Virus record (IMG/VR): IMGVR_UViG_3300044981_000350 | Location: 1-64,000 of that record | Reading direction: 5' to 3' (one strand) | Source of the DNA: a virus | DNA length: 64,000 nt | Shown: piece after piece, positions 1-64,000 of the stretch | Layout of the letters: every line of letters starts with the position of its first letter | How positions within the stretch are numbered: position 1 is the stretch's first letter | Notes under the pieces: model-generated | Databases searched by the model: none | The model's input: only the letters and a program-made list of their open reading frames with translations | What the model was told of the DNA's origin: nothing | Made by a program: the position numbers and the translations under genes

Positions 1-1
1 T

Positions 2-2191
2 CCCGTGGGGGCCCAAGGGGCTACGGGCGCGAGCGGCACGCCGGGAACCAACGGGGCAACCGGAGCCACCGGAGCTGCGGGCAATACCGGCCCTACCGGA
101 GCCAAGGGCGCGACCGGCACTGCGGGGCAAAACGCGTTCGGCGTCACGACGGCCGATTTCGTTCAACCGGCGGTCGGCACCACGGTCACAATCCAAGTGG
201 ATTCCACCGCTTGGATGGGGATGGGGCAACCCCTCTTCATCGAAACCGGCGGGGATTACATCATCGACGGGATCGCATCGGGCACGATCCTCACCGTCAC
301 CAACGTCGGGGATAGCGTCAACGCATCCCCAGGGACGACCATCCCGAGCGGATCGACCGTAAGCCCGGGGGGTTTGCAAGGGGCTACGGGACCGACCGGG
401 CCTCAGGGCATCACCGGGCCCCTGGGTGCAACCGGCGCCACCGGCGCAACGGGCGGGATCGGAGCTACCGGAAGCACGGGGCCGACGGGAATCACCGGTG
501 CGACCGGTGCCGGGGTCACCGGGGCTACAGGTGCAGTCGGTTCTACCGGGCCCACGGGGCCGGTAGGGATCACGGGCGCTACCGGGCCGCAGGGGAATCA
601 AGGAACGACAGGGCCGACCGGACCCACGGGTGGTCAAGGCGCCACCGGGGCTACTGGGGCCACCGGAACTACGGGGGGCGCCGGGAGCACGGGCGCCACC
701 GGCACGCAAGGGACGACCGGACCGACGGGCGCGCAAGGAACGACTGGGGCCACCGGGGCGACCGGGGGTCAAGGCGCGACGGGGGCGACGGGATCAACGG
801 GGGGCCAAGGGGCCACCGGCGCGACTGGAGCTCAGGGAACCACCGGACCGACGGGCGCCAACGGAGCCAATGGTGCTACGGGCGCAACTGGGGCCACGGG
901 GGCCCAGGGGGTCACCGGCGCCACCGGGGTGGGGTCGCTCAACCCGCCGGTCACAACGACGGTCCACACCAATAGCAGCAATGCGATCTATACCATCGAC
1001 TCTACGGGGGGCGGGGCCGATAGTATCATCTGGCACAACAAGACGGGCAATACCTCTTACGTTTTGCCGGCGCCGACCGCGGGGCGACTCCTTCAGCTCC
1101 AAGATCGCCGGGGCTCGATCCAAACCCCCAGCAATTGGGTGTCGATCGTGCCCAACGCGGGGGAGTCGATCAATAGCTCTGCCGGCTTCGCGATGACGGG
1201 CACCGTCACGACGAACGGTACAACGGCAATCGTTGGTTCGAGCACCCTCTTTACTCAAGAGACCTACGTTGGGGCCTCGATCATCATCTCGAATCAAGGC
1301 GGGGTCGACTACATCATCGCATCGATCACCGACGACACCCATCTTACTCTCACGACCGCCTTTACGGGGGCCTCCGCAAGTGGGCTTACGAGCCTTCGCA
1401 CAAGCCTCCTCTTCGCCGCAAACTACGGGCGGCTCTACATCGAATCCGATGGTACCAACTGGTCGATCAACGGCGACGGCACACCGACGCGCATCCAATT
1501 TACGGCGGCAACCTCGTTCATACCCCCCGCTGGGGTAGCTGCCGGGGTGGCCGTAGGCGCAGGCGGCGGAGGTGGTGGAGGCGGCGGCGGCACAACGTCC
1601 AGTCAGAGCGCGGGTGGTGGCGGGGGCTCGCTCGAGGGCCGAAAGGATGTTGCCTTTACACCGAACACCTCATATGCAGTTACGATCGGGGCGGGGGGTG
1701 CGGGGGGTAACGCGGGCGCCAATATCGGCACCCACGGGGGGAGTACAGCGCTCGGGTCGCTCGTAACTTTCCCGGGAGCATCGGGCGGTCAATCGAACAC
1801 CGGCGGAGGGGCGGGAGGGATCGCCGTCACATCCACCGGGGCCACAAACGTTTACCAAAATAACAACGGCATCGGCGGGTCCGTCGCCGGGGGTGGGGAC
1901 GGGGGTAATTCCAGCGGCCCACCCGCAGGTGGCGGCGACAATCCGTCCGGAGGTCTGGGTGCAGCCGCAGGAACGTCTTCGGGCATATGGTATGGAGGGG
2001 CCGGTGGAGGCGGCGGCCCGCGCGGTAACGGCGGCGCCGGGGGTACCGGTAGCAACGGCGGTACCGCGGGCAATGGTGTCGCACCGAGCGCGAACACCGG
2101 CGCGGGTGGCGGTGGCGGCGGTACCGGTGCCGCAGGCGGGAACGGCGCTACTGGTGGCTCAGGTTATCTCGATGTCATCTACACTCTCTAA
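2..2191 (+). CDS. Collagen-like fibre protein with C-terminal glycine-rich adhesin-like domain (5' partial)
   Basis: The reading frame is open to the left edge, so the true start lies upstream; the GTG at 5 is probably an internal Val codon. Domains in order: a Gly-X-Thr/Pro collagen-like stretch, an insert of about 80 residues beginning [12 protein letters not shown], a second long collagen-like array, a beta-rich region, and a last 200 residues made largely of poly-Gly and GGAGG turns ending [10 protein letters not shown]. Collagen-like repeats form trimeric fibres in phage spikes. The glycine-rich end resembles polyglycine-sandwich tips such as the gp38 adhesin of T-even phages, so a receptor-binding fibre is likely. 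The AFGVTT insert recurs in the protein at 3774. Fibre class is sure, receptor role is inferred. Confidence 0.85.
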
Positions 2192-2218
2192 AAAAACAAA
2201 AGCGGAAAGCGGAAACCA

Positions 2219-3754
2219 ATGAGTGCCCAAAACATTCCCGGATCGAGTCAAGTCGACGCGTTACGAAACCTTCAATACATCCGCTCTGGCGGCGGGGGCG
2301 GAGGCGGCGCTACGGGCCCGACCGGTCCTAGTGGAGCTACCGGCGCAACTGGCGCTACCGGGGCTACAGGCGTTGGGGCTACCGGGCCGACAGGCCCCCA
2401 GGGGGCGACCGGGGCTACTGGGCCGGCCATGTTCCAACCTTTCAGCGGCACGCGCTATATCGACCCGTCGAACGTCACCGGCGGCGCTAGCGACTCCAAC
2501 ACCGGGGTCAACCCCACCAACAGCCCGCCGGGCACGGGGCCGATCCTCACGACGGTGCACCTCAACGCGCTGCTCTACGCACGAAGCCTCACTGGGAACA
2601 CGACCATCACCTACCTGAGTAATGACGTGAGCGGGGTCGGGCTTCTAACCGATACGGTCAACCGAGGGCTCTTCACATTGAACTTCGTCGGAACCCCTCA
2701 GGTGGTTCACACGGGGGGCGCAATCAACGCAGGCACTACCGCGATCAGCCCGAGCACCAATCAACGACAGACGGTTCATACGAGCGATCTGACGACCTTC
2801 GCGCCCTACGTACTCACCGCGTTGGGGGGCTCTGCAACCCTACCGACCCGCCTCGTTGATACGACAACCAACAGCAGCGCATGGATCGTCTCCGCGACGA
2901 CCCCGGCGACGCCGAGTATGAGCCGACCCGTGAGCCAAGCGAGCTTCGCGGCCGGGGCCCTCACGATCGGGGACCCCTATGAGATCGTCACCGGCTCAGT
3001 GTTGACGCTAGCCGCGAGCGGTGAAGCTCCCAACAACGAACTTGGAAGCACCTCGTTTACTAACTTCGCCTTTACGGCCGCGAGCGGGGAGGGGCCTCTC
3101 TCAGTATTCACTCGATGTTCCTTCGACGGTTCGATAGCCACCGGGGGCTCACTTGAAGATTGCTTCGCCACCAATGGATGCGTGGCGATCGGGGTCTCGC
3201 TCAACATGGACGCTGGGGTGCTCTACGCACAACCGCTCGTCGATGAGGTCATCGGACCCTTCAATATAAGCAGCGACATCTATATCACGGGGGATTCGTT
3301 CGTGGTGGCGTTGGATCAGTATGCGAACATCTTTCTATCGCCAGGAATCGGGGCTGGCATCCAGTTGCAAGATACGACCGGATCCGGAGCGATGCGGGTG
3401 CAAGTGCCTACGCAATTGGGGCCGGGCCCAGGGCTCATCTGGGGCACGGGCAACGCCGAAGTTGGGATCTTGATCGATGGAGCTAACGTCGGTTTGTCGG
3501 TTCCAAACACGGCGGGGTCGATCCCGACCGTGACCGGTACCGCGGGCGATTTCGGATTCATTGGGCAAGGAAACCTCGGCCTCATCACCGTAGCGCGCGC
3601 CTGGGATGACACGGCTGGGGCTTACACTGAAGTAGGGGGGGTAGCTACGCGAACCACCACGTGGGCTCATCTCGTAGCTACCATCGGGGCGGGGGGCTTC
3701 AACAACAACGCACATAATGTCGCCACCAATGCATCTGTCACGACGGTCTCGTAA
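2219..3754 (+). CDS. Collagen-like fibre protein with large C-terminal beta domain
   Basis: This 511-residue protein opens with the tag [16 protein letters not shown], shared almost exactly with the next gene, followed by a short collagen-like run ([12 protein letters not shown] type) of about 50 residues. The remaining 400 residues are Thr/Ser/Gly/Asn-rich with regular beta-strand spacing, as in trimeric phage spike heads. The conserved N-terminal tag is the obvious candidate for the part that docks on the virion. ATG at 2219 follows a purine-rich leader (gcggaaagcggaaacca). The gene sits 27 bases after the preceding fibre gene. Confidence 0.8.
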   Translation: MSAQNIPGSSQVDALRNLQYIRSGGGGGGGATGPTGPSGATGATGATGATGVGATGPTGPQGATGATGPAMFQPFSGTRYIDPSNVTGGASDSNTGVNPTNSPPGTGPILTTVHLNALLYARSLTGNTTITYLSNDVSGVGLLTDTVNRGLFTLNFVGTPQVVHTGGAINAGTTAISPSTNQRQTVHTSDLTTFAPYVLTALGGSATLPTRLVDTTTNSSAWIVSATTPATPSMSRPVSQASFAAGALTIGDPYEIVTGSVLTLAASGEAPNNELGSTSFTNFAFTAASGEGPLSVFTRCSFDGSIATGGSLEDCFATNGCVAIGVSLNMDAGVLYAQPLVDEVIGPFNISSDIYITGDSFVVALDQYANIFLSPGIGAGIQLQDTTGSGAMRVQVPTQLGPGPGLIWGTGNAEVGILIDGANVGLSVPNTAGSIPTVTGTAGDFGFIGQGNLGLITVARAWDDTAGAYTEVGGVATRTTTWAHLVATIGAGGFNNNAHNVATNASVTTVS

Positions 3755-3773
3755 ACCGTACGAATGAAATAAA

Positions 3774-5609
3774 ATGGGCCAAAATATCCCGGGGTCATCC
3801 CAAGTCGACGCACTTCGCAACCAGGCTGCCCTCAAAGGCGCTACCGGCGGAGCCTCTGGGGCTACTGGGCCCGAGGGCCCCACCGGCGCCACGGGTCCGG
3901 CCGGAACTCCGGGGGGAGCCACTGGGGCGACAGGCCCGATCGGCCCTGGCGGCGGCGCGTCTGGGCCCACCGGCCCTTCCGGCCCCACGGGTTCCCCTGG
4001 CGCTACGGGTGCAACAGGGAGTGGAGCCACCGGCGCGACGGGGGCGAGCGGTACCGCCGGAACCGTCGGGGCAACTGGGGCGACGGGCGCGGGCGTGACC
4101 GGAGCTACTGGGAGCCAGGGGGCGACGGGCGCTACAGGGGCCTCAGGTACAGTCGGGGCCACGGGCGCAACCGGAACGAAGGGGGCCACCGGAGCTAGCG
4201 GCGCCAACGCCTTCGGGGTGACCACCGCAAGCTTTGTGCAACCCACCGTCGGGAGTGACGTCAGCGTCAACGTCGACACCACCGATTGGATGGGGCTCGG
4301 CCAACCCGTGTTCGTAGAGACCGGGGGTGACTACACCGTGGCGGGCATCGCCAGCGGCACGATCGTGAACCTGACCAACGTAGGGGATAGCGTCAATGTG
4401 AGCCCCGGCACGACGGTCAACGCCGGTTCAAGTATTAGCCCCGGGGGCTTGCAGGGCGCCTCTGGACCGACGGGCCCCACCGGAACCCAAGGAGCGACTG
4501 GCGCCACGGGGGCGCAGGGGATTCAAGGCCCCTCCGGACCCACGGGGGCTACGGGACCGGTTGCGGCGACGGGGCCCACCGGCCCGGCGGGGGTTACCGG
4601 GGCGACAGGGCCGCTCGGCGCTACGGGCGCCACGGGCGCAGTAGGAATCACCGGAGCTACGGGGCCGAACGGAAACACTGGCGCAACGGGCGCTACGGGG
4701 CCGGGGGGAACGCAGGGCGCCACCGGGGCCACCGGCAGTGGTGGGGCCCAGGGCGCGACGGGCGCCACCGGGGCAAACGGAACGAACGGCGCTACCGGCA
4801 ATACCGGACCAATCGGTGTGACTGGCGCAACAGGGCCGGCTGGGAGCGCGAATGTTTCTATCGGTACCTTCGCGAGCCGACCGGCCGCGGGCACCGCCGG
4901 GCGCATCTATATTGCAACGGATAGCGCAGTAGGCTTCGCGGTAGATAACGGGAGCGCATGGCTTCCAATGCTGGGAGGGATGGTGCCGGGGGTGCAACCG
5001 CCGTTGGCGGCTACGTTCACGGCGGTCAATCAAGGGACATCGACGTTGACGGACGCGAACGGAACACTCATCTATACAGGGGTCATCGACACCGGGACAA
5101 CCTTCCGCGGTTATGTGCAGTCGTGGCCCAGCGGAACCACGAATACTAATACGATCGAAGGGTCAATAACTCAAATTGGTAACGCGGCGAGTTCGGGGGC
5201 CACAAACGGTTTTCCGTCTTTCGCTATTGTTATGCGCGAGTCTGCTACGGGCAAGATGCTCCAGATTGAGCTCATCTTCCAAACCGATGCCGGTGGATCA
5301 GGCGGTTTCCCTGGCGCATGGTTTACGACAGTTTCTACATGGACCGCCGCTAGCGGTTCGGGGAATAGATCCGCCACTAACTACACGTTCCCCGATCACG
5401 GAACGGGGTCGGCGGTATTTATGCGACTCCGGCGTGCTACCGCAAACATTTTCGTAGAGATGAGCCGCGACCGCCAAAACTGGGTCCAGATTGGTAATAG
5501 CCTCGCGGTGACAGCTGTTTTTACAACGGCGCCGGACCAGTATGGGATCGGCGGTTTCGGCCAGATCGTTTTGACCACCGGGCAATGCATGCACCTCGTT
5601 GCCTCATGA
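3774..5609 (+). CDS. Collagen-like fibre protein, paralogue of the first fibre
   Basis: The N-terminus [15 protein letters not shown] repeats the tag of the preceding gene. It is followed by a collagen-like array, an 80-residue insert ([15 protein letters not shown] to SISPGGLQG) homologous to that in the window's first gene, a second collagen-like array to about residue 355, and a C-terminal beta-rich head of about 220 residues with low similarity to the others. The pattern of shared stalk modules and divergent tips fits fibres that differ in target specificity. ATG at 3774 lies after an A-rich leader (gaatgaaataaa). The last part of the head is less G+C-rich than the stalk, as if acquired separately. 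Confidence 0.82.
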
Positions 5610-5646
5610 CCGTTGGATGGTTAGGCTCTCAGTAAGGAGACGCATT

Positions 5647-5946
5647 ATGAAACTCAACTACCAGCTATATGCAGCCCCCGGTTCTGTTATTGTTGTAGGC
5701 GCCGACACTAACGGCGTACCGGATCTCGTAGGAATAAGCGGGCTTACCGCACCAGTCTTCGTAGGCGTACCTACGTTAGAGTCAGGGTCGACGATCTTCG
5801 TCACCGATACTGACGGATCCTGTAACGCTACGAATTACATCCAAATCAACTACTTCGTTGGCGCCCCTATCGTTCTATCGACCCCGTATGCCTCAGTCGA
5901 GATCATGACGCTACCTACCGGCATGGTCGCTATTACGCAAAAGTAG
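5647..5946 (+). CDS. Small beta-rich protein following the fibre genes
   Basis: This 99-residue protein (MKLNYQLYAAPGSVIVVGAD...) is rich in Val, Ile, Thr and Gly with no charged helices, which suggests a small all-beta fold. A good ribosome site (aaggaga) precedes ATG 5647. Its position as last gene of the fibre cluster suggests a fibre accessory or decoration protein, but I do not recognise a family. It ends 4 bases before the convergent operon that reads leftward from 11.1 kb. Confidence 0.6.
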   Translation: MKLNYQLYAAPGSVIVVGADTNGVPDLVGISGLTAPVFVGVPTLESGSTIFVTDTDGSCNATNYIQINYFVGAPIVLSTPYASVEIMTLPTGMVAITQK

Positions 5947-5949
5947 CGT

Positions 5950-6204
5950 TCACTTATCGACGCATCGCCCAATCAACGCCACGCCGCGGTCCTTCACAAA
6001 AGCCCCCGCGGCGCCGCACCATCCAACCTCGAGCCGCCGGACCGTCTCTGGCGTCATGCAGTAGGCACCGTAGCCCTCTGACACCTGGGTCAACCCCGGG
6101 AGGCAGTCACGCGGAGTCAGCGCCGAACCGAGTTGTGCTCCAAGCGCGAGAGCTAGAGCACAACCGACGCCGTAGGCCGCCGCGAGAAGCCCGAAGGTCT
6201 TCAC
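5950..6204 (-). CDS. Small secreted or membrane protein, last gene of leftward operon
   Basis: The GTG start at 6204 overlaps the end of the nuclease gene by 4 bases. The product of 84 residues begins KTFGLLAAAYGVGCALALALGAQL, which looks like a signal peptide or single membrane segment. The rest contains four cysteines (DCLPGL, YCMTP, WCGAA, GRCVDK) that could form disulfides outside the cytoplasm. The function is not recognisable. Confidence 0.6.
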   Translation of the reverse strand: MKTFGLLAAAYGVGCALALALGAQLGSALTPRDCLPGLTQVSEGYGAYCMTPETVRRLEVGWCGAAGAFVKDRGVALIGRCVDK

Positions 6205-7451
6205 CGGCTCTTCACCGCGCGGAGCTCGAGTTGGGCCTTCTCCGCGAGGGCCCCGCAAGAGCGTAGCGAATCCAGCATCGCGTTCCCCTTATCCGGGCCC
6301 AACGCCGCGAGCACGCTCGACTTGGAAAGGCGTTCGACCATCTTCTCGACCAGCTCCACGGTGCTCCCGTCGGGGCATTCCCCGGGGCCATTGGCGGCCA
6401 CCCAAGCGCGGATCTCTTCGCCGAGGCGATCGGACATCCGATTGAACTCACGACGGGCCTGGTGAATGGCGCCCACACGTTGAGCCGTAAGGGGGCCGCC
6501 GGCCCGTTGCAATACCGTCAGCGACGTGGTGTTGGTCGGACACGCACTCCAGGCGGGGCAGTACGAACACCAATCGCCGGGATGGAGCCACCCGTTACCG
6601 AGCCGCTTCCAAACTTTGGTCAACTCCGTGCGGTGCTGGCACAAGTCAGAAACCGTCAACTCGTCGGCCATCACTTGAGGGAGGCCCTCGAGCGGTGCAT
6701 GGAAGAACGCCACGATCACCAAGTCGGGGGCATACAGATCAGCGAAGGCTGTTGCCAAGGAACGGAGCTGGCCATTCTCGGCTGGGGTCCGGGGCTGCCA
6801 GTCGGCGGCGACGTTCCACCCCGACTTGTGGTCCAGCACGAGCAAAACCTTCGCTCCCTTCGGTTGGAGGTGCATCGATCCGCCGGCGCCTAACGAAACT
6901 AAGTCTGCGGTGCCTGGAAACTCCTCCTCCAACGCTTCGGGGTAGTCATGCGCATTCCCCGGCCCACCCGGAAGTAAACGCGTGGGTCCCCCCGCCATAT
7001 TCAGCGCGGCGGTCACCTCGGTGGAAACCTTGCCACGAGTGAAGTCGAGACCCCACATATTCGACCCGCGAAGCCACTTGAGCAGCACCGGCAGCGCGGA
7101 ACCCACCCGATCGCGCAGCTCATCGACGTCGACATCCCACTTCTTTGCGGAGGCCTTTGCGTTGAAGCGCTTCCCCCGCAATATCGCCTCGGCCCCCTCA
7201 TGGAAGGCGCTTCCGAATCGGGTGCGTTCACCGACGGTCTCGGCGTGGACCGACTTGAACCATGGGTAACTACATTGAAAGAGCAGATCCGTTTTGCTCA
7301 TCGTGGGCCGCACGAGCCGAACCAACTCCGCCGGCGGGTCCGTCGAATCTGTCGCGAGGGATTCCGCAAGTTCACCCGACAGCGATGCGACCCGCGCGGG
7401 AATCTTGCGAGGGCCCGATCCGTTGACGACCCGGAGCCTTACTTTTGCCAC
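6201..7451 (-). CDS. PD-(D/E)XK nuclease, Cas4/RecB-like with C-terminal iron-sulfur-type cysteines
   Basis: The 416-residue product contains the nuclease core LLVLDHKSGW (the D...xK part of PD-(D/E)XK), preceded by an acidic helix (EEEFPGTADLV), and ends its core with the cluster CSYCPAWSACP typical of Cas4/AddB-type 4Fe-4S nucleases; an upstream Cys (LFQCSYPWF) completes four. Such phage enzymes resect DNA ends for recombination, and would pair with the Sak4-like ATPase and SSB-like protein at 15-17 kb. I chose GTG 7451 because it gives a 13-base overlap with the preceding gene. Alternatives further upstream would overlap that gene almost fully. Confidence 0.8.
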   Translation of the reverse strand: MAKVRLRVVNGSGPRKIPARVASLSGELAESLATDSTDPPAELVRLVRPTMSKTDLLFQCSYPWFKSVHAETVGERTRFGSAFHEGAEAILRGKRFNAKASAKKWDVDVDELRDRVGSALPVLLKWLRGSNMWGLDFTRGKVSTEVTAALNMAGGPTRLLPGGPGNAHDYPEALEEEFPGTADLVSLGAGGSMHLQPKGAKVLLVLDHKSGWNVAADWQPRTPAENGQLRSLATAFADLYAPDLVIVAFFHAPLEGLPQVMADELTVSDLCQHRTELTKVWKRLGNGWLHPGDWCSYCPAWSACPTNTTSLTVLQRAGGPLTAQRVGAIHQARREFNRMSDRLGEEIRAWVAANGPGECPDGSTVELVEKMVERLSKSSVLAALGPDKGNAMLDSLRSCGALAEKAQLELRAVKSR

Positions 7452-7654
7452 GGTTGACGCACTCCGACGGCCAATTCGCGGAGCCACCAGACTAGGGCAG
7501 CCAACGCAATGAGGGGCCAGACCGTAGCGATCCCCACATCTAAACCGTCGACCGGGGGATCGCCCTCTTGTCGATCGCCAGCCATGGCGCGTAGGTAAGT
7601 CCCACCGCCGAGGATCCAAAGTAGGCCCGCTAAAACCCAACCCATCATGTTCAT
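7439..7654 (-). CDS. Small two-span membrane protein
   Basis: ATG 7654 overlaps the stop of the preceding small gene by 4 bases. The 71-residue product has a first span NMMGWVLAGLLWILGGG and a second span VGIATVWPLIALAALVWWL separated by a charged loop (RAMAGDRQEGDPP). No family is recognised. It is one of several tiny membrane proteins in this operon, which suggests host-envelope or superinfection roles, but that is a guess from position only. Confidence 0.6.
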   Translation of the reverse strand: MNMMGWVLAGLLWILGGGTYLRAMAGDRQEGDPPVDGLDVGIATVWPLIALAALVWWLRELAVGVRQPWQK

Positions 7655-7779
7655 GGCCTCAACAAGAGAATGCCGCACAACAGGGCGCTCATCCCCAGGA
7701 TCGACTGCAACACCGAAAGTGGCTCGACCCAGGTAATGATCGCGAGCGTCACGACGAAAGCCGCCAGCCCATACTTCAT
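7651..7779 (-). CDS. 42-residue hydrophobic peptide
   Basis: ATG 7779 overlaps the stop of the gene before it by 4 bases, and its own stop overlaps the next start in the same way, which strongly supports translation. The product begins MKYGLAAFVVTLAIITWVE and ends MSALLCGILLLRP, forming one long or two short membrane spans. It has no recognisable family. Confidence 0.6.
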   Translation of the reverse strand: MKYGLAAFVVTLAIITWVEPLSVLQSILGMSALLCGILLLRP

Positions 7780-8024
7780 GAGAGCGCGCGACGAAGAGCG
7801 ATACGACCGGCGGCGCTGATGGAGATCACCGCATCCTCGTGGCCCGGCACCAGCACAATCAACCGCGGGCGCATCTTGAACAGATCGTCGAGCTGGTCTT
7901 CTACGGCGTCGAAAAAGCTGGCTTTGCAGGCGCCGAATTCCTCGAGCGTTTGGAGAATGTTGATCTGCTCGTGGGTGAGGGGCGCAACATCCGGCGATTC
8001 GAATTCAACCAGTTTGAGGGTCAT
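7776..8024 (-). CDS. Hypothetical 82-residue cytoplasmic protein
   Basis: The protein is soluble and mixed helical/beta (LTHEQINILQTLEEFGACKASFFDAVEDQ, then RPRLIVLVPGHEDAVISISAAGRIAL). Both ends are coupled to neighbours by ATGA overlaps. The C-terminal half resembles the wing of a winged-helix fold, so DNA binding is possible but unproven. Confidence 0.55.
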   Translation of the reverse strand: MTLKLVEFESPDVAPLTHEQINILQTLEEFGACKASFFDAVEDQLDDLFKMRPRLIVLVPGHEDAVISISAAGRIALRRALS

Positions 8025-8200
8025 CGGGGGTTCAACCGAGCGGCGTGGGGGAGGGGGTAGGAATGTTCCAGGAATGATGGTCCAGTTTGGCCCGGCGACG
8101 CCCGTTCGTAAAGGGGGTTTTTGCCCAAAAGCATGCGGATGCCGTCGATGAGATCGCGCTCTTCGGGGGATGCACGGCGGGGGGTGTAACTATGGGGCAT
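8021..8200 (-). CDS. Hypothetical 59-residue protein
   Basis: ATG 8200 reads MPHSYTPRRASPEERDLIDG and the stop overlaps the next start by 4 bases. The product has a short helix (SPEERDLIDGIRMLLG) followed by a Pro-rich tail. A 56-base gap separates it from the upstream membrane-protein gene. No family is recognised. Confidence 0.5.
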   Translation of the reverse strand: MPHSYTPRRASPEERDLIDGIRMLLGKNPLYERASPGQTGPSFLEHSYPLPHAARLNPR

Positions 8201-8256
8201 CGAGAGCTTCGTGGTGGTGGGATACGCGGGTTAGTGACGGAGAGTTCCGCCGGGCC

Positions 8257-8514
8257 TCACCTCGATCGCTGCCGCGAACCTGCCTTGATAACGACAGCGA
8301 CGAACGTGCCGCCACCAAAGCCTATCGCGTAAGCCGCGATAAATATCGGCCGGTGAATTGCCTCGCCGAGCCCTATGCAAGTCACAAGGGCGTTGAACAT
8401 AGACCACAACGAGGCTCGCGCCGGCTGTCCTTGCTCGGAGTGATGCACCCAAAACACGCAGCCAGCCTCGTATGCAGCGCCGCAAAGAGACGTGAGCAAC
8501 AATGACCAGATCAT
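8257..8514 (-). CDS. Small multi-span membrane protein
   Basis: The 85-residue product has three hydrophobic stretches: MIWSLLLTSLCGAAYEAGCV, LWSMFNALVTCIGLG and IFIAAYAIGFGGGTFVAVVI. Opposing frames here have much poorer protein-like composition. It follows the preceding small gene by 13 bases. Its role is unknown. Confidence 0.55.
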   Translation of the reverse strand: MIWSLLLTSLCGAAYEAGCVFWVHHSEQGQPARASLWSMFNALVTCIGLGEAIHRPIFIAAYAIGFGGGTFVAVVIKAGSRQRSR

Positions 8515-8527
8515 CTCGACATCCTGG

Positions 8528-8647
8528 TCATCGCGGCGCGCGCCGAATCTTGCGATACAACCATCGCGCCGCAGGGAAGTGCCGTCGTCCGCTCAGCAGA
8601 AAGGCGCCGACAGCGAGGTAGATGATGATGTCGCGCAGCATGGTCAT
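8528..8647 (-). CDS. 39-residue single-span peptide with basic tail
   Basis: ATG 8647 overlaps the stop of the HNH gene by 4 bases. The peptide MTMLRDIIIYLAVGAFLLSG is one membrane span, followed by a strongly basic tail (RRHFPAARWLYRKIRRAPR). Such a span with positive-inside tail is typical of small phage membrane proteins. The function is unknown. Confidence 0.5.
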   Translation of the reverse strand: MTMLRDIIIYLAVGAFLLSGRRHFPAARWLYRKIRRAPR

Positions 8648-9120
8648 CGCGGCGCGCAGTCTCTACGTCGTCGTCCGGTCATCAGGTCTCTGGCGTGAGA
8701 CACCGTAATTCCGTAGCGGTCGGCCAACGTTCTGGATGTTGCTCCAGCCGCCGCCAACGACCGAAGCTCGACGAGTTGCTGAACATCAATAATGCCGTTT
8801 GGGTTCGACCGACCGAAGAGTCGCCCAGTGCGTATGCGGCCCTTCGCGATCATGTCGGCAGTATTGTCGAAAGGTAGCCCAAGGAACAAGTGATCCGGAT
8901 TCACGCATGCCGGCGTGTCGCAACGATGACACACGAACATACCGGCAGGCACAGGCCCAACGAACAGTTCGTAGGCAACTCGATGCGCACCGCGCCATCC
9001 ACCTGGAACGCCCAGCCGACCATATCCGGCGTCGTTCAGCGCCGCCGTCCAAAGCCAACACCCGGTGTTGGGTTCTGCCGTGTACTTACCTTCAAAGCGC
9101 TGGCGGACAGTGGGTTTCAT
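8644..9120 (-). CDS. HNH endonuclease (homing-type)
   Basis: The 158-residue product begins with a degenerate strand region (RQRFEGKYTAEPNTGCWLW), then carries the His-Cys signature HRVAYELFVG, FVCHRCDTPACVNPDHLFLG that defines HNH_3-type zinc-loop homing nucleases (Cys pairs, central Asn-Pro-Asp-His). The C-terminal part (LVELRSLAAAGATSRTLADRYGITVSHARDL) is a helix-turn-helix that would read the target site. Phage genomes carry such enzymes as free-standing mobile genes. Here it is wedged between small genes of the leftward operon. A second HNH gene of a different subfamily lies at 23.6 kb. Confidence 0.85.
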   Translation of the reverse strand: MKPTVRQRFEGKYTAEPNTGCWLWTAALNDAGYGRLGVPGGWRGAHRVAYELFVGPVPAGMFVCHRCDTPACVNPDHLFLGLPFDNTADMIAKGRIRTGRLFGRSNPNGIIDVQQLVELRSLAAAGATSRTLADRYGITVSHARDLMTGRRRRDCAPR

Positions 9121-9124
9121 GATA

Positions 9125-9700
9125 TTAGGTCGCGCATTCCTGGCACGGTTTATTCACCACGTATCCGAGCGCGCCGGTAGCGTCTTCCTCCGTCTCGCCC
9201 GATCCGCCGCACGTTCCGCACACCGCCTTGCGCGCGGGCTCGGGGGCGGACGTCAGTCGACCGCCAAACGTATCGCCAGTGTCGAGCTTGGCGAACGCGC
9301 TCATCGTCTCGGCCATCGCTCGGTTTTGTGCCTTGCACTCCGCAAGCTCCGAGTCGCGTGCGGCGAGCTTTCTCTCCAGGTCAACGCGAATGCCCTCGGC
9401 CGCGTTGAGAGCGTTTGTAGCTGCCCGCAATCCCATGTCGTTACGACGCTCGTTTGCCTTCGCCTCCGCCAACTCCCCCGCAAGCCGCTGGAGCAAGCGG
9501 GCGGCGCGCTCGCGCAGTAGGCCACCAGGCTCGCAGCTCTCGCCCAGATCCTGTATCGCCTCCGCCACTTCCTCTGGCAGGACGGGCGAAGATAGCTGCT
9601 CGAGGGCGACGATGGCTTGCCCGATCAGCGCATCGTAATCGTCACATCTCACGTCGCGACGCTTGGCTCGTAGCGCGGCGATTATGTTTTCGGGCGTCAT
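9125..9700 (-). CDS. Helical protein with C-terminal DnaJ-type zinc-binding motif
   Basis: The 191-residue protein is mostly alpha-helical, with a heptad-like region (RERAARLLQRLAGELAEAKANERR and LERKLAARDSELAECKAQNRAMAETM) suggesting a coiled coil. It ends with CGTCGGSGETEEDATGALGY...CQEC, a CxxCxGxG...CxxC module like the zinc repeat of DnaJ. A DnaJ-like J-domain is absent. It may be an adaptor binding protein or nucleic acid. It is translationally coupled to the upstream gene. Confidence 0.6.
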   Translation of the reverse strand: MTPENIIAALRAKRRDVRCDDYDALIGQAIVALEQLSSPVLPEEVAEAIQDLGESCEPGGLLRERAARLLQRLAGELAEAKANERRNDMGLRAATNALNAAEGIRVDLERKLAARDSELAECKAQNRAMAETMSAFAKLDTGDTFGGRLTSAPEPARKAVCGTCGGSGETEEDATGALGYVVNKPCQECAT

Positions 9701-10002
9701 TCGCTCTTCTCCTCTTTCGTCGAGGAGATGGCGGCGTTTGCGGTCAGCGTCAACTCGTGCCGGATCGCCTCGACGGTTCGCAGTGCGTCATCCGCGGCGA
9801 CGGTGCCGAGCCATCCGATGGCACTCTCTAGCGAGTCGAGAGCTTGCTCGAGTAGCGACCTTAGCGCCCGCTCGCGTTTCTCAACGGCGGCTTCGTGGAT
9901 GTAGACGTGCGGATCCGTCCGATGCGGACAGTCGGCGTGAAGCGCGCCTGTCGCATGCTTGTACATCGTGATCCGCTCCGGCGGCGGCTTCGGCGCGGTC
10001 AT
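9697..10002 (-). CDS. Hypothetical helical protein with His/Cys N-terminal segment
   Basis: ATG 10002 (MTAPKPPPERITMYKHATG) overlaps the stop of the 37-residue peptide upstream. The 101-residue product has a short segment HADCPHRTDPHVYIH that could bind metal, followed by two long helices (EKRERALRSLLEQALDSLESAIGWLG and ALRTVEAIRHELTLTANAA). No family is recognised. Confidence 0.5.
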   Translation of the reverse strand: MTAPKPPPERITMYKHATGALHADCPHRTDPHVYIHEAAVEKRERALRSLLEQALDSLESAIGWLGTVAADDALRTVEAIRHELTLTANAAISSTKEEKSE

Positions 10003-10112
10003 CGGCGCCTCAGAAGGTACCAGGCGCGATACACGATCGCGCCGAACAGAATGACGAACAACAGGCCTACCCAGGCCACGTCCGCTGCGCTCCAATCGAG
10101 GCACTGCGCCAT
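9999..10112 (-). CDS. 37-residue single-span membrane peptide
   Basis: ATG 10112 shares bases with the stop of the upstream gene and its own stop overlaps the next start, so it is locked into the translational chain. The product MAQCLDWSAADVAWVGLLF continues as a membrane span and ends YRAWYLLRRR, a positive-inside anchor. Confidence 0.55.
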   Translation of the reverse strand: MAQCLDWSAADVAWVGLLFVILFGAIVYRAWYLLRRR

Positions 10113-10720
10113 CACGCACCACCCTTCCCAAGCCCCATCTCGCGCGCGACGGCGCGGATTAGATCAGGCCAGCTCGCAGCAGTGGACCATCGACGGGAGC
10201 ACTTGTCGATCAGCGCCTCCACATCGAACGCGGGCGCGGCGGCGAAGCGCGCTCTGAGAACGCGCTCGAATGCGTCGATGCCATCGCCGATCGATGCCCA
10301 AAGCTTGAGCATCGTTTCCGTCCACCACGCCTCGTCCCGCACCACGGCCGGCGCGGGCGCGGCGAATCGGTGTGCGTTCGCGCGGAGCACGTCGACGCAA
10401 GCGACCACGAACGACGCTTTGCCATTGTCGGCTGGTCCGTGCGCCCAACGCTTGCGCCAGATCTCCTCCGCCATCGCCGCGAAGTCGGGCTCGGGCGCAA
10501 CGCCCCTTTCCCGCCGGCACTTCTTCTCCCAAGCCTCGTTCCACGCGCGCTCCTCGTGCGCCGGATAGTTGGGACCGACCGGCTTCTCCACCTCCGCCGG
10601 CACTTCCGTGCCCGCTTCGCAGGGCAAAGCGTTGACCAGCTGGACAAGGGTCTCCTTGTAGCGAACCATCGGGTCTTCGAGCATCGCCAGTATCGCGTCT
10701 CGGTCGGCCTTCTTGATCAT
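10112..10720 (-). CDS. Hypothetical 202-residue protein of leftward operon
   Basis: ATG 10720 (MIKKADRDAILAMLEDP) overlaps the end of the regulator gene by 4 bases. The protein is predominantly helical and Trp-rich (AWNEAWEKKCRRE, IWRKRWAHGPADN, DEAWWTETMLKLW). It lacks obvious catalytic motifs. The position directly after the putative regulator implies early expression. Confidence 0.5.
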   Translation of the reverse strand: MIKKADRDAILAMLEDPMVRYKETLVQLVNALPCEAGTEVPAEVEKPVGPNYPAHEERAWNEAWEKKCRRERGVAPEPDFAAMAEEIWRKRWAHGPADNGKASFVVACVDVLRANAHRFAAPAPAVVRDEAWWTETMLKLWASIGDGIDAFERVLRARFAAAPAFDVEALIDKCSRRWSTAASWPDLIRAVAREMGLGKGGA

Positions 10721-11079
10721 GCGCCTTTTCCTCCCTTGATCACTTTCAACTCTGGTAGCCCCTTGAGCCGCCTCTTCATCTGACGCACATCCCACGGCTC
10801 GGATTCATTCTTCCGCGCCGGTTTCTTCAACGGCGCCCCATCACTCCGGCGCCGAATCTCCGGCATCGGCGGCGCCGCGAGCGGGTTACCCGCCCGGGAT
10901 TCGACTACGATCTGAGCCCGCGCCAAGGTCGCCAGCCGAATGAAGTCGGCCGGTGTGATGCCCTGGATTTTGGCCGCCTTGATCACGAACTCCACCTCGA
11001 CGTTAGTAAGCCCGAGGCCGTTGAAGCAAGGGGGCTGAAGTCTCATCCGCGTCTCATCTGGGGTTGCCTTGGGTTTCAT
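10717..11079 (-). CDS. Ribbon-helix-helix-like putative regulator, first gene of leftward operon
   Basis: ATG 11079 begins a 120-residue protein with the segment LTNVEVEFVIKAAKIQGITPADFIRLATLARAQ, which has the strand-helix-turn-helix spacing of CopG/Arc-type DNA-binding proteins. The C-terminal half is basic (RRRSDG, KKPARKNE, RQMKRRLKG). As the first gene after a divergent intergenic region it is a natural autoregulator. The fold call is from pattern only, and longer in-frame starts upstream cannot be excluded. Confidence 0.45.
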   Translation of the reverse strand: MKPKATPDETRMRLQPPCFNGLGLTNVEVEFVIKAAKIQGITPADFIRLATLARAQIVVESRAGNPLAAPPMPEIRRRSDGAPLKKPARKNESEPWDVRQMKRRLKGLPELKVIKGGKGA

Positions 11080-11221
11080 CCGGGCGGCGCCGCAACCCGT
11101 GGAATCTTGGGGAAAAGCCTTGCGCACAGCGGGTGTGCTCGGTAGCTTTACTTGCTCGGGCGGGCCCGTCAATGGGCCGCGGGCAACTTTTCTCTGAAAG
11201 GCGGCGAGACGATGGTGGTAC
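11080..11221. promoter_or_regulatory. Divergent intergenic region between leftward early operon and VapE gene
   Basis: This 142-base region separates the two main divergent transcription units, so it should hold promoters for both. It contains an inverted repeat GGGCCC-GTCAAT-GGGCC near 11162, and a purine-rich segment (tctgaaaggcggcgag) that can serve as ribosome site for the GTG start at 11222. I see no good match to a sigma-70 consensus, so phage- or host-specific promoters are expected. Confidence 0.45.
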
Positions 11222-12640
11222 GTGGCTAAGGCCCCGCCGAAGGCGCAGAAACCCACCGGCCCCAAAGCTTCGAGCTTTGTGGATTGGCAGGATCTTCTCA
11301 TCCGAACCAAGCGAGGGGAGCCCGTCTCGTGCTCGTTGAACGTTCAGATCGCACTCGAGAACGACCCCCAGTGGGCGGGCCTCTTCGCATACAACACCTT
11401 CGTCGGTGAGATCGAGGCACTACGGGAACCGCCGTGGCCCCGCAGCCTTCAGCCGGGCGAGGCGCCTACCAAAACCGAGGTCCGGCGGTACTGGACCGAG
11501 GAAGACAACATCCGGCTCGCGATGTGGCTCACCGAGCGGTTGCGGATCCCGATCGGCAAGAACGAGGTACGTGATGCCCTCATCATCCTCGCGCGGCAAC
11601 GGCCCTTCCACCCGGTCCATGAGTGGCTCGAGGGACTCAAGTGGGATGGGAAGGAACGGCTCGGGGGCTTCCTGATACGCCACGCCGGGGTGGTCGATGA
11701 GCACGTGATCCGATCCGTCACCGCGAAGTGGATGATCGGCCTCGTGAAGCGGATCTACGAGCCCGGGTGCATCTTCCGCATGGTGTTGATCTTGGAGGGT
11801 GAACAGGACACACGGAAGTCATCCGCGCTCGAAGCCTTGGTGCCGAACCGCGAGTGGTTCATGGCCTTCACCGCCAACATGGCCGACAAGGATGCCTACC
11901 AGGTTTTGCGGGGGGCTTGGCTCGTCGAGTTGGCCGAGCTCGACTCCCTCAACAAAACCGGCACCAGCGCGATCAAAGGGTTCATCTCCAACCCCACCGA
12001 CAAGTACCGACCGAGCTACGGCAAAGGGCCGATCCTATTCCCCCGCCAGTGCGGCTTCGGGGGCACCACGAACGAGCACGACTACCTGAAGGATATGACG
12101 GGGAACACGCGCTTCTACCCCGTCACGATCACCCGGGCGGTGAACGTGGAGGCGATCGTGAAAGAGCGAGATCAGCTCTGGGCCGAGGCCGTGGCTCGCT
12201 ACAAAAAGGGGGAGCCCTGTTACATCACCGACGCTGGGGTGAAGAAGAAGCTCGCTGACCGCGTCGAGGAGCGACGGCAGATCCACCCCTGGGAGGAGGA
12301 GGTAGCGAAGTGGCTCGCGAAGCTACCACCCCCGCGGCGGAAGGGAGGCATCACCGTCAACGACATCTTGAAGGGGGCCCTCCAGAAGCACACCGCCGAC
12401 TTCAAACAGGGGGATACCCAGACGATCGCGGCGATTCTACGGACCCTCGGGTGGACGAAGGATGGCCGAAAAGAGAGCCTCCGCCCCGACGGAAAGCGCG
12501 ACTACCTGTACTTCGCACCGCCAGCGGCCGCGGGTTCGGGGTTGCGGGTCGTAACCCCGTTGGGGCGTTTAGCCGAGAAAAATCTAGACACCCAAGACAG
12601 CCCTAGACGAACGAATGGTCGAAATCCGGCCGAAAACTGA
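11222..12640 (+). CDS. Virulence-associated E (VapE)-family P-loop ATPase, putative replication helicase/primase partner
   Basis: The 472-residue protein matches the VapE family: an N-terminal DNA-binding-like region, the stretch FHPVHEWLEGLKWDGKERL, a P-loop region at about residues 190-202, then NKTGTSAIKGFISNPTDKYRPSYG and the signature NEHDYLKDMTGNTRFYPV. VapE proteins act as the replicative helicase/initiator in many phages and satellites. The P-loop is unusual: GEQDTRKSS at 193-201, where the family usually has Gly at the fourth and sixth positions; Lys199 and Ser200 remain. The GTG start lies 15 bases from an aaaggcgg ribosome site. The gene's 3' end and the following gap hold the CTAGAC repeat cluster. 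Confidence 0.85.
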   Translation: MAKAPPKAQKPTGPKASSFVDWQDLLIRTKRGEPVSCSLNVQIALENDPQWAGLFAYNTFVGEIEALREPPWPRSLQPGEAPTKTEVRRYWTEEDNIRLAMWLTERLRIPIGKNEVRDALIILARQRPFHPVHEWLEGLKWDGKERLGGFLIRHAGVVDEHVIRSVTAKWMIGLVKRIYEPGCIFRMVLILEGEQDTRKSSALEALVPNREWFMAFTANMADKDAYQVLRGAWLVELAELDSLNKTGTSAIKGFISNPTDKYRPSYGKGPILFPRQCGFGGTTNEHDYLKDMTGNTRFYPVTITRAVNVEAIVKERDQLWAEAVARYKKGEPCYITDAGVKKKLADRVEERRQIHPWEEEVAKWLAKLPPPRRKGGITVNDILKGALQKHTADFKQGDTQTIAAILRTLGWTKDGRKESLRPDGKRDYLYFAPPAAAGSGLRVVTPLGRLAEKNLDTQDSPRRTNGRNPAEN

Positions 12641-12840
12641 TGCTCTGTCTAGAGTCTAGGGTGTCTAAGGTGTTTATAGAAACTATTCCAAGAGACATAG
12701 GTGGTGGGGGTGGTGGTGTGTTCTGGGGAGCTCCAGCCCGAAATCGCCTAGACAGCTAGACAAGTTAGACTCGTGAATCATCTCGCGTAGTTACAACGAA
12801 AATGGGGTTAGACACCCCCAAGACACCCTAGACCAACGGT
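12583..12840. repeat. Cluster of CTAGAC/GTCTAG repeats, candidate origin (iterons) or operator
   Basis: About ten copies of [CT]TAGAC, in both orientations, lie in 258 bases: at 12584, 12603, 12647, 12654, 12663, 12748, 12756, 12765, 12808 and 12829. Two longer copies read TAGACACCC..AAGACA..CCTAGAC.AACG (12585-12613 and 12808-12839), and an inverted copy covers 12647-12672. CTAG is normally rare in G+C-rich phage DNA, so the clustering is striking. The location beside a VapE replication gene, partly inside its last codons, suggests initiator-binding iterons; transcription factor operators are the alternative. Confidence 0.6.
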
Positions 12841-12853
12841 AGAGGAATAAAAC

Positions 12854-13207
12854 ATGGGGATCATTGAAGAAATCGAAAAATGGCTCGAAGGCCGGGGGCA
12901 GTGGTGGTCCCCCGAAGGGAAGAACCTGTTGATCCGAGCGGTGGCGCGCCTCCGCGAGCTCGAAGGAGCCGCCCACAAACCGGAGGGGCCGAGCGCATCG
13001 AGCGTCTTTTTGGACCTCACCAAAGTGGTGGTCGATCTACGGAAGCGGATCGAAGCGCTTGAGGCCCGCGAGGAAGCGCGGGGCGGGGCGCGGGCCGCCG
13101 AGGAGGTGCGTAGGCCCATGCCGAAGGCGCAACCGACATGCCCCGGGGCCCGCGAATTCCGGTCGGACCTCGACGATGACATGCGCTATGAAAGCGTCGC
13201 CGAATGA
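12854..13207 (+). CDS. Hypothetical coiled-coil protein downstream of VapE
   Basis: The 117-residue protein begins MGIIEEIEKWLEGRGQWWSP and has a central heptad-like helix (FLDLTKVVVDLRKRIEALEAREEARGG) consistent with dimerisation. The tail is acidic (RSDLDDDMRYESVAE). It is the first gene after the repeat-rich gap and overlaps the next gene by 4 bases. A role in replication control is plausible from position only. Confidence 0.55.
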   Translation: MGIIEEIEKWLEGRGQWWSPEGKNLLIRAVARLRELEGAAHKPEGPSASSVFLDLTKVVVDLRKRIEALEAREEARGGARAAEEVRRPMPKAQPTCPGAREFRSDLDDDMRYESVAE

Positions 13208-13395
13208 CTACGCCCCTCGACCTCCACACCGCTTACTTGAACTACCGGGCCCTCCTCGCTCGTGAGCAATGTCGGATCTGCGGTCGTACGCAAGATGTCG
13301 ACGTGCACTTCCCGCCGAGCGACTTAGGGGCTCCGGCGGAGCTCCGAGTGCGGTGCCCGGAGCACGTCAACAGCCCGATGCCGAAGGCGCCTTGA
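13204..13395 (+). CDS. Small zinc-binding (HNH-remnant-like) protein
   Basis: The 63-residue protein contains REQCRICGRTQDVDVHFPPSD...RVRCPEHV, a CxxC...H...CxxH pattern as in small zinc fingers and in HNH-type fold remnants. It lacks the second catalytic His-Asn pair of an active HNH enzyme. It is coupled to the preceding gene and followed by a strong terminator. Confidence 0.55.
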   Translation: MTTPLDLHTAYLNYRALLAREQCRICGRTQDVDVHFPPSDLGAPAELRVRCPEHVNSPMPKAP

Positions 13396-13473
13396 CGCCC
13401 CGCCCGTCTCAAAGTAGTCTCAATTCCAGACGCTCGACGTTCCTTTCCCCGGGAGACTTCGGCGGCTCGCTCG

Positions 13474-13513
13474 ACACCCCCCACGCCTCGCCGCCTGGGG
13501 GGTGTTGCCTTTT
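13474..13513 (+). terminator. Rho-independent terminator after the VapE operon
   Basis: The stem ACACCCCCCA (13474-13483) pairs perfectly with TGGGGGGTGT (13496-13505) across a 12-base loop and is followed by tgcctttt. This ends the transcript that starts at the VapE gene, and the next gene has its own promoter-like element. Confidence 0.75.
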
Positions 13514-13537
13514 GAGCCCTATTGAGGCGCTTCCCGC

Positions 13538-13568
13538 TTGCGCAGCCATAACCGGGCGGTACCATAAA
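13538..13568 (+). promoter_or_regulatory. Candidate promoter upstream of the 13.6-kb gene set
   Basis: TTGCGC at 13538 and an A/T-rich ACCATAAA at 13561 are spaced about 17-19 bases apart, just downstream of the terminator and before the next genes. A similar TTGCGT element lies in two other true intergenic gaps (14725 and 28996), which supports a common promoter type. Confidence 0.4.
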
Positions 13569-13629
13569 CCCCGATGCATCGTTGGGGTTGGGTTCTCATC
13601 GTGGCCCGTTGGTTCGGTTGGCGCCCCTG

Positions 13630-13863
13630 ATGCGCGGGTTGACCGCCCTCGAAGCCGAGGTGTTGGCCCTCGCAGCATCGCCCCCGACGATTCGGGTCAT
13701 CGCCGACCGCGACCAACGGGTTGCCGCGGAGGCCCTCGTAGCCGCCGGACGTGCCTACTTCGTGCCGGCCCCCGAATATGGGGCGAACGCCCGGCGGTTA
13801 TTTCCGACCGCCGAGGGGCGGGTGGCGCTCATGATCCATCGGTTCCTTCGGGTCGAGGCCTAG
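13630..13863 (+). CDS. Hypothetical 77-residue protein, possible winged-helix
   Basis: ATG 13630 reads MRGLTALEAEVLALAASPPT followed by IRVIADRDQRVAAEALVAAGRAYF and RRLFPTAEGRVALMIHRFL. The order helix, helix, strand-turn-strand resembles a small winged helix-turn-helix, as in phage regulators. No ligand or partner can be inferred. An upstream in-frame start at 13582 is possible but has a less protein-like extension. Confidence 0.5.
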   Translation: MRGLTALEAEVLALAASPPTIRVIADRDQRVAAEALVAAGRAYFVPAPEYGANARRLFPTAEGRVALMIHRFLRVEA

Positions 13864-13953
13864 GTGGTTGAACACCCCGGGGCCCTATTCGTGCTGATCC
13901 TGACGATTGCCGTTTGGGTCGCCGTCATGGCGATCCCCACCGAGAAAGATTGA
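13864..13953 (+). CDS. 29-residue membrane peptide
   Basis: GTG 13864 directly follows the preceding stop and encodes a peptide beginning MVEHPGALFVLILTIAVWVA, a single membrane span with a short charged tail (PTEKD). It is included because of its tight placement between two genes and its clear hydrophobic profile. Confidence 0.4.
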   Translation: MVEHPGALFVLILTIAVWVAVMAIPTEKD

Positions 13954-13960
13954 GGGCCCC

Positions 13961-14236
13961 ATGGGTGATACCGACCAGACGAAGAAAAAGCCCGAGCCGG
14001 TCATCCCGATCGGCCCCATCACCGCCTGCATCGCGGCAGCGCAGCATCGGCTTTCGGTGAGTAAGTGCGGTCGGTCGGTCGAGAAGGAATTTATCTTCAC
14101 CGACGCCGACTACGCGGTGGGGGCTTACGACCGGGCGGTGCGGAACATCCCCCCGACGGCGTTGGCCGCATGCCCTGACTGCATCAAGGTGCGGCGTCGT
14201 GAGGTTGAAGAGGATTCGACCAGCCGTGCAAAATAG
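13961..14236 (+). CDS. Hypothetical Cys-containing 91-residue protein
   Basis: ATG 13961 starts MGDTDQTKKKPEPVIPIGPI. The protein contains CIAAAQHRLSVSKCGRSVEKEF and a final CPDCIKVRRREVEED, so a four-Cys zinc site is possible. Its last 38 bases overlap the start of the following metzincin gene in another frame, a longer overlap than usual here. Confidence 0.55.
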   Translation: MGDTDQTKKKPEPVIPIGPITACIAAAQHRLSVSKCGRSVEKEFIFTDADYAVGAYDRAVRNIPPTALAACPDCIKVRRREVEEDSTSRAK

Positions 14237-14720
14237 TTGGTGGCTCGCCGGCCTGGGGCTGTTGATGGTAGGGTGCATGCCCGCAGCCCCGGCCACCGCC
14301 TACCGGGTTTGCTTCTCCTCGAATTTTACCCCCGCCGAAATCGAAGCCGGGCTTGGTGCCGTCGACGATTGGGTTTGGAACATCCCAGAATTGAAAATGC
14401 AAGCGGTAACCGGTGGTGAATGCCCCCTCGAGAACGCCGGGGGCCCGGTCATCGACGTAGCCCCCGGCGCTCTCAACGAAGGCACCGGCGGCCTGACCTA
14501 CTACTACCGGAACTACGACCGTGAATTTGCTACCGTGACGATCGATACGTGGCTCGAGGGGCAACCCGGGTTCACGTTGCAACAGGTGTTCGCTCACGAG
14601 TTCGGGCATGGCATGGGGTTGGCGCACACCGGGCCCGGCACGATCATGTGCTGGTCGACCGCATGCCAATCGCCGGGGGTTACCATTGGGGATGTCGCGC
14701 AGTGGCGGTCGATTCGTTGA
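14199..14720 (+). CDS. Secreted metzincin-type zinc metalloprotease with lipoprotein signal
   Basis: The 173-residue product starts with a basic N-terminus, a hydrophobic core and a lipobox (WWLAGLGLLMVGCM), so it should be exported and lipid-anchored. The catalytic signature HEFGHGMGLAH (residues 133-143) is the metzincin HExxHxxGxxH, followed by GPGTIMCW, where the Met can act as the Met-turn. The length is close to a bare matrixin-like catalytic domain. A lipid-anchored protease is an unusual phage gene; roles in altering the host surface or in lysis are possible. GTG 14199 is chosen since it gives a complete signal peptide. Confidence 0.8.
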   Translation: MRLKRIRPAVQNSWWLAGLGLLMVGCMPAAPATAYRVCFSSNFTPAEIEAGLGAVDDWVWNIPELKMQAVTGGECPLENAGGPVIDVAPGALNEGTGGLTYYYRNYDREFATVTIDTWLEGQPGFTLQQVFAHEFGHGMGLAHTGPGTIMCWSTACQSPGVTIGDVAQWRSIR

Positions 14721-14724
14721 GGCG

Positions 14725-14754
14725 TTGCGTTTTTCTACTTGCGCCCGCTAGGGT
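14725..14754 (+). promoter_or_regulatory. Candidate promoter before the recombination genes
   Basis: TTGCGT (14725) and TAGGGT (14749) are separated by 18 bases in a 147-base gap. The string TTGCGTTTTTC is shared with the gap at 28996. A GCGGGG-atggaa-CCCCGC hairpin follows at about 14781-14798 in the leader. Confidence 0.4.
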
Positions 14755-14867
14755 GATGGTTTAGCTTCACATCTCACCGGCGGGGATGGAACCCCGCACG
14801 AAGGCCGCCAAACACGCCGCCTTGGTTTCTTTGAGCGAGCCACCGAAAAGTCACCGGAGGAATCGAG

Positions 14868-15020
14868 ATGCCGAAGGATAAGGCGAAGTTCGTTCAGATC
14901 ATGGCCGACGACGGGAGCTTGTTCGCTCTCGATTCAGATGGCCGAGTGTGGGAACTCGACGGCGAGGAGGATTGTTGGTGCCCGCTCACCGACAAGCGCG
15001 AAACCGACGGGGATAACTGA
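14868..15020 (+). CDS. 50-residue acidic protein
   Basis: A strong ribosome site (cggagga) precedes ATG 14868, and the stop overlaps the next ATG (TGATG). The product MPKDKAKFVQIMADDGSLFA continues with a WD-like strand (SDGRVWELDG) and an acidic Cys pair (EEDCWCPLTDKRE). Its function is unknown. Similar short beta peptides are common ahead of phage recombination genes. Confidence 0.6.
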   Translation: MPKDKAKFVQIMADDGSLFALDSDGRVWELDGEEDCWCPLTDKRETDGDN

Positions 15021-15829
15021 TGCCCGTCTCCGCCACCGCCCTCGAGTTCGACACGCATCTTCGGATGCTGCTGATGTCCCCTCCGAAGGTCGGCAAATCG
15101 ACCCACGTCATCTCCACGAGCCCGGGCCCCGTGCGGGTTCTGCTCTGCGAATCCGACACCGCCCTCCGCGGGGCCCAACGGGAGTCGAAAAACTTCGACT
15201 TCGAGCGCATCACCGGGTGGGATTCGATGATGAAAGCCGTCGTCGAGGCCAAACGGGATGCGAAGGCCGGCGCCATCAAAACCGTGGTGGTTGACCCCAT
15301 CACCACCTTCGCCGATCGGCTCCTCGCCGAGTGCGTGCATGCGACCCTCACCAAGGAGGGGAACGAAGATGGGCGTAAGGCCCATCCCGAGTTCACCAAG
15401 CGGATCGTGCATCTCGTCGACCTCCTCATGACGATCCCGGCCCACCTCGTCGTGATCGCCCACCACATGGAGACCGGCGGTGACGACGATGGGAAGAAGC
15501 TCGGCATGGGGTTGGTACCGCTCATGCCCAACACCGCCTCCCGTACGAAGCTCGGTGCCATGTTTTACGACGTCGTATGGATGGACATCGCCAAGGCGGG
15601 GCAACCCGAGTACCGCGGCCGCACGTTCGTGACGGGGCCTGATGGCTGTTGGGGCCCCGGATGCAGAAGCTTGGCGGTCAACGACAAGCTGCCGGCCCAT
15701 ATCGGGGAATTCATCAAGGCGATGAAGGCGGGGGAGACCGGGGCTGCGAAGAAGATAAACGGGGCCGCGTCGACGACGGGGAAACCATTCACGGCGTCAT
15801 CCAAGCCGCAAGCGCAGGTGCGCCGATGA
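15020..15829 (+). CDS. Sak4-like RecA-fold ATPase (phage recombination)
   Basis: The 269-residue protein has a Walker A variant PPKVGKST (Lys26), a Walker B-like strand KTVVVDPITTF around residue 95, and the conserved strand HLVVIAHHME expected for the RecA-like AAA_24/Sak4 group. Sak4 proteins promote single-strand annealing together with a cognate SSB, and an SSB-like gene follows 600 bases later. The last 30 residues are a disordered basic tail. Alternative readings within the RecA/KaiC superfamily cannot be excluded. Confidence 0.75.
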   Translation: MPVSATALEFDTHLRMLLMSPPKVGKSTHVISTSPGPVRVLLCESDTALRGAQRESKNFDFERITGWDSMMKAVVEAKRDAKAGAIKTVVVDPITTFADRLLAECVHATLTKEGNEDGRKAHPEFTKRIVHLVDLLMTIPAHLVVIAHHMETGGDDDGKKLGMGLVPLMPNTASRTKLGAMFYDVVWMDIAKAGQPEYRGRTFVTGPDGCWGPGCRSLAVNDKLPAHIGEFIKAMKAGETGAAKKINGAASTTGKPFTASSKPQAQVRR

Positions 15830-16020
15830 AGATCATCATCGAAGGCAAGCAGGGTGAAGGCAAGAGCCGCCTCGCTTCTCACGTCGCGGCGGCGCTCATG
15901 ACGATGGGCTTCACCGTTCACCTCTACGACCGTGAGTCGGAAGGAAATGGAGACCCCGTGAGATCAGGGCCGGCCATCAACAAGAAGTTCGCCCGAATCT
16001 TCGTAAGGCAAACACCATGA
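15826..16020 (+). CDS. 64-residue mini P-loop protein
   Basis: The product begins MKIIIEGKQGEGKSRLASHV, a perfect Walker A loop (GKQGEGKS) with the expected strand and helix, then ends at about residue 64 after a short beta strand. That is too short for a full NTPase domain. Similar isolated P-loop mini-proteins occur in phage genomes next to replication genes. It is coupled by ATGA to both neighbours. Confidence 0.6.
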   Translation: MKIIIEGKQGEGKSRLASHVAAALMTMGFTVHLYDRESEGNGDPVRSGPAINKKFARIFVRQTP

Positions 16021-16364
16021 ACCGCTGGCAACACTTCTACGATCTCGCCGCCGCTCAACTCGCGGTCACCTACGCCCAAACCCGCAACTTCGACGTCGCC
16101 GAGAAAATCGCGGCGGCGAAACGGATGGCGGCCGATGCGAAGGCGTTTGCGGATGCTTTCAAACAGGTCGAGGAGGCAGCCTTCGATCCGGAAGCTACTG
16201 AGGAGCAAGCAACTGAGCGGCTTCGGCGTCAGTTGGGGTTACCTCCGAGCCTCGTGCCGGTGACGAGTTCACTCCACGGCCCTAAACTCGCGGGTGTCAT
16301 TCCCGTCGATGAGCCTCTCGGTGAGGCATCTCGCACCGCCACCCTTATCGCCGGCGACGACTAA
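16017..16364 (+). CDS. Hypothetical helical protein
   Basis: The 115-residue protein begins MNRWQHFYDLAAAQLAVTYA with a first half of regular helices (AEKIAAAKRMAADAKAFADAFKQVEEAAF) and a flexible second half. It lies between the P-loop peptide and the SSB-like gene, which suggests a role in recombination or replication, without direct evidence. Confidence 0.5.
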   Translation: MNRWQHFYDLAAAQLAVTYAQTRNFDVAEKIAAAKRMAADAKAFADAFKQVEEAAFDPEATEEQATERLRRQLGLPPSLVPVTSSLHGPKLAGVIPVDEPLGEASRTATLIAGDD

Positions 16365-16447
16365 AAACTTTGGCGAGATGCTTCGGCCATCGCCAGAGCC
16401 ACTGCAACGAAAACGCATCCATCATCAGGAACACACACCAAACACCA

Positions 16448-17050
16448 ATGACCCAGACTCAGAACCACCAGAACAGCGGCGGCACCTACGCGGGCGCCAA
16501 CTTCGAGCCCATGTCCTACGACGTCGAGGAGATCCAACCGGACGCCTACGACGGCGAGTACGAGGCGACGATCGAGAAGGTCGCCTTCAAGGGTACGAAG
16601 AGTAAGAACCAGCCGATGATCGAGCTCACGTGGAAACTCACCGGAACCGAAGACGATTCCGAGAACTGCCAGAAGAGCATCGGCGCCCAGGTCCGCGACT
16701 GGATCGTTCTCGCGAACGACCGGTCGGGGAACCGCGGCAAGGTCAAGCTCCGCGTCCTCCGGGACACACTCGGGTTGGATCCCGACGTGCTCCCGACCCA
16801 GATCAGCTCATTCGATGACCTCGCGGAGCTCGGCAACGCGCTCAAGGGCCAGTCGATGAAGGTCTGGATCTCGACCAACATGGACCCCGACGGCAACGTC
16901 CGGACGAACATCAACTACGCGGCCCCGCGCGGCGCGTCGACGATGGCTCCGATGGGCGACGAAGAGGCCGAAGTCGAGGAGAAGCCGGCCCCCAAGGCGG
17001 CCAAGGCGAAGCCCGGGCTCCCGAAGGCCGCCAAGGGCGCTCGCCGCTAA
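16448..17050 (+). CDS. DUF669-like putative single-stranded DNA-binding protein
   Basis: ATG 16448 (MTQTQNHQNSGG) is preferred because upstream in-frame sequence is not protein-like. The core YDVEEIQPDAYDGEYEATIEKVAFKGTKSK...PMIELTWKL...LRDTLGL resembles DUF669/SSB-like phage proteins that accompany Sak-type annealases. The tail is acidic, then Lys/Ala/Pro-rich (EEKPAPKAAKAKPG), a common arrangement for SSB interaction tails. About 200 residues is normal for the family. Confidence 0.65.
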   Translation: MTQTQNHQNSGGTYAGANFEPMSYDVEEIQPDAYDGEYEATIEKVAFKGTKSKNQPMIELTWKLTGTEDDSENCQKSIGAQVRDWIVLANDRSGNRGKVKLRVLRDTLGLDPDVLPTQISSFDDLAELGNALKGQSMKVWISTNMDPDGNVRTNINYAAPRGASTMAPMGDEEAEVEEKPAPKAAKAKPGLPKAAKGARR

Positions 17051-17252
17051 GAATTCGGGGGCCTGTTATTGTGCGCTGCGCGCTTCCGCAAACCCCGCAG
17101 CCAACCAATCGGGCCAACGATGCCTGCTCCTCCCTCCAGGCGCGAATGAGGGGGGCCCCTTCGGGGGTTTGGGATCTGGGTTTGAAGGCCCGGCGCCGCG
17201 TTCGACTCCGGCAGATCCCTCCGACGATTGCGCTTTCAACCAAGGAATTTCC
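17051..17252. other. Intergenic region with a C(UUCG)G hairpin and a tRNA-like fold
   Basis: This 202-base gap holds a CCCC-TTCG-GGGG hairpin followed by TTT at about 17156-17170 (weak terminator). It then holds a compact fold in which GGGATCT (17171-17177) pairs perfectly with AGATCCC (17213-17219). Just before the 3' arm lies TTCGACT-CCGGC, which looks like a T-loop and its 3' stem; the 5' stem GCCG(C)G pairs with one bulged C. A CTGGG/CCCGG stem-loop with TTTGAAGG lies between. The fold is too short for a full tRNA, so a tRNA remnant, a mimic, or an attachment-site core copied from a tRNA gene are all possible. Confidence 0.35.
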
Positions 17253-17585
17253 ATGCCCAAAGGATTCGGTTCGCTCACCCCCGAACGTCGCCGCGAGATT
17301 TCATCCGCCGGCGGTAAAGCCGCCCACGCCGCGGGTACGGCCCATCGCTTCTCGAGCCAAGAGGCGAAGGCCGCCGGGCGGATCGGTGGGTTGAAGGCAC
17401 GGAAGCGCCAGTTAGCGCTTGATGCCTTGGCGACGCCGCCGGTCACCTACGCGGATTGTCCGGCGACCGAGCCGCCGCCTCCAGCCGCTCCGACGGAGCC
17501 CGCGCCAGCCCCGGCCGATCCGCAAGCGGCGCTCGATGCCGCCGAGATCCAACACGTTTACGATGAGGCGACGGCCCGATCATGA
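17253..17585 (+). CDS. KGG-repeat protein
   Basis: ATG 17253 starts MPKGFGSLTPERRREISSAG, and the next 45 residues carry two KGG-type units (AGGKAAHAAGTAHRFSSQEAKAAGRIGGLKARK), the motif of YciG/general-stress-type small proteins. The rest is a Pro/Ala-rich linker and an acidic helix. A close relative of the N-terminal part is encoded at 49993. The role of KGG proteins is poorly known; the basic repeat could bind nucleic acid. Confidence 0.65.
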   Translation: MPKGFGSLTPERRREISSAGGKAAHAAGTAHRFSSQEAKAAGRIGGLKARKRQLALDALATPPVTYADCPATEPPPPAAPTEPAPAPADPQAALDAAEIQHVYDEATARS

Positions 17586-18190
17586 GGACGGATACCCTCG
17601 TGGGGATTCAAGATGATCGGCCGACACCGCCGGTGCCCTACCCGGCCGCGCGGGGCCAATCTCGGCGCGGCGACCGCATCGTCACGGCCTCCGGGGTTGC
17701 CTTCTGGCCGCTCGATCCACTGCCCGCCGAGATTCGGTTGAGTGATATCGCATCGGCCCTCTCGAAGTTGTGCCGCTTCGGGGGCCACATCGAAGGTGAT
17801 GTTGCCTACTCCGTCGCGCAGCACTCGGTGTTGGTGGCTCTCTCGTTGCCGCAACACCTTCGAGCGCAGGGGCTTCTCCACGATGCTGCCGAAGCCTATC
17901 TTGTCGATGTACCGAGGCCCATCAAGAAGTACCTCGTGAACTACGAGGTGATCGAGGCACGGCTCGCGGCGGCCATCGGGGATCGCTTCGGGTTGGAGCT
18001 CTGCGAGCTTCCACCTGAGGTCAAGCTGGCGGATGAACGAGCGCTCATGACCGAGAAACGCGACTTGCTCGTGCCGCCGCCGTTCAAGTGGGGCAACGCC
18101 GAGCCGTGGAAAGCCCGGATCCAACCGTGGTCACCGGCGGAGGCGCGCAAGGCGTTTTTGGGGCTCGCCGGAAAGTTAGGGTTGCGGTGA
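17582..18190 (+). CDS. HD-domain phosphohydrolase (5'-deoxyribonucleotidase-like)
   Basis: The 202-residue product shows the HD superfamily arrangement: YSVAQHSVLVALSLP with the first His, GLLHDAAEAYLVDVPRPIKKYL with the HD pair, and a later Asp (LADERALM) as in phage YfbR-like enzymes. These remove phosphate from dNMPs and tune nucleotide pools. It is coupled to the KGG gene (ATGA) and to the membrane peptide that follows (GTGA), directly ahead of the DNA polymerase. Confidence 0.8.
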   Translation: MRTDTLVGIQDDRPTPPVPYPAARGQSRRGDRIVTASGVAFWPLDPLPAEIRLSDIASALSKLCRFGGHIEGDVAYSVAQHSVLVALSLPQHLRAQGLLHDAAEAYLVDVPRPIKKYLVNYEVIEARLAAAIGDRFGLELCELPPEVKLADERALMTEKRDLLVPPPFKWGNAEPWKARIQPWSPAEARKAFLGLAGKLGLR

Positions 18191-18318
18191 GCAACCGGAT
18201 TTTCTACATCTGGCTTACGGTCGGGTGGATCCTCGCTTTCGGAGCGGTCGCTTTCGGTCAGACGAAGCCGGCGTCGGCCCCCTGCCCGTTCCCGCGTGAC
18301 GCCGGAACCATCGAGTAG
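18187..18318 (+). CDS. 43-residue membrane or secreted peptide
   Basis: GTG 18187 overlaps the stop of the HD gene. The peptide begins SNRIFYIWLTVGWILAFGAV and continues AFGQTKPASAPCPFPRD, so it has one hydrophobic span possibly cleaved as a signal peptide. Its 3' end overlaps the polymerase start by 23 bases. Confidence 0.5.
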   Translation: MSNRIFYIWLTVGWILAFGAVAFGQTKPASAPCPFPRDAGTIE

Positions 18319-20902
18319 GCGCTTGGCCGTTTACGATCCGGTTGCGTACGGCGCCGAGTGTCACCGCTGCGTTTTGAAGGACGCAACGCCGGTGCCACCC
18401 ACGCCCGCGGCGAACGGCAAGCCACGCCTCATCATCGTGGGCGAAGGTCCCGGCAGCGTTGAAGTAAACCGCGGTGAGTGCTTCATCGGCCCAAGTGGCA
18501 GGATGCTCAACGGGGTCTTGCGCCAGGTCGGGTTCGATCGAAGTGAAGCGCACATCACCAACGCGACCCTTTGCAAACCGGAACGTGACTCGGATGTGAA
18601 AGAGGCGATCCCCTGCTGCGCGCCCCGGCTCGCGCGGGAGTTATCCCAATTGGATCCCGCGGTGCCGATCCTGGCCCTCGGAGCCCCGGCTACGCGGGTG
18701 ACGTTGGGCAAAGCCGGGATCATGAAGGCCCGCGGGTTCGTTTGGCACTCACCCGAGATCCGGGAGACCGCGTTGAGGGCCGTCGACCGCCGGATCGAAA
18801 AGGCAAAGGCTGTGTTGGAGACAGCCACGAAGAAGACCAAGGCCAAGCTCGAGGTCAGTTTGGGCAAGGCCCTCGACTCGGCCGCCTTACTCCACGCCCG
18901 CGCTCTGTTGGCCGGACGCGTGGTTATTCCAAGCATCCACCCGGCGTTTGTTCTCCGCGGTGCGGACGGCCACTTGCCGCTGTTGCGTATCGACATCGAC
19001 CGTGCGGTGCGTTGGGCGCGCAAGCCGTTCCCGCTGGTCGACAAGGGGCCCTACCAAGTCGTCACGACGGTGAAGGCAGCCAAGGCTGCGCTGGCGTCGT
19101 TCAGTAAAACCGTCGTGGTCGACATCGAAACCGATGGGGTCGACCCGACCACGGCGGAGATGACCTGCGTAGGCATCTGCGACGTCGGCAACGTAAAAAA
19201 AGCGTTGCTTCTCGACCCGTGGAAGAAGGCTTTCGTTCCGGTCGTGCGTGACTTCTTGAAGAGCCGTACCGTCGTGACGCAGAACGGCCCCCAGTTCGAT
19301 ACCATCGTGCTCCGCCGCTACGGGATCCACTTCGGCCAAAACGAAGACACGCTCGTAGCCCACCACGCCTTCGCTTCCCACCTCCCCAAGTCCCTCGCGC
19401 ACATGGGAAGCGTCTATACCGACTGCGGCCCATGGAAACAGAAGTTCAAAGACGGGGCTGAGAAGGGGATCGCTGGGTTCGGGGTCAAGAAGGAAGACCT
19501 CGCGGAGTATTGCGCCGCCGACGTTCGGATCACCGCGCTCGTGTGGAAACGTATGGCCCCCGACTTGGCCCCGGAGCGGCGGGTGTATGAGCTCGACATG
19601 AAGATGGCGGAGATGTACCGCCGCATGACCGAGCGGGGGATCCGCATCGACGAGGGTCGCCGACGCGAGCTCTCCCGAAAGATGAAGTTCCGCGCGGCCG
19701 CGTTGCTTGGTGAGATGCGGTCCCTCCTCAACCAACGCGAGTTTCATCCCCGGCGAGTCGCAGACATAAGGTATGCACTCTTTCAACAATTGAAGGCACC
19801 TACCTACCTTGCGCCGCCGACCCCTACGGGCCTCCCGGCGGCCAACGCGGCTGTTTTGGAGAAGCTCAAGGCCGGCACCAACGACGCGGCCACGCTGGCC
19901 GACTACATCATCCGGTGGCGTAGCGCGAACGACGTCCGGGCGGAGTACCTCGACAACGTCGTGGCCGGGGCCGACGGGCGCGTACACGCTGGGTGGGGTT
20001 TGGGGCCGGTCACTGGAAGGCCGCGCTGTAGGGGCCCGAATCTGCTGAACACTCCACGCATGGAGTACTGCCCCGGGTGCGGCTCGATGCTCGTCGACGG
20101 GATGACCCACAAAGAGACCTGCAAGCCAAAGAAACGGAGGGACCCGCAACCGGAGGCGCAGATCCGTGATGTGTACATCCCGGCCGAGGGCTGCGTGTTT
20201 GTTTACTTCGACCTCTCCCAAGCCGAGATGCGGTTCGCCGCGAACATCAGCGGCGATGCGGCCTTCATCGAATCGTGCAAAGGTGATGTGCACGCCGGCA
20301 ACGCGAAGATCATCTTCGGGGGTATCCCCGCGGCCGTCGAGGCCTTGGAGAAAGACCCGAAGGGTGCTGGCAAGAAGTTCCGCGACGTGGCGAAAAATTG
20401 CGGGTTCGCGATCAGCTACCTGGCCGAGGCCGAGAAGCTTTTCATGCACCTCATCGAACACGGCTTCGATGTCGACATGGCGGTGTGCTCGGACATCATC
20501 AGCCGCATACACTCGGCGTACTGGCGCTACTACGAGTTCGTGGAGGAAAATGTTCGCCTTTGCAAGAAGCAGGGCTTCCTCCGAACGCCGTTCTTGGGGC
20601 GTAAGAGGTGGTTGGGTTATTATCCTAAACCTACAGAATGCGCCAACGCGCCTATCCAATCAGGTGTTGCGGATATCATGGGGTGGCGTCTCCTCGACAT
20701 CGAGTCGCGGCTGCCCCCAAGCTGCCACCAGTTGATTTATGCGTACGATGCTGCGATTTACGAGGTGCCATCGGCGCGCATCAAGGAGGTAGAGGATTTG
20801 CTCGAGGAGGTTTGGGCCGAACCCGTCAAGTTGCCGGACGGCCGAACGTTCATGCAACCGATCGACCGAAAGGTTGGCGATCGGTGGAGCTACTTTGGCT
20901 AG
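18296..20902 (+). CDS. Uracil-DNA glycosylase / 3'-5' exonuclease / family A DNA polymerase fusion
   Basis: This 868-residue protein joins three domains. Residues 1-250 form a family 4-type uracil-DNA glycosylase: GEGPG at 49-53, SIHPAFVLR with His215, and Cys22, Cys25, Cys93, Cys107/108 spaced for a 4Fe-4S cluster. Residues 270-420 are a DnaQ-like exonuclease with DIETDG (Asp276, Glu278), NGPQFD and YCAAD (Asp409). The rest is a PolA catalytic domain: motif A FDLSQAEMR (Asp639), motif B Arg696, Lys700, Phe704, Tyr708, motif C. Motif C reads YDA (817-819) rather than HDE: the metal-binding Asp stays, the Glu is lost. A Cys-rich insert (CPGC at 592-595, Cys609) sits just before motif A. The GTG start overlaps the preceding peptide gene. 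Confidence 0.9.
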   Translation: MTPEPSSRRLAVYDPVAYGAECHRCVLKDATPVPPTPAANGKPRLIIVGEGPGSVEVNRGECFIGPSGRMLNGVLRQVGFDRSEAHITNATLCKPERDSDVKEAIPCCAPRLARELSQLDPAVPILALGAPATRVTLGKAGIMKARGFVWHSPEIRETALRAVDRRIEKAKAVLETATKKTKAKLEVSLGKALDSAALLHARALLAGRVVIPSIHPAFVLRGADGHLPLLRIDIDRAVRWARKPFPLVDKGPYQVVTTVKAAKAALASFSKTVVVDIETDGVDPTTAEMTCVGICDVGNVKKALLLDPWKKAFVPVVRDFLKSRTVVTQNGPQFDTIVLRRYGIHFGQNEDTLVAHHAFASHLPKSLAHMGSVYTDCGPWKQKFKDGAEKGIAGFGVKKEDLAEYCAADVRITALVWKRMAPDLAPERRVYELDMKMAEMYRRMTERGIRIDEGRRRELSRKMKFRAAALLGEMRSLLNQREFHPRRVADIRYALFQQLKAPTYLAPPTPTGLPAANAAVLEKLKAGTNDAATLADYIIRWRSANDVRAEYLDNVVAGADGRVHAGWGLGPVTGRPRCRGPNLLNTPRMEYCPGCGSMLVDGMTHKETCKPKKRRDPQPEAQIRDVYIPAEGCVFVYFDLSQAEMRFAANISGDAAFIESCKGDVHAGNAKIIFGGIPAAVEALEKDPKGAGKKFRDVAKNCGFAISYLAEAEKLFMHLIEHGFDVDMAVCSDIISRIHSAYWRYYEFVEENVRLCKKQGFLRTPFLGRKRWLGYYPKPTECANAPIQSGVADIMGWRLLDIESRLPPSCHQLIYAYDAAIYEVPSARIKEVEDLLEEVWAEPVKLPDGRTFMQPIDRKVGDRWSYFG

Positions 20903-20915
20903 GAGGACAAAATCG

Positions 20916-21440
20916 ATGATTATTACACTCTGTGGCAGTGCGCGTTTCGAGCCTTGGTTTCACGCTTGGAACGAGGCGCTTTCACTCTCGGGGCACGTCG
21001 TGTTCGGCCTCGCGTCGTACCCGTCACTTCATAGCGGCGAAAAGAATTGGTATACCCACGAGGAGAAACAGATCCTCGACGAGGTGCACCGCGGCAAGAT
21101 CGACGCTTCGCACGCGGTGCTTTTCCTCAACGTGATGGCCTACATGGGCGAGTCGACGTTGAACGAGTTCGGGTACGCCAAGGCGCAGAAGAAGCAGATC
21201 CTCTTTCTTGAGTCGTGGGGTGAAGGCTACGGCATCGGCGGAAACCATTACCAGCACATTCAGGATGCTTTCGTGCGCTTCGGGCTGAAGGGCGGATCTC
21301 CGATCGACACGAGCATCTACCCGGCGATGGGTCTTTGGGATCTGCTCCCGCCCGGCGGCGCACTGCGTAGTGGGATCGTTCATCGGATCGAAACGCGAGT
21401 GAATTTGGCGCTCGGGAGGCCGGCAAATGACATGCGATAA
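20916..21440 (+). CDS. Nucleoside 2-deoxyribosyltransferase-like protein
   Basis: ATG 20916 has an ideal ribosome site (aggaggacaa). The N-terminus MIITLCGSARFEPWFHAWNE matches the LCGSxRF strand-loop of the nucleoside 2-deoxyribosyltransferase/SLOG fold, and DASHAVLFLNVMAYMGESTLNEFGYAKAQKK matches its second conserved block (the Glu in STLNEFGYA is typically catalytic or ligand-binding). The placement after the polymerase fits nucleotide salvage, but this fold also includes nucleotide-sensing proteins. Confidence 0.7.
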   Translation: MIITLCGSARFEPWFHAWNEALSLSGHVVFGLASYPSLHSGEKNWYTHEEKQILDEVHRGKIDASHAVLFLNVMAYMGESTLNEFGYAKAQKKQILFLESWGEGYGIGGNHYQHIQDAFVRFGLKGGSPIDTSIYPAMGLWDLLPPGGALRSGIVHRIETRVNLALGRPANDMR

Positions 21441-21699
21441 GGTTCGAGAGATCATCACCGCCTATGCCGTGGAGCTTCGCAAGTGGCCCGGCGGCCCCGA
21501 GCGGATCATCGACAAACCACTCACCGAGGCTAACTGCCGAAACCATCTCCTCTACATGTGCGATGAGCTCCTTACCTGGGGCGACGAACGCAAGGAGAAG
21601 ATGATGCGGTGGCTCGGGTTCATCCAAGGGGTGCTCGCGATGGTTGAACGGACACCGGTCGAGGTTCTGAAGGAGACCAACAAGCCGATTGGCGCTTGA
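21427..21699 (+). CDS. Hypothetical 90-residue phage protein
   Basis: The protein is a helical bundle type (MTCDKVREIITAYAVELRKW ... RNHLLYMCDELLTWGDERKEKMMRWLGFIQGVLAMV), strongly similar in style to small unannotated phage replication-region proteins. It overlaps the previous gene by 14 bases. No function is assigned. Confidence 0.6.
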   Translation: MTCDKVREIITAYAVELRKWPGGPERIIDKPLTEANCRNHLLYMCDELLTWGDERKEKMMRWLGFIQGVLAMVERTPVEVLKETNKPIGA

Positions 21700-21734
21700 C
21701 GAATCGACCGGGCTGGTCAATATAGGAGGCGACG

Positions 21735-22022
21735 ATGGCGAACGGCGGACGCAAACCCGACTTCAACCTCTCGGCGAAACCGCGCGATGGCCGGCCGGGC
21801 AACAAGGTCGGTGCGGGCTGGATCAACGATGATGGATCGATCTCGATCGCGCTCAACGTCGGCGTGACCCTCTCGTGGAACGACGATCTGTTCCTGGGGC
21901 TCTTCCCCGTCGAGGGTCGGGCAAATCGGCGTACGCCGGGGCCGGCGGTGACCCGAACTCAGGTCGCGGATGAAGGTGGGTTCGAGCCGGACATGGATCC
22001 GCCGTTCGGGGTGACCCGATGA
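21735..22022 (+). CDS. Hypothetical small beta protein
   Basis: An aggaggcgac ribosome site precedes ATG 21735. The 95-residue product has a short beta region (GAGWINDDGSISIALNVGVTLSWNDDLFLGLFP) common to small phage proteins of single-strand-binding-like or OB-like architecture, and a disordered acidic tail. It is coupled to the next gene by ATGA. Confidence 0.5.
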   Translation: MANGGRKPDFNLSAKPRDGRPGNKVGAGWINDDGSISIALNVGVTLSWNDDLFLGLFPVEGRANRRTPGPAVTRTQVADEGGFEPDMDPPFGVTR

Positions 22023-22258
22023 TGATCTTGATCTGTTACCTCGGTGGGTTCTTGGCGTCGTGGGCCGCTCTCTTCGCGTGCGATTGGTCGCAGCGCGAGG
22101 TCGGAGAGCGGATGCCGTGGAGCGATTTGGTTTTGAACACTCTCGCTACGGCGCTATGGCCGCTGTTGGCCCCTGGGGTGTTGATTGTCATCGCCGGGTA
22201 CGAAGCGGTATTGTGGTGGAGCCGCATGCGGCTACGTCGAGGAGCCGACCGTGGTTGA
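22019..22258 (+). CDS. Two-span membrane protein
   Basis: The 79-residue product has spans MMILICYLGGFLASWAALFA and LNTLATALWPLLAPGVLIVI, separated by a charged segment with the pattern DWSQREVGERMPWSD, and a basic tail. It lies between replication genes and overlaps the helicase start by 8 bases. The function is unknown. Confidence 0.55.
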   Translation: MMILICYLGGFLASWAALFACDWSQREVGERMPWSDLVLNTLATALWPLLAPGVLIVIAGYEAVLWWSRMRLRRGADRG

Positions 22259-23582
22259 CAAAAAGCTCACGGTCGACGATCTCTCGCCGGACCAGCGTGA
22301 GGTCTACGATGCGATGATCGGGTGGGCCGAGGGTAAAGGCAGCGTCGGTGTGCTCCTTCGCCGATGTCAAGAGGGCGGCGGGCTGTTTACAGTTGGAGGT
22401 TTGGCGGGAACGGGGAAGACAACCCTCCTCGGCGTGTTCGCCGCCACCACCGACCTCCTTTGTGCGTATGTAACCCTGACCGGCCGGGCCTCATCTATTT
22501 TGCGCCGCAAGCTTCGCGCGGCCGGTGCGGCCACCACCGATTGCATGCGGCCGGCCGAAAACTCCCGCGGTGGCGGCCCCGGGGTTGACCCCCATTTGCC
22601 TTACTCGAGCGGCCCCGCGTTCGTCGGAACCATCCACCGGCTTTGCTACCGCCCCATTCTCTCGCCCGAGGAGGAGGTGCTCGGCTGGACCAAACGGACA
22701 GCCCTGGATCGTAAGTATGATCTGATCATCATCGACGAAGCCTCGATGGTGGGCGGCGAGATGCTTCGCGACCTGCAAGCCTACGGTGTTCCGATCCTAG
22801 CGGTCGGCGACCACGGGCAGCTCCCGCCGGTGATGGATTCGGGCGAGTTGATGAAAAACCCCGAACTCCGGCTGGAGAAGATCCATCGGCAGGCGGAGGG
22901 CAATTTGATCATCAAACTCGCCCACGAAGTGCGTACCACGGGGCGGTTCTCGATGCCGCGGGTTGCGCCAGCCCCCCGCGATGTTCGGTTCGTGCAAAAA
23001 CGTGATGTGGTAGGGGTAGTGGCCGACGCCTTCACGGGAGGTTTCGATGGCGATGCGCCAAGCCCTCTGAATGTCGGTGTTCTTTGTTGGACTAATCGAA
23101 GTAGGGTCTCCCTCAATGCTATGGCGCGGAAGTCGCTCGGCATCTCCGGCCCGCCGCGTAAGGGTGAGCCGCTGATCTGCCTCAAAAACAAAAGCCCGGT
23201 GTTCAACGGGATGCGCGGCTTGCTCACCGAGGATTCCGCCGAGGGCTCGCCGCCGTGGATCTTGAACGCCACCCTTGAGTTTCCCGACGAAGGGTTGCCG
23301 CCGACGGCCTATCAGATGTGCGCACCGCAGTTCTGCCGCGAGACCGTCTTCAAGAGCGTCGAGGAGATGCGCGACCGCGGGATCAAAACGAACACGCTCA
23401 CTGGCGCGGGGATGTTCATGGATTTTGGCTGGGCGATGACGGTCCACAAAAGCCAAGGCTCGAGTTGGCCTCACGTAATCTTCTACGTGGATCGTCCGGT
23501 GAAACCCGATAGCGACGACTGGCGTAGGTTCGCCTACACTGCGATCACCCGCAGTGCGGAGCGGCTTACGATCGTCCTATGA
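22251..23582 (+). CDS. Dda/RecD-like superfamily 1 DNA helicase
   Basis: GTG 22251 follows a gaggag ribosome site. Motifs run in order: Walker A GLAGTGKTT (Lys56), motif II IIIDEASMVGG, motif III AVGDHGQLPPV, the C-terminal MTVHKSQGSSWPHV and the final AYTAITRSAERLTIVL. These define a compact Dda-type 5'-3' helicase that unwinds DNA at forks. At 443 residues it matches T4 Dda in length. It is coupled to the HNH gene by ATGA. Confidence 0.88.
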   Translation: MVDKKLTVDDLSPDQREVYDAMIGWAEGKGSVGVLLRRCQEGGGLFTVGGLAGTGKTTLLGVFAATTDLLCAYVTLTGRASSILRRKLRAAGAATTDCMRPAENSRGGGPGVDPHLPYSSGPAFVGTIHRLCYRPILSPEEEVLGWTKRTALDRKYDLIIIDEASMVGGEMLRDLQAYGVPILAVGDHGQLPPVMDSGELMKNPELRLEKIHRQAEGNLIIKLAHEVRTTGRFSMPRVAPAPRDVRFVQKRDVVGVVADAFTGGFDGDAPSPLNVGVLCWTNRSRVSLNAMARKSLGISGPPRKGEPLICLKNKSPVFNGMRGLLTEDSAEGSPPWILNATLEFPDEGLPPTAYQMCAPQFCRETVFKSVEEMRDRGIKTNTLTGAGMFMDFGWAMTVHKSQGSSWPHVIFYVDRPVKPDSDDWRRFAYTAITRSAERLTIVL

Positions 23583-24091
23583 GGTGGTTACCGATTCGAG
23601 ACTATGAAGATCTCTACGAGATCGCCGAGAACGGTCGGGTACGGCGAGCTTCCGATAGTGCACGGGCGCCTACGGGGTTTGAGCAGCAACAAGCGCTGAA
23701 TAAGAAGGGTTACCCTACCGTCGGTCTGTCACGAGATGGGTTTTGCCGTTCGTTTACTACTCATCGGCTTGTAGCGATGATGTTCATCGGGCCAAAACCG
23801 AAGGGCACACAAGTCAACCACATCGACGGCGTCAAAACGAACAACCACTGGCGTAACCTAGAGTACGTGACGTGTAAGCAGAATATCCGTCATGCGGTAG
23901 ACAACGGGTTGCGGGGTAACTTCAAAGGAACAGCAAACGGGTGCGCGAAGATCACGGAGGAGGACATCCCGGTGATTCGGGCGGCCTGCGCTTCGGGTGA
24001 GTCTCAATCTTCGGTGGGTCGACGCTACGGGTTGACCCAGGCGAACGTAAGTATGATCGTCCTTCGACGGACGTGGAGCCATGTATTATGA
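23579..24091 (+). CDS. NUMOD4-HNH homing endonuclease
   Basis: The product starts with a NUMOD4 motif (RWLPIRDYEDLYEIAENGRVRR), then an HNH core (FTTHRLVAMMFIGPKPKGTQVNHIDGVKTNNHWRNLEYVTCKQNIRHAV), and ends in a helix-turn-helix (SQSSVGRRYGLTQANVSMIV). This is the classic layout of phage SPO1/I-HmuI-like homing endonucleases. It sits seamlessly between the helicase and the methyltransferase with ATGA overlaps on both sides, which is unusual for a recently inserted mobile gene. Confidence 0.88.
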   Translation: MRWLPIRDYEDLYEIAENGRVRRASDSARAPTGFEQQQALNKKGYPTVGLSRDGFCRSFTTHRLVAMMFIGPKPKGTQVNHIDGVKTNNHWRNLEYVTCKQNIRHAVDNGLRGNFKGTANGCAKITEEDIPVIRAACASGESQSSVGRRYGLTQANVSMIVLRRTWSHVL

Positions 24092-24579
24092 GCGCGATGC
24101 CAAAGCAGAGACCCGGCCTCTCGAAGCAGGACTACGCTACGCCGCCCGAGTTCATCGCCGCAGTGAAGAAGCGGTTCGGGATTCGCGAATTCGCGTACGA
24201 CTTGGCGGCCTCGAAGGAAAACACCAAGGCACGTCATTTCTTTTGCAAAGAGCAGGACACGCTCAAGCAAGACTGGACAAAGCTGAAGGGCGATCTTTGG
24301 CTCAACCCCGAGTACGCGCACATCGCGCCCTACGCGGAGAAGTGCGCGGCGTCGGCACCGCCTGGCGTAGGTCACATACGGCGGATCTTTTTTCTAGTGC
24401 CCGCCGGCGTCGGTGCGAACTGGTTCGCGCAGCACGTCGACGGCAAGGCGCTGGTGCTTCTCCTCAACGGGCGGATCTCGTTCGACGGTAAGGCACCTTA
24501 TCCAAAGGATTGTATCCTGGCCGTGTTTGGCCCAAAGCCCGGCTACGAAGTGTGGTCGTGGGCGAAAGGATCAAAATGA
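24088..24579 (+). CDS. Phage DNA N6-adenine methyltransferase-like protein (Dam type)
   Basis: The segment KQDYATPPEFIAAVKKRFG...YDLAASKENTKARHFF and the catalytic strand GDLWLNPEYAHIAPYAEKC match the phage Dam-like family (PF05869). That family methylates adenine, often to evade restriction. The catalytic tetrad reads NPEY (Asn73) where NPPY or DPPY is usual, so the activity should be checked. About 163 residues is the normal length. It is coupled to both neighbours. Confidence 0.78.
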   Translation: MSAMPKQRPGLSKQDYATPPEFIAAVKKRFGIREFAYDLAASKENTKARHFFCKEQDTLKQDWTKLKGDLWLNPEYAHIAPYAEKCAASAPPGVGHIRRIFFLVPAGVGANWFAQHVDGKALVLLLNGRISFDGKAPYPKDCILAVFGPKPGYEVWSWAKGSK

Positions 24580-24803
24580 ACCCGTTCGGAAACATGGGCT
24601 GCCTCGACGCCGCACCGGCACCCTTTCACTCGCGGCTCAATTTCCGGTGCTGCTACTGCGGCGCCACCGGTTCTCGCAATGAGAGCTACCATGCGCAACC
24701 CGGGTGCGTTCCGGGCTTTTTCGACAAGTGCCCGACGTGCCATTCGATCGACGTTGAAGTGGTCGATCCGGCGATTTATGGCGGTGCGGAGGAACCCTCG
24801 TGA
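24576..24803 (+). CDS. Small zinc-ribbon protein
   Basis: ATG 24576 overlaps the methyltransferase stop. The 75-residue product has FRCCYCGATGS and FDKCPTCHSIDVEV, two CxxC knuckles 30 residues apart as in rubredoxin-like zinc ribbons. Such proteins often bind nucleic acid or modify polymerases, but there is nothing more specific here. Confidence 0.6.
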   Translation: MNPFGNMGCLDAAPAPFHSRLNFRCCYCGATGSRNESYHAQPGCVPGFFDKCPTCHSIDVEVVDPAIYGGAEEPS

Positions 24804-25435
24804 ACGATCCGTTCCCTTGCGAAACGAAGGTCGAAGGCGTTCAATGCGCCGGTCATGCGACCCACGTCTACCGCTCGGCCAGTGCGACGCGGCTCATCTG
24901 CGATGAGTGCGCGACGGCCTACCGCCTAGCGGCAAAGGGACCCCGCAAGCTCGCGGTGGTCGAATTCAGCTTGCTGGAGTTGATCCCGGCCCGGGAATAT
25001 CTTCTGGGCCAGGTCGAGACCATGCGGATGGCGCGGGATTCGGCGGAAGATGTAGCTCGGAAGGCGAAGCAAACCGCAAGCGATGCGACCGCACTGGCGC
25101 GAGGATTCGAATCAGGAAGGGAAAAAGCCATGACCGAAGCCCAAGAAGCGTGGGCCAACATCGACAAGATGCATCAGAGCCTCGCTCGCGCCGTGGCCCT
25201 CTCGAGGGTTCATCGAAACGCCGAGGACATGACGAACCGATGGGTGCTTTGGGGCGATGCCATGACGATCGCGCTCGCGGTCACGGCGCAGATCATCTGG
25301 GGTGGGTACGTCGGCCCTCTCGTGTTCGGCGGCGGCGCCTTTCTGGTCTACGGGGTGGTTCGGTTTGTAGTCATCCGGGCGTACACGCGGCCGGCGCTCG
25401 CGAAGTTGAACGCGAGCGCGGAGGATTTGCAATGA
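24800..25435 (+). CDS. Zinc-module, coiled-coil and membrane protein
   Basis: The 211-residue product has an N-terminal zinc-type module (PCETKVEGVQCAGHATHVYR...LICDECATAYR), a long helical coiled coil (residues about 65-140) and a C-terminal hydrophobic hairpin (MTIALAVTAQIIWGGYVGPL and VFGGGAFLVYGVVRFVVI). The next gene repeats the N-terminal zinc layout with another tail. GTG 24800 is fixed by the overlap. Confidence 0.6.
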   Translation: MNDPFPCETKVEGVQCAGHATHVYRSASATRLICDECATAYRLAAKGPRKLAVVEFSLLELIPAREYLLGQVETMRMARDSAEDVARKAKQTASDATALARGFESGREKAMTEAQEAWANIDKMHQSLARAVALSRVHRNAEDMTNRWVLWGDAMTIALAVTAQIIWGGYVGPLVFGGGAFLVYGVVRFVVIRAYTRPALAKLNASAEDLQ

Positions 25436-25842
25436 GTTCGATTTGGGTTTGTGATTGGCCCGACGGCGGCAAGCAATGCGGCGAGCGTGCCGAATGGTTT
25501 CTCGATCAGGGGTCAACCCACCGACCGGTTTGCGGGCGGTGTCTCAATTTGGTGCCGCAGCCGTGCGACCACCGCGCCATCATTGCGATCGACCCGACGA
25601 AGGTGCCGGGGCCGACGTTCGTGGCGCCGCCGGATCCGTGGGCGGGCCCGCAGACGGTTCATACCTCGGGCGCGGCGTTCATTTCGGATCGGCCCGCAAA
25701 CCCGCCTGGGCCGCCGCCGGGATTCGGGGCGATGCCGCCGGCGCAACCGAGTCGACCGCCGTTGAAGGACGCCTTCGCGGATTTGGCGTCGGCGCTTTTT
25801 TCGTTGGGCCTTGAGAAGGTGAAGGAGTGGAAGAGTCGATGA
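25432..25842 (+). CDS. Zinc-module protein with Pro-rich linker
   Basis: The N-terminal module (WVCDWPDGGKQCGERAEWFL...RPVCGRCLNLV) has the same C-x(8-9)-C...CxxC arrangement as the preceding protein, so they look like paralogues with divergent tails. A Pro-rich linker follows, then a C-terminal amphipathic helix (LKDAFADLASALFSLGLEKVKEW). The function is unknown. Confidence 0.55.
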   Translation: MSSIWVCDWPDGGKQCGERAEWFLDQGSTHRPVCGRCLNLVPQPCDHRAIIAIDPTKVPGPTFVAPPDPWAGPQTVHTSGAAFISDRPANPPGPPPGFGAMPPAQPSRPPLKDAFADLASALFSLGLEKVKEWKSR

Positions 25843-26162
25843 AGAGCCTCAACGAGTTACGCGATGAGGCCTTCCGCATCGCGACGGAGCATGGCTTCAC
25901 GGAGAATACAGTCGGCGAAGACATCGCCCTGATGCACTCTGAGCTCTCAGAGGCGCTCGAGGATTACCGCGCCGGCCGTCCCTTCGATAGGATGTGGCTC
26001 GACAACGGCAAGCCGTGCGGGATTCCCTCCGAGCTCGCCGATGTGGTCATCCGCGTTCTTCACTTCTGCGGGCGTCACGAAATCAACATCGAAGCGGCCG
26101 TCATCACGAAGATGGCCTACAACGAAACTCGGCCCTTCAAGCACGGGGGAAAGAAGATATGA
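25839..26162 (+). CDS. MazG-like nucleotide pyrophosphohydrolase
   Basis: ATG 25839 overlaps the previous stop. The motif GEDIALMHSELSEALEDYRAGRPF with a downstream ELADVVIRVLHFCGRHEINIEAAV matches the all-alpha NTP-PPase (MazG) fold: ExxE helix, then ExxxD helix. Phage MazG enzymes hydrolyse NTPs or alarmones. At 107 residues it is a single-domain version. A dNMP kinase follows in the same operon. Confidence 0.8.
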   Translation: MKSLNELRDEAFRIATEHGFTENTVGEDIALMHSELSEALEDYRAGRPFDRMWLDNGKPCGIPSELADVVIRVLHFCGRHEINIEAAVITKMAYNETRPFKHGGKKI

Positions 26163-26776
26163 ACATCATCGGCCTCTCGGGTTTGGCGGGCAGCGGCAAG
26201 GGCGAAGCCGCAGCGGTTCTCGTAGCTCGCTTTGGGTTCGTGAAGGTTTCTCTCGCTGATGAGATCAAGCGGATCTGCGCCCGCGTCTACGGGTGGGGCC
26301 CCGGCCGCCTCTGGGGCCCGTCTGAACAACGCAACCTCCCCGACCCTGACCTCGGCGGATTGACCGCCCGTCGCGCCCTCCAACAGCTCGGCACCGAGTG
26401 GGGCCGCGCGATGTACGAAAACACGTGGGTCAACCTTGCCCTCCGCGATGCGCGGCAGGTGCTCGCCGGGCTTGATTACCACCCCCAAGAGGGGGTGACA
26501 GGCATAAATTCAACAGTTGAAACCAAGGGGGTCGTGATTGATGACTGCCGCTTCGGAAATGAAGTAGTGCAGATCCATGCCATCGGCGGTCGCGTGTGGC
26601 GTATCGATCGCCCCGGCGCCGGCCTTACCGGCAGCGCCGGAGCCCACGCGAGTGAAACCGGTATCGCCGACCTCCACGTCGACGGTATCATCCGCAACGA
26701 CCGGTCGTTGGAGGATTTTCAAGAGACCGTCGAGCAGTTCGCCGAGATCGCCGGCTTCAAGATGGTGCCTCGATGA
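26159..26776 (+). CDS. Deoxynucleoside monophosphate kinase
   Basis: The Walker A loop GLAGSGKGEAA at the extreme N-terminus, FGFVKVSLADEIKRICARVYG and ARRALQQLGTEWGRAMYENTW match the phage dNMP kinase family (T4 gp1-like fold). The strand VVIDDCRFGNEVVQIHAIGGRVWRIDRPG is the conserved adenylate-kinase-like core. It converts dNMPs to dNDPs for phage DNA synthesis. At 205 residues it has the usual length. Confidence 0.85.
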   Translation: MNIIGLSGLAGSGKGEAAAVLVARFGFVKVSLADEIKRICARVYGWGPGRLWGPSEQRNLPDPDLGGLTARRALQQLGTEWGRAMYENTWVNLALRDARQVLAGLDYHPQEGVTGINSTVETKGVVIDDCRFGNEVVQIHAIGGRVWRIDRPGAGLTGSAGAHASETGIADLHVDGIIRNDRSLEDFQETVEQFAEIAGFKMVPR

Positions 26777-26994
26777 GTACAAAGATCGGGGTGGTGGGGG
26801 CCGAAGGTCGGTTCGAAGTAGAAATTTGGGCGTCACGGGGTGGCGTCGAGATGCACGAGGGCCGGGCTGCTCCCTTAGTTTTAGGGGCCCTCATTGGACG
26901 CCGTTGTTGGGATCTTGCTGAAGCGAGGGCCTTTGCAGCGATGATTATCGCGGCTACCGAAGAGGTCGAACGGATGCGAAAGGCAGATCGATGA
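26773..26994 (+). CDS. Hypothetical 73-residue protein
   Basis: The product has an N-terminal beta part (MSTKIGVVGAEGRFEVEIWA) and a C-terminal helix (LAEARAFAAMIIAATEEVERM). Coupling by ATGA on both sides supports translation. No family is recognised. Confidence 0.5.
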   Translation: MSTKIGVVGAEGRFEVEIWASRGGVEMHEGRAAPLVLGALIGRRCWDLAEARAFAAMIIAATEEVERMRKADR

Positions 26995-27263
26995 GGCATC
27001 CCCTCCTCAAAGCCGCCGAGGCCGCGCTTCGCAAAGATCCCGGCGAGGCCAACGGCCGCATGGCCGGCGCCCACGACGAGAAGGCTGCGGTGCTTCGTTT
27101 CATCCGTTCCTCATCCGCCCACTGGAACCGTGAGGCCAACAAGTTCCGCGGCGCGCGCGTTCACGCTCTCGCCATTGACGCCGAGGCTCGGGCCGCCATC
27201 CTTGACCAGGTAGCGGTCGATATCGAGTACGGGCAACATCGGCGCACGAGTGAGGGCTCATGA
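26991..27263 (+). CDS. Hypothetical 90-residue helical protein
   Basis: The sequence (MRHPLLKAAEAALRKDPGEA ... EKAAVLRFIRSSSAHWNREANKFRGARVHALAIDAEARAAILDQVAVDIEYG) is helical and basic, similar in style to unannotated phage proteins in nucleotide-metabolism operons. It is coupled to both neighbours. Confidence 0.5.
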   Translation: MRHPLLKAAEAALRKDPGEANGRMAGAHDEKAAVLRFIRSSSAHWNREANKFRGARVHALAIDAEARAAILDQVAVDIEYGQHRRTSEGS

Positions 27264-27503
27264 GCTCCGCACGCAAGGAGGCCCGCATGGAAGTGCTCGA
27301 GGCGGTTCGGCCGTTGATCGATCGGATCAGCGCCTGCCTCGTCGGGCACAACGTCGGCGTTGCGGCCTACGCCCTCATCAATTTGGCGGTCACGTGCTGG
27401 CGCAAGACGGGCCTCCCCGGACGAGGGCCTTCATGGGGTGGTGGATGAAGTCCTACAAGCCGCCAATGCGGTAGCTGCTGAGAACGCCGGGCGGAAGAAC
27501 TGA
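27260..27503 (+). CDS. Hypothetical helical protein, probable frameshift at a C-run
   Basis: As written, the frame from ATG 27260 (MSSARKEARMEVLEAVRPLI) stops at 27448 with an unlikely tail PGRGPSWGGG. In the +1 frame the sequence after the CCCC run at 27415-27418 continues as DEGLHGVVDEVLQAANAVAA and stops at 27503, giving a natural helical C-terminus of about 27 residues. One extra C in the run, or a programmed frameshift there, would join the two. I give the extended span; the in-frame stop is at 27448. Confidence 0.5.
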
Positions 27504-27518
27504 GGGTATACTGAGGCC

Positions 27519-28991
27519 ATGGCCGAATCGAACGACCGCGGCGATCGCGAAACCCCGACCGTGGTGATCGCCCCCGACTCCAACCGTGCGAACCGCGAGT
27601 ATGAGGGGGTGGTGCGTGCAACCCTGCTTCGTTTTGGCTCCCCCGACCCCGACGGGGACCTCATCAAGACGAAGGATTATTGGAAGCACTGCCAAAGCGT
27701 GCGGATCGCCCCCGAGGTTTGCGGTGCGCTGATCTACGAGACGGTGCGGCATCGGCATGACCAGACGGTGATGCTTCGTGAAAACGTCGGCCTGATGGAA
27801 CCGACCTCGGAGAAAATCTACAAGGGCCAACTGGTCGTTGTGGGCGGTGAGCCGCATGTGGTGCGCAAGATCGACGGGGACCTCATCACGGTCCGGAACT
27901 TCAACACGGGCGAAACATATGCCGTGACGCGAGACGCTGTCACGCCGGCGACTTCGGCCTCGGAACCATCGGCGGCCGCGCCGACGGATCGGGGCCAAGA
28001 GTGGGAAGTGCGTGTGCATCGCCACCGCGGTTACTCCCTTGCCAAGATGAAAGATGTCGCGGGCCGCAAGCCCGACGAGATCACGGACCGCAACATCATC
28101 TGGGGCGAGTTCTATGACGACGAACGCGCCAAGGAGTTCGCGCGGAAGCTCGCCCAGGGCGGCTTCATCGCCGTGTATGGGCCCCGCAACGAGCTCTATC
28201 GGAGCGGCGCCAACGAGAAAGCCGAGGATCGCGTCGGTTTCAAGTGGGTCGACGTCTCCTTCGCCAAGACGGAAGATGCCGAGAAGTTCTGCAAGCTAAT
28301 CGAGAAGCAGGCTTCGAACATTGGCGCTTTCATGGGCGGCACCTCACACGGTGCGATCGTGACTACCAACGCGAACGACGCGACGATCCGGAAGGTGCTG
28401 AAGAAACACCGGTGGCAGGGCGCTTACTCGGTGCCGGCGGAGTTGAGCAGTGCCGCCGACGCCGGAGAATGTGCCGGTGACCCCTCCGCGATGGAAACCA
28501 TCGAGGCGGTGGCGGAACCCATCGATTCCAACGCGGTGCCGTGGGTGAAGGTGACGCGTGATGTGGATCGCTACTCCGCTGCGGTGAAGACGGCCGACAA
28601 GATCGGGCCGATCAAAGATACGTGCAAGGTCTACGACCTCTTGGGTGACGCCCTCAATAAGGAGGACCAAGAGGTATTTTGTGTCGTGCTACTCGACCTC
28701 CGCGGGAACCTCCGGGGAGTCTGCGAAGTCGCCCGAGGGCAACGCTCACGTGTGACGGTCGGTGTCGCTGACGTGCTGCGGCCGGTCATCGCGAGTGGCG
28801 CCGAGGGCTACCTAGTCGTTCATCAGCACCCGAGCGGAAAGGCGATGCCGAGTAAAGCCGATCGCGATCTTACGCGCCTCATCGCGGAGGCCACGAAGCC
28901 CTACGGCAAAGACGTGTGCTTCATCGATCACGTGGTCATCGGCATCGGGCAGGCCTATTCGATCTGTGAGTCGAAGCTCTACAAGTGCTGA
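27519..28991 (+). CDS. RadC-like JAMM-domain protein with long N-terminal extension
   Basis: The C-terminal 130 residues are a RadC/MPN domain: a Glu in VCEVARG, then HQHPSGKAMPSKAD (His435, His437, Ser439, Asp448), the complete JAMM zinc site. The first 350 residues are a phage-specific extension with two repeated alpha/beta segments (EWEVRVHRHRGYSLAKMKDVAG and WGEFYDDERAKEFARKLAQGG) and an acidic linker. RadC-domain proteins occur on mobile elements and near restriction or recombination genes; the enzymatic target is not settled. The promoter-like gggtatactg (27505-27514) lies just before ATG 27519. Confidence 0.75.
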   Translation: MAESNDRGDRETPTVVIAPDSNRANREYEGVVRATLLRFGSPDPDGDLIKTKDYWKHCQSVRIAPEVCGALIYETVRHRHDQTVMLRENVGLMEPTSEKIYKGQLVVVGGEPHVVRKIDGDLITVRNFNTGETYAVTRDAVTPATSASEPSAAAPTDRGQEWEVRVHRHRGYSLAKMKDVAGRKPDEITDRNIIWGEFYDDERAKEFARKLAQGGFIAVYGPRNELYRSGANEKAEDRVGFKWVDVSFAKTEDAEKFCKLIEKQASNIGAFMGGTSHGAIVTTNANDATIRKVLKKHRWQGAYSVPAELSSAADAGECAGDPSAMETIEAVAEPIDSNAVPWVKVTRDVDRYSAAVKTADKIGPIKDTCKVYDLLGDALNKEDQEVFCVVLLDLRGNLRGVCEVARGQRSRVTVGVADVLRPVIASGAEGYLVVHQHPSGKAMPSKADRDLTRLIAEATKPYGKDVCFIDHVVIGIGQAYSICESKLYKC

Positions 28992-28995
28992 TGGC

Positions 28996-29026
28996 TTGCG
29001 TTTTTCGGTAGCGGCCCCAACATAGG
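28996..29026 (+). promoter_or_regulatory. Candidate promoter between replication and virion modules
   Basis: TTGCGT (28996) and CATAGG (29021) are spaced 19 bases apart in the 85-base gap that divides the two modules. The element TTGCGTTTTTC is identical to that at 14725. It is the most likely start of the late (virion) transcript. Confidence 0.4.
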
Positions 29027-29076
29027 CCTGCTAAGAAACCTCCCTCACCTTCTCATCCCCGGGGAACTACCACCAG

Positions 29077-29691
29077 ATGCCGATCACGGACGTCAAAGAG
29101 TTCGGGCAGTACATCCAGGACAGCGCCGCATCCGACATCGATGAGCTGCCGAAGTGCGGCACCGTTGGATGGTTCGGGCCCAACCAAGGCTTCATGTACT
29201 TCGAGGTGTTCAAGCCGAACCCCCTCGACGTTTACTCGACCATCTTCGCGATCTTCCAAAGCGACGATACGATCCGCATCTATCAGCTTCCGGGCGCCAA
29301 ACCCCCCAACACGCCCGACGACAAGTGGCGCATCCGCCCCCCTTCGCGTTGGACCCTAACCCGGGTGGCGCCCACCTACGTCTCTGAGGCTTTCCCGAGC
29401 ATGGATGCCATCGCCGATGCTATCGTCGCGGAGTTCGACGAGCTTGGTGAAGCCTCCGCCAGCGCCGACGTGGAACTGACGCGGGTGATCGAGTTCCTCG
29501 AAGCCGCGAGCCCCCTCACACCCGTGCGTGAGCTCGTCGAGCAGTTGGGCGATCTTCAACACCGCGAGATCGATGACGACGATGACGAGGAGCCGGAAAC
29601 GGATCCCGCCGGTGCGGCCCCCACGGTTTCATCCCCACCAACCCCCGTGCCTCTTGCCCCCGTGCCCCCCTCCACAACGGAACCCCGATAA
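29077..29691 (+). CDS. Hypothetical protein opening the virion module
   Basis: The 204-residue product has a globular N-terminal half (MPITDVKEFGQYIQDSAASD ... CGTVGWFGPNQGFMYFEVFKP) and an acidic, then Pro-rich tail (DDDDDEEPETDP to PLAPVPPSTTEPR). Pro-rich ends are common in virion-assembly proteins. It directly abuts the next structural gene (TAAATG). No family is recognised. Confidence 0.5.
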   Translation: MPITDVKEFGQYIQDSAASDIDELPKCGTVGWFGPNQGFMYFEVFKPNPLDVYSTIFAIFQSDDTIRIYQLPGAKPPNTPDDKWRIRPPSRWTLTRVAPTYVSEAFPSMDAIADAIVAEFDELGEASASADVELTRVIEFLEAASPLTPVRELVEQLGDLQHREIDDDDDEEPETDPAGAAPTVSSPPTPVPLAPVPPSTTEPR

Positions 29692-30543
29692 ATGACGTCG
29701 ACGGCCACCCTTACGTACACCGCCTTCCTCGGTGGTGCGACGGACACCGAGCTCGCGGCCCTCATAAGCGCGGTGCCGGTGCCCCCTTCGGTGTTGAACG
29801 CGCTCGGCCTGCGGGTCATCTCCGACAACACGCCGGTGGCTAACCCGGTCGTCCGGACGATTGTGCTCGCATTGAATCCCGCTAGCACCGCGACGGCCAC
29901 CGCGGCCCTCGCGACCCAGAATTCCGGGAGCGCAGTTGGGGCCATCACGGTCACGAGCCCGGGTTCGGGGTATGTCCTGCCCCCCATCGTTTCCTTCACT
30001 GGAGGCCGCCCCGCCAACGTGGTGGTCGCAGGTTTCCCAACGCTTTCCACCGATGTCAATCAGCTGGCGGTGTCGGCTAATAGCCCCGCAGCCGCCCAGG
30101 CCTATTTGAAGGTGGTAAGCACCAACATCGCGGCGGGCGGCTCGGGCTATTCCGCCGGCACCACGTTGAGCGTCGTGGGTGCGCAAGAGCAAGGCGCAAC
30201 CCCAGCGGTACTCACCCCCACGATTGTGGGCGGCGTCATCACCGCCGTGGCTATCACGAACGCAGGCGATGGCTACACCGGGATCCCGCAGGTGTTCGCG
30301 GTCGATCCGATGGGGACCGGCTCGGGCGCGGTCATCACGGCCGGCATGGGCGTTGGGAACATCGCGCTCTATCGTGGCGGCACCGGATACATTTCGGCAC
30401 CGACGGTGGTGCTCACGCCGGCCTTTCAGGCCCTCTTCCCCCCCACGGGCGATCAGGCCTATCCCCTTCAGCAACTCATGACGTCGGCACTCGAGGTCGC
30501 GACCATGGGGCCGGTGTTTGCAAGCCCGGTGATGATCGCGTGA
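29692..30543 (+). CDS. Beta-repeat structural protein
   Basis: The 283-residue protein contains at least four copies of a 'GxGYxxxPxVxF' unit: SPGSGYVLPPIVSFTGG, AGGSGYSAGTTLSVVG, NAGDGYTGIPQVFAVD and RGGTGYISAPTVVLTP. This GSGYxxPPxV repeat forms beta-solenoid-like elements in many phage fibre, tail and baseplate proteins. No membrane segments or catalytic sites are seen. A virion surface protein is likely. Confidence 0.65.
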   Translation: MTSTATLTYTAFLGGATDTELAALISAVPVPPSVLNALGLRVISDNTPVANPVVRTIVLALNPASTATATAALATQNSGSAVGAITVTSPGSGYVLPPIVSFTGGRPANVVVAGFPTLSTDVNQLAVSANSPAAAQAYLKVVSTNIAAGGSGYSAGTTLSVVGAQEQGATPAVLTPTIVGGVITAVAITNAGDGYTGIPQVFAVDPMGTGSGAVITAGMGVGNIALYRGGTGYISAPTVVLTPAFQALFPPTGDQAYPLQQLMTSALEVATMGPVFASPVMIA

Positions 30544-30707
30544 AGCCGGCCGACAATCACCCGTTCAAAACCCGCCGCCGCGCCATCGCGGGCCCGAACG
30601 TCGACGACGCGCCCGCGAAACACCCACGCCCCGATTGGATGTCGAACAAGGATTTGCTCCCCAAGAAGCCGCCCGTGGGTCCGTCGACCCCGAAGGACTA
30701 CCGATGA
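30540..30707 (+). CDS. 55-residue basic Pro-rich peptide
   Basis: GTG 30540 overlaps the stop of the previous gene and the stop overlaps the next ATG (ATGA). The product begins MKPADNHPFKTRRRAIAGPN and continues with Lys/Pro-rich, probably disordered sequence. It may be a small virion or assembly factor. It is too short for family recognition. Confidence 0.5.
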   Translation: MKPADNHPFKTRRRAIAGPNVDDAPAKHPRPDWMSNKDLLPKKPPVGPSTPKDYR

Positions 30708-32212
30708 GTGACGATTTGGATCTCGAAGACACGTCGGAAGAGGAGCCCGAGGAGACCCCCAAGCCCGCACCGCGCAAGTCGATGCGGCCAAAACGCGGGG
30801 TTGGAAACGCAGGTGCATTACCGGCGGCCGTCGGCGTAGCCCCCGGGGCCCCCGCGCCATTCCGCCGCCAAGCTTCCGAGGCCGATGCGGTGTGGAATGA
30901 GCTCGTCGCGTGGCTTCCTTCTGCGGGATTGACCCCGCGTGACATCGCGATCCAAGTGCGTCGCGTCGCGCCCCCCGCGCCCTCCGGTGAACCCCTCCCG
31001 ATCGGTCGCGCGTTCGGCGGCGAGATGGTGAGCGGGAACAACACCGAGCCCCCCGGCTCTGCGCTTGTGCAGTTCGTCATGCGCTACATGCACATGCCCC
31101 TCACCCAGACACCGGCCAGCTACGATCTCATGTTCATGCGCAAGGCCACCGGCGCGCAACTCGCGACGGGCCGCTTGGCATTGCCTTCGGCTCAAGATTG
31201 CCAGGCGATGTTGCAGGCCGGCGAGCAAGCCGGTTTGGGGGCCCCGGGCGCACCGCCACAACAGATGTGGCAACCGCCGCCGATGTATCCGCAGGGCCCG
31301 GGGTTACCGCAGGGGTACCCTTGGCCTTCACAAGGGACCGGCTATCCCCAGACCTACCCCTCGGCGCAATTCGGGCCGCCCCCACAACCCACTGCGCCGC
31401 AAGGATTCGCGGCCCCCGGAATGGATCCCGGGGTGATGAGCGAACTCGCCTCACTCCGCGGTGCGCTCGGTGAAGCACTCGCAGCGGCGCGCGAAGGCCG
31501 TCAACCGAATATCCCCGGCATGACGCCCCCCGCAACCCCTACGGGCACCGGCGGCCTTACCGATCTCGATGTCGATCGCATTGCCGCACGCGTCGCGACG
31601 ATGATGGGCGCGGTTGCAAAAACAGTGGGGGCCCCGCCGGCACCTCCTCCGCCCGTCCCGACGGTTGCGGCGCCTCCCCCGGATTCGAGCCTCGAAGGGA
31701 TGATGCGCACCGCGGTCGCCGGCATGACCAAGCGCATCTTCGACACCGCCCTCGGGAGTGTCGAAAAGAGCGTGACGCGATCCATCGGCATCGGCGGTCT
31801 GCCGGGTGGTTCAGAAGACGATGGGGATGAAGAGCGGCCGGCGCCCGCGGAGATCATTCCGCCGGAGAAGCCCGAAGACATGGTGCCGTGGAAGGTCGGC
31901 GACGTCGGGGCCAACTGGAGTAACGGAAGCCCCGTCAAGATCGCGATGAACAAGGAGACGGGGAAATTGGATCCCATGGGCCTCGCCTTTGCGAACCCCG
32001 CGGTGGCCGAAAAGCTCATCGACGTCGCCAACGGTCTCGGGATGGCACTTCAGGATGCGATCAAAAACTTCGGGGCGAAACCCGGAGTCGGCGCACCGCC
32101 GCAGCCGAGCCCCCACGTGGTGCATTCGATCCCCGCCGGCGCCGTCGACGCTACGGTCGGGGCCTCAGATGATACGCCGCAAGCAATTCCCGACGGTTGG
32201 CAAGCGCCGTGA
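30704..32212 (+). CDS. Large Pro/Gln-rich structural or scaffold-like protein
   Basis: The 502-residue protein starts acidic (MSDDLDLEDTSEEEPEETPK), has a short globular block (VWNELVAWLPSAGLTPRDIAIQVRRV), a long Pro/Gln/Tyr-rich disordered region (PPQQMWQPPPMYPQGPGLPQ and onward), helices (ELASLRGALGEALAAAREGR), and a C-terminal block with EIIPPEKPEDMVPWKVGDVG. This disordered, multivalent build is typical of scaffolding or internal virion proteins. Confidence 0.55.
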   Translation: MSDDLDLEDTSEEEPEETPKPAPRKSMRPKRGVGNAGALPAAVGVAPGAPAPFRRQASEADAVWNELVAWLPSAGLTPRDIAIQVRRVAPPAPSGEPLPIGRAFGGEMVSGNNTEPPGSALVQFVMRYMHMPLTQTPASYDLMFMRKATGAQLATGRLALPSAQDCQAMLQAGEQAGLGAPGAPPQQMWQPPPMYPQGPGLPQGYPWPSQGTGYPQTYPSAQFGPPPQPTAPQGFAAPGMDPGVMSELASLRGALGEALAAAREGRQPNIPGMTPPATPTGTGGLTDLDVDRIAARVATMMGAVAKTVGAPPAPPPPVPTVAAPPPDSSLEGMMRTAVAGMTKRIFDTALGSVEKSVTRSIGIGGLPGGSEDDGDEERPAPAEIIPPEKPEDMVPWKVGDVGANWSNGSPVKIAMNKETGKLDPMGLAFANPAVAEKLIDVANGLGMALQDAIKNFGAKPGVGAPPQPSPHVVHSIPAGAVDATVGASDDTPQAIPDGWQAP

Positions 32213-32319
32213 CTTGGTGCGATCTCGCCGAAATCGCCCTTTCGTTCGCGTCGGCGCCGGTTACGATGATGGCCCTCGCCTGCCTGGAGTGGTGGATCGA
32301 ACGCAGCCGACCCGTGTGA
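32209..32319 (+). CDS. 36-residue single-span peptide
   Basis: GTG 32209 overlaps the preceding stop (GTGA). The product VTWCDLAEIALSFASAPVTM continues MALACLEWWIERSRPV, one hydrophobic stretch with charged tail. It fills the gap to the next gene and fits the pattern of tiny membrane proteins of this genome. Confidence 0.4.
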   Translation: MTWCDLAEIALSFASAPVTMMALACLEWWIERSRPV

Positions 32320-32328
32320 TAGGCTTCG

Positions 32329-33639
32329 GTGGTGGTGACGCCCCATTGGCCGTCGTATCAAGGCACGGCCCGACGGGGCCTCGGGCTCGACGTGGGATCG
32401 CTCACGACGGTCGCCAGCAGCGCGGGCGCTGCGGCCAACGCCGGAGACGTCTTCAACCCGGATGATCCAACGCAGGATCTACCGGGGCAGGCTACGGCTC
32501 AGTTCAACTCGTTGGTGAATTCGGCCCAGCCCGCGGTAGCTCTACAGCAACAGCTTCAAAGCGCGATCGGCTCCGCCACCGGCCAAGCCCAAGCGGCTTT
32601 CCAAGGGTATGCGGGCGAGATCCAGGCCATCGAGAGCTACCCCGGGGCGGCGGAGGCGGCCGAAGGGATGATCACGGCCGCCGGTGGTGGTGTGCCGACG
32701 GACGCTCAGCTCCAAGGGGCCTTCACCGTCGCGGCAACCGCCGGTGCCGTGGCCCTCGGTGCGACCGCGACGGCCGCGGCGACTATCGTGGCGCCCCTCT
32801 GCGCGGTCGTATGGGGAGCCGGGTACGCGATTGGGGCCCTCGTCCAAAACATCCTCGGGATCACGAGCGGTAGCCCTGCACCATGCTCCGGCGGCGACAC
32901 CGCGGTGTACGGAACATCTCCCGGAGATCCGAACTGGCAAACGTACATGGGGTTATCGGGCCCAGAGCTCGGCGCACCGTGGGGCCCCTACGCACCCCAG
33001 CAAGCAGCGAACATCCAAACGTTGAAGAGCCTCGCCGGTAACCCGACGTACGGCGCCCCTGCGAACTGGCCCTATTGGACCCCGTACACGCGAGGGGCCT
33101 TCGAGAACTGGGCCGGCGGGATCATCATCCACGCCGAAGAGCTTTGGATGAATTGCAAGAAGGTGCCGCCGGACAACACGGCGACCACGCTCTTGAAGGG
33201 TCTCGTAGGGGCGTGGAACGCGCAGTACCCCAATGCGCCGAAGCGTCAGATCAACATCGCCGGCCTGGGGCCGACACCATTGGATGGCCAGATCAAGACG
33301 CTGAGCAACACGTCGTTTCCAACAAGTTTTCGGCCCCCGCTCTATTGGCAATGGATGGCATGGCAGGGCGATCCCATTCAGTACCTCTTGACCCAGGTCT
33401 CGAATGAGCAAGGGGGGAATATCGCGATCACCGTCGCCGACCCACCCCTGACGCCCCCCGCGGCCTCGGCCCCTACTACTTCCGCGGGTACCGCCGTCGC
33501 CAACGTCGCGGCCGGTACCGCCGTCGTCGGCGGGGCGGCACTCACCGGGACCGCAGTGTATGCTTTTGCCAAGGGTCAAGCCGTCAGCACCGTCCTCAAG
33601 TCGGGCTTGCTCGCGATCAAGGGATGGTTCATTCGATGA
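32329..33639 (+). CDS. Membrane-associated virion protein
   Basis: The 436-residue protein has an Ala/Gln-rich N-terminal region, a hydrophobic segment around residue 130-165 (AATAGAVALGATATAAATIV then APLCAVVWGAGYAIGALVQN), a Trp/Tyr/Pro-rich central globular domain (NWPYWTPYTRGAFENWAGG), and a C-terminal membrane-like stretch (VANVAAGTAVVGGAALTGTA). Three consecutive GTG codons start at 32329. It precedes and overlaps the first of the NP-tagged membrane proteins, suggesting a role in an internal membrane or its vertices. Confidence 0.55.
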   Translation: MVVTPHWPSYQGTARRGLGLDVGSLTTVASSAGAAANAGDVFNPDDPTQDLPGQATAQFNSLVNSAQPAVALQQQLQSAIGSATGQAQAAFQGYAGEIQAIESYPGAAEAAEGMITAAGGGVPTDAQLQGAFTVAATAGAVALGATATAAATIVAPLCAVVWGAGYAIGALVQNILGITSGSPAPCSGGDTAVYGTSPGDPNWQTYMGLSGPELGAPWGPYAPQQAANIQTLKSLAGNPTYGAPANWPYWTPYTRGAFENWAGGIIIHAEELWMNCKKVPPDNTATTLLKGLVGAWNAQYPNAPKRQINIAGLGPTPLDGQIKTLSNTSFPTSFRPPLYWQWMAWQGDPIQYLLTQVSNEQGGNIAITVADPPLTPPAASAPTTSAGTAVANVAAGTAVVGGAALTGTAVYAFAKGQAVSTVLKSGLLAIKGWFIR

Positions 33640-34079
33640 AACGCCGCCGCAGAGCTCGCGCGAACCCGACGGGGGCCCAATGGCTCCTCATCTCGGGTGC
33701 AATCGGCGCCGTCGGTGTGCTGGGCTACCTCGTCTACAAGGCGAACGCCCCCGCTGCATCGCTCCCCTCCGGTGCCGGCTCGACCTACAACGTTCAGCTC
33801 TCTTCGGGTTCTCTCCCGACCATCACGATGTCGCTCTCGAAGGGCGACCAGATGAGCCTCACGCCCCCCGCGGGCGGTACCCTCCCCACCGTGACCTTCA
33901 GCCCCACGAACATCGTCGGCCCCAACCCCAACGGGGCCTACCTTGCCTACTCACCGATCGCGGTCGGTAGTACGACGTGCACGGTCAACTACACCGACAC
34001 GACCGATACAACCAGCACGACGAGCACCGCCACCGGCAACACCGAAACCGCAACCTTCACCGTGAACGTGACAGCTTGA
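33636..34079 (+). CDS. NP-tagged single-span virion protein with beta ectodomain (copy 1)
   Basis: The N-terminus MKRRRRARANPTGAQWLLIS leads straight into one membrane span (ISGAIGAVGVLGYLVYK), followed by a Thr/Ser-rich Ig-like beta domain (YNVQLSSGSLPTITMSLSKG ... TATFTVNVTA). The basic stretch, Arg-Ala-Asn-Pro, then a span is shared by at least seven other small proteins of the module. Positive-inside topology puts the short basic tail on the DNA side of a membrane and the beta domain on the other side. Confidence 0.65.
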   Translation: MKRRRRARANPTGAQWLLISGAIGAVGVLGYLVYKANAPAASLPSGAGSTYNVQLSSGSLPTITMSLSKGDQMSLTPPAGGTLPTVTFSPTNIVGPNPNGAYLAYSPIAVGSTTCTVNYTDTTDTTSTTSTATGNTETATFTVNVTA

Positions 34080-34279
34080 TGGCTCGGCGTCGCGCGCGGG
34101 CGAACCCCGGAGTGGATGTGTGGCTCGCGCTTGGCGCAGGCGTCGCCTTGCTCGGTGCCGGCATCTACTTCTTCACCAGACCGGCAGCCACCACAAGCAC
34201 TACCGGCACCGGCGCACTTCCCCCAAGCACCCACCGCGCGGCCATCCCGATGGTCTACACCGCCCGCCTCACTTCCTGA
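34079..34279 (+). CDS. NP-tagged single-span protein (copy 2)
   Basis: ATG 34079 overlaps the previous stop. The 66-residue product begins MARRRARANPGVDVWLALGA, one span ending YFFTR, and a short Thr-rich tail without a folded ectodomain. It shares the tag of its neighbours and therefore belongs to the same family in a minimal form. Confidence 0.65.
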   Translation: MARRRARANPGVDVWLALGAGVALLGAGIYFFTRPAATTSTTGTGALPPSTHRAAIPMVYTARLTS

Positions 34280-34291
34280 TCGGAAACCCCC

Positions 34292-34738
34292 ATGGCCCGT
34301 CGACGCAAGCGCACCCGTAAGACTGAAGTTCGAGAGAACGGCCCCGAGCTCCTCTGGATTCTCGCTGGGTTGGGCGTTCTCGGCGCTGGCACCGTGGTCT
34401 ACCTCGCAACGCGGCCCCCGGCGACGACGACTCCCTCGTCGGCCGCGGTGCAGGCGGCGACGCAAGCGCGCCTCAACGCGATCGAGTCGAACATCGCTGA
34501 TCTGGCCAATGAAGGAATCCCGGCGCCGGTGAGTGATACGATCCCGAACAACGTCGCCACGGCTCTTTCGAACGGTGGCGGTAGTACGGGCCCCGTGAAC
34601 ACCGGGAACGCCGACGTCGACAACGCTGCGAACAGCGCGATCAATAACGCTACGGGCCAAGCTACCGACGCGGTGAATAACGCGACGAGCAGCGCCGGCA
34701 ACGCGGTGAACAGCGCGGCCTCTCAGCTCGGATTCTGA
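34292..34738 (+). CDS. NP-tagged single-span protein with Asn/Ala-rich helical ectodomain (copy 3)
   Basis: The N-terminus MARRRKRTRKTEVRENGPEL carries a variant of the tag (Glu-Asn-Gly-Pro) before the span LLWILAGLGVLGAGTVVYL. The ectodomain is helical and Asn/Ala-rich (NADVDNAANSAINNATGQAT), reminiscent of a trimeric coiled-coil or late-embryogenesis-like repeat, unlike the beta ectodomains of the other members. Confidence 0.6.
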   Translation: MARRRKRTRKTEVRENGPELLWILAGLGVLGAGTVVYLATRPPATTTPSSAAVQAATQARLNAIESNIADLANEGIPAPVSDTIPNNVATALSNGGGSTGPVNTGNADVDNAANSAINNATGQATDAVNNATSSAGNAVNSAASQLGF

Positions 34739-34747
34739 TCTTTTCCG

Positions 34748-35359
34748 ATGGCGCGCGCTCGTGAAAACCCCATTGAGCTGGCCGTGTGGCTCATCGCTGC
34801 CCTCGCGGCCGCAGCGACAGGTACGGTTGTCTACGTAGCTGCGAAGAAGAGCGCATCGAACGCCGCGGCCACTGCGGCGACAACGGCCGCGAACAATGCG
34901 GTGCTCATCGGCCCCGCCATCACGAACCCCGAGGCCGGCGGCGCGGGAAACTCTGTCGCCGAAGCGGCCAACGCCGCCTTTGTGGCCGATCAGCAAGCCG
35001 CCGCCGCGGCCGCCGCCGCCAACGCCGCCCACCTCGCGACGTTGACCGACACGACCTACCAGCTTTCATTGAGCGGGCAGGCCCCCTCAGCGACCGCCAG
35101 CTTTCTCCTCAAGGTCGGCGACACGATCCAGATCACGCCGAGTATGGCCGGGGACCCGCCCGTGGCTCGGGTGTGGACCTACAGCCCCGTGAGCTCTAGC
35201 AGCATCATCCAAGAGTTGGGCTCGGCCGATGGGGTGAGCGCCACCTTCAAAGCGACCGCCCCGGGCTCGGGGGTTCTCCTCGTGCAGAACGTCATGGCTG
35301 GCAACCAGAATGTCGTCTACATGACCTACACCGTCAACGTCGAGGTCATCGCAACGTAG
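34748..35359 (+). CDS. NP-tagged single-span virion protein with Ala-rich linker and beta domain (copy 4)
   Basis: The 203-residue product begins MARARENPIELAVWLIAALA with the tag and one span, then a long Ala-rich helix (KKSASNAAATAATTAANNAV and DQQAAAAAAAANAAHLATL), and a final Ig-like beta domain (TYQLSLSGQAPSATASFLLK ... MTYTVNVEVIAT). The layout suggests a stalk that holds a domain away from a membrane. Confidence 0.65.
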   Translation: MARARENPIELAVWLIAALAAAATGTVVYVAAKKSASNAAATAATTAANNAVLIGPAITNPEAGGAGNSVAEAANAAFVADQQAAAAAAAANAAHLATLTDTTYQLSLSGQAPSATASFLLKVGDTIQITPSMAGDPPVARVWTYSPVSSSSIIQELGSADGVSATFKATAPGSGVLLVQNVMAGNQNVVYMTYTVNVEVIAT

Positions 35360-35386
35360 GGGCGAACATAGGGTATTGGAGGCATG

Positions 35387-35419
35387 GGCGGGGGCAGCCT
35401 TAGCCAATTCTGCCCCGCC
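35387..35419. promoter_or_regulatory. Stable hairpin in the gap before 35.4-kb gene
   Basis: GGCGGGGGCAG (35387) pairs with CTGCCCCGCC (35410) leaving one bulged G, loop ccttagccaatt. There is no U-run behind it, so it is more likely an mRNA processing or translation element than a terminator. A promoter-like AGTAAACT follows at 35422. Confidence 0.45.
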
Positions 35420-35435
35420 GCAGTAAACTCCCTCT

Positions 35436-35705
35436 ATGGACGTCAAGTCGGGCGCTCTGGTCGGTTTCGTGACGGCCCTCGGGGGTGTCGCCGGCCTCGT
35501 GTTCGGATACACGGCTGCGTCGCTGGTCGACGCCAAGAAGCCCGGTGAGGTCGCGGTAGGGTTCGGGGTGATCGGCGGCCTGGTGGCCTCCTTCGCGGCC
35601 GGCACCATCATCGCACCGGACGCAACTACGACGACCAGCACGACCACAACGACCCCCACCCCGGCGGTGGGCTCTTCCGGGATTCCGGCGCAACTCAGCC
35701 GATAA
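35436..35705 (+). CDS. Two-span membrane protein with Thr-rich tail
   Basis: The 89-residue product has spans SGALVGFVTALGGVAGLVFG and VAVGFGVIGGLVASFAAGTI, a short loop with DAKKPGE, and a Thr-run tail (ATTTTSTTTTTPTPAV). It lacks the basic NP tag. It lies among virion membrane genes; holin-like size and topology make lysis another option. Confidence 0.55.
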   Translation: MDVKSGALVGFVTALGGVAGLVFGYTAASLVDAKKPGEVAVGFGVIGGLVASFAAGTIIAPDATTTTSTTTTTPTPAVGSSGIPAQLSR

Positions 35706-35716
35706 AGGGCCCGGCC

Positions 35717-36931
35717 GTGGCCGACTTCAACCCCGCACTTCCCGCGACGGCGACCCGGCGGCCCTACCCCGATGGGGCCCCGGGCATTCGCATGTCCCTT
35801 GAGGCCATGGCGCAGAAGATGCGCGAGGGTCGGTTGGACCCCGGCGTGCGGGGATGGGCGATTCAGGCGTTGAAGGATGCGGGGATCGACGGGCGTGGAA
35901 ACACGACGGTGCGCGCGCAGGCTTCGGCGCTCTTGGATGCATTGCGGGCGGTCACGACATACGCACCAGATCCCTACGGGGCCGAGTATATCCCTAGCGC
36001 CGCCGCCACGTTGTGCCTCAAGCCAAACCTCTGCGTCAACGGCGAAGACTGCGACGGGTTGAGCGTTGCACTCGGAAGCCTGATGCTGTCGATTGGGATC
36101 CCGACCCAGATCGTCAAGCAGACCTTCGGGGGCGGCGCCCAAGAGCACGTCCTCATCGCGATCTACGACGGGACCGATTGGCTTTACGCTGATCCGTCGA
36201 CGCGGTTGCCGCTCGGGGGCGCCGTGAGTGCAGCGCGCGAAGATTGGATCGATCCGATGGGTGCGGTGGGCCCTCTGCCGGAGGCGCAACCCGAGATCAT
36301 CACCCTCGGAAAACCGCGCGGCCTCGGGAGCGTTCTCGGGTACCCGACGACTTCCGACGCGCACCAACTCCTCGACACGGCGATCTACAACGCCGGCCAG
36401 CTGAAGACCGCGTGGGATAACTGCAACAGCTGCACAGGCGCTTCGTCGACCACGTGCGGATGGCCTGACCCGGGTACGACTAACATTTCCGCAACCGGCC
36501 CCGGCGCCGATGCGTGGGCTGCGTGGCAAGCCGACTGCGGCAGTATGATCAACGACCTCAATACGCTCGTCGCGCAATGGAACGCGCAGAGCGCGACGGC
36601 TGCGCACTGGATGGATTCGTGGAGCTACGACCCGCTTTTTTGGGATCAGATCCGCGGTATCATCGAGCGTCAGATCGATCTCGATCAGCGCTTCCGAAAC
36701 AGCGGCACTAACTGCGCGCTCCCGACTTACCCGAATGAGCCGCAGCCGATCGCTACGAACGACCCCGACCAGTGGGTTTACCAGGATGCGAACAGCGCGA
36801 TCAAAGGGGTCGAGAGCGTTGCGGCCAATGCGGTGAAGCCGGTGTCGATCGCGATCGGCGGCATCGCAGTCGGCTTGATGCTCGCCGCCGGCGGTTACTT
36901 CCTTCTTGATCGACTCATCCCCCGGCGATGA
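35717..36931 (+). CDS. Transglutaminase-fold protein with C-terminal membrane anchor
   Basis: The 404-residue product contains a transglutaminase-like papain-fold core: Cys112 in NGEDCDGLS, His144 in QEHVLIAIYDG, and Asp159 in YADPS. A Trp/Asn-rich middle domain with a Cys cluster (NCNSCTGASSTTCGW) follows, and a C-terminal span (SIAIGGIAVGLMLAAGGYFL) ends the protein just before the basic tail. Transglutaminase-like phage proteins can act as proteases or amide-forming enzymes on protein or peptidoglycan. Anchored in a virion membrane it could be an entry enzyme. GTG 35717 is used. Confidence 0.7.
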   Translation: MADFNPALPATATRRPYPDGAPGIRMSLEAMAQKMREGRLDPGVRGWAIQALKDAGIDGRGNTTVRAQASALLDALRAVTTYAPDPYGAEYIPSAAATLCLKPNLCVNGEDCDGLSVALGSLMLSIGIPTQIVKQTFGGGAQEHVLIAIYDGTDWLYADPSTRLPLGGAVSAAREDWIDPMGAVGPLPEAQPEIITLGKPRGLGSVLGYPTTSDAHQLLDTAIYNAGQLKTAWDNCNSCTGASSTTCGWPDPGTTNISATGPGADAWAAWQADCGSMINDLNTLVAQWNAQSATAAHWMDSWSYDPLFWDQIRGIIERQIDLDQRFRNSGTNCALPTYPNEPQPIATNDPDQWVYQDANSAIKGVESVAANAVKPVSIAIGGIAVGLMLAAGGYFLLDRLIPRR

Positions 36932-37581
36932 CCATGGGCTTGGTCGCTCCCGGTTCCTCCACGGCGTCGACCATCGCCCAATATTTTTTCTGGGGCGTCG
37001 TCGCCGCGGGGCTCGGCACCATCGGCTACTACATCTTCGCGCCGATCCCTCACGAGCGGGATAACCCTCGGCTCGGATCCGGCGGCCCGCGCGGTGGCTC
37101 GAAGAAACGCAAGCTGCCGATCGTGAAGGGCCGGAGCTGTCGGTTTGAAATGAAGGAAGGCCCCGATGTCACGTGCGCGGGGGCGATGCTCCACGACCCA
37201 ACGGGCAAGGCATGGCCGGCGCGTTCCGTTTTGTGCGGGCCCATTCGGCGCAAACTTCGGAAGGCATCCGATGCGGAGCTCGAGGGGGCGGGCCGCCACT
37301 ACTTCGGCGGGAGTTATCCCGCGCGCGTCGTTGAAATCGATGCGCCCAACCGCAGCATGGAAGGTTGGCGGTACCTCGGCGAGGTTGAGCGGATCTACTA
37401 CACGCGCGTGGGTCGAAAAAACGGCAATGTGCGGTTCCAACATCCCTTCAACAAACCGAGCGCGCTCGCGACGGTGATGAAGGGCCGGGGCAGGGTGCGG
37501 CTATACCGTAAGGGCCGCTTCGTTCGGTTGGAGCTCCCGCGGGGTAGCATTCTTGACAGTAGAGGCTATGTTTGGCCCTGA
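36928..37581 (+). CDS. Single-span virion protein with basic C-terminal domain
   Basis: The first 40 residues form a span (YFFWGVVAAGLGTIGYYIFA) followed by the charged tag IPHERDNPRLGSGG, which again contains an Asn-Pro, here on the far side of the span. The soluble part (about 160 residues) is basic and beta-rich (GRGRVRLYRKGRFVRLELPR), suggesting binding to DNA or acidic partners. It overlaps its neighbours by 4 and 1 bases. Confidence 0.55.
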   Translation: MTMGLVAPGSSTASTIAQYFFWGVVAAGLGTIGYYIFAPIPHERDNPRLGSGGPRGGSKKRKLPIVKGRSCRFEMKEGPDVTCAGAMLHDPTGKAWPARSVLCGPIRRKLRKASDAELEGAGRHYFGGSYPARVVEIDAPNRSMEGWRYLGEVERIYYTRVGRKNGNVRFQHPFNKPSALATVMKGRGRVRLYRKGRFVRLELPRGSILDSRGYVWP

Positions 37582-37814
37582 TGACAAATAATCGGTCTCT
37601 CATCGTGGAATACAAAGGCGGCCTTGATGTGAGCATCGACCGGGCGGTGGAGAAGGGCGCCCGAAAAGAACGGGACGGCTCGGGGTTTTCGTTCCTCGAT
37701 GGAACTCGGGATCTCTCGTTCTCATTCACGCAGGGCCGTTTCGCCGAGGCTGCGAAGGCTCGAATCAAAGCCATGCTTGGGCGAAAGGTCACCACCCGCA
37801 TTGTCTCTCACTGA
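37581..37814 (+). CDS. Hypothetical 77-residue basic protein
   Basis: ATG 37581 shares a base with the previous stop. The product (MTNNRSLIVEYKGGLDVSID ... FTQGRFAEAAKARIKAMLG) has a small alpha/beta layout with a basic C-terminal helix. It is less G+C-rich at the start than the neighbours. The function is unknown. Confidence 0.5.
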   Translation: MTNNRSLIVEYKGGLDVSIDRAVEKGARKERDGSGFSFLDGTRDLSFSFTQGRFAEAAKARIKAMLGRKVTTRIVSH

Positions 37815-37858
37815 AGCTGCCGAGCGCGCCCTTGCCAAATTTGATAGGCTGATGGAGC

Positions 37859-39361
37859 GTGGGCGATTACCTCGACAAGCTTGGCGCAAATCGGGCCGAC
37901 GGACTAGAGCACGCCGCAACCGCCAAGTCGCACCGTAAGCTGCGCCGCAAGGGTACCTCCTTGACGACCACCCCGAAGCGCGCGAAACTCAGAGTCAAGC
38001 GAGTCGCTACGAAACCACCCGGGAAGGAAACGAGGGGCACCACCAAAAAGACTCCGTCGGAGAAAGCGAAGATGGCCAAGAAGAGCAAGCGCTCGAAGAA
38101 GCGTCGTTCGGCAGCGCAGCAAGCCGCGACGCGGAAGATGCTTCGCGCCGCCAAGGCAAAGCGAGCCGGGAAAAGCCGCCGCGGCTCTTCGAAGCGAAAG
38201 GCCCGTAAGAGCGGCAAGCGCAAGAGCGCGAAGCGAGTCGCCGCGGGCAAAAAGGCCGCGCGGACCCGCAAGCGCCGCGCGTCCGTTGGAGCCTCCGAGC
38301 CGACGCGCAGCAAGCGGAAGAGCGGCAAACGTAGGGCCCGAAAGGTTCGTGCGGCTCACTCGATCAAGCTTCCCCGCGGCAAGCGCGGTGCAAAAAAGCG
38401 CGTCGGCGTCCACGTAAAAGTGGGCAAGAAACGCCGCTCGCGTGGATTCTCAGTTCCGCGGAAGACGAAGCGCGTCTACGTGATCGCAGCCGAGAAGAGC
38501 CGCCGACGTCGGAAGCGCAAGGCAAAGGCCAACCCGGCCAAGCGCCGCCGTCACTCGAGCGGTCGACGCAAGGGCGCGATGGAAAACCCGATGGACGGGG
38601 TGGAGCTCTTCATCGGAGCCATCACCGGCCTCGCGGGCTTCCTGACCGCCGACGTGCTCGACCGTTTCCTCGCGACTCACCCCCTAACGGTCTCTACGGC
38701 CGCCTCCGGGTCGACCGCAGCGACGTATACCGATACGCCCCCGACGTCGGGCGACTACCAAGGCCTCTTCAATGCGACCGCGATCTGCGCCCCGATGGAC
38801 GCAACGCGGTGGCTCGCCGGCCTCGGTGTCGCAACCGTTCCGCTCGTCATCGCGCACTTCATCTCGGCCCCCAAGGGCCGAGCGGCGCTCCAGTTCTTCG
38901 GCTACGCGGCCGGGATCCGGGTCGTCGGCAAGGGCGTGATCGACATGATCGCGCAGCTCACGCAGCCGACGCAGCTCGGCCAGCAGCTGTACGACGGTGA
39001 GATGCGCGCCGCGGCCCTCAAGGCCGGCAACGGCACGATCGCCTCTGGCGTGAACCTCCCGAGCTCCGGCTTGGGTCGTGCCCGCCTCGGCACGGGCAAG
39101 CCCTGCGCCCCTTGCGCCACGAAGAAGATGGGCGCCGGTTACCCCAGCGCTCCCCGCGAAGTGACCGCGGTGACGAACAACAGCACCCCGACCACGCAGA
39201 ACCAGCCCACGTCGACCCCGACGAATACGGCCCCCACGGCCTCGGCCCCGGCGGCCACCCCGCCGGCGCCTCCCGCGGCCGCGAACACCCTCACGGGCGC
39301 GCGCTTCATCAACGGGCTTCCTCGACGAAACCCGAATTGGGGTTATCAAGGAGACGAGTAA
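37859..39361 (+). CDS. Histone-like basic domain fused to a membrane domain (DNA-membrane tether)
   Basis: Residues 1-240 are extremely Lys/Arg-rich with SKKRR, GKRKSAKR and KRKSGKRRARK blocks resembling histone H1 or protamine tails. Then come KANPAKRRRH and AMENPMDGVELFIGAITGLAG, two NP tags ahead of a membrane segment, further hydrophobic parts (LAGLGVATVPLVIAHFIS), a Pro/Thr-rich linker, and a final GLPRRNPNWGYQGDE. The design fits a protein that condenses genome DNA and links it to an internal membrane. GTG 37859 is used for its G+C-rich third positions; ATG 38071 is a shorter option. Confidence 0.65.
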   Translation: MGDYLDKLGANRADGLEHAATAKSHRKLRRKGTSLTTTPKRAKLRVKRVATKPPGKETRGTTKKTPSEKAKMAKKSKRSKKRRSAAQQAATRKMLRAAKAKRAGKSRRGSSKRKARKSGKRKSAKRVAAGKKAARTRKRRASVGASEPTRSKRKSGKRRARKVRAAHSIKLPRGKRGAKKRVGVHVKVGKKRRSRGFSVPRKTKRVYVIAAEKSRRRRKRKAKANPAKRRRHSSGRRKGAMENPMDGVELFIGAITGLAGFLTADVLDRFLATHPLTVSTAASGSTAATYTDTPPTSGDYQGLFNATAICAPMDATRWLAGLGVATVPLVIAHFISAPKGRAALQFFGYAAGIRVVGKGVIDMIAQLTQPTQLGQQLYDGEMRAAALKAGNGTIASGVNLPSSGLGRARLGTGKPCAPCATKKMGAGYPSAPREVTAVTNNSTPTTQNQPTSTPTNTAPTASAPAATPPAPPAAANTLTGARFINGLPRRNPNWGYQGDE

Positions 39362-39379
39362 CAGACGACGAGTGGCGGC

Positions 39380-39401
39380 GTTTTCCCGGGGAACGGAAAA
39401 C
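39380..39401 (+). promoter_or_regulatory. Hairpin in leader of the candidate capsid gene
   Basis: GTTTTCC (39380) pairs perfectly with GGAAAAC (39395) over an 8-base loop, in the 105-base gap ahead of the main capsid candidate. TTGACC at 39411 could be a -35 element but I see no matching -10. It may stabilise a highly expressed capsid mRNA or terminate the upstream transcript (tctttg follows). Confidence 0.4.
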
Positions 39402-39466
39402 AGAGTGTCTTTGACCGTTGGGTGGCGCCTTTGGGGCACCCGACAACACCAGGTTGGAGACAGATC

Positions 39467-40798
39467 ATGGCCTATCAATCGCGAATCGTGAATCAGCCGA
39501 AGAGCAAGACGCTCGTTCGGCCCCGTCCCGCAGACCGCTACGTCGTGGGCGCCTCCGGCGTTCCCAATGAGGCGAAGATCAAGGCAGGCCTCGGCTCGGC
39601 CGGTCTCGGCTCGATCCTCGACATCATGAAGGCGTCTAGCGAGACGCCGGTGTGGAGCATGGACGTCATCGAGCAGGTCCGCTGGACGATGACCGGCCCG
39701 CAGACCGACGCGTCGGTTCAAGCGAACTTCGGCGCGGAGATCGACCTCTTCGGCTCCGGCAAGTCGCCGCAAGGCATTGACTTCGTCGAGACGACGATGG
39801 CGCAGACGGGCCAGACGCAGACGCACTTCGTCGCCTGCTACATCGGCTTCCACATGGAGCCGGAACCCCTCTGCTTTACGGCGCGCGGCAACGCGTCGAC
39901 GCACCCCACGAGCGCGGTGGCTCAGCCCCCGTCCCCGGACGTCTTCACGCAGAACGACCGCGCCAACGGCGCCCTCGGCACGGCCGTCGCGGCCGGCACC
40001 CAGACGTTCCTCCCGGCGGTCTACCGCCACGGCTGGTGGGCGAACTACGTTTGCTGGCACATGGCCCGCGCGTACAACCTCCGGTGGAAAATCGGCCAGC
40101 ACGTCAACATCATGGACGAGCAGTTGCGCCACACGGCGTACATGCCGCCCAGCGCGCAAGAGGGCTCGGCCTCCAACTCGCAGGTCGATGTGACCACGTT
40201 CGTCGCGAACCTCAACCAGCGCTACGACTCGCTCGGGTCCGCGCTCGACTTCATCCCGTCGAACTTCATCCGCATCGGTAGCGACGCGGTCGGCGGCGTG
40301 AACGTCGGTTTCTTCATGCCCTCGCGTGACTTCGAGATCGTCGATGCCACCTACGGCGGCATGGACCTCCGGAGCATGCTCAAGGGCAACAGCGAGATGC
40401 GGAAGCTCTGCGTCCCGTACGTCATCGCCCCGGGCGTGCCCATCGGCCTCTTCCTCCAGGAGTGCGACACAGTTCAGGGCGACACGATGCGCCAGTTCCT
40501 CTCCATCACGCAAGGCCTCGGCGGCGCAATCCCGCCCTCTCTGACGCCGGACGAGAACTACATCGCGGAGCCGACCGCCACGGGCACCAACGTCATGTTG
40601 GAGCGCACGCTGAGCGGCACGAACGTCGCGCAGCAAGTCGACGCCGAGCGCGTCGTCTTCCAGGGCGGCGATCTGAAGCTCACGCTTCCGATCCGCGGCT
40701 TCGAAGTGAGCGCCGACTGGTACAACCAGCTCTCTTCGTCCGCCGACATCCGCGCCGCGGTCTTCGACTGCGTCGGGATGCGCTTCGCGGCTCAGTGA
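39467..40798 (+). CDS. Candidate major capsid protein
   Basis: The 443-residue soluble protein has no membrane segment or enzyme motif and is mixed beta-rich (QTQTHFVACYIGFHMEPEPL, VNVGFFMPSRDFEIVDATYGG, LKLTLPIRGFEVSADWY). It begins MAYQSRIVNQPKSKTLVRPR after a fair ribosome site. It has its own leader region and is followed by two further beta-rich genes. Size and context suit a major capsid protein, possibly of a jelly-roll type as in tailless phages. I recognise no HK97-like pattern. Fold assignment needs structure prediction. Confidence 0.5.
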   Translation: MAYQSRIVNQPKSKTLVRPRPADRYVVGASGVPNEAKIKAGLGSAGLGSILDIMKASSETPVWSMDVIEQVRWTMTGPQTDASVQANFGAEIDLFGSGKSPQGIDFVETTMAQTGQTQTHFVACYIGFHMEPEPLCFTARGNASTHPTSAVAQPPSPDVFTQNDRANGALGTAVAAGTQTFLPAVYRHGWWANYVCWHMARAYNLRWKIGQHVNIMDEQLRHTAYMPPSAQEGSASNSQVDVTTFVANLNQRYDSLGSALDFIPSNFIRIGSDAVGGVNVGFFMPSRDFEIVDATYGGMDLRSMLKGNSEMRKLCVPYVIAPGVPIGLFLQECDTVQGDTMRQFLSITQGLGGAIPPSLTPDENYIAEPTATGTNVMLERTLSGTNVAQQVDAERVVFQGGDLKLTLPIRGFEVSADWYNQLSSSADIRAAVFDCVGMRFAAQ

Positions 40799-40832
40799 CA
40801 ACGGGGGTAGCTCCCCATAAGGAGACCCTCCG

Positions 40833-41588
40833 ATGAGCAATATCGTCGCATTCAGCGAGGAGCAGTTCAAAGCGCTCATCGCTCAGATCCGAACCCCCCA
40901 TAGCAGCGGGTTGGGCGCGCCTCCGGGCAAGCCCTCTCGAGCCTTGGGGTTCGGATGCGGCGACAGCGACTTCGGCCCGCTCGCCACCGGCATCTACTCG
41001 ATGCTGGCGGCGGGCTCGCCGCGTCTCGCTCTCGCCAAGGCGCGCGGCGTTCCGCTCGCCCCCTACATCATCAACGTGCGGGCGATCTTCCCGGACACGT
41101 CCACCACGTTGGTCCCCGACGTCGGCAGCGACGTGAAAATTACGCAGGATACGCTCATCGACTCGCTCATCATCCGGATCCAAAACGAGTCGGACACGGC
41201 GAACCAGAACCAGTTTCAGTCGCTCTCTGACTTCTTCTACGGGTACCAGAGTGCGATCGAAGCGACCCTCGATGTGCAGGGCGCGCCTCGCTATACGGTC
41301 ACCGGCGATAAGTTCGTTCCCCTCAGCGTGCTGGGCGATCCGAACAACGGCGTCGGGCACTGGCCCGGCGGGTGGGTGCTCACGTATCAGCAACAGCTCT
41401 TCATGAGCTTCCAGGCGAAGGTGCTCCTTCCCTACGCGCCGATCGAAGTGATCTGCTCGTTCCGCGGTTGGGTGCCGGTCACCCAAGCTTTCGTCAGCAT
41501 GACGAACCGCGAGGCGATCACGCTCCTTCAATCGGAGTTCGGCATTCAACTGGACGATTCGTACATCAATCGAGTCGTTGCCCTCTGA
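40833..41588 (+). CDS. Candidate second capsid protein
   Basis: The 251-residue protein (MSNIVAFSEEQFKALIAQIR) has a short helical N-terminus and a beta-rich body (AIEATLDVQGAPRYTVTGDKF, WVLTYQQQLFMSFQAKVLLP, IEVICSFRGWVPVTQAFVSM). A strong ribosome site (aaggagacc) precedes it. The position between two other candidate shell proteins suggests a minor capsid, penton or second major subunit, as in phages with two capsid proteins. Confidence 0.45.
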   Translation: MSNIVAFSEEQFKALIAQIRTPHSSGLGAPPGKPSRALGFGCGDSDFGPLATGIYSMLAAGSPRLALAKARGVPLAPYIINVRAIFPDTSTTLVPDVGSDVKITQDTLIDSLIIRIQNESDTANQNQFQSLSDFFYGYQSAIEATLDVQGAPRYTVTGDKFVPLSVLGDPNNGVGHWPGGWVLTYQQQLFMSFQAKVLLPYAPIEVICSFRGWVPVTQAFVSMTNREAITLLQSEFGIQLDDSYINRVVAL

Positions 41589-41600
41589 CCCTAAGCCCCG

Positions 41601-42410
41601 ATGGGTCGCATCGTCGAAATTGCTTCGAGTGGGCTCGATGAATACCTCCAAGGCGTCGGCGGCGACCCTTGGGGGGGTTCATCTGCGCTCGGCTTGCGCG
41701 TTCCCTTTCTTGCGACGCCCGACAAGAACAACCGCTACCTCTTTCTCCTCGCGAGCTTCACGATCGGCGAGGGCGCGTCGGTAGTTATCAAGGGCTACCG
41801 ACAATACGCATCCCTCGGGATCGCGCTCAGCGCAACGCGGTTCATCGAGCAAGAAATCACGAGCCCTGCGTTTCGACTCCCCGACGGGAACATCAGCTGG
41901 GCGATCCGAGGGTTGGGCCCGCCGAACGCCGGCGGCTACCCAAAGCAGGGCCCTACCCCCGACGATCTGCGTTCGTTCAAGAAGAACTGGGCCGACGGCA
42001 GCTGCCTTCTCTATAACGACTACACGATCGCGGCGGGCAACCAGATTTACACGCAGCTCGAGTCCTACGTGGCGCCGAACCTCGGTCGACCGTGGGGCAC
42101 CGCGCTCCCCGCCGGGCAGCAAGGCAACTTCACCGACCTACGCACGCCGTGGAAATCGAGCCGCGCGTGGGCGAGCCTCGATGTTCACGTCGATGGACCC
42201 ACCACCATCGCGTTTTTCGCCAGCGTGCGGCAAAGCGCCGGCACCTACGCGGCGGCCGCCCCATCGGCGAGCTTCTCCGGGATGAACACCCCCGAGGAAG
42301 CTTTCATGGCGAACTTCACGACGGGCGGCGATGCGCCCACGAAGCCAATCTACTGGCGCGTCGGGGGAAGTCTCATCGTGGAAGTGCAGAAAGGATTCAC
42401 GGGTCCATGA
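41601..42410 (+). CDS. Candidate third capsid-associated protein
   Basis: The 269-residue protein (MGRIVEIASSGLDEYLQGVG) is beta-rich with blocks LGLRVPFLATPDKNNRYLFLL, ASFTIGEGASVVIKGYRQYA and LDVHVDGPTTIAFFASVRQS. It has no membrane segment. Its stop overlaps the next NP-tagged gene by 4 bases, linking shell and membrane genes in one transcript. Penton or spike-base roles are possible. Confidence 0.45.
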   Translation: MGRIVEIASSGLDEYLQGVGGDPWGGSSALGLRVPFLATPDKNNRYLFLLASFTIGEGASVVIKGYRQYASLGIALSATRFIEQEITSPAFRLPDGNISWAIRGLGPPNAGGYPKQGPTPDDLRSFKKNWADGSCLLYNDYTIAAGNQIYTQLESYVAPNLGRPWGTALPAGQQGNFTDLRTPWKSSRAWASLDVHVDGPTTIAFFASVRQSAGTYAAAAPSASFSGMNTPEEAFMANFTTGGDAPTKPIYWRVGGSLIVEVQKGFTGP

Positions 42411-42784
42411 AACGCCGCAAACGTCGTTCCTCAGAGACGATCGTCGTCTACCAGAAGAACCCGAAAATCTCCCCGTGGGTGTGGGTCCTCGGCGGGGCGG
42501 CTCTTCTCGGCGGCGGGTACCTCACCTACTGCTATTTCAAGACGCACTTCACGGTCGCGGCGAGCATGGCCTACGGGGTGCCGGCCGGCGCAGCGATTAC
42601 CCTCACTGCCCCCGCGGGCGCCACATGGACCGGGCTCACGGCCAGCGATGGGAGTCAAGTGCAAGTCGCGGTCGGGCAGACGACCCCCCTCACGTTTACC
42701 GCGAGCGCCACGACGGGCGTGACGTATACCGTCGCGTGGACCCTCAACAACGTGCCGGCGACGGCCACCATCACCACGCAGTAA
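42407..42784 (+). CDS. NP-tagged single-span protein with Ig-like domain (copy 5)
   Basis: The N-terminus MKRRKRRSSETIVVYQKNPK has the basic stretch and Lys-Asn-Pro, then a span (SPWVWVLGGAALLGGGYLTYC). The ectodomain is an approximately 75-residue beta sandwich with the phrase LTAPAGATWTGLT, closely mirrored in the next two genes. These three look like tandem duplicates. Confidence 0.65.
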   Translation: MKRRKRRSSETIVVYQKNPKISPWVWVLGGAALLGGGYLTYCYFKTHFTVAASMAYGVPAGAAITLTAPAGATWTGLTASDGSQVQVAVGQTTPLTFTASATTGVTYTVAWTLNNVPATATITTQ

Positions 42785-42788
42785 ACCC

Positions 42789-43190
42789 ATGGCTCGTCGA
42801 AACCCAGACCTGTCCACCCTCTGGTGGGCCCTCAGCGCCGCATCCCTCGCAGGCACCGTCGGCTACTACGTCGGCAAGGGCGTCAACCCGCTCAACCCGG
42901 CGTCGAACGTCACAACGAATATCGCCCTGACGAATGGCGGTTCCCTCACGGCGCCGGCCGGCGGTACCTGGATCCTGACCCTCCCGAGCGGCGCGACGTG
43001 GACGAACCTGACGGACACGAACAACGACATCACCTCGCCGCCCACGGGTACCGGCCCCGCTACGATTACCACCCCGGTTTCGGGTGTGACCTACACTGCA
43101 ACGTGGAGCACGACCCCCACGACAGTGACCACCGGTCGAAACAATCGAAACAACCAGAATACGCAGACCGCCACGATCACGGCGCAATAA
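42789..43190 (+). CDS. NP-tagged single-span protein with Ig-like domain (copy 6)
   Basis: MARRNPDLSTLWWALSAASL starts with the minimal tag Arg-Arg-Asn-Pro and one span ending GYYVGKG. The ectodomain (NGGSLTAPAGGTWILTLPSG ATWTNL) repeats the fold of the preceding protein, then an Asn/Thr tail (GRNNRNNQNTQTATITAQ). Confidence 0.65.
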   Translation: MARRNPDLSTLWWALSAASLAGTVGYYVGKGVNPLNPASNVTTNIALTNGGSLTAPAGGTWILTLPSGATWTNLTDTNNDITSPPTGTGPATITTPVSGVTYTATWSTTPTTVTTGRNNRNNQNTQTATITAQ

Positions 43191-43199
43191 GGGAATCCC

Positions 43200-43592
43200 A
43201 TGGCTCGACGAAAATCCCTTGCCCGCCGATCCCGATCGAGGGAAAACCCCGGCATCCCCCTCTGGATCTGGCTCGCCGGCGGGGCCCTCGCGGCGGGCGG
43301 CGTCGGCTACCTCATCTACACGAACACCGTGAACAGCCCGGCGCCGGCCCCGGGAGCTACGGCGGCCCCCGGGACGTCGAACATCACATTGGGTACGACC
43401 CCCGTCACCGTCCCCGGAGGCTTCGTTACCGTGAGTCTACCCGTCAACGCCACGTGGGTTTCCCTCACCGGCGGCGGGGCCACGGCGGGATCTTCTGACC
43501 AGGTGACTATCAACCTCCCCAGCGGAAGCACCGCGACGGCCGTTTGGAACAACGGAACGGCCCAACAGACCACCACCATTACCGCTTCGTAG
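43200..43592 (+). CDS. NP-tagged single-span protein with Ig-like domain (copy 7)
   Basis: MARRKSLARRSRSRENPGIP carries a longer basic leader before Glu-Asn-Pro and the span PLWIWLAGGALAAGGVGYLIY. The ectodomain (NITLGTTPVTVPGGFVTVSL ... TATAVWNNGTAQQTTTITAS) again ends in the TTTITA strand common to copies 5-7. Confidence 0.65.
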   Translation: MARRKSLARRSRSRENPGIPLWIWLAGGALAAGGVGYLIYTNTVNSPAPAPGATAAPGTSNITLGTTPVTVPGGFVTVSLPVNATWVSLTGGGATAGSSDQVTINLPSGSTATAVWNNGTAQQTTTITAS

Positions 43593-43608
43593 CCCCGCGT
43601 AGTATCAT
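43580..43608 (+). promoter_or_regulatory. Candidate promoter before the next membrane genes
   Basis: TTACCG (43580) and TATCAT (43603) are spaced 17-18 bases apart and followed by a good ribosome site (taggagat) before ATG 43630. The gap is only 37 bases, so part of the element lies in the previous gene's end. Confidence 0.3.
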
Positions 43609-43629
43609 AGTCCTAGGAGATCAACCCCC

Positions 43630-43842
43630 ATGCGCCGTCGTGCTCGTCGAAACCCCACCCTTCCCACCTGGGCCCTCGTCCTCGGGGGAGCCGCCGTCGT
43701 CGGCGCCGTGGGTTACGCCATCTACACCAAGCAGCAAGCCACGACGCAGATCGCTGGCGCTGCCAACGCACTCGCCCCCGCGTCCACCACGACCACGTCG
43801 TCTACGACCACGACGACGCCGGCCGCCACTTCGTCGTCGTAA
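43630..43842 (+). CDS. NP-tagged single-span protein, short form (copy 8)
   Basis: MRRRARRNPTLPTWALVLGG has the tag and a span ending YAIYTKQQ, then an Ala-rich part and a Thr/Ser run (PASTTTTSSTTTTTPAATSSS). No ectodomain is present, as in copy 2. The Thr/Ser-run tail is like that of the protein at 35436 and could be an O-glycosylation target. Confidence 0.65.
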   Translation: MRRRARRNPTLPTWALVLGGAAVVGAVGYAIYTKQQATTQIAGAANALAPASTTTTSSTTTTTPAATSSS

Positions 43843-43851
43843 ACCCCGCCG

Positions 43852-44394
43852 ATGGGAATGTGGGATCAGGCGAGCGATTGCGAGACCTGCGGCGGCGGCC
43901 TCCGCGCCTGGGGCCATCTCGCGCCGCCCAATCCTACTGTTTCCCTAGATGAGGTGAGTCCGATGGATGTTGGAAATCGATGGGGCATTTTGACGGGTGC
44001 CGGGGCCGCACCGGATCGGCTCCGGCGCGTGCCGCGGGTCTTCGCGGGGCTCGGTGACGACAGCTCCGACGATAACCCGCCCGTCGACACCGACACTACG
44101 AGCGGGAGCATCGACAGCAGCGACAACTCCGACGCTGCGGTCAACCCGACGATTTCACCGGTCACCGCCAACCCCGGCGAGACCATCTCCGCCAGCCCGA
44201 CGCCGACTGCGGTTTCAAACGCGAATGGCGGCGGCTCGACATCAAGCGGCGGTGGCGGTTCCCCGAGTGTCTCCTCAAGTACCCCCGCGAGCACGAACTA
44301 CACCCCGTGGATCATCGGGGGCGCGGTCGTCGGCGGGGCCGGCCTCCTCGGGTTCGCGCTCTGGCGGCGGCACCACAAGCTGCATCGGCGATGA
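43852..44394 (+). CDS. Virion protein with acidic ectodomain and C-terminal span
   Basis: The 180-residue product has a CETCGGG motif near the N-terminus, a long Ser/Asp/Thr-rich disordered region (DDSSDDNPPVDTDTTSGSID), a Gly/Ser stretch, and a C-terminal span with basic end (YTPWIIGGAVVGGAGLLGFA then [11 protein letters not shown]). Topology is the reverse of the NP-tagged proteins. The same 'PWIIG' span opens the C-terminus of the next protein, so they are related there. Confidence 0.55.
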   Translation: MGMWDQASDCETCGGGLRAWGHLAPPNPTVSLDEVSPMDVGNRWGILTGAGAAPDRLRRVPRVFAGLGDDSSDDNPPVDTDTTSGSIDSSDNSDAAVNPTISPVTANPGETISASPTPTAVSNANGGGSTSSGGGGSPSVSSSTPASTNYTPWIIGGAVVGGAGLLGFALWRRHHKLHRR

Positions 44395-44819
44395 AGCTCC
44401 TCGGCGCCGGTAATCGTGGCGCCGGGCTTGGGGATGCCTCGATCCTTCCGGCGGATCCACTCACCCAAGCGACTGCGGATCTTGTGGCGTGGCTCGTGGC
44501 GAGTCCGTGCACGCAAAACGCCGTCACGCAGGTAAGCGATTTCCAAACGGCGTGGAACACTTCGACGCTCGGCGGAACGCTCACCGTCGACGGTAAATAC
44601 GGGCCCCAAACACGCGGCGCGCTCCAAGCGGCGATGAACGCGGCGGGGACGGGGAGCGCCCCCGCAGATTGCTTCACGTCCGCGAGTGCGGTGTGCCCTC
44701 AGGCTGCGGCCGCTGCGTCATTCGCACCCTGGATCATCGGCACCGCCGTGGTCGCTGGCGCTGGTGTTATTGCGTACACTTATTGGCAGCTCCACCACGC
44801 TCGCGGCGGCCGCCGCTGA
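44391..44819 (+). CDS. Peptidoglycan-binding-like domain with C-terminal span
   Basis: The 142-residue product contains [35 protein letters not shown], which fits the PG_binding_1 motif (FQ..W...[13 protein letters not shown]). A C-terminal span ([20 protein letters not shown]) with a basic end follows. A virion-membrane protein that grips peptidoglycan would help cell-wall penetration. ATG 44391 overlaps the preceding gene. Confidence 0.65.
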
Positions 44820-44829
44820 GGATCCCCCG

Positions 44830-45507
44830 ATGCCCATTCCCTACACCCAACCGGGTTACTCGTACAGCCCCGTCGCAGCCGTTTCGCTCGGCCAAGTGGG
44901 GGCTACGGGATCGCACGGGGCGAGCGGGCCGACAGGCCCCGCGGGGGCCACTGGAGCCACCGGACCGACGGGCACTACCGGCGGAGCGGGAGCGACGGGA
45001 GCTACCGGGAGCGGAGCTACGGGAGCCACTGGAGCCGCCGGCGCGACAGGCCCCGGTGGTGGAGCCACGGGAGCTACCGGCGCAGGTGGTGCGGCCGGCG
45101 CTACGGGCGCCACCGGAGCGGCCAATACCGGCCATCATGCCTACAGCCAAAACGCGTCGGCGGTGAGTGCCTCTACGACGCCGACGTTCACGAGCGGGTC
45201 CTACACCTCGACTTCGGGGACGATCCTCATCATCGCTACCATGACGGCTACGGGGCTTGGCGCGACGTTGGCGGCAAACGACGCCGTTGTCTTCAACCTC
45301 CTCCAAGACGGATCGATCATCGGAACTTCCCCGAGCATGAGCGTTGGCGCTGCGGGCCCCGGCCCGGTCGACGCGTCGGGCGCCCTCTCGATGATCCTCG
45401 CCGCCTCCGGAGCCCACACCTACGCGATCCAAGCGACGGTTTTGACCGGGAGCCACACCGCCACCGTTCAAATCGGCCAGGCCGCCATTTCCATCACCGA
45501 CCTCTGA
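44830..45507 (+). CDS. Collagen-like spike protein (MPIPYTQPG type, first)
   Basis: ATG 44830 starts [20 protein letters not shown], then about 70 residues of Gly-Ala-Thr/Gly-Pro repeats, and a C-terminal beta domain of about 125 residues ([20 protein letters not shown]). The N-terminal tag recurs in the next gene. Such short collagen-like proteins with TNF-like or knob heads are trimeric spikes. Confidence 0.75.
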
Positions 45508-45531
45508 TTTTTTCCCTCCGAGAGAACCGCC

Positions 45532-46137
45532 ATGCCCATTCCCTACACTCAGCCCGGTATTGATTACAGCGTCGCCGCGGTGGTCGCCGTAGGCGGCGGT
45601 GGAATGACCCGCGGTGCCACGGGCGCCACGGGGCCTTCCGGCACCATCGGGGCCACGGGCGCCACCGGAGCCGGAATCATCGGTGCGACAGGCGCCACCG
45701 GACCTACCGGCGTCGGCGCTACCGGCGCTACGGGAGCCAACGGCTCCGGCATCGTTTCGACCACCACCACCGCTTCGGATGTCGTTCTAACGACGAGCCC
45801 CGCGGCTATCGTCACGAGCTCCGCGGTGTCGGTCACGAGCGGCCAAAAGGTGTTGGTCCTATTCTCGGCCAACGTCGCCAACACCGGCGAGGTGGTCACG
45901 AGCGGGGAAACACTCGTGAGTTTCGCGGCGCAGTTCGATACCACGACCGTTGACTCTTTCCAACAGTTGTTGGTGAACGCCACCGACAACGGAAATGCGA
46001 CCGTGAGCTGGTCCTACGAGGTCACGGGCCTTTCGACGGGAAGCCACACGTTCCGGGCGCTCGGGTCGGTCGACGCCACTACGTGCACGCCCGAGGTCAT
46101 CGCGGCTCGCATCACCACTGTTCTTCTTCCGGGCTAA
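45532..46137 (+). CDS. Collagen-like spike protein (MPIPYTQPG type, second)
   Basis: The N-terminus [20 protein letters not shown] matches the preceding spike; the collagen-like stalk is shorter and the head (about 125 residues: VVLTTSPAAIVTSSAVSVTS ... FQQLLVNATDNGNATVSWSY) is similar in length but diverged. A ribosome site (cgagaga) precedes the ATG. Confidence 0.75.
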   Translation: MPIPYTQPGIDYSVAAVVAVGGGGMTRGATGATGPSGTIGATGATGAGIIGATGATGPTGVGATGATGANGSGIVSTTTTASDVVLTTSPAAIVTSSAVSVTSGQKVLVLFSANVANTGEVVTSGETLVSFAAQFDTTTVDSFQQLLVNATDNGNATVSWSYEVTGLSTGSHTFRALGSVDATTCTPEVIAARITTVLLPG

Positions 46138-46140
46138 CCT

Positions 46141-46785
46141 ATGAGCGTCGGCCAGATCCTCAACCGCGGCTCACGGGTTGCCGTTCAACCGGGGATCCCC
46201 GCTGGCGCTACAGGCCCGAGCGGAGCCACGGGGCCGACCGGCGCCACGGGAAGCACGGGGCCCACTGGCTCCCCCGGAGCTACGGGTGCTACCGGGGCCA
46301 CGGGTGTCGGAGCCACGGGCGCTACGGGGCCGGGTGGCGCGGGCACCGCCGGGGCTACCGGGGCTACCGGGGCCACGGGAGCTACGGGAACGGGAACAGC
46401 CGGCGCGACTGGCGCCACCGGACCGACCAGCGCCGGGGGGCCGGCCGTAGTCACCGCCTCTACACCAGAGGACACCAACCCCCACACGTTGACGACGCGC
46501 GCCATCACCTCCAATACGGAGCTCGTGGTCGAGGTTGTTTTTCTCGCGCGTGACCCCACCGACGGCAATGACGAGGGCGGCCGTATCGCCGGTACCTTCA
46601 AGAATACGGCGGGGACCGCAGTGCAAGAGGGGACGACGACGAAGGTGTGGCAGCAGGCGAACGCCGGGGGCGTCGTTTGCACCTTCGGCGTGACCGGCGG
46701 GAGCTACGAGATCATCGGGACCGGCAACGGTGATGGCACCACCGACTGGACTCTCTACATCTACGAGTACCCAAGCGAACTCTAA
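46141..46785 (+). CDS. Collagen-like spike protein, third of the cluster
   Basis: The 214-residue product has a different N-terminus ([20 protein letters not shown]), a collagen-like stalk to about residue 100, and a beta-rich head with acidic turns ([20 protein letters not shown]). It ends convergently against the glycosyltransferase gene, with the two stop codons overlapping. Confidence 0.75.
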
Positions 46786-47372
46786 ACGATCCCGCCGTGG
46801 GAGACGGGGCCGGCCACCTCGTCGACGACATACCCCATCTCGTGAAGCCGCTCGAAGAACGCGTGGTCTTCCTTGAGCATGATCCGCTTGCCCGCCCATG
46901 GCAGGATCATGTGGTGGAAGAGCGCCACGCGGGAGCTTTCATCTTGGTAGTAGGTGAGGTCCGCGTAACGCCGGCACATGGCCTCGAGAACTCCCCTCGT
47001 GATCAAGGCGCACCCCAAGCCGGCGTGGGTGATCCGGCCGATTGAATCCCGCGTGACGGCCCACGGGTGGGGCGGCGTACGGGTCTTGTAGGGAATGACG
47101 ACCACCGGCCGATCGGCGGCGAGCATCCGCGCGAACATGTCGGGGGTCAGATCGATATCGTCATCTCGGAAGAACAGCGCGTCACACGGACCCTTGAGGA
47201 AATCCGCTACGAGGTCGGCGCGGGCGCAGTCGATCCAGGGGCTGTCCTTGATGAGGCCCACCACTGAACCTTCGAGGCCAAGCCGTTGGGCGATACCCCG
47301 GGTTGTTCGATGGAGGTGCTCTTCACGTTCCTTCGACATGCGGTGGGCCGGGGTCGCGAAGTAGACCTTCAT
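46782..47372 (-). CDS. Glycosyltransferase of GT-A type
   Basis: ATG 47372 ([20 protein letters not shown]) gives a 196-residue protein with [22 protein letters not shown], a strand ending in a DxD metal site as in GT-A enzymes, and [31 protein letters not shown]. It lies beside the spike genes and a second glycosyltransferase, so decoration of fibres or host glycans is likely. It is coupled by ATGA to the small upstream gene. Confidence 0.7.
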
Positions 47373-47560
47373 TGGCTCTTGCCCTGGAGGCTCCAACGAA
47401 TCAGGTCGCGGCCTTGTTTGACCTTCTCCGGATCCGGGGCCCTGGGCGCGAGGCGCGCCTTCAGTTCGTTGATCTCGCGCCGCTGGTCGCGGATGATCTC
47501 GAGGAGCTTTACGACCTGGGCCTCGGCGATGGCCCACCAGACATTCTGCGGATCTCTCAT
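47369..47560 (-). CDS. Small coiled-coil protein between glycosyltransferases
   Basis: ATG 47560 (MRDPQNVWWAIAEAQVVKLL) gives 63 residues with a heptad helix (EIIRDQRREINELKARLAPR). It could be a subunit or chaperone of the glycosyltransferase, but this is positional. Longer in-frame starts upstream would overlap the next membrane gene. Confidence 0.5.
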   Translation of the reverse strand: MRDPQNVWWAIAEAQVVKLLEIIRDQRREINELKARLAPRAPDPEKVKQGRDLIRWSLQGKSQ

Positions 47561-47562
47561 TG

Positions 47563-47790
47563 TCACTTCTCCGGCGGTTTTGTCCGATATGCAACCTCGG
47601 CGATGAGCACTGAACAAAACCATAATGAGAAGAGCGGCCCCCATACAACTGCAACGAGGACCGTTTTCCAAACGGGTTCGGCAGAGTAGCTCGCCGGCTT
47701 GCCGTCGCGTGGGGCGTCTGCGTAGTTAGACATCGTTTGAGTAAGGAACGTCGCGACGATGCCGGTTAGATAGCACCATAGGAAAGTCAT
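47563..47790 (-). CDS. Two-span membrane protein in glycan cassette
   Basis: The 75-residue product has spans MTFLWCYLTGIVATFLTQTM and VWKTVLVAVVWGPLFSLWFC. The loop contains NYADAPRDGKPASYSAEP. It is coupled to the large glycosyltransferase gene. It might help membrane localisation of the transferases or alter host glycan export. Confidence 0.5.
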   Translation of the reverse strand: MTFLWCYLTGIVATFLTQTMSNYADAPRDGKPASYSAEPVWKTVLVAVVWGPLFSLWFCSVLIAEVAYRTKPPEK

Positions 47791-48974
47791 GGGCGGTTAC
47801 GGACCTCTTCGGGATCGACCGGGGTCTGCTGATAGTAGCCCCCGGACCATCGATCCATATAACGCTGGAATACCCTTTCGTACAAGGGCCCGACCGCCTC
47901 GAGTGAATAAAGGCTCTTCGCTCGATCTCGAATCATGAGTCGATCTACCTGACTCAAACTCAGCGCCCGCTCAGCGGCGGTACAGAGCTCGCGGTGGGAA
48001 GCGCATCGCCATTCTGCGGGGGTCGTCTCGCAAAAAGCTCCGTGGTCGGTGGTAATTGCCGGGGTGCCGCTCAACTGGGCTTCGACGGCGGTACCGCCGA
48101 ACGGCTCGCGGAACCGGGTGGGGTTGATGGCCGCGATCGCGTTCGCCATGAGGCTTGCTCGTTCCGCTACGTTGGCGGAACCGAAGGGGATCACGAAGTC
48201 AGGGATTTCACCCAAGTTGGCGCAACCCTGGCCGGCGATGACGAGCCGCGCATCGGTGACGCCGCTCTTCCTCAACGATTCGACCACGCCGATGGCCTCG
48301 GGAAAACCCTTGTCGGGAATCACGCGCCCGATAAATAAATAGAACGGGCCGGCGTTGATGATGTCGGCGGTTTTTTGAGTCGAAGGTGGATTGAGTGGAA
48401 ACTCGTCCATGTCAAAAAAGTTGGGAACCACCGCACTGCTGTTGTCTTCGACCTTATGGTCGGCGCGGCCCATGACCCACTCCCGGTGCGAGTGACTCTC
48501 GAAGATGCGATAAACGCTTTGGGTTCCGTAGTACCCAATTCCCGGCTCTACCATCATCGCGCTCTGCGCAGTGCCCCCGTAAGATCCCGGGAAGGCATCG
48601 CCGATCGGAGCCACTTGGCAGTTACCGCTCAACGTGAGAATGAAATCTCCGCGCTTCACCCGCGGGAGGAGGCGCTCGACGCACCGCTTATTGTATTCCT
48701 GCCAGTAAGGAAGGCTCGGATCCCACACGATGTGATAAAGCTTCTGCGGATCGTGGGGCCCGAAGTGTGCCGCGCGCTCTTCCTCGGTGAAGATGTCGAC
48801 ATGCTCGACATCGACCGGGACCTCGGCGCCTTCGTTCGAGTAGTCAATGCAGGTGTGGCCCCGGCGGCTCATCATCTTGAGGAACTTGAGGGCTTTCATC
48901 GTGTACGCGCAATGGCTGTAGCTCGGGTGCGTAGTCGTGTGGGGCATACCGAGAAAGTGAAATCGAAAACCCAT
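47787..48974 (-). CDS. GT-B (family 4-like) glycosyltransferase
   Basis: The 395-residue product shows the GT-B signatures YLFIGRVIPDKGFPEAIGVVESLRKSG, RLVIAGQGCANLG and REPFGGTAVEAQLSGTPAITTDHGAF, which include the nucleotide-sugar-binding E-x7-E-type block (EPFGGTAVEAQ). The N-terminal half is less typical and has FRFHFLGMPHTTTHPSYSHC. ATG 48974 has a gagga ribosome site. The likely role is sugar transfer to virion spikes or to surface polysaccharide. Confidence 0.82.
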   Translation of the reverse strand: MGFRFHFLGMPHTTTHPSYSHCAYTMKALKFLKMMSRRGHTCIDYSNEGAEVPVDVEHVDIFTEEERAAHFGPHDPQKLYHIVWDPSLPYWQEYNKRCVERLLPRVKRGDFILTLSGNCQVAPIGDAFPGSYGGTAQSAMMVEPGIGYYGTQSVYRIFESHSHREWVMGRADHKVEDNSSAVVPNFFDMDEFPLNPPSTQKTADIINAGPFYLFIGRVIPDKGFPEAIGVVESLRKSGVTDARLVIAGQGCANLGEIPDFVIPFGSANVAERASLMANAIAAINPTRFREPFGGTAVEAQLSGTPAITTDHGAFCETTPAEWRCASHRELCTAAERALSLSQVDRLMIRDRAKSLYSLEAVGPLYERVFQRYMDRWSGGYYQQTPVDPEEVRNRP

Positions 48975-48976
48975 AA

Positions 48977-49573
48977 TCAACCTCCTCCGAGAATCCACGC
49001 CCGCCCAAAGCACCCATTGACCCCGTCGAACTGTTTTACGGCGCCCTTCCGGCCGGCCCACTCCTCGAGTTTCTCCGCGCTCAACTCGTGCGGATGCCCT
49101 TCGTGGGCCGGGATTCCGATCCACTCAAAGATGCGCAACTCACGGGCAAGGGCCCGCGCGTTCGCGATCACCTTCGCCGGATCCTCAGTGTGCTGGAGGC
49201 AGTTGTACACGAGGGCCACGTCGAATATGAACGGCTGCCCGTTGAACTTCACTTTCGCGTAGGCCTCCCCTGGCTCCTGCTCGACCTCGATCAACGCATT
49301 GCCATAGCGTGCTCTAACCCACGCTGGGTATTGCCCCGGGTCGATCACCATCGACGGCCCGCGGTTCTCGAACTTGAGTAGCACACTCACCGGCCCGCCC
49401 CCGATGTCGACGAAGCTCCGGCCTCCGCCATCGTACGCGATGCCGCCCGCGTGCCACACTTTCTTATATTGGAAACCCATCTCGTCGAGGTAGACGTACT
49501 GTTTGGTCTCTTCCCCGGAAGTATTGGCGCAGTTGCCCCAAAAACGAGACTCGAGATCGTCGTGGTCGCTCAT
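48977..49573 (-). CDS. SAM-dependent methyltransferase
   Basis: The class I fold is visible: SFVDIGGGPVSVLLKFENRG (motif I) and FDVALVYNCLQHTEDPAKVIANARAL (motifs III-IV with typical 'DVALVYNCLQHTEDP'). It lies directly before the GT-B gene, suggesting methylation of a sugar or lipid product. The size of 198 residues is normal. Confidence 0.78.
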   Translation of the reverse strand: MSDHDDLESRFWGNCANTSGEETKQYVYLDEMGFQYKKVWHAGGIAYDGGGRSFVDIGGGPVSVLLKFENRGPSMVIDPGQYPAWVRARYGNALIEVEQEPGEAYAKVKFNGQPFIFDVALVYNCLQHTEDPAKVIANARALARELRIFEWIGIPAHEGHPHELSAEKLEEWAGRKGAVKQFDGVNGCFGRAWILGGG

Positions 49574-49896
49574 CGAATCAACCTTGCTGACTTGAGGGCC
49601 GCGATAAACGCGGGCGTGAGGGTGTGGAGCAGATCCTCTTCGCGCTTTACGAAGCGGCCCGCCCCGCTTCCGTAGAGAACCGCGTGGAGAATTTCATGCA
49701 CAAACGAGTCGAGCTCGATCGCGGGGTTCTTCGGCACCGACCGAATCCAGATGCGCGCAATGGGATCGGTCTCGAAGTAGCCGCACGTGGTCTCGCCCCA
49801 ATCCTTCGGGAGGATGCTCGCAGGCGTGCGCGCCGTCACGCGGATCACTTCGTAGTCGTAGCCGCAGACGACGACGTGTTTCGGGAGCCGCATGTC
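49570..49896 (-). CDS. Small zinc metallopeptidase-like protein (HEILH)
   Basis: ATG 49896 (MRLPKHVVVCGYDYEVIRVT) gives a 108-residue protein with SFVHEILHAVLYGSGAGRFVKREEDLLHTLTPAF: the HExxH zinc motif and a downstream Glu helix, as in small phage SprT/WLM-like or ImmA/IrrE-like proteins. A start at 49971 is possible and would approach the divergent GTG at 49993. It is the first gene of the leftward glycan cassette. Confidence 0.6.
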   Translation of the reverse strand, partial: DMRLPKHVVVCGYDYEVIRVTARTPASILPKDWGETTCGYFETDPIARIWIRSVPKNPAIELDSFVHEILHAVLYGSGAGRFVKREEDLLHTLTPAFIAALKSARLIR

Positions 49897-49992
49897 GTTC
49901 CCGAGCATGACCTCAGCGAGCCCTACCGTCAAGCACCACCAAACACCATTCGGGGCTTGCACCACCATTCCCGATGGGCTAGCTTGGGCCCC

Positions 49993-50238
49993 GTGAGCAA
50001 GAAGAGAGGTTTCGCCGCCATGGATCCCGGGCGGCAAAAAGAGATCGCGAGCGCTGGCGGCAAGGCCGCGCACGCGAAAGGTTCCGCCCACGAGTTCACG
50101 GGCGATGAGGCGCGCGAGGCAGGCCGCAAGGGCGGCCAAGCCGTGAGCCGCGATAAAACCCACATGGCGGAGATCGGGCGCAAAGGTGGCCTCGCCAACG
50201 GGAGCCGGAAGAGCAAGACGAAGGAGGTCATCGCATGA
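49993..50238 (+). CDS. KGG-repeat protein, second copy
   Basis: GTG 49993 reads SKKRGFAAMDPGRQKEIASA, followed by AGGKAAHAKGSAHEFTGDEAREAGRKGGQAV and RDKTHMAEIGRKGGLANGSRKSKTK. There are three KGG-type units, very like the N-terminal part of the protein at 17253. It begins the rightward late cluster after a divergent gap of about 100 bases. Confidence 0.68.
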   Translation: MSKKRGFAAMDPGRQKEIASAGGKAAHAKGSAHEFTGDEAREAGRKGGQAVSRDKTHMAEIGRKGGLANGSRKSKTKEVIA

Positions 50239-50480
50239 GATTCGACGCAGGCCACGGGTGGGAGTTCGAAGCCGAGCGAGTCGTAAAAGACATCGCGGGC
50301 GTGCGTGTTTCGGTCGACTTGGAGCCGAGCGAATTCGGCGAGTTCCATTGGACCGTTTGTCGCATCGAAGGGGGTGCGGCTACGTTCGACGGCCACGGTA
50401 CGGGGCGTTCGCTTTTGGCTGCTAAGGCTGACGCGGAGCGCATCGGCTTACTCATCGCCGTCAACCGCGAGGCGCTTTGA
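50235..50480 (+). CDS. Hypothetical 81-residue beta-rich protein
   Basis: The product (MRFDAGHGWEFEAERVVKDI ... VRVSVDLEPSEFGEFHWTVCRIEGG) has several beta strands and a C-terminal helix (LLAAKADAERIGLLIAVNREA). The double-psi or DUF-type small fold is unclear. It overlaps both neighbours. Confidence 0.5.
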   Translation: MRFDAGHGWEFEAERVVKDIAGVRVSVDLEPSEFGEFHWTVCRIEGGAATFDGHGTGRSLLAAKADAERIGLLIAVNREAL

Positions 50481-50782
50481 TGGACATCGAACGTTTTCAC
50501 CCCCTCGGTGCGCGCATCTTCCTTCGCCCCGACTCCCCCGAGGAAAAGATCGGCCGCATCCTCATCCCGAGCAACGCCCGCAAGCCCACCAACACCGGCG
50601 TCGTCATGGCGTTCGGACCCGGGATGCTCTGCAAAGACGGAACGCGATGGCCGATGCCCGACATCGCCTGCGGCGACCGGGTGCTCTACGACGCACGCAA
50701 TCCGTTTCAAACAGTGCGCATCGACGGGCAGGATCTTATCAGCCTGCGGGATGACGACATCTTCGCGGTGATCGAAGAATGA
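50480..50782 (+). CDS. GroES-like co-chaperonin (Cpn10)
   Basis: The 100-residue protein follows the Cpn10 pattern end to end: FHPLGARIFLRPDSPEEKIG, RILIPSNARKPTNTGVVMAFGPG, IACGDRVLYDA, VRIDGQDLISLRDDDIFAVIEE. The mobile-loop region (EEKIGRILIP) is where GroEL contacts occur, as in GroES. Phage T4 gp31 is the best-known viral version and adapts GroEL to fold the capsid protein. ATG 50480 overlaps the preceding stop. Confidence 0.82.
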   Translation: MDIERFHPLGARIFLRPDSPEEKIGRILIPSNARKPTNTGVVMAFGPGMLCKDGTRWPMPDIACGDRVLYDARNPFQTVRIDGQDLISLRDDDIFAVIEE

Positions 50783-50997
50783 GCGTCGGCGGCCTCCGTT
50801 GGACGCGCCGGTTGAAGCGGCGCGGCGGGCTCCAAGCCATCGAGGCTCGCCGCGCCATCGAGTTCGCGCTCGTCATGAACCACAAGCCCCGGACCAACTC
50901 CGAACGAGAGATGCTACCTGGCGTTTTGGAGTGGCTCCAAGAGAATCCGCTCCGCACCCTCCCCATTCTCACCAAAGAATACTTCGGCTGGGTCTAG
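50779..50997 (+). CDS. Hypothetical 72-residue protein after GroES
   Basis: The product (MSVGGLRWTRRLKRRGGLQA ... EMLPGVLEWLQENPLRTLPI) is basic at the start and helical at the end, resembling small phage assembly or adaptor proteins. It is coupled to the GroES gene by ATGA. No family is recognised. Confidence 0.5.
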   Translation: MSVGGLRWTRRLKRRGGLQAIEARRAIEFALVMNHKPRTNSEREMLPGVLEWLQENPLRTLPILTKEYFGWV

Positions 50998-51033
50998 CCC
51001 CGCCGTTCAACATCAAACCGGAAGGACCCCAAC

Positions 51034-51672
51034 GTGCACTTCGATCTGAATCTCGCTCATCTCTCCGTCGATCCCGCGAGCGTCGTGACCGCGTGGGTTT
51101 CGCTCTGCGCCGCCGTTTCGCTCGTCAACAAGTACGTCGTGACGCCGTACTTCCCGATGGCCGCGCGGATCATCAGCCTGCCCCTCAACATCCTCCCGGC
51201 CCACGTCGGGCAGCTCATCACCGACATCGAAGCGATCATCGCCGACATCAAAAACCCGCCGCCCGCCACACCGACGGCAATCGCCCCGATGACTCCGACG
51301 GTTCCCCCCGCGACTCCGCCCTCGACGAGTCGCATGGGCCTTGCCGCCGGAGCCTTCGCGCTCATCTTCGGGATCCAGACCGTGGCCTTTGGTGCGGCGG
51401 TGACCGGCTGCACCCCGGCGCAACAGGCGGAGGCCGATACGATTGAGCAGTTGGTGCTCCACGATCTCGCGGCGGGCAAATCCGACCAGCAGATCGAGGC
51501 CGACATCGCCTCGTCATTGGCGGGCCAAGTAGGCACCGACGCAGTCGTGATCCTCAACGACGTGTTGACGTTCTTGCTCGACGCGAAGGCCATCCCGGCC
51601 GATTTGATGAGCGCCGCGCTCGCGATGAAGTCGAGTGCGGCCCCCGTGGCCGCGGCCCACCGTATCAAGTAA
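51034..51672 (+). CDS. Membrane/lipoprotein-like protein of the lysis region
   Basis: The 212-residue product (GTG 51034) has a first membrane segment (VVTAWVSLCAAVSLVNKYVV), a Pro/Thr-rich linker, and then MGLAAGAFALIFGIQTVAFGAAVTGCTPAQQ, which looks like a complete signal peptide with a lipobox. The C-terminal part is helical. An internal ATG at 51334 could start a separate lipoprotein. Holin plus spanin-like functions in one locus are a reasonable guess. Confidence 0.55.
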   Translation: MHFDLNLAHLSVDPASVVTAWVSLCAAVSLVNKYVVTPYFPMAARIISLPLNILPAHVGQLITDIEAIIADIKNPPPATPTAIAPMTPTVPPATPPSTSRMGLAAGAFALIFGIQTVAFGAAVTGCTPAQQAEADTIEQLVLHDLAAGKSDQQIEADIASSLAGQVGTDAVVILNDVLTFLLDAKAIPADLMSAALAMKSSAAPVAAAHRIK

Positions 51673-51682
51673 GCCCCCGTCG

Positions 51683-52609
51683 ATGATCTATCGAACCGCC
51701 GCCCACGAGGCGATTGCCAACACCTTCAAGGGGCGCTTCCACGGGTACATCCCCGACGATGCCTCGGGCCGATACCAGAAGCCCGCTTCGCTCCTTTTGA
51801 AGGCGTCGGGGGCGGTCGCGCAAGCGAGCCTCGTCGGCTGCGAAGCCCAGATCCTCAATCAGGGGCAGACCGGTTCTTGCGGGGGTCATGGCACCGCCCA
51901 AGCGGTCTACACCGCGCTCAACGCCGCCGGGTTCTCCCTCCTCACGGTGCCGTCGCCGCGGATCCTTTACGCGCTCGCCCGCATCATGCAGCGCACGAAC
52001 GCAAGCCAGGGCCTCGCCGACAGTGGCGTGATGCCGTCGGACCTCCTCACGGTGCTTCGGCAGTACGGCATCAAACCGATGGCCCCGACGGTGACGCCCG
52101 ACGGTCGGTACTCGGACGTGTGGGGCCCGGGGGATCTCACTGGGCTGCCCCTTGCGCAACCCAACGTCAACACCGAGCCGGATTTGCTCGACCTCGAGAC
52201 GAGCGGCCTCAAACTGCTCACTGGTGAATACCGCATCGATGAAACGGATCCTACGCTGCCCCAACAGATCCTCGCGTCGGTCAATGCGAAGGCCCCGGGT
52301 GGGGTCGGCATCTTCGTCGACTCGGCATTCATGCAGTGGGATCCATCGACAGGCCCGATCAAAAGCATCAACCTCGCCGACCCCCAAGGCGGCGGCCATT
52401 GGCTCGCTCTGACCTACGGCTATACGACCCCGGCGGGTACTATCGTGCTGGGGGGCCCCAATTCGTGGGGGGCCGAATGGCCGGTCACGGCCGGATCAGG
52501 CGTTCCGGGTTCGCCCTATTGGAAGCCGGGCCATTGGGAGGTCGAAGCGCCAGGGCTTCAGAAAGCCCTATCCGATTGTCTCCTCTTCCCCGTCAAGGTG
52601 CTCTCATGA
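51683..52609 (+). CDS. Papain-like (C1A) cysteine protease
   Basis: The 308-residue protein has QGQTGSCGGHGTAQA (oxyanion Gln62 and catalytic Cys66), GGHWLALTYGY (His239) and GPNSWGAEW (Asn260), the full papain triad with correct order and spacing. There is no signal peptide, so it acts in the cytoplasm or inside the virion. Papain-like enzymes in phages could process virion proteins or act during lysis. The gene lies between the lipoprotein-like gene and another lipoprotein gene. Confidence 0.82.
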   Translation: MIYRTAAHEAIANTFKGRFHGYIPDDASGRYQKPASLLLKASGAVAQASLVGCEAQILNQGQTGSCGGHGTAQAVYTALNAAGFSLLTVPSPRILYALARIMQRTNASQGLADSGVMPSDLLTVLRQYGIKPMAPTVTPDGRYSDVWGPGDLTGLPLAQPNVNTEPDLLDLETSGLKLLTGEYRIDETDPTLPQQILASVNAKAPGGVGIFVDSAFMQWDPSTGPIKSINLADPQGGGHWLALTYGYTTPAGTIVLGGPNSWGAEWPVTAGSGVPGSPYWKPGHWEVEAPGLQKALSDCLLFPVKVLS

Positions 52610-52971
52610 AAGTAAACCCCTATTTTACTTTCGTGCTGGCCCTCTTCGCGGCCGCGTGCCATTCGACGCCCCCCGTCGTTGTGGCCCCCGCAGTCGACGC
52701 CGCCTCGGTTCTCCCTCCGCCCGAAGCCCTCGGCGACACCGGGGCCCCGACGGCATTAGCCGATTGCGAAGCGGCCTGCCTTGAGATCGATAAGGTCGGT
52801 TGCATCACCGAGACCGACTGCGCCGCGGTGCTCTGCGCGGCGAACAACGACCCGCGGTTCACCCACTACGACGTCAGTTGCCTCATTCACGCGATGCTTC
52901 CGAGCGACATCGCAGTCTGCGGCGTCGACTGCACTTTGAAGACTCCGAGCTCGTTGGCGCATCCGCTATGA
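52606..52971 (+). CDS. Small Cys-rich lipoprotein
   Basis: ATG 52606 overlaps the protease stop. The start MKVNPYFTFVLALFAAACHS is a lipoprotein signal with lipobox AAAC. The mature part has seven further Cys residues in spaced pairs (ADCEAACLEIDKVGCITETDC, LCAANND, SCLIHA, VCGVDC), suited to a disulfide-rich periplasmic or surface domain. It may pair with the protease or serve in lysis or exclusion. Confidence 0.65.
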   Translation: MKVNPYFTFVLALFAAACHSTPPVVVAPAVDAASVLPPPEALGDTGAPTALADCEAACLEIDKVGCITETDCAAVLCAANNDPRFTHYDVSCLIHAMLPSDIAVCGVDCTLKTPSSLAHPL

Positions 52972-53000
52972 TCTGGCTCTTCGGGAGGGCGGCCTCATGA
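52968..53000 (+). pseudogene. Truncated duplicate of the start of the 53343 gene
   Basis: ATG 52968 overlaps the lipoprotein stop and reads MIWLFGRAAS before a stop. The DNA from about 52946 to 52990 matches 53321-53365 with about seven mismatches, and the intact copy continues as the membrane protein at 53343. This is therefore a leftover from insertion of the gene at 52997. Confidence 0.55.
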
Positions 53001-53317
53001 ATCAAGCTACGCAACGCAAAATAGATTCGTACAAAGAGGCACTCGACACATATCGATCTGGGTCACGCAATCGACGTGCGAGCGTTTTGGCGCTTTTGCA
53101 AGAATGCCGTCGCGAAGAGGCTTTGGATCTAAAGGAGCTCACTAGAGCGGGTAACGCCGTGCAGAGGGCATTGTTCGGTAATGTGGAAGATAGCGATCTA
53201 GTCCCCGGTCGTGCTTATGATGACATTAGGCTAGACGATGATCTACCGAATGGTGATGTCTCAGACCAAATCGACGCGCTCAAAACACTAATCAAAGAAG
53301 CCGAAGAGGGCGAATGA
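52997..53317 (+). CDS. Inserted helical gene of different composition
   Basis: The 106-residue protein (MNQATQRKIDSYKEALDTYR) is soluble and helical, with an acidic Asp cluster (YDDIRLDDDLPNGDVSD). Its DNA is visibly poorer in G+C and uses A/T-ending codons (aaa, tat, cta) more than its neighbours. It lies exactly between two copies of a repeat of about 45 bases. It looks like a small acquired gene of unknown origin. Confidence 0.6.
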   Translation: MNQATQRKIDSYKEALDTYRSGSRNRRASVLALLQECRREEALDLKELTRAGNAVQRALFGNVEDSDLVPGRAYDDIRLDDDLPNGDVSDQIDALKTLIKEAEEGE

Positions 53318-53342
53318 TTACGAGCTCGGCGGAGCATCCGCA

Positions 53343-53555
53343 ATGATCTGGCTCTGCGGAGGAATCTACCTCGTAGGGGTTGCCGTGTGCATCCCGCTTT
53401 TCTTCGACAAGGATGATCCTTGGGGGATCGCCTTCGCCCTCTTGTGGCCCCTCCTTTTGCTCGGCGCCGTCGGTGTTCTTATCATCGGCGTCGCCCAACA
53501 CGCGCACATGTTTTTCTTCGGCCCCACCCTTCCCCCCGAGGATTCCGATGGCTGA
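53343..53555 (+). CDS. Two-span membrane protein of the lysis region
   Basis: The product (MIWLCGGIYLVGVAVCIPLF ... DDPWGIAFALLWPLLLLGAVGVLIIGVAQH) has two spans and a short polar loop, the size and topology of a small holin or of accessory lysis membrane proteins. It presumably followed the lipoprotein gene directly before the insertion at 52997. Confidence 0.55.
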   Translation: MIWLCGGIYLVGVAVCIPLFFDKDDPWGIAFALLWPLLLLGAVGVLIIGVAQHAHMFFFGPTLPPEDSDG

Positions 53556-53784
53556 TATCCCCCCCGAGGTCCGCGCCGCGATGCGCGCGACCGTAAACAC
53601 GCTCGGCCGCATCGGCTACCGCGCGATCAGCGCCGCCATCAGCACCGCATTGAAGGGCGTCGGCGAGATCACCGAGGAAGTCGACCGGCGGGTGAAGCGC
53701 GGCGCCGGTGCGGCCGAGAAGATGGCCCGCGGGGAGCCATACCAGAATCCCGACGACTCCGACGACGAGGAACCGAACGAATGA
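53548..53784 (+). CDS. Hypothetical amphipathic protein
   Basis: ATG 53548 (MADIPPEVRAAMRATVNTLG) gives 78 residues with an amphipathic helix (RIGYRAISAAISTALKGVGEITEEVDRRVKRG) and an acidic tail. It could be a peripheral membrane protein. It overlaps its neighbours by 8 and 4 bases. Confidence 0.5.
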   Translation: MADIPPEVRAAMRATVNTLGRIGYRAISAAISTALKGVGEITEEVDRRVKRGAGAAEKMARGEPYQNPDDSDDEEPNE

Positions 53785-54101
53785 AAGCGCGTGAATTCGC
53801 AAAGCGAGCGATGATCTACGGGCTCGGGCTCACACTCTACGTCTATGAGCTGTTCGTGGCGACGGTGGAGGGGCTCGGCCTCAACACGCGGGGGTTTTGG
53901 GGCGAGCCCACCCGGCCCGACGAGTCGAATCCCAACGTGGCCCCGGCGGTTGGCGATCCCATCGCGCAAGCACGCGCCGAGATGCTCGAATGTGCCTCAC
54001 GTGACTTCGAGGCGTGGCAGACGATGACCCCGGCCGAGCGCGCCGCCAGCATCCAAGCCCGCTCCAACCCTCCCCCCTCCCAGAAAGAGAAGCTGTCATG
54101 A
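53781..54101 (+). CDS. Hypothetical protein with one N-terminal hydrophobic segment
   Basis: The 106-residue product begins MKAREFAKRAMIYGLGLTLY and VYELFVATVEGL, probably membrane-associated, then a Pro/Asn-rich linker and a helix (AQARAEMLECASRDFEAWQT). It is coupled to both neighbours by ATGA. Confidence 0.5.
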   Translation: MKAREFAKRAMIYGLGLTLYVYELFVATVEGLGLNTRGFWGEPTRPDESNPNVAPAVGDPIAQARAEMLECASRDFEAWQTMTPAERAASIQARSNPPPSQKEKLS

Positions 54102-54283
54102 CCGTCGGAGCTCATCGTCGTCGTCTCAACGTCCGCCCGCCCCCGCCGCGCTGCATCCAGTGCGACAAGGAAGATCAGATCCCCGGTCGGTCGGACAAGC
54201 TCGGAATCAACTGCGCGACCTACAAGGATCGAAGCGCCGCGAAGATCGCCAAAGCGGGCAAGCCGCGCCCCGGTGACGGCTGA
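54098..54283 (+). CDS. Small basic Cys-containing protein
   Basis: The 61-residue product has PPRCIQCDKEDQIPGRSDKL and INCATYKDRSAAKIAKAGKP, three Cys in a possible zinc site plus a basic tail. It may be a small nucleic-acid-binding protein. It shares a base with the next start. Confidence 0.5.
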   Translation: MTVGAHRRRLNVRPPPPRCIQCDKEDQIPGRSDKLGINCATYKDRSAAKIAKAGKPRPGDG

Positions 54284-54465
54284 TGATGGATCCGACGCCC
54301 CGCAACCTCCCGGAGGAGGAGCGCCATTACTGGGAGCGGCTCTACGAAGGAGCGCTCATCGAATTCTTGAAGCGCGGTCAAACCCCCGGTGATGCCGCAC
54401 GGAACGCCGCTTACGCGGCCGATAAATCGATAGAGATTCACGCCGAGCGCTTCGCGAAAAAGTGA
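54283..54465 (+). CDS. Hypothetical helical protein
   Basis: The 60-residue product (MMDPTPRNLPEEERHYWERL YEGALIEF) is helical with a 'LIEFLKRGQTPGDAARNAAYAADKSIE' segment that resembles short DNA- or protein-binding helical hairpins. ATG 54283 and 54286 are alternatives. Confidence 0.5.
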   Translation: MMDPTPRNLPEEERHYWERLYEGALIEFLKRGQTPGDAARNAAYAADKSIEIHAERFAKK

Positions 54466-54466
54466 A

Positions 54467-54646
54467 GTGGCCCGGCCCGGCAAGTTTTACGCGAGCGTGA
54501 TCGGCTACGCGCCGCGCGCGATCGTGTGCTTGCCGTGCATGAGCGCCCTCGAGATTGAGCTCGGGCGATACTCCGGCATTCGTCCGTGCGAGCGGTGCGG
54601 CGGTACGGCCTCGGTTATTGCCCAGGCACCGGCGGAGAAGAAATGA
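54467..54646 (+). CDS. 59-residue zinc-ribbon-like protein
   Basis: GTG 54467 starts two bases after the previous stop. The product MARPGKFYASVIGYAPRAIV continues CLPCMSALEIELGRYSGIRPCERCGGTASVI: two CxxC knuckles about 20 residues apart, typical of a zinc ribbon. Its stop overlaps the next ATG. Confidence 0.5.
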   Translation: MARPGKFYASVIGYAPRAIVCLPCMSALEIELGRYSGIRPCERCGGTASVIAQAPAEKK

Positions 54647-54879
54647 TCCTCCGCGGCTTCCTCGTGTTCGCCGCGACGCTGGCCGCGGATATCTGCTGGG
54701 CCCACTACGTACGGCATGCGGCGCGCGGCTCGCGATGGTGGGCGGCGCTTTGGGGTGTCGGCCCGGTCCTCGCGGGTGCGTTCAGCGTGCTCCAGTACAC
54801 CGCCGACCATTGGATGGTGGTGCCCGCGGTGCTCGGCGCGTTCGTGGGAACGGCGGTGGGGGTCAAACCGAAGGTTTAG
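54643..54879 (+). CDS. Small three-span membrane protein, convergent with integrase
   Basis: The 78-residue product has spans LRGFLVFAATLAADICWAHY, WWAALWGVGPVLAGAFSVLQ and MVVPAVLGAFVGTAVGV. It is the last rightward gene of this cluster and overlaps the 3' end of the convergent integrase gene by 17 bases, so neither transcript has a separate terminator here. Confidence 0.55.
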   Translation: MILRGFLVFAATLAADICWAHYVRHAARGSRWWAALWGVGPVLAGAFSVLQYTADHWMVVPAVLGAFVGTAVGVKPKV

Positions 54880-55921
54880 TAGGCCAGATCCGCAGCTTCG
54901 CCCGCGCGGCCGCATCCTTCTTGTGCCCCCGTCGGTCATAGCGCACCGTCGTATCTGGGCTCGCGTGGCTCATGAGGCTCTGCACTGTCGCGAGGTCGGT
55001 GCCGGCGTCGAGGGCCCGCGTCGCGAACGTGCGGCGACAATCGTGGGGGGTGAACCGTTTGATCCCGATCTCTTCGGAGATCGTTTCGCAGAGGTACTCC
55101 AACGCACGGAAGTTGAGGGCCGCGCTCTTTGCCCGTACGCTACCGTCCGGCTGCACCCTCACGAGCAAAGCAGCCGTCGGCGCGTCGAGCTCCGCGCGTA
55201 CGGGGAGCCACGCATCGAGGCTCGGTTTCACGTCGGGGCCCACGGCAAGGATCGTCTCCCGGTTCCCCTTCCGCAGTAGCCGAAGCTCACTCGCCGATGG
55301 GTCGTACCCCTTCAACGTGAGTCGGCTCGCCTCCGTCGCGCGAAGGCCGGCGCCGATGAGAAGCGCAAAGGTTGCCTCGAGGAACGCCCCGTAAGCGCTT
55401 GCCGGCCAATCAATCGCCGAAGGCCCGTGCGCTTCGCAGTAGGCGAAGAGTTTCCCGATCTCCTCGTCGGAGAGGTCACGACCCGCCGGGAGGCGCGTAC
55501 CGTGAATCGGCTCAAGGTTGAGGGCGTTCCCGAGGTCGTTCCCCGACATGAGGCCGAGGCGGTTTGCTTGCCTAAGCACCCCACGGAGCGCGCAGAGGGT
55601 TACCCGCACCGTGTCGAGGCTGTAGTTCGCCCTCAGAAGGGCCGCGCGGATGGCGCTCGTCTCGGCGTACGTCATCCGATGCCACGGCACGGCGGGGGCG
55701 TCGCGCCCTAATAGGCGCCCGATGCGCGCCAAACCCTCCCGCATCGTCTGCGCAGCGCGCTCGGAGTCGCGAGAGGCAAGGTAGCTTTCGTACGCGCCGA
55801 CGCGCGCAAGCTTACTGTTGACCGTCGTAACGGCCGTTTGGGGGCCTAATGTACGGTCGGGCGCATCGAGGGCGGCGCCGACGAGGGCCAACGGCGCCGC
55901 GGGGGGCTCGGAGGCGCTCAT
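54863..55921 (-). CDS. int: Tyrosine recombinase / phage integrase
   Basis: ATG 55921 gives 352 residues. The N-terminal SAM-like core-binding domain (VNSKLARVGAYESYLASRDS ... MTYAETSAIRAALLRANYSL) is followed by the catalytic domain with Arg194 (GAGLRATEASRL), Lys218, His293 and Arg296 (HDCRRTFATRAL), His319 (LMSHASPDTTVRY) and Tyr328. All residues of the RKHRHY set are present, so it should be active. It could integrate the phage genome or resolve multimers. It is coupled to the upstream small gene by ATGA. Confidence 0.9.
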   Translation of the reverse strand: MSASEPPAAPLALVGAALDAPDRTLGPQTAVTTVNSKLARVGAYESYLASRDSERAAQTMREGLARIGRLLGRDAPAVPWHRMTYAETSAIRAALLRANYSLDTVRVTLCALRGVLRQANRLGLMSGNDLGNALNLEPIHGTRLPAGRDLSDEEIGKLFAYCEAHGPSAIDWPASAYGAFLEATFALLIGAGLRATEASRLTLKGYDPSASELRLLRKGNRETILAVGPDVKPSLDAWLPVRAELDAPTAALLVRVQPDGSVRAKSAALNFRALEYLCETISEEIGIKRFTPHDCRRTFATRALDAGTDLATVQSLMSHASPDTTVRYDRRGHKKDAAARAKLRIWPTKPSV

Positions 55922-56163
55922 CGGTACCCCATGCGCCGCCACCACCCTTCGCGCCAACCGGTCCAACCCCGCGGGCGCCAACCGTCATCGCCATCTTGGC
56001 GCACGGGCATTTCATAGGTGCCGGCCGGGGCATGCCACGGCGGACCGACGGGCGTAGGCGCTTCCACGTTGAGGTGGATCGGGAAGTGCCCCGCGACCGG
56101 GGTACCATCGGTCATCCACATTCGGCCGTTGCCAGCGACCTGCAAGCGCTTGTAGCCGCTCAC
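55918..56163 (-). CDS. Hypothetical Trp-rich protein in integrase operon
   Basis: GTG 56163 overlaps the preceding stop and gives 81 residues (VSGYKRLQVAGNGRMWMTDG ... HFPIHLNVEAPTPVGPPWHAP ... WTGWREGWWRRMGYR). The composition (Trp, Gly, Arg-rich end) suggests a small beta protein with basic tail. An excisionase-like role is conceivable but unsupported. Confidence 0.45.
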   Translation of the reverse strand: MSGYKRLQVAGNGRMWMTDGTPVAGHFPIHLNVEAPTPVGPPWHAPAGTYEMPVRQDGDDGWRPRGWTGWREGWWRRMGYR

Positions 56164-56402
56164 TTTGCAGCCCTCCGTGCGCACGTCGGGCACGTTGGGG
56201 GCCCGCTTTCAGCGAGGTCGCAGAGGCTTTCCAGCGGGATGCGCCCGCAAAGCACCCCGATCTCGTTGCCCCCGCAGTCGACGGCGACGGCGTGGGAGAG
56301 CATCGGGGCCCCGTCGAGGCGTCCACGCCCGCGGTAGGCCCCCGCCAGGACGTTGCGAACACCGACAGACGAAACGAGACCTATCCCCTTGATATTATTC
56401 AT
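56160..56402 (-). CDS. Small Cys-containing protein, first gene of integrase operon
   Basis: The 80-residue product (MNNIKGIGLVSSVGVRNVLA) ends with LCGRIPLESLCDLAESGPPTCPTCARRAA, a set of four or more Cys that could bind zinc. It follows a 164-base gap that is A/T-rich near the start codon and likely holds the integrase promoter. Its role is unknown. Confidence 0.5.
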   Translation of the reverse strand: MNNIKGIGLVSSVGVRNVLAGAYRGRGRLDGAPMLSHAVAVDCGGNEIGVLCGRIPLESLCDLAESGPPTCPTCARRAAK

Positions 56403-56566
56403 GTTTTCGCCTATTCCGCTACCACTAGATGACGCTAATATCTCTTAGCCCGACTTAGCTTGTGGCCCGCGGGTGGCCTTGGCAAGGCCCGGCGGGCCAC
56501 CGGGAGGCCCCCCTAGAACGGCCCGGGGAAGGCGTTTGACGATACGGGGCGGGCCTGGGCCGGGGG
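56403..56566 (-). promoter_or_regulatory. Gap with strong hairpin and probable integrase promoter
   Basis: A long hairpin spans 56462-56500: GTGGCCCGC pairs with GCGGGCCAC, with an inner GGCCTT/AAGGCC pair. Read leftward it lies after the 56.6-kb gene and could end its transcript. The 60 bases between hairpin and the start at 56402 are much more A/T-rich than the surroundings (gatattagcg on the leftward strand) and are the best place for an integrase-operon promoter. Confidence 0.45.
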
Positions 56567-57007
56567 TCACGTTCCGGGGTGGGCCTTGGGCGCGAGCGGG
56601 CAGGGCCCTCGGTGCTTGATGAACTTGGCCTTGCCGAACCCCCCTCCGAGGGCCTTTAGGAGGCACCTTTCGCAGGCTTTTCGATCGCGGCACTCCACTA
56701 GGGCAGCCGTAAGGCGTTCTTGCTGCGCGCGAGACCGTTCCGCAGCGTAGTCTCGGCGGAATTCTTCAAGATCGGCACGCCGTTTCTCTTCGGCCTTGCG
56801 CTCTTGCTCCGCCTTGAGGCCCGCCTCGGCCCGATCACGCGGGTAATCGAGCTCACCCCGTTCGTTGACACGCGCAGTGCAAGCGGGGTTCGGGCATCCG
56901 AGCTTGCCCGCGATAACCGCGGCCCAACAGAAGGGGCAGTTGTAAGAACCGTCGGGGTAGGTCTTGTCGGGCTCGCGTTCGCGGCCGAGGCAATCGCGGA
57001 TGATCAT
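56567..57007 (-). CDS. Zinc-finger and coiled-coil protein
   Basis: The 146-residue product starts MIIRDCLGREREPDKTYPDG and has YNCPFCWAAVIAGKLGCPNPAC (four-Cys zinc module), a charged coiled coil (EAGLKAEQERKAEEKRRADLEEFRRDYAAERSRAQQERL), and a second Cys set (ECRDRKACERCLLKAL). It may be a regulator or an adaptor. It is coupled to the gene upstream. Confidence 0.55.
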   Translation of the reverse strand: MIIRDCLGREREPDKTYPDGSYNCPFCWAAVIAGKLGCPNPACTARVNERGELDYPRDRAEAGLKAEQERKAEEKRRADLEEFRRDYAAERSRAQQERLTAALVECRDRKACERCLLKALGGGFGKAKFIKHRGPCPLAPKAHPGT

Positions 57008-57252
57008 GATCGAGGCTCATGCCGCACGGCGCGGTGTTGGGCGAGGCTTTTATGCAAGCGCCTCAAGTTGAGGATCGAAAGGTGCTCGTCGTTCATGTAG
57101 AACCTTTCTTCAGCGTCTTCGAGATTGTAGGCCCACGTGCACCACGTTTCCTCACCAAACCCCGGATCGGATCGATCGGTGTACGTGCCCACGTAACGGT
57201 AAAGGGGGCCGTACTTACCAACCTTCGTAACGAATGCGCGTTGCTTACTCAT
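57004..57252 (-). CDS. Hypothetical 82-residue protein, first gene of leftward unit
   Basis: ATG 57252 (MSKQRAFVTKVGKYGPLYRY) is chosen because a gggag ribosome site lies 8 bases upstream; ATG 57258 is too close to it. The product is a small beta protein (YGPLYRYVGTYTDRSDPGFGEETWCTWAYNLEDAEE) with a basic C-terminal helix. On this strand, TATATA sits about 20 bases upstream of the start and GGCCGAACCGGCC nearby could be an operator. Confidence 0.5.
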   Translation of the reverse strand: MSKQRAFVTKVGKYGPLYRYVGTYTDRSDPGFGEETWCTWAYNLEDAEERFYMNDEHLSILNLRRLHKSLAQHRAVRHEPRS

Positions 57253-57550
57253 CTTCATCTCTCCCTTGTGTATATAAGACGGCCGAACCGGCCCTTTCAT
57301 TCAGCCCTAATTGCATCTCGAAAGCGTCTCATCGGATGGTACCCAAAAACCAAGCCTCGACCCCCTGGGTTGAAACCAACCCACCCGGCGCCGGCCCTGG
57401 GTCAAACAAGACCCATGCCAAGGGGCTCAGGCTGGCTCGGGCCGGCCGGGGCGTCTCATAAGGGTCTCGCAAAAAAAAGAGGGGAGGGGGCTGAATGTTT
57501 TGACCGGTCCGACCGTCTTACTAGGTACAAGGAACGAAGGAGAGACGACG
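57253..57550. promoter_or_regulatory. Divergent control region with tandem hairpins
   Basis: This 298-base gap separates leftward and rightward units. It holds a GGCCG-aac-CGGCC inverted repeat near the leftward start and two tandem perfect hairpins: TGGGTTG-AAAC-CAACCCA (57366-57383) and TGGGTC-AAACAA-GACCCA (57398-57415). A G+C-rich palindromic stretch (57429-57450) and an A8 run follow. For the rightward gene there is TTGACC (57500) inside the palindrome GACCGGTC (57502-57509), then TAGGTA (57522). I see no convincing protein frame here. Confidence 0.5.
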
Positions 57551-57880
57551 ATGAGCACGATGCGTTACAGCGGCGAGATTCGGATCCGAATCACCTACAT
57601 CGACGCGCCCCAGGGCGGCACTTGCGGTTACTACCGCTGCTTTCTCCGTGCCGTCGGTTTTCACCAAGGCGAAGGCCGGACGATTCAAGTCGGGGCCCCC
57701 GCGCACCTGACGAACGCGGTCGATTCGCCCGGGGCATTCGACGATGCAGCCCGTGCGGCCATCGCCTTCGCACAAGATGAAAACCCGGGGTGGGATGACC
57801 TCGCGGCCCACAACGAAGACGGCTACCACGTCGCGCGGAGCGCCAACGCCTTCCGCGGTCTCACCGCAAAAACGGCTTGA
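57551..57880 (+). CDS. Hypothetical protein opening the rightmost operon
   Basis: A strong ribosome site (gaaggagag) precedes ATG 57551. The 109-residue product (MSTMRYSGEIRIRITYIDAP ... GTCGYYRCFLRAVGF) has a beta-rich first half with two Cys and a helical second half ending in NAFRGLTAKTA. It does not match a family I recognise. A palindromic promoter region upstream suggests regulated, early expression. Confidence 0.55.
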   Translation: MSTMRYSGEIRIRITYIDAPQGGTCGYYRCFLRAVGFHQGEGRTIQVGAPAHLTNAVDSPGAFDDAARAAIAFAQDENPGWDDLAAHNEDGYHVARSANAFRGLTAKTA

Positions 57881-58136
57881 ATGAAACGGCCCGCTGGGCC
57901 ATCTGACAGAATCAACCCTACCCCACGGAGGCACCCACCATGAAACCCGGCCCGTCGTAATGGCGGGCCCTGCGACAACCCAAAAGATGCGGCGAGGTCC
58001 GGTTCAGCCGGGGGATACCTCGCCCGTCGCAGCCGGCTCCCGATAGGGTCCGGCGGCCTCTCCCCCTTCGTCAGGATCGATCGGGAGCCGACTGCGACGC
58101 AAGAGCAACGATTCACCGAGTAAAAAAGGAACGACC
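57881..58136 (+). ncRNA. Structured leader with short leader peptide and three strong hairpins
   Basis: The 256-base gap contains a ribosome site (acggagg) followed by a seven-codon frame ATG...TAA (57940-57960, MKPGPS). It then holds GGCCCG/CGGGCC (57949-57969, embracing the stop codon), GGCGAGGT/ACCTCGCC (57991-58024, with an inner CCGG/CCGG), and a long hairpin whose 20-base arms (58025-58044 and 58080-58099) match at 19 of 20 positions. This lies directly upstream of the gene at 58137. It may be an attenuator-like leader, a riboswitch-like element or a free-standing phage RNA. Confidence 0.5.
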
Positions 58137-58457
58137 ATGACTCAACCGACCAGCATCAAGATTGACAACGTGGAATACATCCGGGCCGATTCGGTCCAAC
58201 AGAAACCGAGCGGTAACCGCGCCGTGGTCGTCGTCGACCGCGGGTGGGTTTTCGCAGGCGACATCGAACGGGCCGACGGTCGCATCACCCTCACCCGCGC
58301 CGTGTGGGTCTTTCGATGGGAATCCGTCGGTTTCGACGGCGTACTCCGAGACCCCAAGTCGACCAAGGTCCAGATCCGGAAGTTGGAGGCGCCGGTGGAC
58401 CTCCCGGAGGCGAGCGAGATTTTCTGCGTTCCGGTCGCTGCCGATTGGGGGCTCTGA
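58137..58457 (+). CDS. Hypothetical 106-residue protein after the structured leader
   Basis: ATG 58137 has an aaaaaagga ribosome site. The product (MTQPTSIKIDNVEYIRADSV) is beta-rich with GNRAVVVVDRGWVFAGDIER, DGRITLTRAVWVFRWESVGF and a C-terminal VPVAADWGL. This resembles small phage proteins annotated as DUFs with an all-beta, sheet-sandwich look. The preceding hairpins imply controlled expression. It shares a base with the next gene. Confidence 0.55.
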   Translation: MTQPTSIKIDNVEYIRADSVQQKPSGNRAVVVVDRGWVFAGDIERADGRITLTRAVWVFRWESVGFDGVLRDPKSTKVQIRKLEAPVDLPEASEIFCVPVAADWGL

Positions 58458-58738
58458 TGGCTTCGGTGGTACGGCCGGTCGGCTACGGCAACGGCTACGG
58501 CTACGGCTACGGCAACGGCTACGGCGACGGCAACGGCTACGGCGACGGCAACGGCAACGGCTACGGCGACGGCGACGGCAACGGCGACGGCAACGGCAAC
58601 GGCTACGGCAACGGCTACGGCAACGGCTACGGCAACGGCAACGGCTACGGCTACGGCAACGGCAACGGCTACGGCTACGGCAACGGCGATGGCAACGGTA
58701 CGGTACGATGTACCCGCCCCGATCGCCGGAGACCGTAA
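58457..58738 (+). CDS. Gly-Tyr-Asn repeat protein encoded by hexanucleotide repeats
   Basis: ATG 58457 follows the previous stop (TGATG). After MASVVRPVGY the protein is about 70 residues of GYGNGYGDGNG-type repeats, then a short basic end (TVRCTRPDRRRP). The DNA is a tract of ggc plus tac, aac or gac hexamers. Gly-Tyr-Asn low-complexity proteins can form adhesive or phase-separating material. Repeat-length change by slippage is expected. It is not certain that the product is functional. Confidence 0.5.
   Translation: MASVVRPVGYGNGYGYGYGNGYGDGNGYGDGNGNGYGDGDGNGDGNGNGYGNGYGNGYGNGNGYGYGNGNGYGYGNGDGNGTVRCTRPDRRRP
58481..58698 (+). repeat. Hexanucleotide tandem repeat (GGCTAC/GGCAAC/GGCGAC)
   Basis: About 218 bases consist of GGC followed by TAC, AAC or GAC in irregular order, around 36 units. 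In the coding frame it reads Gly-Tyr, Gly-Asn and Gly-Asp. The opposite strand would read as alternating Val-Ala or Arg, which is not gene-like. Confidence 0.9.
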
Positions 58739-58814
58739 GGGAAGGTTTCGATCCTTCGAACCGGGGGCCGCCTCGGTTCGAGCGAACGACTCGAAAAAAC
58801 AAGGGGAAACGACC

Positions 58815-59210
58815 GTGGATTCAATCAAGCGACAATTCGAAGTGACAATCGTCCACCACGGCGCGCCGGCGCCGATCAAGCTGCCCGTTCTCCGCGACGA
58901 GAGTGAAGTAGCAGCACTCAAAGCGAGCTACGAAAACGTCATCGCCCGCGCGGTGGAAGTGCCTGGCGTCGACGCGGCAGTTGCCCCGGCCGAGACGGTT
59001 CCCGCGGGTTTCCGTCAGGCGCTGCGCGCACTCATTGCGTGCTACCGCAAGGCCGAGTCCGAAGGCAACACGCTCTTGTCGGCCCGCGCGCAGAATGCGG
59101 TGGCGGCGCTCTTGGGGCATCAACCGCAGTTGCGGGGTGACAACGGCGAAGCGTTCGGGGAGCCACGGCGAATGGCGACGTTGGTAGGGATGCCCGGGGG
59201 CAAGCGATGA
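58815..59210 (+). CDS. Hypothetical 131-residue protein
   Basis: GTG 58815 has an aaggggaaac ribosome site and reads VDSIKRQFEVTIVHHGAPAP. The core (LRDESEVAALKASYENVIARAVEVPG and GFRQALRALIACYRKAESEGNTLLSARAQNAVAALLG) is helical. The preceding 76 bases hold no gene. It overlaps the next gene by 4 bases and opens a chain of coupled small genes. Confidence 0.55.
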   Translation: MDSIKRQFEVTIVHHGAPAPIKLPVLRDESEVAALKASYENVIARAVEVPGVDAAVAPAETVPAGFRQALRALIACYRKAESEGNTLLSARAQNAVAALLGHQPQLRGDNGEAFGEPRRMATLVGMPGGKR

Positions 59211-59404
59211 CCTTCCCCAAAGCGCCTCCGCGCATCGCACTCCCGCCCCTCCGCCCCCCGCCCTACTCGGGCGCCTTCCCCGATCGCATCACCATTCCGA
59301 CGCCGACCGCGGCTTTCGAGCTCACGGTTCTCGCCCTCGGCGACGAGGATATCATCGCGGTCGACGACTCCGACGAGCGCATTACGTTGGTGCCCGAACG
59401 ATGA
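59207..59404 (+). CDS. Hypothetical 65-residue Pro-rich protein
   Basis: The product starts with a Pro-rich stretch (MTFPKAPPRIALPPLRPPPY) and ends with a short beta part (FELTVLALGDEDIIAVDDSDERITLV). It is coupled to both neighbours. Confidence 0.45.
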   Translation: MTFPKAPPRIALPPLRPPPYSGAFPDRITIPTPTAAFELTVLALGDEDIIAVDDSDERITLVPER

Positions 59405-59652
59405 TCGCGCTCCGCCTCACCGATCTCGAGATCATGATCGCGCGCCGGCTTCTCCGATCCATCCGCCACCTGACTTCGATCCGGCCCTCGCGCGCGTGCA
59501 TCCCGCCGCCCCGCCCCCCGCCGGCTTACTACTCGGCCGTCGTGATTCCGGCGAACATCCCCATGCGCGACATCGGATCCGCGCGCCAGGTACTCTCCAA
59601 CGATGCTGCGAAGACCGCAGCGGACACTGTCAAGCCGGAGTCGGGCCGATGA
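59401..59652 (+). CDS. Hypothetical 83-residue protein
   Basis: The product (MIALRLTDLEIMIARRLLRS) begins with a helix-turn-helix-like stretch, then a Pro-rich middle (RACIPPPRPPPAYYS) and a helical end. It is coupled to both neighbours by ATGA. No family is recognised. Confidence 0.45.
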   Translation: MIALRLTDLEIMIARRLLRSIRHLTSIRPSRACIPPPRPPPAYYSAVVIPANIPMRDIGSARQVLSNDAAKTAADTVKPESGR

Positions 59653-59879
59653 GCCCGCGGAAACCGAGCCGGCCCCCGCCGCCCCCCGGTGAATTCATGG
59701 TGCGCATCATCACCGGCCCTGTCGACTTCCCCGAGGTCGTCGAGCGGCTCTGCGCCAACGAGCAAGATGGGTGGGGCGCGTTTTACGAACACTGCCGGAG
59801 CCGCGCCGATGTTCGACTGCTCCGCAACGGTGCGGTGGTCGCCCGCCGGTTCGCGGTTGTTGATCGGGTGCCTTCATGA
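59649..59879 (+). CDS. Hypothetical 76-residue protein
   Basis: ATG 59649 (MSPRKPSRPPPPPGEFMVRI) has a Pro-rich start, then a small alpha/beta domain (IITGPVDFPEVVERLCANEQDGWGAFYEHC). The C-terminal RNGAVVARRFAVVDRVP could form a beta hairpin. It is coupled to both neighbours. Confidence 0.45.
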   Translation: MSPRKPSRPPPPPGEFMVRIITGPVDFPEVVERLCANEQDGWGAFYEHCRSRADVRLLRNGAVVARRFAVVDRVPS

Positions 59880-60292
59880 GCATCCCGATTCCCCCGGGCC
59901 CCTTCCCCAGTCGACCCAAGCGCACCTTCGAGATTCGCCTCGGTGATTCCGTCGGGGTAACACTCGGAAGCATCCAGGCCGACACCTACCTCCAAGCGGC
60001 GGGCTACGCCTCACGCCAACTCTTCGGAGGCTCCGGCAATGTGATGCGCGCTACGGGTTGGGGGGACGCCCCAGGGACCTTCCTTGACACGGAGGTGGGG
60101 CGGCCCCCGGTGCTGTTCTTCATCGCCGAGCCCGGAGTGACGGCGCAACACCCACTTGGTCACTTCCGAAACGCGGATGACGCTGGGCTCGGGCCTGCCC
60201 CTGCTCTCGTCGGCACCAACCCACATCACGTTACCGGCACGCTCAAACACATACCGCAACCGAAACCCCAACCGAAACGCAAGCGCCGATGA
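59876..60292 (+). CDS. Small protein with FEIR...TGWGD domain (copy A)
   Basis: The 138-residue product contains TFEIRLGDSVGVTLGSIQAD...ATGWGDAPGTF, a domain of about 55 residues repeated in the protein at 60962. The C-terminus is basic and Pro-rich (QPKPQPKRKRR). No known family is recognised, but duplication within the operon argues for a real fold. Confidence 0.55.
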   Translation: MSIPIPPGPFPSRPKRTFEIRLGDSVGVTLGSIQADTYLQAAGYASRQLFGGSGNVMRATGWGDAPGTFLDTEVGRPPVLFFIAEPGVTAQHPLGHFRNADDAGLGPAPALVGTNPHHVTGTLKHIPQPKPQPKRKRR

Positions 60293-60495
60293 GTCCTCCC
60301 CATTCCCTTCCCGATTCCACCAGGTTGCTCGCTGCGGCCCTCGACAGCCTCGAAAACACGACCAGCTATTGCTCCGCCGGCAAGAGCGCGCACGGCCCGA
60401 TCCTCGTCGAAGGCGCGGTGTGGTGCTACAAGTGCGGGGCGATTCGAATGCCGGGCGAGGAAACCTGGACCCAACCCAAGTCGGTGAAACGATGA
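60289..60495 (+). CDS. Small zinc-binding protein
   Basis: The 68-residue product has TSYCSAGKSAHGPILVEGAVWCYKCGAIRMPGEE: three Cys and a His in zinc-knuckle spacing. It is coupled to both neighbours. A nucleic-acid or regulatory role is possible. Confidence 0.5.
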   Translation: MSPPHSLPDSTRLLAAALDSLENTTSYCSAGKSAHGPILVEGAVWCYKCGAIRMPGEETWTQPKSVKR

Positions 60496-60965
60496 GCGCC
60501 TATAACGTCTACGCTGGCGAAGCCCAGCACGGCCCGCGCCGCTTCCGGCCTCGCGGCTCTCTGAAGTGCTACCACGAAGGGGCCCAAGAGAACCCTACGA
60601 CCCGCCTCGGCGGGGGCGGTTACTCAGCGCGGATCTTCGTTGGCCTGAACGTCGGCCAGCGCAAGGCTTACAGCGTCGATGACGTCGTGAAGATCGTGTG
60701 GGGGGTGCGCAAGCGCCAGGGCCGCTCCGGGGATGCATCCATATTAGCCCAACGCGGTATCTACGAAGACCGCGGGGGCAAGCGCGTCGTCGAGCAGTCA
60801 GTGCAGATCATCATCATCGACTTTTCTGGCGCGACCAAGAAGGGGTTTATCGCCGAGATGATCGAGCTCGCCGAGGCGCTCCAGAAGCGCATGAAGCAAG
60901 AGACGGTCATCTTGGAGATCCAGAATAAAGGGAGAGTCGTCGATGTCTTCAGTATCGCGGAGTGA
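60492..60965 (+). CDS. Hypothetical 157-residue alpha/beta protein
   Basis: The product (MSAYNVYAGEAQHGPRRFRP) has RIFVGLNVGQRKAYSVDDVVKIVWGVRKRQG and QIIIIDFSGATKKGFIAEMIELAEALQKRMKQETVILEIQNKG. Strand-helix alternation suggests a small Rossmann-like or DUF3574-like fold. The context is a run of coupled small genes. No function is assigned. Confidence 0.5.
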   Translation: MSAYNVYAGEAQHGPRRFRPRGSLKCYHEGAQENPTTRLGGGGYSARIFVGLNVGQRKAYSVDDVVKIVWGVRKRQGRSGDASILAQRGIYEDRGGKRVVEQSVQIIIIDFSGATKKGFIAEMIELAEALQKRMKQETVILEIQNKGRVVDVFSIAE

Positions 60966-61513
60966 ACATGCCTCGTAAGTATCATCCCACCGAGTACCGC
61001 GACTACTTCGGCCGCGAGATCAAGCCCTGCACAACATGTGGGGCCCCTTCGTCCTTCCACGGAGCGACGGAGTGCACCAACTGCCACGAGGTCGAGAGGC
61101 GCTTCGCGCAGTACATCGACGGGGGCCCGAGGGCGGTCAAATTCATCACGGATGCCCTCGCCGCGGCCGGGTGGGTCGGTAAAGCAAAGGCGGCACACCC
61201 CGCGACCGCGTGCGCGTTAGGCGCGGTGGATGTCGTCGAAGATGCCGCCCGAACGACGGCGGGGAAAAAAGTGAGCACCTTCGAGATCCGCGAGGTCGAT
61301 TCCCTCGGGGTCCTTCTCAAGAGCGTCGAGGCCGACAACGCCTTTCGCGCGATTGAGCTCGCGTTTCCCGGCAAGGAATTTCACCGGGAGACGGGGTGGG
61401 GCGGCGGAAGCGGTACGTGGAAAGTCAAAGGGAAAGCTGCGCATGTGTGGGTCGGCCCCGCGGTTGCGGCCCCGACGAAGCCGAAGGCCAAACCGAAAGC
61501 CAAGGTCAAGTGA
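60962..61513 (+). CDS. Zinc module plus FEIR...TGWGG domain protein (copy B)
   Basis: The 183-residue product combines an N-terminal zinc module (CTTCGAPSSFHGATECTNCHEVERRFAQYIDGG) with a C-terminal domain TFEIREVDSLGVLLKSVEAD...ETGWGGGSGTW that matches the 59876 protein. The zinc module matches the 61982 protein. GTG 60962 overlaps the preceding stop; ATG 60968 is the alternative. The protein thus links two families of the operon. Confidence 0.6.
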   Translation: MNMPRKYHPTEYRDYFGREIKPCTTCGAPSSFHGATECTNCHEVERRFAQYIDGGPRAVKFITDALAAAGWVGKAKAAHPATACALGAVDVVEDAARTTAGKKVSTFEIREVDSLGVLLKSVEADNAFRAIELAFPGKEFHRETGWGGGSGTWKVKGKAAHVWVGPAVAAPTKPKAKPKAKVK

Positions 61514-61764
61514 GGTGGGTCCAAACACCAGCCGGCGACAAGTGCCACGCGGTTCTCACCCGCCACAGCGGCAAGACGCTTTGCGGGTTGCCACTCGAGG
61601 GGGCCGTGATCGCGAAGGCTCCGGGGTTCGATAACCGGTGCGGTAACTGCGACGCTGAATGGCGCGAGCGCGGGCGGCACCAGAGAAAGAAGACGCGGCC
61701 GGTTTCACGAAAGGAAGAATACCGACCGCGGTTCACGTTCAAAGATTGGGAGAACCTGGCATGA
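61510..61764 (+). CDS. Small Cys/His protein with basic tail
   Basis: GTG 61510 gives MRWVQTPAGDKCHAVLTRHS, then KTLCGLPLEG, RCGNCDAEWRERG and a basic tail (RQKKTR-like RHQRKKTRPVSRKEEYRPR). Four Cys and His are spaced for one zinc. It is coupled to both neighbours. Confidence 0.5.
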   Translation: MRWVQTPAGDKCHAVLTRHSGKTLCGLPLEGAVIAKAPGFDNRCGNCDAEWRERGRHQRKKTRPVSRKEEYRPRFTFKDWENLA

Positions 61765-61985
61765 AAAAAGCCATACTCAAAGTACCTCTCTCCGGACTCG
61801 ACTTCCCGGTCGGTTACAGCTTCGATATTATCGACGAAAAGACCGACCCGATAACGCTCCGGACGACGGTAGGGGATCTTACAACGTCGTTTAGGGCCCT
61901 CTCTTTTTGCTTCGACATCGTCGATGACCACCCGATGATTTGCCGCTGCGGTATCCACCGCGCTGATTGCGATTACCATCGATGA
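61761..61985 (+). CDS. Hypothetical 74-residue beta protein
   Basis: The product (MKKAILKVPLSGLDFPVGYS) is a small beta-rich protein with a C-terminal Cys/His set (MICRCGIHRADCDYHR) that could bind metal. Its A/T content is a little higher than the neighbours. It is coupled to both. Confidence 0.5.
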   Translation: MKKAILKVPLSGLDFPVGYSFDIIDEKTDPITLRTTVGDLTTSFRALSFCFDIVDDHPMICRCGIHRADCDYHR

Positions 61986-62182
61986 CCGTCTTAGCGCTGA
62001 CCGTTTCGTGCGGCACCTGCGGCGAGCAGACGATGTCCGACACGAAAAAGTGCGACAACTGTCGCGAGGTCGAAACGCGGCTCGCGCAATACCTCTTCGA
62101 AGGCGGCGCAACCGCGCGCACGTTCGTGTGGGCAGAGCTCGTCAAAGCCGAAGAGAAGGCCGAGGAAAGGGCCAACCGATGA
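61982..62182 (+). CDS. Small zinc-module protein, paralogue of the 60962 N-terminus
   Basis: The 66-residue product has CGTCGEQTMSDTKKCDNCREVETRLAQYLFEGGATARTFVWAEL, which aligns with CTTCGAPS...CTNCHEVERRFAQYIDGGPRAVKFITDAL of the 60962 protein. The rest is a charged helix. It precedes and overlaps the SNF2-type helicase. Confidence 0.55.
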   Translation: MTVLALTVSCGTCGEQTMSDTKKCDNCREVETRLAQYLFEGGATARTFVWAELVKAEEKAEERANR

Positions 62183-63756
62183 TTGAGATCCGCCGTCTCG
62201 GCCCCAACGGTCTCTTGGGCATCCTCTCCACCAGCTTTTCGCCCGTGCTCCGCGACGAGTGCAAGCGCACACCGGGGATGGTGTGGAACCCCGAAACGGT
62301 GATCTGGGAGGGCTACACCGACGCCGTTGCGCTGGTGGCCGCCCGCGCGCGTGAGCGAGGTCTCATCATCAAAGATCCGGCGAAGTTCCCCCTCACCGCG
62401 ACGGTTCTTCCCGTCGCCACGAAGGACCTCCGTGAGTACCAGATCGAAGGGGTCAACTTCATCCTCAACAAGGCCCGCGAGGGGTGTCTCCTCGGTGACA
62501 CGGTCGGGCTAGGCAAAACGGCCCAAGCCATTCGTGCCGCGCGCGCCATCAAGCAAAACACCCTCATCGTCTGCCCCTCGTTCGTGCGGGGCGTATGGGT
62601 CGACGAGTTGAAGAAGTGGTGGCCCGACGCGGACGCGCCCAACCTTCCTTCCGGGGTGAAAGTACCGGAGGGAAGCCTCGGTAACACCGGATGCGTCACG
62701 GTCATCCACTACGACATCCTCTATGCGTGGGTGCCCGAGCTTCTCAAGTGGGGCGTGAAGTTCCTAGTGTTGGATGAGGCCCAATACTGCCAAGGGTCCG
62801 CCTCTCGACGCACCAAGGCTTGCGCCGCGGTTGCCGCCCAAGCTTCATGGAGGGTTGGCCTCACCGGCACCCCGATGGCGAACCGCCCAGCCGACTTGTG
62901 GGCCGTCGTCGAGACGCTCTCCCCCGGCCGCTTCGGGAAGTTCTTTTCGTTCGGGCTGAGACATTGCAACGGCCGCAAAGAGCAAGTGACGCCGGAGAAG
63001 GCGGTGTGGAAATTCGACGGGGCGAGCCGCTTGGAGGAGCTCAATACCCGGTTGAAAAGCTTCATGCTCCGCCGGACCCGCGCCGATGTTGCCTTGCAGC
63101 TCCCGAGTCGCCAGCGCCAGATTCTGTCTCTCGAGGTGCCCCGGGCGAAATACACGCCCCAGATGATCGGATCCCACACCGCCCTCCGCAAGGCGCTCGA
63201 GGGCGCCAGCGACGCCAAGATCCCCGCCGTGATCGATCTCGTCGTCGGCCATCTCGAGGCCGGCCACAAGGTGGTCGTCGGAAGCCACCGGAAGGCGCTC
63301 GCGCATATGATCCACGATGGGGTGCGGCAGAAGATGCCGGTTCGATCGGAAGTGGTGACGGGCGAGATCCCGACGGCGAAGCGGCATGCGATCATCAAGA
63401 GTCAGCCCGAATTGATCTGTTGCACCTTCGATGCCACGCAGGTCGGGATCGATTTGAGCTTCGCCAGCGTCGGGGTCGTGGCCGAATTCGACTACCGGCC
63501 GAGTGTGTTGGCGCAGTGGGAGGGCCGATTCGGGCGGTTCGCCGGGCGTAATATTTTGATCCAGTATTGCAACGCCCGAGGGACCATCGACGACTTGATC
63601 CGGAAGGCGGTCATCACCAAGTTGGACACGCTCGAGAACGCGGTGGGCAAGGCCGATGTCGCGATGAGGGCCGACCTCGAAGCCATCGACGGGGCGAGCG
63701 GGTTAGATCGGTTGAAGGCCCTCGCGGAGAGCCTCATGAGTGGGGACGACGAATGA
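62179..63756 (+). CDS. SNF2-type superfamily 2 helicase
   Basis: The 525-residue protein has DLREYQIEGVNFILNKAREG, Walker A GDTVGLGKTAQA (Lys113), TLIVCPSFVRGVWVDELKKW, motif II LDEAQYCQGS (Asp199, Glu200), WRVGLTGTPMANRPADLWAV, and C-terminal motifs including CCTFDATQVGIDLSFASVGV and QWEGRFGRFAG. This is the SNF2/SMARCAL1-like layout found in phage helicases that remodel forks or displaced DNA. The N-terminal 90 residues resemble a HARP-like region (PGMVWNPETVIWEGY). Confidence 0.85.
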   Translation: MIEIRRLGPNGLLGILSTSFSPVLRDECKRTPGMVWNPETVIWEGYTDAVALVAARARERGLIIKDPAKFPLTATVLPVATKDLREYQIEGVNFILNKAREGCLLGDTVGLGKTAQAIRAARAIKQNTLIVCPSFVRGVWVDELKKWWPDADAPNLPSGVKVPEGSLGNTGCVTVIHYDILYAWVPELLKWGVKFLVLDEAQYCQGSASRRTKACAAVAAQASWRVGLTGTPMANRPADLWAVVETLSPGRFGKFFSFGLRHCNGRKEQVTPEKAVWKFDGASRLEELNTRLKSFMLRRTRADVALQLPSRQRQILSLEVPRAKYTPQMIGSHTALRKALEGASDAKIPAVIDLVVGHLEAGHKVVVGSHRKALAHMIHDGVRQKMPVRSEVVTGEIPTAKRHAIIKSQPELICCTFDATQVGIDLSFASVGVVAEFDYRPSVLAQWEGRFGRFAGRNILIQYCNARGTIDDLIRKAVITKLDTLENAVGKADVAMRADLEAIDGASGLDRLKALAESLMSGDDE

Positions 63757-64000
63757 AGGTGGTATGCGTCGACGCCGATGGGGAACCGGAACTCACCCTC
63801 GGGATGGTTTACCGCCTCGAGTCGTTCGTCGGCGACGGGAAGGCCCGGCTCGATCGCATCGACGCGCTGTTTGACCGCCGGCGGTTTCTCATCATCGATC
63901 TCGAACACGATGCGCGGTTCGTTTGCGGAATCGTCATCACACTCCAAGTAGCGCGCACCCTCGGGCAATGGCCCGGTCAGGTGCGGCAGAAGAAGTGCAA
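63753..64000 (+). CDS. Hypothetical protein, cut by the window's end
   Basis: ATG 63753 overlaps the helicase stop (ATGA). The frame is open to the end, with at least 82 residues: MKVVCVDADGEPELTLGMVY, then YRLESFVGDGKARLDRIDAL and a strand LFDRRRFLIIDLEHDARF. The N-terminal pattern is an SH3-like or beta-barrel small protein. Too little is present for a call. Confidence 0.55.
   Translation, partial: MKVVCVDADGEPELTLGMVYRLESFVGDGKARLDRIDALFDRRRFLIIDLEHDARFVCGIVITLQVARTLGQWPGQVRQKKC

What the first reader, a model, noticed from the sequence alone, without database searches (positions are those of the whole stretch)
29077..46785. Virion module without recognisable tail or terminase genes: candidate large tailless, membrane-containing phage
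In 64 kb I find capsid-like, membrane, spike and transglutaminase-fold genes but no terminase, portal, tape-measure, sheath, tube or baseplate gene. Known internal-membrane phages (PRD1, PM2, P23-77 types) have genomes of about 10-18 kb, so a relative of this size with a full replication set would be new. No packaging ATPase of the FtsK/A32 type is visible either, which is the weakest point.
Basis: inference. Interest (0 to 1): 0.85.

Follow-up and report, generated by a model that had tools for sequence, protein, structure and literature searches.

The report
Large tailless membrane phage family
This stretch carries the particle-building genes of a phage (genome about 73 kb) that very probably has no tail and carries a lipid membrane; it belongs to an apparently undescribed family of such phages with genomes of 67-124 kb, the smallest of them larger than the largest tailless membrane phage I know of.

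Summary
The window is 64 kb of a 73.4-kb virus record. I found about 33 related IMG/VR contigs, 12 of them complete circles of 66.9-124.5 kb. Every locus checked keeps the same block: transglutaminase-like membrane protein, histone-like basic protein, main capsid candidate, then two further putative capsid proteins. Terminase, portal and HK97-capsid profiles find nothing real in any record. A deep-alignment AlphaFold model of the capsid candidate (pLDDT 76) is beta-rich and matches no HK97 protein. Its best viral fold match is a 211-residue protein, probably capsid protein gp46 of the tailless membrane phage SSIP-1 (identity unverified). The transglutaminase-like protein is homologous to SSIP-1 virion protein gp34. 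Half of the virion-module genes encode membrane proteins, as in PM2 and P23-77 and unlike lambda or Mx8. One claim needs correcting: SSIP-1 (43.8 kb) and sphaerolipoviruses (30 kb) already exceed "10-18 kb". The weak point is unchanged: no packaging ATPase in the window's genome, although 8 of 29 relatives encode a HerA-like ATPase of unknown role. I propose that the universal basic protein condenses DNA in the particle (inferred).

The parts
27519..28991 (+). Protein with C-terminal RadC-like JAB metalloprotease-type domain, 490 aa; stands at the head of the module; possible virion maturation protease (inferred)
   Evidence: Pfam RadC E 4e-23; cluster present in all 11 contigs
29077..29691 (+). 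Conserved module protein, 204 aa, function unknown
   Evidence: Homologues in 10 of 11 contigs and 21 of 30 loci
29692..30543 (+). GxGY-repeat structural protein, 283 aa, candidate vertex or fibre protein
   Evidence: Repeat-type PHROG matches, best E 6e-10; only in the window's subfamily, 5 of 11 contigs
30704..32212 (+). Proline-rich core protein, 502 aa, function unknown
   Evidence: In all 11 contigs and 27 of 30 loci; no family match
32329..33639 (+). Candidate membrane-associated virion protein, 436 aa, with a hydrophobic segment
   Evidence: Conserved in the window's subfamily; sequence
33636..35705 (+). Run of five small, mostly single-span membrane proteins, candidate inner-membrane virion proteins
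   Evidence: Sequence; membrane-gene enrichment in the module
35717..36931 (+). Transglutaminase-like protein with C-terminal membrane helix, 404 aa, homologue of SSIP-1 virion protein gp34
   Evidence: Family profile against SSIP-1 gp34 E 3.7e-15, hhalign 97%; same layout; in 30 of 30 loci
36928..37581 (+). Conserved protein of the window's subfamily, N-terminal membrane helix, 217 aa
   Evidence: 5 of 11 contigs; sequence
37859..39361 (+). Histone- or protamine-like basic protein, 500 aa, with a hydrophobic stretch; proposed DNA-condensing core protein
   Evidence: +34 to +54 net charge per 100 aa in 30 of 30 loci, far above other proteins
39467..40798 (+). Main capsid protein candidate, 443 aa
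   Evidence: In all 29 family records searched; beta-rich AlphaFold model, pLDDT 76; fold match I1ZBH9, probability 0.97
40833..41588 (+). Second putative capsid protein, 251 aa
   Evidence: Follows the main capsid gene in 30 of 30 loci; no fold predicted
41601..42410 (+). Third putative capsid protein, 269 aa
   Evidence: Third in order in 30 of 30 loci; no fold predicted
42407..43842 (+). Four small single-span membrane proteins with basic N-termini
   Evidence: Sequence; enrichment
43963..44819 (+). Two related membrane-anchored proteins, the second with a weak peptidoglycan-binding match
   Evidence: Cluster in all 11 contigs and 30 of 30 loci; PG_binding_3 E 0.016
44830..46785 (+). Three collagen-like proteins, candidate spikes or fibres
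   Evidence: Gly-X-Y repeats; Pfam Collagen

Best explanation
The region is the virion-morphogenesis module of a large tailless, membrane-containing dsDNA phage. [quoted passage not shown] Shown: a universal syntenic block, no detectable terminase, portal or HK97 capsid in twelve complete circular relatives, homology of the transglutaminase-like membrane protein to an SSIP-1 virion protein, and strong enrichment of membrane proteins. Inferred: 39467-40798 forms the shell with 40833-41588 and 41601-42410; the small membrane proteins sit in an inner membrane under the shell; collagen-like proteins form spikes; the transglutaminase-like and peptidoglycan-binding proteins help entry through the cell wall; and the very basic 37859-39361 protein condenses the circular genome inside the vesicle, so that assembly around condensed DNA, or a motor borrowed from the host, replaces a virus-coded FtsK/HerA packaging ATPase in this branch.
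For: Family of about 33 further contigs; 12 closed circles of 66.9-124.5 kb; order 35717-37859-39467-40833-41601 kept in 30 of 30 loci; no terminase, portal or HK97 capsid; no P-loop in any universal gene; capsid model beta-rich, pLDDT 76, pTM 0.73, best viral fold match a 211-aa protein at probability 0.97, no HK97 match; SSIP-1 gp34 homology E 3.7e-15; membrane genes 81/154 in virion modules versus 168/1028 elsewhere, p 6e-21, with tailed-phage controls 1/20 and 1/14 and membrane-phage controls 5/12, 11/19, 7/25; universal basic protein.
Against: No particle has been seen. No significant match of the capsid model to a solved structure, and the name of the best predicted match was not shown. 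No capsid sequence similarity to SSIP-1, PM2 or P23-77. Folds of the 40833 and 41601 products were not predicted. All other large dsDNA viruses known to me package with an ATPase, and none is found here. Membrane proteins were counted with a crude hydropathy rule.
Confidence: 0.75

Rival explanations
1. A very divergent tailed phage (Caudoviricetes) whose terminase, portal and tail proteins are beyond profile detection.
For: Profile searches can be weak: the real terminase of Mx8 scored only E 0.014 with PF03237. Some fibre-like genes match PHROGs labelled tail or baseplate. The genome size and replication genes are typical of tailed phages.
Against: No P-loop protein among the universal genes, while every tailed phage needs a large terminase ATPase. 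No packaging, portal or tail family in the Pfam list of complete G010. Capsid model has no long helix and no HK97 match. The module is membrane-protein rich, unlike lambda and Mx8. A virion protein is shared with tailless SSIP-1.
Confidence: 0.12
2. A tailless membrane phage as in the best explanation, but with an ordinary packaging motor that was missed: a HerA-like ATPase in some branches and an unrecognised or host-borrowed ATPase in the window's branch.
For: HerA-like DUF87 ATPase in 8 of 29 relatives, four of them complete circles. SSIP-1 has a RecA-type ATPase annotated as a structural protein; the window encodes a distantly similar AAA_24 ATPase at 15020-15829 (hhalign 62%).
Against: Eight complete circles give no HerA match. 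The AAA_24 gene lies in the replication region, matches Sak4-like annealing proteins and is in only 5 of the 11 contigs clustered.
Confidence: 0.5
3. A plasmid-like or satellite element that does not make its own particles, or is packaged by a helper phage.
For: Integrase and circular genome; no packaging gene of its own.
Against: Full replication set and GH25 endolysin; a strongly conserved capsid gene and the whole morphogenesis block are kept across 67-124-kb genomes; the size argues against a satellite.
Confidence: 0.06

Closest known systems
[quoted passage not shown]
   Same: Circular dsDNA genome; homologous transglutaminase-like virion membrane protein gp34; probable fold match of the main capsid protein (identity unverified); tailless with internal membrane (PMC6356626).
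   Different: The family here is 67-124 kb; no detectable sequence similarity in capsid genes; no basic core protein found in SSIP-1 by profile; no counterpart of the structural RecA-type ATPase gp40 in the virion module.
P23-77 and sphaerolipoviruses (two vertical single-jelly-roll capsid proteins, FtsK/HerA-like ATPase)
   Same: Several capsid genes in a row next to membrane-protein genes; membrane-gene-rich module.
   Different: 17-30 kb genomes; they carry a packaging ATPase, weakly detected here as a control in P23-77 and absent in the window's genome; no sequence similarity of capsid proteins.
PM2, PRD1 and other double-jelly-roll tailless phages (Bamfordvirae)
   Same: Tailless plan, inner membrane, spikes (by inference here).
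   Different: 7-18 kb in the survey PMC5894146; FtsK/HerA-type ATPase usual; whether the capsid protein here is a double jelly roll is undecided.
Odin and FLiP groups of jelly-roll viruses
   Same: No packaging ATPase, so capsid assembly around the genome was proposed (PMC5894146).
   Different: Small genomes (up to 17-18 kb; the FLiP group is ssDNA); here 67-124 kb with a dsDNA replication set.

Membership tests
Caudoviricetes (tailed phages) | Large terminase subunit (ATPase-nuclease) | tested here: not met
   PF03237 and phrog_2 negative in the window's record and relatives, 12 complete circles included; the single weak match is a helicase
Caudoviricetes (tailed phages) | Portal protein | tested here: not met
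   PF04860 negative in 29 family records; no portal in the complete Pfam list of G010
Caudoviricetes (tailed phages) | HK97-fold major capsid protein | tested here: not met
   PF05065 negative in 29 records; the model of the capsid candidate matches no HK97 protein
[quoted passage not shown]
   Beta-rich model with about 20 strands, no significant PDB match
Bamfordvirae (double-jelly-roll viruses) | FtsK/HerA/A32 packaging ATPase | tested here: not met
   PF01580 and PF01935 negative in the window's record; controls PM2 and P23-77 ring with PF01580; 8 of 29 relatives have a HerA-like protein of unknown role
Helvetiavirae / Singelaviria (two single-jelly-roll capsid proteins) | Two adjacent vertical single-jelly-roll capsid proteins | tested here: inconclusive
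   Three adjacent conserved genes; best fold match of the first is a 211-aa viral protein; the other two were not folded; no sequence similarity to P23-77 VP16/VP17
SSIP-1-like viruses | Transglutaminase-like virion protein with C-terminal membrane helix (gp34) | tested here: met
   E 3.7e-15, hhalign 97%, same layout
SSIP-1-like viruses | Capsid proteins homologous to gp45/gp46 | tested here: inconclusive
   Fold match probability 0.97 to a protein that is probably gp46, name not shown; no sequence-profile signal
Internal-membrane phages in general | Lipid membrane inside the capsid | not testable with these tools
   Only indirect: membrane-gene enrichment 81/154 versus 168/1028, with phage controls

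The most novel reading that the evidence does not exclude
A new order- or class-level lineage of tailless membrane phages with 67-124-kb circular dsDNA genomes, in which most members carry no packaging motor and load the genome by condensing it with a histone-like core protein while the capsid assembles around it.
Probability: 0.3. Interest if true: 0.92.

Novelty: new variant of a known kind. Interest (0 to 1): 0.8.

Why it matters
Tailless prokaryotic dsDNA viruses with jelly-roll capsids are regarded as small: 7-18 kb in the metagenomic survey PMC5894146, about 30 kb for sphaerolipoviruses, 43.8 kb for SSIP-1. A family of 67-124 kb would show that this virion plan scales to tailed-phage genome sizes in bacteria, would give the orphan SSIP-1 a wide set of distant relatives, and would pose a direct test of how a genome of that size is packaged without a terminase or FtsK-type motor. 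It also matters for annotation: such genomes lack the hallmark genes used to recognise phages, and several of their fibre genes would be mislabelled as tail fibres.

Tried and rejected
AlphaFold with three sequences failed (pLDDT 28); the 33-sequence alignment worked. PDB sequence-profile searches with the three capsid families gave nothing. tblastn against 50,697 phage records gave nothing relevant for the three capsid candidates and the transglutaminase-like protein. Two genome-contig scans found no prophage, so the host is unknown. An IMG/VR scan with SSIP-1 gp46 returned only SSIP-1 itself. Profile comparison of the capsid families with SSIP-1, PM2, P23-77, lambda and Mx8 capsid proteins gave no signal. 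The phrog_2 match in G021 was rejected as a ResIII-type helicase. A basic-NP-transmembrane signature was tested as a family trait and holds only in the window's subfamily. The AAA_24 (Sak4-like) protein as packaging ATPase was considered and judged unlikely: it sits in the replication region and is not universal.

Full report
What was checked. The window is bases 1-64000 of a 73,439-bp virus record. I read the missing 9.4 kb, called genes over the whole record and read the virion module. The record breaks inside collagen-like genes at both ends, and in the complete relative G002 the collagen-like genes matching them lie mostly in one block, so the record is nearly a full circle.

Relatives. 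The 39467 product has no match in 50,697 phage records but is 74-75% identical to products of two IMG/VR contigs. One of these, G002, is a closed circle of 75,921 bp: its ends overlap by 110 bp and an intact gene reads through the join. Scans with profiles of the neighbouring genes widened the family to about 33 contigs besides the window's own record; the capsid profile rings with E below 1e-158 in all 29 virus records searched (most of these rows are in the profile). Twelve records have direct end overlaps of 50-127 bp, with unit lengths from 66.9 to 124.5 kb. Overlaps of that size fit assembly of circular or permuted molecules.

Core block. Clustering of 11 contigs found eight gene families in all of them (27519 RadC/JAB; 30704; 35717 transglutaminase-like; 37859 basic; 39467, 40833 and 41601; the 43963/44391 family) and a ninth, 29077, in ten. 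In 30 loci examined by profile, the 35717-37859-39467-40833-41601 order is kept 30 times on one strand. The 39467 gene has the highest identity to the near relative G002 (75%, against roughly 30-65% for the others), as expected of a major capsid protein.

No tail machinery. Terminase, portal and HK97 capsid profiles give no real hit in any family record; the only weak one is a helicase. The Pfam list for the complete genome G010 shows no packaging, portal or tail family. The lists for complete G003, cut at 25 families, likewise show none apart from collagen and tail-fibre-type repeats. No universal gene has a P-loop. A caution: the real terminase of Mx8 scored only E 0.014 with PF03237, so a single negative means little; the argument rests on many complete genomes together with the P-loop census.

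Capsid fold. With 33 aligned sequences AlphaFold gave pLDDT 76.2 and pTM 0.73. The model has about 20 strands and no helix longer than 13 residues, unlike HK97 with its long spine helix (own knowledge). Foldseek against PDB gives no significant match; the insignificant top of the list is made of jelly-roll capsid proteins such as papillomavirus L1, with TM-scores near 0.1. Against predicted viral proteins the top hit is I1ZBH9, 211 aa, probability 0.97, TM-score 0.46 on the target, E 2.9e-3. No name was shown. SSIP-1 gp46 is 211 aa and I believe the accession belongs to SSIP-1, but this is unverified inference. A jelly roll is therefore likely, HK97 unlikely, and double versus single jelly roll undecided.

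Link to SSIP-1. The 35717 family matches SSIP-1 gp34 at E 3.7e-15, hhalign probability 97%, with the same layout of transglutaminase-like core and C-terminal membrane helix. gp34 is annotated as a structural protein. Transglutaminase-like domains are widespread, so one shared protein is a link, not proof of common descent of the virions. SSIP-1 is a tailless internal-membrane phage placed among viruses with two vertical single-barrel capsid proteins (PMC4958249, PMC6356626, PMC5332951). No capsid sequence similarity is detectable.

Membrane. Predicted membrane proteins make up 81 of 154 genes of the virion modules and 168 of 1028 elsewhere in nine genomes (p 6e-21; the genomes are related, so the p-value is optimistic). 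By the same crude hydropathy test the morphogenesis genes of tailed phages lambda and Mx8 give 1/20 and 1/14, and those of membrane phages PM2, P23-77 and SSIP-1 give 5/12, 11/19 and 7/25. This supports a virion membrane but does not prove it.

Packaging. FtsK and HerA/DUF87 profiles are negative in the window's genome and its near relatives. Eight of 29 relatives, four of them complete circles, encode a HerA-like protein, about 600 aa where complete, with C-terminal repeats that look like winged helices; whether it packages DNA is unknown. The 37859 protein is exceptionally basic in all 30 loci: +34 to +54 net charge per 100 aa, against at most +27 for any other protein of 200 aa or more in the 11 clustered contigs; about half of the family also shows a hydrophobic segment. 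I propose that it condenses DNA in the particle. Assembly around the genome was suggested for the ATPase-less Odin and FLiP groups (PMC5894146), whose genomes are small. A borrowed or unrecognised motor is at least as likely.

Verdict. The family is a new variant of the tailless membrane-phage kind. None of my searches of the open-access library turned up a description of it, which does not exclude a description elsewhere.

Noticed in passing
33636-34079, 43200-43842; L001 (70273-70719 of the record): Small membrane proteins share an N-terminal Arg/Lys-rich stretch ending in NP just before the membrane helix; about 4 observed against 0.05 in shuffles in this genome, and only in the window's subfamily. 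Could be a targeting or cleavage signal.
   Followed up: partly
50480-50782: GroES-like co-chaperonin (Pfam Cpn10 E 1e-14), conserved in five of 11 contigs; could serve folding of the capsid protein.
   Followed up: no
2219-5609; L001 (71411-73439 of the record): Several long collagen-like genes share the N-terminal sequence [12 protein letters not shown] or a variant of it, and two of those in the virion module share MPIPYTQPG; probably a common anchor for exchangeable fibres.
   Followed up: no
46782-49573: Three genes on the opposite strand just after the virion module, including a glycosyltransferase (47787-48974) and a methyltransferase-like gene, possibly for glycosylation of fibres or host envelope.
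   Followed up: no
G006:12021-12143: A second, partial copy of the main capsid protein (positions 286-326 of the profile, E 1e-14) in a 158-aa frame downstream of the full gene.
   Followed up: no
18392-20902: Fusion of a uracil-DNA glycosylase domain with a family A DNA polymerase in one 836-aa protein, conserved in the near relatives.
   Followed up: no
14226-14720 and 51683-52609: A lipoprotein-like matrixin metalloprotease and a possible papain-like cysteine peptidase; the second is conserved in near relatives.
   Followed up: no
G010 (L048-L051): The complete relative G010 encodes a rhomboid intramembrane protease, which could process virion membrane proteins.
   Followed up: no

Follow-up and report, generated by a model that had tools for sequence, protein, structure and literature searches.

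A basic Asn-Pro membrane anchor shared by eight small proteins in an apparently tailless group of viruses

The window, i.e. the whole stretch of DNA that was analysed, covers 64 kb of a 73,439-base IMG/VR virus record (G000) and contains eight small genes on the plus strand, whose open reading frames were all confirmed at the starts given by the original prediction. Anchor protein 1 (33636..34079, 147 aa) consists of MKRRRRARANPTGAQW, a span and a beta-rich ectodomain, and is followed by the 66-aa anchor protein 2 (34079..34279), in which MARRRARANPGVDVW and a span precede a short tail. Anchor protein 3 (34292..34738, 148 aa) combines MARRRKRTRKTEVRENGPELLW and its span with an Ala/Asn-rich ectodomain, and anchor protein 4 (34748..35359, 203 aa) carries MARARENPIELAVW, a span, an Ala-rich stalk and a beta-rich domain. 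Further downstream, anchor protein 5 (42407..42784, 125 aa) joins KNPKISPWVW and a span to a beta-rich ectodomain, to which the ectodomains of anchor proteins 6 (42789..43190, 133 aa; MARRNPDLSTLWW plus span) and 7 (43200..43592, 130 aa; RSRENPGIPLWIW plus span) are related, as they are to each other, while anchor protein 8 (43630..43842, 70 aa) contains MRRRARRNPTLPTW, a span and a Thr-rich tail. The start at 34079 is that of the original prediction and is supported by the sequence; the codon-usage caller missed it.

The order of basic residues, [AEKR]NP and a single hydrophobic stretch holds in all eight proteins, with NGP at 34292. The basic residues before the tag range from two Arg (42789, MARRNP) to eight and the distance from NP to the span from about 3 to 10 residues, and a Trp, which had gone unmentioned so far, usually follows 3-6 residues after NP. 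Counted over this record and eight related ones, NP precedes the first span in 7/7 members of the array versus 21/190 other proteins with an N-terminal span (Fisher p=6e-7); 42789 lies just under the hydropathy cut, hence the seven members, many of the 21 positive comparison proteins are themselves tagged relatives, and the eight anchors, being paralogous, do not represent eight independent events. NP is also mildly over-represented across all proteins of these records (observed/expected 1.27). Gene calls outside the ORF list were made with our own simple codon-usage caller and spans were assigned by hydropathy, both of which are approximate; the membrane topology of the anchors is likewise a hydropathy-only assignment.

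The tagged genes flank a gene for a putative major capsid protein of 443 aa (39467..40798, on the plus strand like all genes described here), for which the mechanical ORF list gives the start as 39422. The neighbouring genes encode a transglutaminase-like protein with a C-terminal span (35717..36931), whose family occurs in 28 loci and is homologous to gp34 of phage SSIP-1; a single-span protein (36928..37581) with a C-terminal domain conserved in relatives and a span found in the closest of them only, which indeed carries HERDNP after the span; a protamine-like and membrane protein (37859..39361), which adjoins the capsid candidate; P251 (40833..41588), which always follows the capsid candidate; and P269 (41601..42410), which is also conserved in relatives. 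An AlphaFold model of the 443-aa protein built from 25 sequences is beta-rich and of moderate confidence (pLDDT 74.4, pTM 0.73), and was used after a model from 7 sequences (pLDDT 38) had been discarded. With this model, Foldseek returned weak matches to papillomavirus L1 and, lower down, to SPV1 and PRD1 (best PDB E 3e-3, TM about 0.1), and the best match in BFVD was a viral protein of 211 aa (I1ZBH9; E 1.6e-3, probability 0.99, low TM). The model thereby suggests a jelly roll, and it does no more than suggest this capsid fold because of the low TM-scores. On the strength of its length alone (211 aa), I1ZBH9 had been guessed to be SSIP-1 gp46, an identity that the sequences do not support.

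Relatives were collected from viral contigs with the 443-aa protein encoded at 39467 and then with the 251- and 269-aa proteins, which yielded 29 loci (25 distinct sequences) with the three genes in a row, mostly in records of 38-120 kb. The block common to the group comprises the protamine-like domain fused to the membrane domain, the putative capsid protein and two more proteins. No member of the group was found among 50,697 phage records, and two motif scans for the capsid candidate detected no relative or prophage in GTDB genome contigs; tblastn against the phage records likewise gave no match for the capsid candidate (queried with three sub-groups), P269, the transglutaminase-like protein or the membrane domain of the 37859 protein. 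The replication genes of G000 are phage-like, encoding a PolA with an N-terminal UDG domain, a VapE-type helicase and a RecD-like helicase, a tyrosine integrase is also present, and endolysin matches point to a bacterial host. Among the G000 proteins searched, none was recognised as a terminase, portal, HK97 capsid or, convincingly, tail protein: only generic Ig-like or tail-fibre matches appeared, at 29692 and 44307, and the 'head closure/baseplate' match of 29692 is short (~85 residues). Nor was a packaging ATPase recognised in G000, whose P-loops are of replication type only (AAA_24, VapE, RecD-like, SNF2), and a HerA-like ATPase was seen in G009 only. The AAA_24 ATPase was rejected as packaging motor, as it adjoins an SSB-like gene, which suggests recombination instead. 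These viruses apparently represent an undescribed, tailless group.

The protein encoded at 37859 starts with a K/R-rich domain of ~240 aa, which is followed by MENP, a conserved membrane domain (ADxxDRxxAT) and a Pro-rich tail, and it shows KANP and AMENP ahead of the membrane part as well as RRNP near its C-terminal end, as had been predicted. In 11/11 of the closest records it opens with DYxxL...R...PExAA and continues through ~200-270 Arg/Lys-rich residues into the in-frame membrane domain and the Pro-rich tail; in every relative examined, basic and membrane domains share a single frame. The junction between them reads [M/A/L][E/A]NP in 9/11 of these records and RRNPSQYG or KRNPSQYG in the other 2/11, and in the wider group LENP, LLENP or LLQNP in L081 and L083-L085, while NP is missing from it in L082 and most of the L068-L080 sub-group. 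The fusion is kept where the junction varies, so it should be regarded as the constant feature and NP as its frequent punctuation. An internal translation start at MENP was also considered; the sequence RRNP-SQYG-M in G001 and G002, with no Met ahead of NP, speaks against it.

A comparison of the anchors shows that the eight proteins share a 36-residue module comprising NP and the span, with a mean BLOSUM62 local score of 53 versus 21 for 96 control spans of non-structural proteins of the same viruses. After removal of the tag the respective values are 41 and 19, so that the predicted family is real, its anchor similarity lying far above that of unrelated spans even without NP. Similarity between the ectodomains is confined to a subset: those of 42407, 42789 and 43200 resemble one another, and 33636 is linked to them at a lower level and, modestly, to 34748 as well. 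A module common to all eight combined with kinship of the ectodomains in a subset only indicates one anchor with different cargo. It is therefore very improbable that the eight are unrelated membrane proteins in which NP recurs through composition or convergence, a reading that could draw on the several unrelated ectodomains and on the general excess of NP in these records, and that is opposed by the similarity of the untagged anchors and by the 7/7 versus 21/190 count.

The same exchange of domains is seen among the relatives. The syntenic counterparts of 33636 in G001, G002 and G003 keep the basic-NP-span arrangement and differ in their ectodomains. NP and span also stay the same between G001 and G002, whose basic segments differ by ~30 residues, that of G001 being the longer. 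At the position after the family encoded at 32329, the G000 protein continues into a beta-rich ectodomain, whereas in G001 and G002 the same NPSG-T/S-TW-span leads into another domain, which by its sequence resembles peptidoglycan-binding ones, and the G003 protein has a different one again. As for the Ig-like ectodomains of the original prediction, the beta-rich character stands and the assignment is plausible, whereas the Ig fold is unproven in the window, where no Pfam domain reached the cut-off. The chagasin Ig-fold family I42 (PF09394) forms the ectodomain of analogous single-span proteins of G004 on the same type of anchor (E 7e-9, over the cut-off) and is weakly detected in those of G005 and G006, in contrast to the window anchors scanned with Pfam (33636, 34292, 34748, 42407, 42789 and 43200), none of which matches it over the gathering score; a profile comparison of the window and chagasin-type ectodomains gave no usable signal for or against kinship. 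Type IV pilin-like processing of the anchors was discarded on inspection of the eight sequences, which show neither a G|F-type site nor Glu at position 5.

The relatives are also informative about the function of Asn-Pro, which had been taken as a recognition or cleavage signal for assembly. In G004-G008 the same anchor opens with MKKSTK, MKESTK or similar sequences instead of NP, and these Ser/Thr-type anchors score 34 against those of the window (controls, 21). Helices prefer Asn, Ser, Thr or Asp at the N-cap and Pro in their first turn, so that the alternation of NP with ST or SE at the start of the span is what helix capping predicts. Two proteins contain both NP and an ST stretch (SNPVMKKST in G009 and EANPISSSTKKW in G003), so that NP does not cap the span in every case, and it is likewise found within the basic domain, away from any span. 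Its more general role may be that of a structural hinge that sets the DNA-side tail off from the span, and it looks like a hinge more than a cutting site. That NP is instead a tag for a virus-encoded factor, serving in virion sorting or in the release of the basic domains from their anchors, would be in keeping with its presence in 8/8 paralogues, at the junction of the 37859 protein in 11/11 of the closest records and, as ENP or QNP, in L081 and L083-L085, as well as with RENP in gp41 and HENP in gp44 of SSIP-1. We nevertheless consider it unlikely, since the tag is replaced by Ser/Thr caps and varies among relatives, it is missing from the histone-membrane junction in most of one sub-group, the length of the basic segment changes freely, and the tag does not track the papain-like protease, whose motif was found in G000, G001, G002, G007 and G008 only and is thus absent from the tagged G003 and present in G007 and G008, where the small proteins are untagged. 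Moreover, a Pro at P1' renders a site refractory to most proteases.

It might also be asked whether the small proteins belong to the virion at all, or rather act in the host membrane in lysis, exclusion or envelope remodelling, with the basic N-terminus merely setting the topology. The peptidoglycan-binding-like or chagasin-like nature of some ectodomains fits such functions, and basic tails on the inner side are what the positive-inside rule predicts. Yet the anchor genes sit among conserved structural genes, the 37859 fusion beside the capsid candidate bears the same NP junction, and similar junctions occur in virion proteins of SSIP-1, all of which makes a role confined to the host membrane unlikely. 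The preferred reading, to which we assign a probability of roughly 0.58, is that the eight proteins are paralogues of one N-terminal anchor, which fastens varied ectodomains to the inner membrane of tailless virions, with its basic side towards the DNA and NP as helix start and hinge. Of the original interpretation, the family is retained and the recognition or cleavage signal finds no support, while the virion membrane and the DNA-side basic tails are what we infer from the position of the tagged genes, which flank the putative capsid gene, the gp34 homologue and the protamine-membrane fusion present in every relative.

According to this model, each anchor would be oriented N-in, its Arg/Lys tail pointing towards the packaged DNA or, while assembly proceeds, the cytoplasm. 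A single Gly/Ala-rich helix would cross the membrane, and the C-terminal part would be located at the surface or in the space that separates the membrane from the capsid shell. The Asn would cap the helix with Pro in its first turn, and the pair would form a hinge at the surface of the bilayer that sets the basic tail apart from the span. The virion location, the topology, the DNA contact and the capping role are thus all predicted features, and the lipid membrane inside the capsid is itself suggested by the span-rich structural block. Since the same NP junction links the protamine-like domain of ~240 residues to the membrane domain of 37859, we propose that condensed DNA is tethered to the membrane. 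As a speculative extension, which we regard as doubtful, a widespread group of large tailless bacterial membrane viruses might package the genome as a nucleoprotein that a histone-like membrane protein tethers to the virion membrane, perhaps needing no dedicated packaging motor, and the shared basic-NP-span arrangement might mark inner membrane proteins in contact with DNA. The analysis points to a previously unrecognised group, mostly represented by records of 38-120 kb, with modular membrane anchors and a protamine-like domain that is joined to a membrane protein in each member examined; the genomes of the internal-membrane phages known to us stay below ~45 kb. Should the reading be correct, the organisation of virion DNA against a membrane becomes testable.

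In PRD1/PM2-type phages, many small single-span proteins are encoded in the structural gene block, as is the case here; we know of no NP-bearing shared anchor module among them, and no sequence match between them and the anchors was found. The N-terminal domain of the 37859 protein resembles adenovirus core proteins, protamines and histone H1 in its Arg/Lys-rich, DNA-condensing composition, a likeness short of demonstrated sequence homology, and differs from them in being fused to a membrane domain. Parallels also exist to SSIP-1, described in reviews as a membrane-containing icosahedral phage with two types of capsid protein and a genome hardly similar to others (PMC6356626). SSIP-1 is tailless, with an internal membrane and a genome of 43.8 kb, whereas the records described here are mostly larger; it also differs in its replication genes and in having a virion-annotated ATPase (gp40), while no packaging ATPase was recognised in G000. 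When eleven family profiles were compared with 56 of the 57 SSIP-1 proteins by hhalign, the family of 35717 matched gp34, which is annotated as structural (Prob 97, E 1e-11; next SSIP-1 protein, E 0.09), so that a homologous transglutaminase-like protein with a C-terminal span is common to both. Matches to gp34 in the phage collection were limited to SSIP-1, a faecal fragment and an archaeal pleomorphic virus. The best SSIP-1 match of the 443-aa family was a local one to gp45 (E 0.003, 42 columns), a weak result given that 56 comparisons were made, gp46 being unmatched, and the other family profiles matched none of the 56 proteins. Similar junctions also recur, as the virion-annotated gp41 carries RENP before a C-terminal span and in the small gp39 DNPW immediately adjoins the span. 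The gene for gp44 (HENPSG) directly precedes that for gp45, just as 37859 precedes 39467 here, gp44 differing from the 37859 protein in lacking the K/R-rich domain. SSIP-1 appears to be the isolate nearest to the group.

A G-[LFMIV]-G motif is present within the first 70 residues of 61 of the 176 proteins from the structural block (positions 29000-46000 of G000, the record studied here, plus relatives) versus 56 of 497 others (p = 2e-11), with glycine-rich spans accounting for part of this signal. The motif, exemplified by proteins 32329, 39467 (the putative major capsid protein), 40833, 43963, and 44391, often lies at the junction of a flexible start and the fold, and as a candidate maturation site it would rank above the Asn-Pro (NP) tag of the anchor proteins. 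A further basic NP case, lacking any span, is the basic QKNPRLTLG stretch forming the N-terminus of the putative capsid proteins in the clade of the related viruses G004-G006 (L026:6673-7968 and L030:1995-3290, both minus strand; L036:3530-4813). In the related record G009, a 113-aa protein (L055:11877-12218, minus strand) carries, after an N-terminal span, a duplicate of a capsid-candidate segment of about 40 residues (YGGMDLRHMLRGNSEF...), separate from the capsid gene.

A GroES-like Cpn10 gene (50480-50782; PF00166, E 1e-14) adjoins the structural block and is conserved there; its product may perhaps serve in capsid folding. At least eight collagen-like (GATGATG) proteins, several sharing one 13-residue start, are encoded in 44830-46785, 5-5609, and L016:7411-9439, and probably represent surface fibres. 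Another repeat-rich protein (58457-58738, 93 aa) consists almost entirely of GYGNGYGDGN repeats. The family A DNA polymerase fused with a UDG domain (18392-20902) is kept in close relatives.

A papain-like cysteine protease with the motif NQGQTGSC is encoded at 51683-52609 and L054:11896-12726, and the homologue from the related record G008 matches PF00112 above the cut-off. Chagasin-like inhibitor domains, mounted on the same type of membrane anchor, occur in the relatives G004-G006, from which the papain-like protease is absent.

Follow-up and report, generated by a model that had tools for sequence, protein, structure and literature searches.

A structured leader is set between two same-strand genes in the window, the 64-kb stretch of DNA analyzed here, which is the first part of a 73,439-base (73.4-kb) virus record. 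On the plus strand the order is GGAGG-N8-ATG AAA CCC GGC CCG TCG TAA, three hairpins (H1, H2, and H3), and then AAAAAAGGAACGACC-ATG, which opens the downstream gene. The features, all on the plus strand, are as follows.

57551-57880, plus strand: upstream gene, 109 aa, no known family
57888-57900, plus strand: upstream 5-pair hairpin, within a thrice-repeated motif
57927-57931, plus strand: ribosome site GGAGG, 8 nt before the ATG at 57940; the same in the one relative
57940-57960, plus strand: tiny frame MKPGPS* (six aa); 21 of 21 bases shared with the relative
57949-57969, plus strand: hairpin H1, 8 pairs and a 5-nt loop that holds the TAA of the tiny frame
57970-57976, plus strand: CUGCGAC, which could pair with GUCGCAG at 58026-58032, giving 7 pairs that would enclose H2 and compete with the base of H3
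57991-58024, plus strand: hairpin H2, an 8-pair outer stem (57991-57998/58017-58024) and an inner 5-pair stem with a 3' bulge; no difference between the two phages
58025-58099, plus strand: hairpin H3, arms 58025-58044/58080-58099, 19 of 20 positions paired, one C.A mismatch
58137-58457, plus strand: downstream gene, 106 aa, with a weak, sub-threshold resemblance to Pfam DUF6948

The sequence-only reading of this region had described a good ribosome site ahead of a tiny ATG...TAA frame, a stop codon inside the first hairpin, an 8-bp hairpin after it, and a 20-bp hairpin with 19 of 20 positions paired before the next gene. All of this was borne out, with the outer stem of H2 supplying the 8-bp hairpin and H3 the 20-bp one. 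The upstream 5-pair hairpin had been missed. Above its arms, H3 has an apical stem of 10 pairs that carries a pyrimidine-rich loop (CCUCUCCCCCU).

Among the inverted repeats of the window, H3 ranks first. Scored at +1/-3, it reaches 16, whereas the per-simulation maxima in 60 first-order Markov simulations of 64 kb were 11 to 15 (0/60 reached 16). The predicted folding energy is -49.4 kcal/mol, and the 80-nt RNA window of H3 ranks 8th in stability of 15,980 windows on both strands. Folding of the whole 260 nt gave z = -2.8 on the plus strand and -1.2 on the minus strand. No second copy of H3 was found elsewhere in the genome. Taken singly, H1, H2, and the ribosome site are each unremarkable; the plus-strand density of SD-ATG pairs is 0.63 per kb.

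Conservation in one close relative

Searches of viral contigs found the leader in one other contig only, IMG/VR 3300050821_018768 (56,168 bases), whose genome is permuted and ∼90% identical. Across the block 57928-58102 (175 nt) the two phages differ by five substitutions and no indels. The flanks of this block are more diverged and hold the indels, with ∼11 events in 83 nt by a hand count that included gaps; Fisher's test, using the hand-counted flank events, gave p = 0.004, and an automatic alignment gave divergences of 2.9% for the block versus 10.6% and 39% for the flanks. The downstream gene is nearly as conserved, however. Since its silent sites have changed just as little (3 of 56 four-fold sites), recent exchange of a segment could explain part of the low divergence, and the block may owe some of its similarity to the youth of such a segment.

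H3 still folds in the relative and is slightly more stable there (-51.9 versus -49.4 kcal/mol). Three changes fall in it: the C.A mismatch becomes U-A, a U-A pair becomes U.G, and an apical G-C pair becomes G.U. As plus-strand RNA all three keep or improve pairing, whereas two would break it as minus-strand RNA, which weakly favors a role as RNA. H2 is identical in the two phages, and the pairing segments of the 7-pair alternative are likewise invariant. In H1 one pair is broken, and its energy goes from -16.6 to -10.4 kcal/mol. The proposed covariation check found no pair changed on both sides, a result that with two sequences has no statistical power.

Two further observations concern the genes on either side. 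The upstream gene (57551-57880) is a patch of high divergence between highly conserved neighbors in the two phages, its protein being 67% identical, with indels. The relative's counterpart of the downstream gene (58137-58457) carries an in-frame TGA (CGA to TGA, near 58315) in an otherwise nearly invariant VFRW motif; this may reflect a nonsense mutation or recoding, or else an error in the sequence.

A repeated motif at the head of the leader

A 27-nt motif, TGAATGNNNNGRCCNGNYNGRCCRTCT (TGAATGN4GRCCNGNYNGRCCRTCT), has exactly three exact matches in the window and three in the relative, and it was found in the loci of no other contig. The expected number of matches in the window is 0.07, even when up to 3 mismatches are allowed. 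The copies in the window are these.

57277-57303, minus strand: copy 1, ahead of leftward genes
57492-57518, plus strand: copy 2, ahead of gene 57551-57880
57878-57904, plus strand: copy 3, at the head of the leader, starting with the upstream gene's stop codon

Copies 1 and 2 point away from each other, before two divergent gene runs. The copies contain an internal direct repeat, GRCC-N5-GRCC, and end 18, 32, and 35 nt before start codons that have a ribosome site, the last figure being the distance from copy 3 to the ATG of the tiny frame. A matrix built from the other two copies placed copy 3 third among the 146,806 positions of the complete record, with a score reached in none of 40 simulated genomes. 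The motif had come to light through a covariance-model match in the relative (4897-5058, minus strand) that was traced to it; as a second leader, that match was rejected.

Folding revealed no RNA hairpin common to all copies of the motif, so we read it as a DNA signal. From their sequence and placement, the copies look like promoter or operator elements. The sequence-only reading had not recorded that the leader is headed by copy 3 of this promoter-like motif. Its presence there makes a dedicated leader transcript with its own transcription start plausible, in which case the tiny frame would plausibly be the first cistron after a start at copy 3.

The divergent control region has other symmetries. 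Two tandem, operator-like dyads, TGGGTTGAAACCAACCCA (57366-57383) and TGGGTCAAACAAGACCCA (57398-57415), lie in its middle; no other site in the window matches TGGGTYN6RACCCA exactly. Segments 57275-57307 and 57488-57520 (79%), and 57248-57269 and 57534-57555 (82%), are inverted copies of each other; the two divergent promoter and ribosome-site regions resemble each other as if they had arisen by inverted duplication.

The downstream gene family and the search for other leaders

Relatives of the downstream gene were found at 62 loci, on 58 viral and 4 MAG contigs, and the 27 family members scanned gave no match to any Pfam or PHROGs model. In those of these loci that were searched, a model of the leader matched in the close relative only, and no comparable inverted repeat was found within 1.5 kb at the viral ones. 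Apart from that in the close relative, the relatives of the downstream gene lack the leader, which thus belongs to the phage group rather than to the gene family.

A frame encoding a (Gly-X)n dipeptide repeat, at 58458-58738 in the window, follows 200 to 900 nt downstream on the same strand at 56 of the 62 family loci; among unrelated control loci, 1 of 80 had any such repeat. X is mostly Y, D, N, or S (GYGDGYGNG...). By position and recurrence, the small gene and the (Gly-X)n frame look like a conserved gene pair, so far undescribed, that belongs to environmental phages. Elsewhere in the window, several long rightward frames of 269 to 525 aa between 30635 and 42410 lack any Pfam or PHROGs match and are probably the virion genes of a phage group not yet described.

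Queries made from the leader itself led to no further leader. In viral contigs the exact left arm of H3 was not found, and the core inverted repeat of H3 occurred in the relative only. A pattern taken from the apex of H2 was discarded, as the four further contigs it retrieved share 19 nt in unrelated context and carry no leader; the 8-bp stem of H2 proved far too common to serve as a query. Searches for relatives through the upstream gene, the SNF2 helicase, the DnaB helicase, and the integrase led to that single relative, to a short match that was unrelated, or to nothing, and phage and plasmid records gave only short chance matches to the leader. No Rfam family matched at its gathering score. 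The mraW RNA (RF01746) was tried as a candidate and rejected: it scored 34 bits against a gathering score of 50 and was absent from the full-window search and from the relative. It resembles the leader in having one long hairpin with a pyrimidine-rich loop, but the leader is not upstream of mraW/rsmH.

Candidate roles of the leader

Two properties bear on most readings of the region. H3 is followed by CAAGAGCAACGATTC, and there is no terminator U-run after H3, H2, or any other hairpin of the leader. The SD and AUG of the downstream gene are ∼75% unpaired in the ensemble, a value that was not raised by forcing open the tiny frame, H2, or the left arm of H3. With no U-tract after H3 and an open downstream SD, processing or stability is the plainest role. 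That the elements of the leader exist, that they are rare, and that one relative retains them are matters of observation; as to function, we tentatively favor, at somewhat less than even confidence, the reading in which the region 57905-58136 is a cis-acting structured 5' leader or intercistronic segment and H3 affects how the transcript of gene 58137-58457 is processed or how stable it is.

Transcription would start just after the motif copy at 57878-57904, and the tiny frame would be translated first; H2 and the very stable H3 would then form a block ahead of the gene. The long helix of H3 could be cut by a host double-strand RNase such as RNase III, or could block exonucleases, and the downstream gene would as a result be expressed separately from the upstream gene. 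In prediction, H3 fits an RNase III-type helix of about two turns, with its 20-nt arms, 19 pairs, and 10-pair apical stem. The early region of T7 has sites for double-strand RNase processing or for protection of mRNA ends (PMC4858673). Like the RNase III hairpins of T7 early genes, H3 is a strong intergenic hairpin in a run of small genes, placed before a gene's own ribosome site. Unlike in T7, H3 comes after a tiny frame and another hairpin; no sequence relation between the two is apparent, and processing of H3 is a prediction.

The attenuator-like layout suggested by the sequence-only reading held in part. The short frame with its ribosome site, the hairpins, their retention in the relative, and the promoter-like head all agree with it; the missing U-tract and the open downstream SD do not. 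In a ribosome-controlled attenuator, translation of MKPGPS or stalling on it would select either the 57970-57976/58026-58032 pairing or the base of H3 and so set downstream expression. The tiny frame has a good SD and a stop codon in H1, and it is unchanged in the relative. Folds of the nascent chain contain the competing 7-pair helix, which is displaced once H3 is complete, and the motif copy supplies a possible promoter. This is the layout of leader-peptide attenuators of the trp/his and erm types, in which an SD-led short frame and hairpins with possible alternative pairing stand before a gene. The leader here differs from them in that it has no U-tract terminator, MKPGPS has no obvious sensing codon run, and the SD of the next gene is hidden in no fold tested; further, H1 is not kept in the relative, and the 7-nt match could be due to chance. 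With the U-tract missing and the downstream SD open, the terminator and the erm type of classical attenuation each fail a defining test, and we consider an attenuator unlikely.

Somewhat less likely still is a trans-acting phage small RNA of ∼190 nt that would begin just past 57904 and stop where H3 ends. Such a molecule would fit the promoter-like motif on one side, the very strong hairpin on the other, and the confinement of high conservation to this block, but its 3' end would have no U-tract, and no Rfam family, mraW RNA included, reached its gathering score.

The 7-pair helix also allows a form of control that would be new, in which the six-codon frame of a promoter-headed leader would control a switch between the H2-enclosing helix (57970-57976/58026-58032) and H3 and so gate a small, undescribed gene whose partner in many phages is a (Gly-X)n repeat gene. 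We hold such a phage riboregulator to be improbable.

More doubtful again is that the inverted repeat acts as DNA, in recombination, replication, or packaging. A long intergenic inverted repeat with a 35-nt spacer, and an integrase gene ∼2 kb to its left, would be in keeping with a site of this kind. Against it, one arm position is mismatched as DNA in each phage, whereas the relative is fully paired as plus-strand RNA; H3 is single-copy in the genome; the integrase is separated from it by three further genes as well as by the divergent control region; and no terminase gene was recognized nearby. The recombination or packaging site raised by the sequence-only reading drew no positive evidence.

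Least credible, and very improbable, is a small protein gene of 28 aa at 57960-58046 (55 aa in the relative) with incidental hairpins: its frame overlaps the tiny frame at TAATG and is open in both phages, but its codon usage scores 0.02 bits per codon versus 0.26 to 0.41 for phage genes, a 2-nt indel alters its upstream part between the two phages, it has no ribosome site of its own, and it leaves H3, whose right arm lies beyond its stop codon, unexplained.

Our overall conclusion, alongside the tentative preference for a leader that acts in processing or protection of the transcript, is a modest one: the leader is real and unusual, but its kind is broadly familiar and its evolutionary record thin. 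Structured leaders are poorly known in phages that have no cultivated host. Here a promoter-like motif special to the phage group is combined with a micro-frame and a highly stable hairpin, and all three are linked to a gene family that has no Pfam or PHROGs model but is present in environmental phages by the dozen. Should the leader prove functional, it would offer a compact case of posttranscriptional control inside a phage operon.
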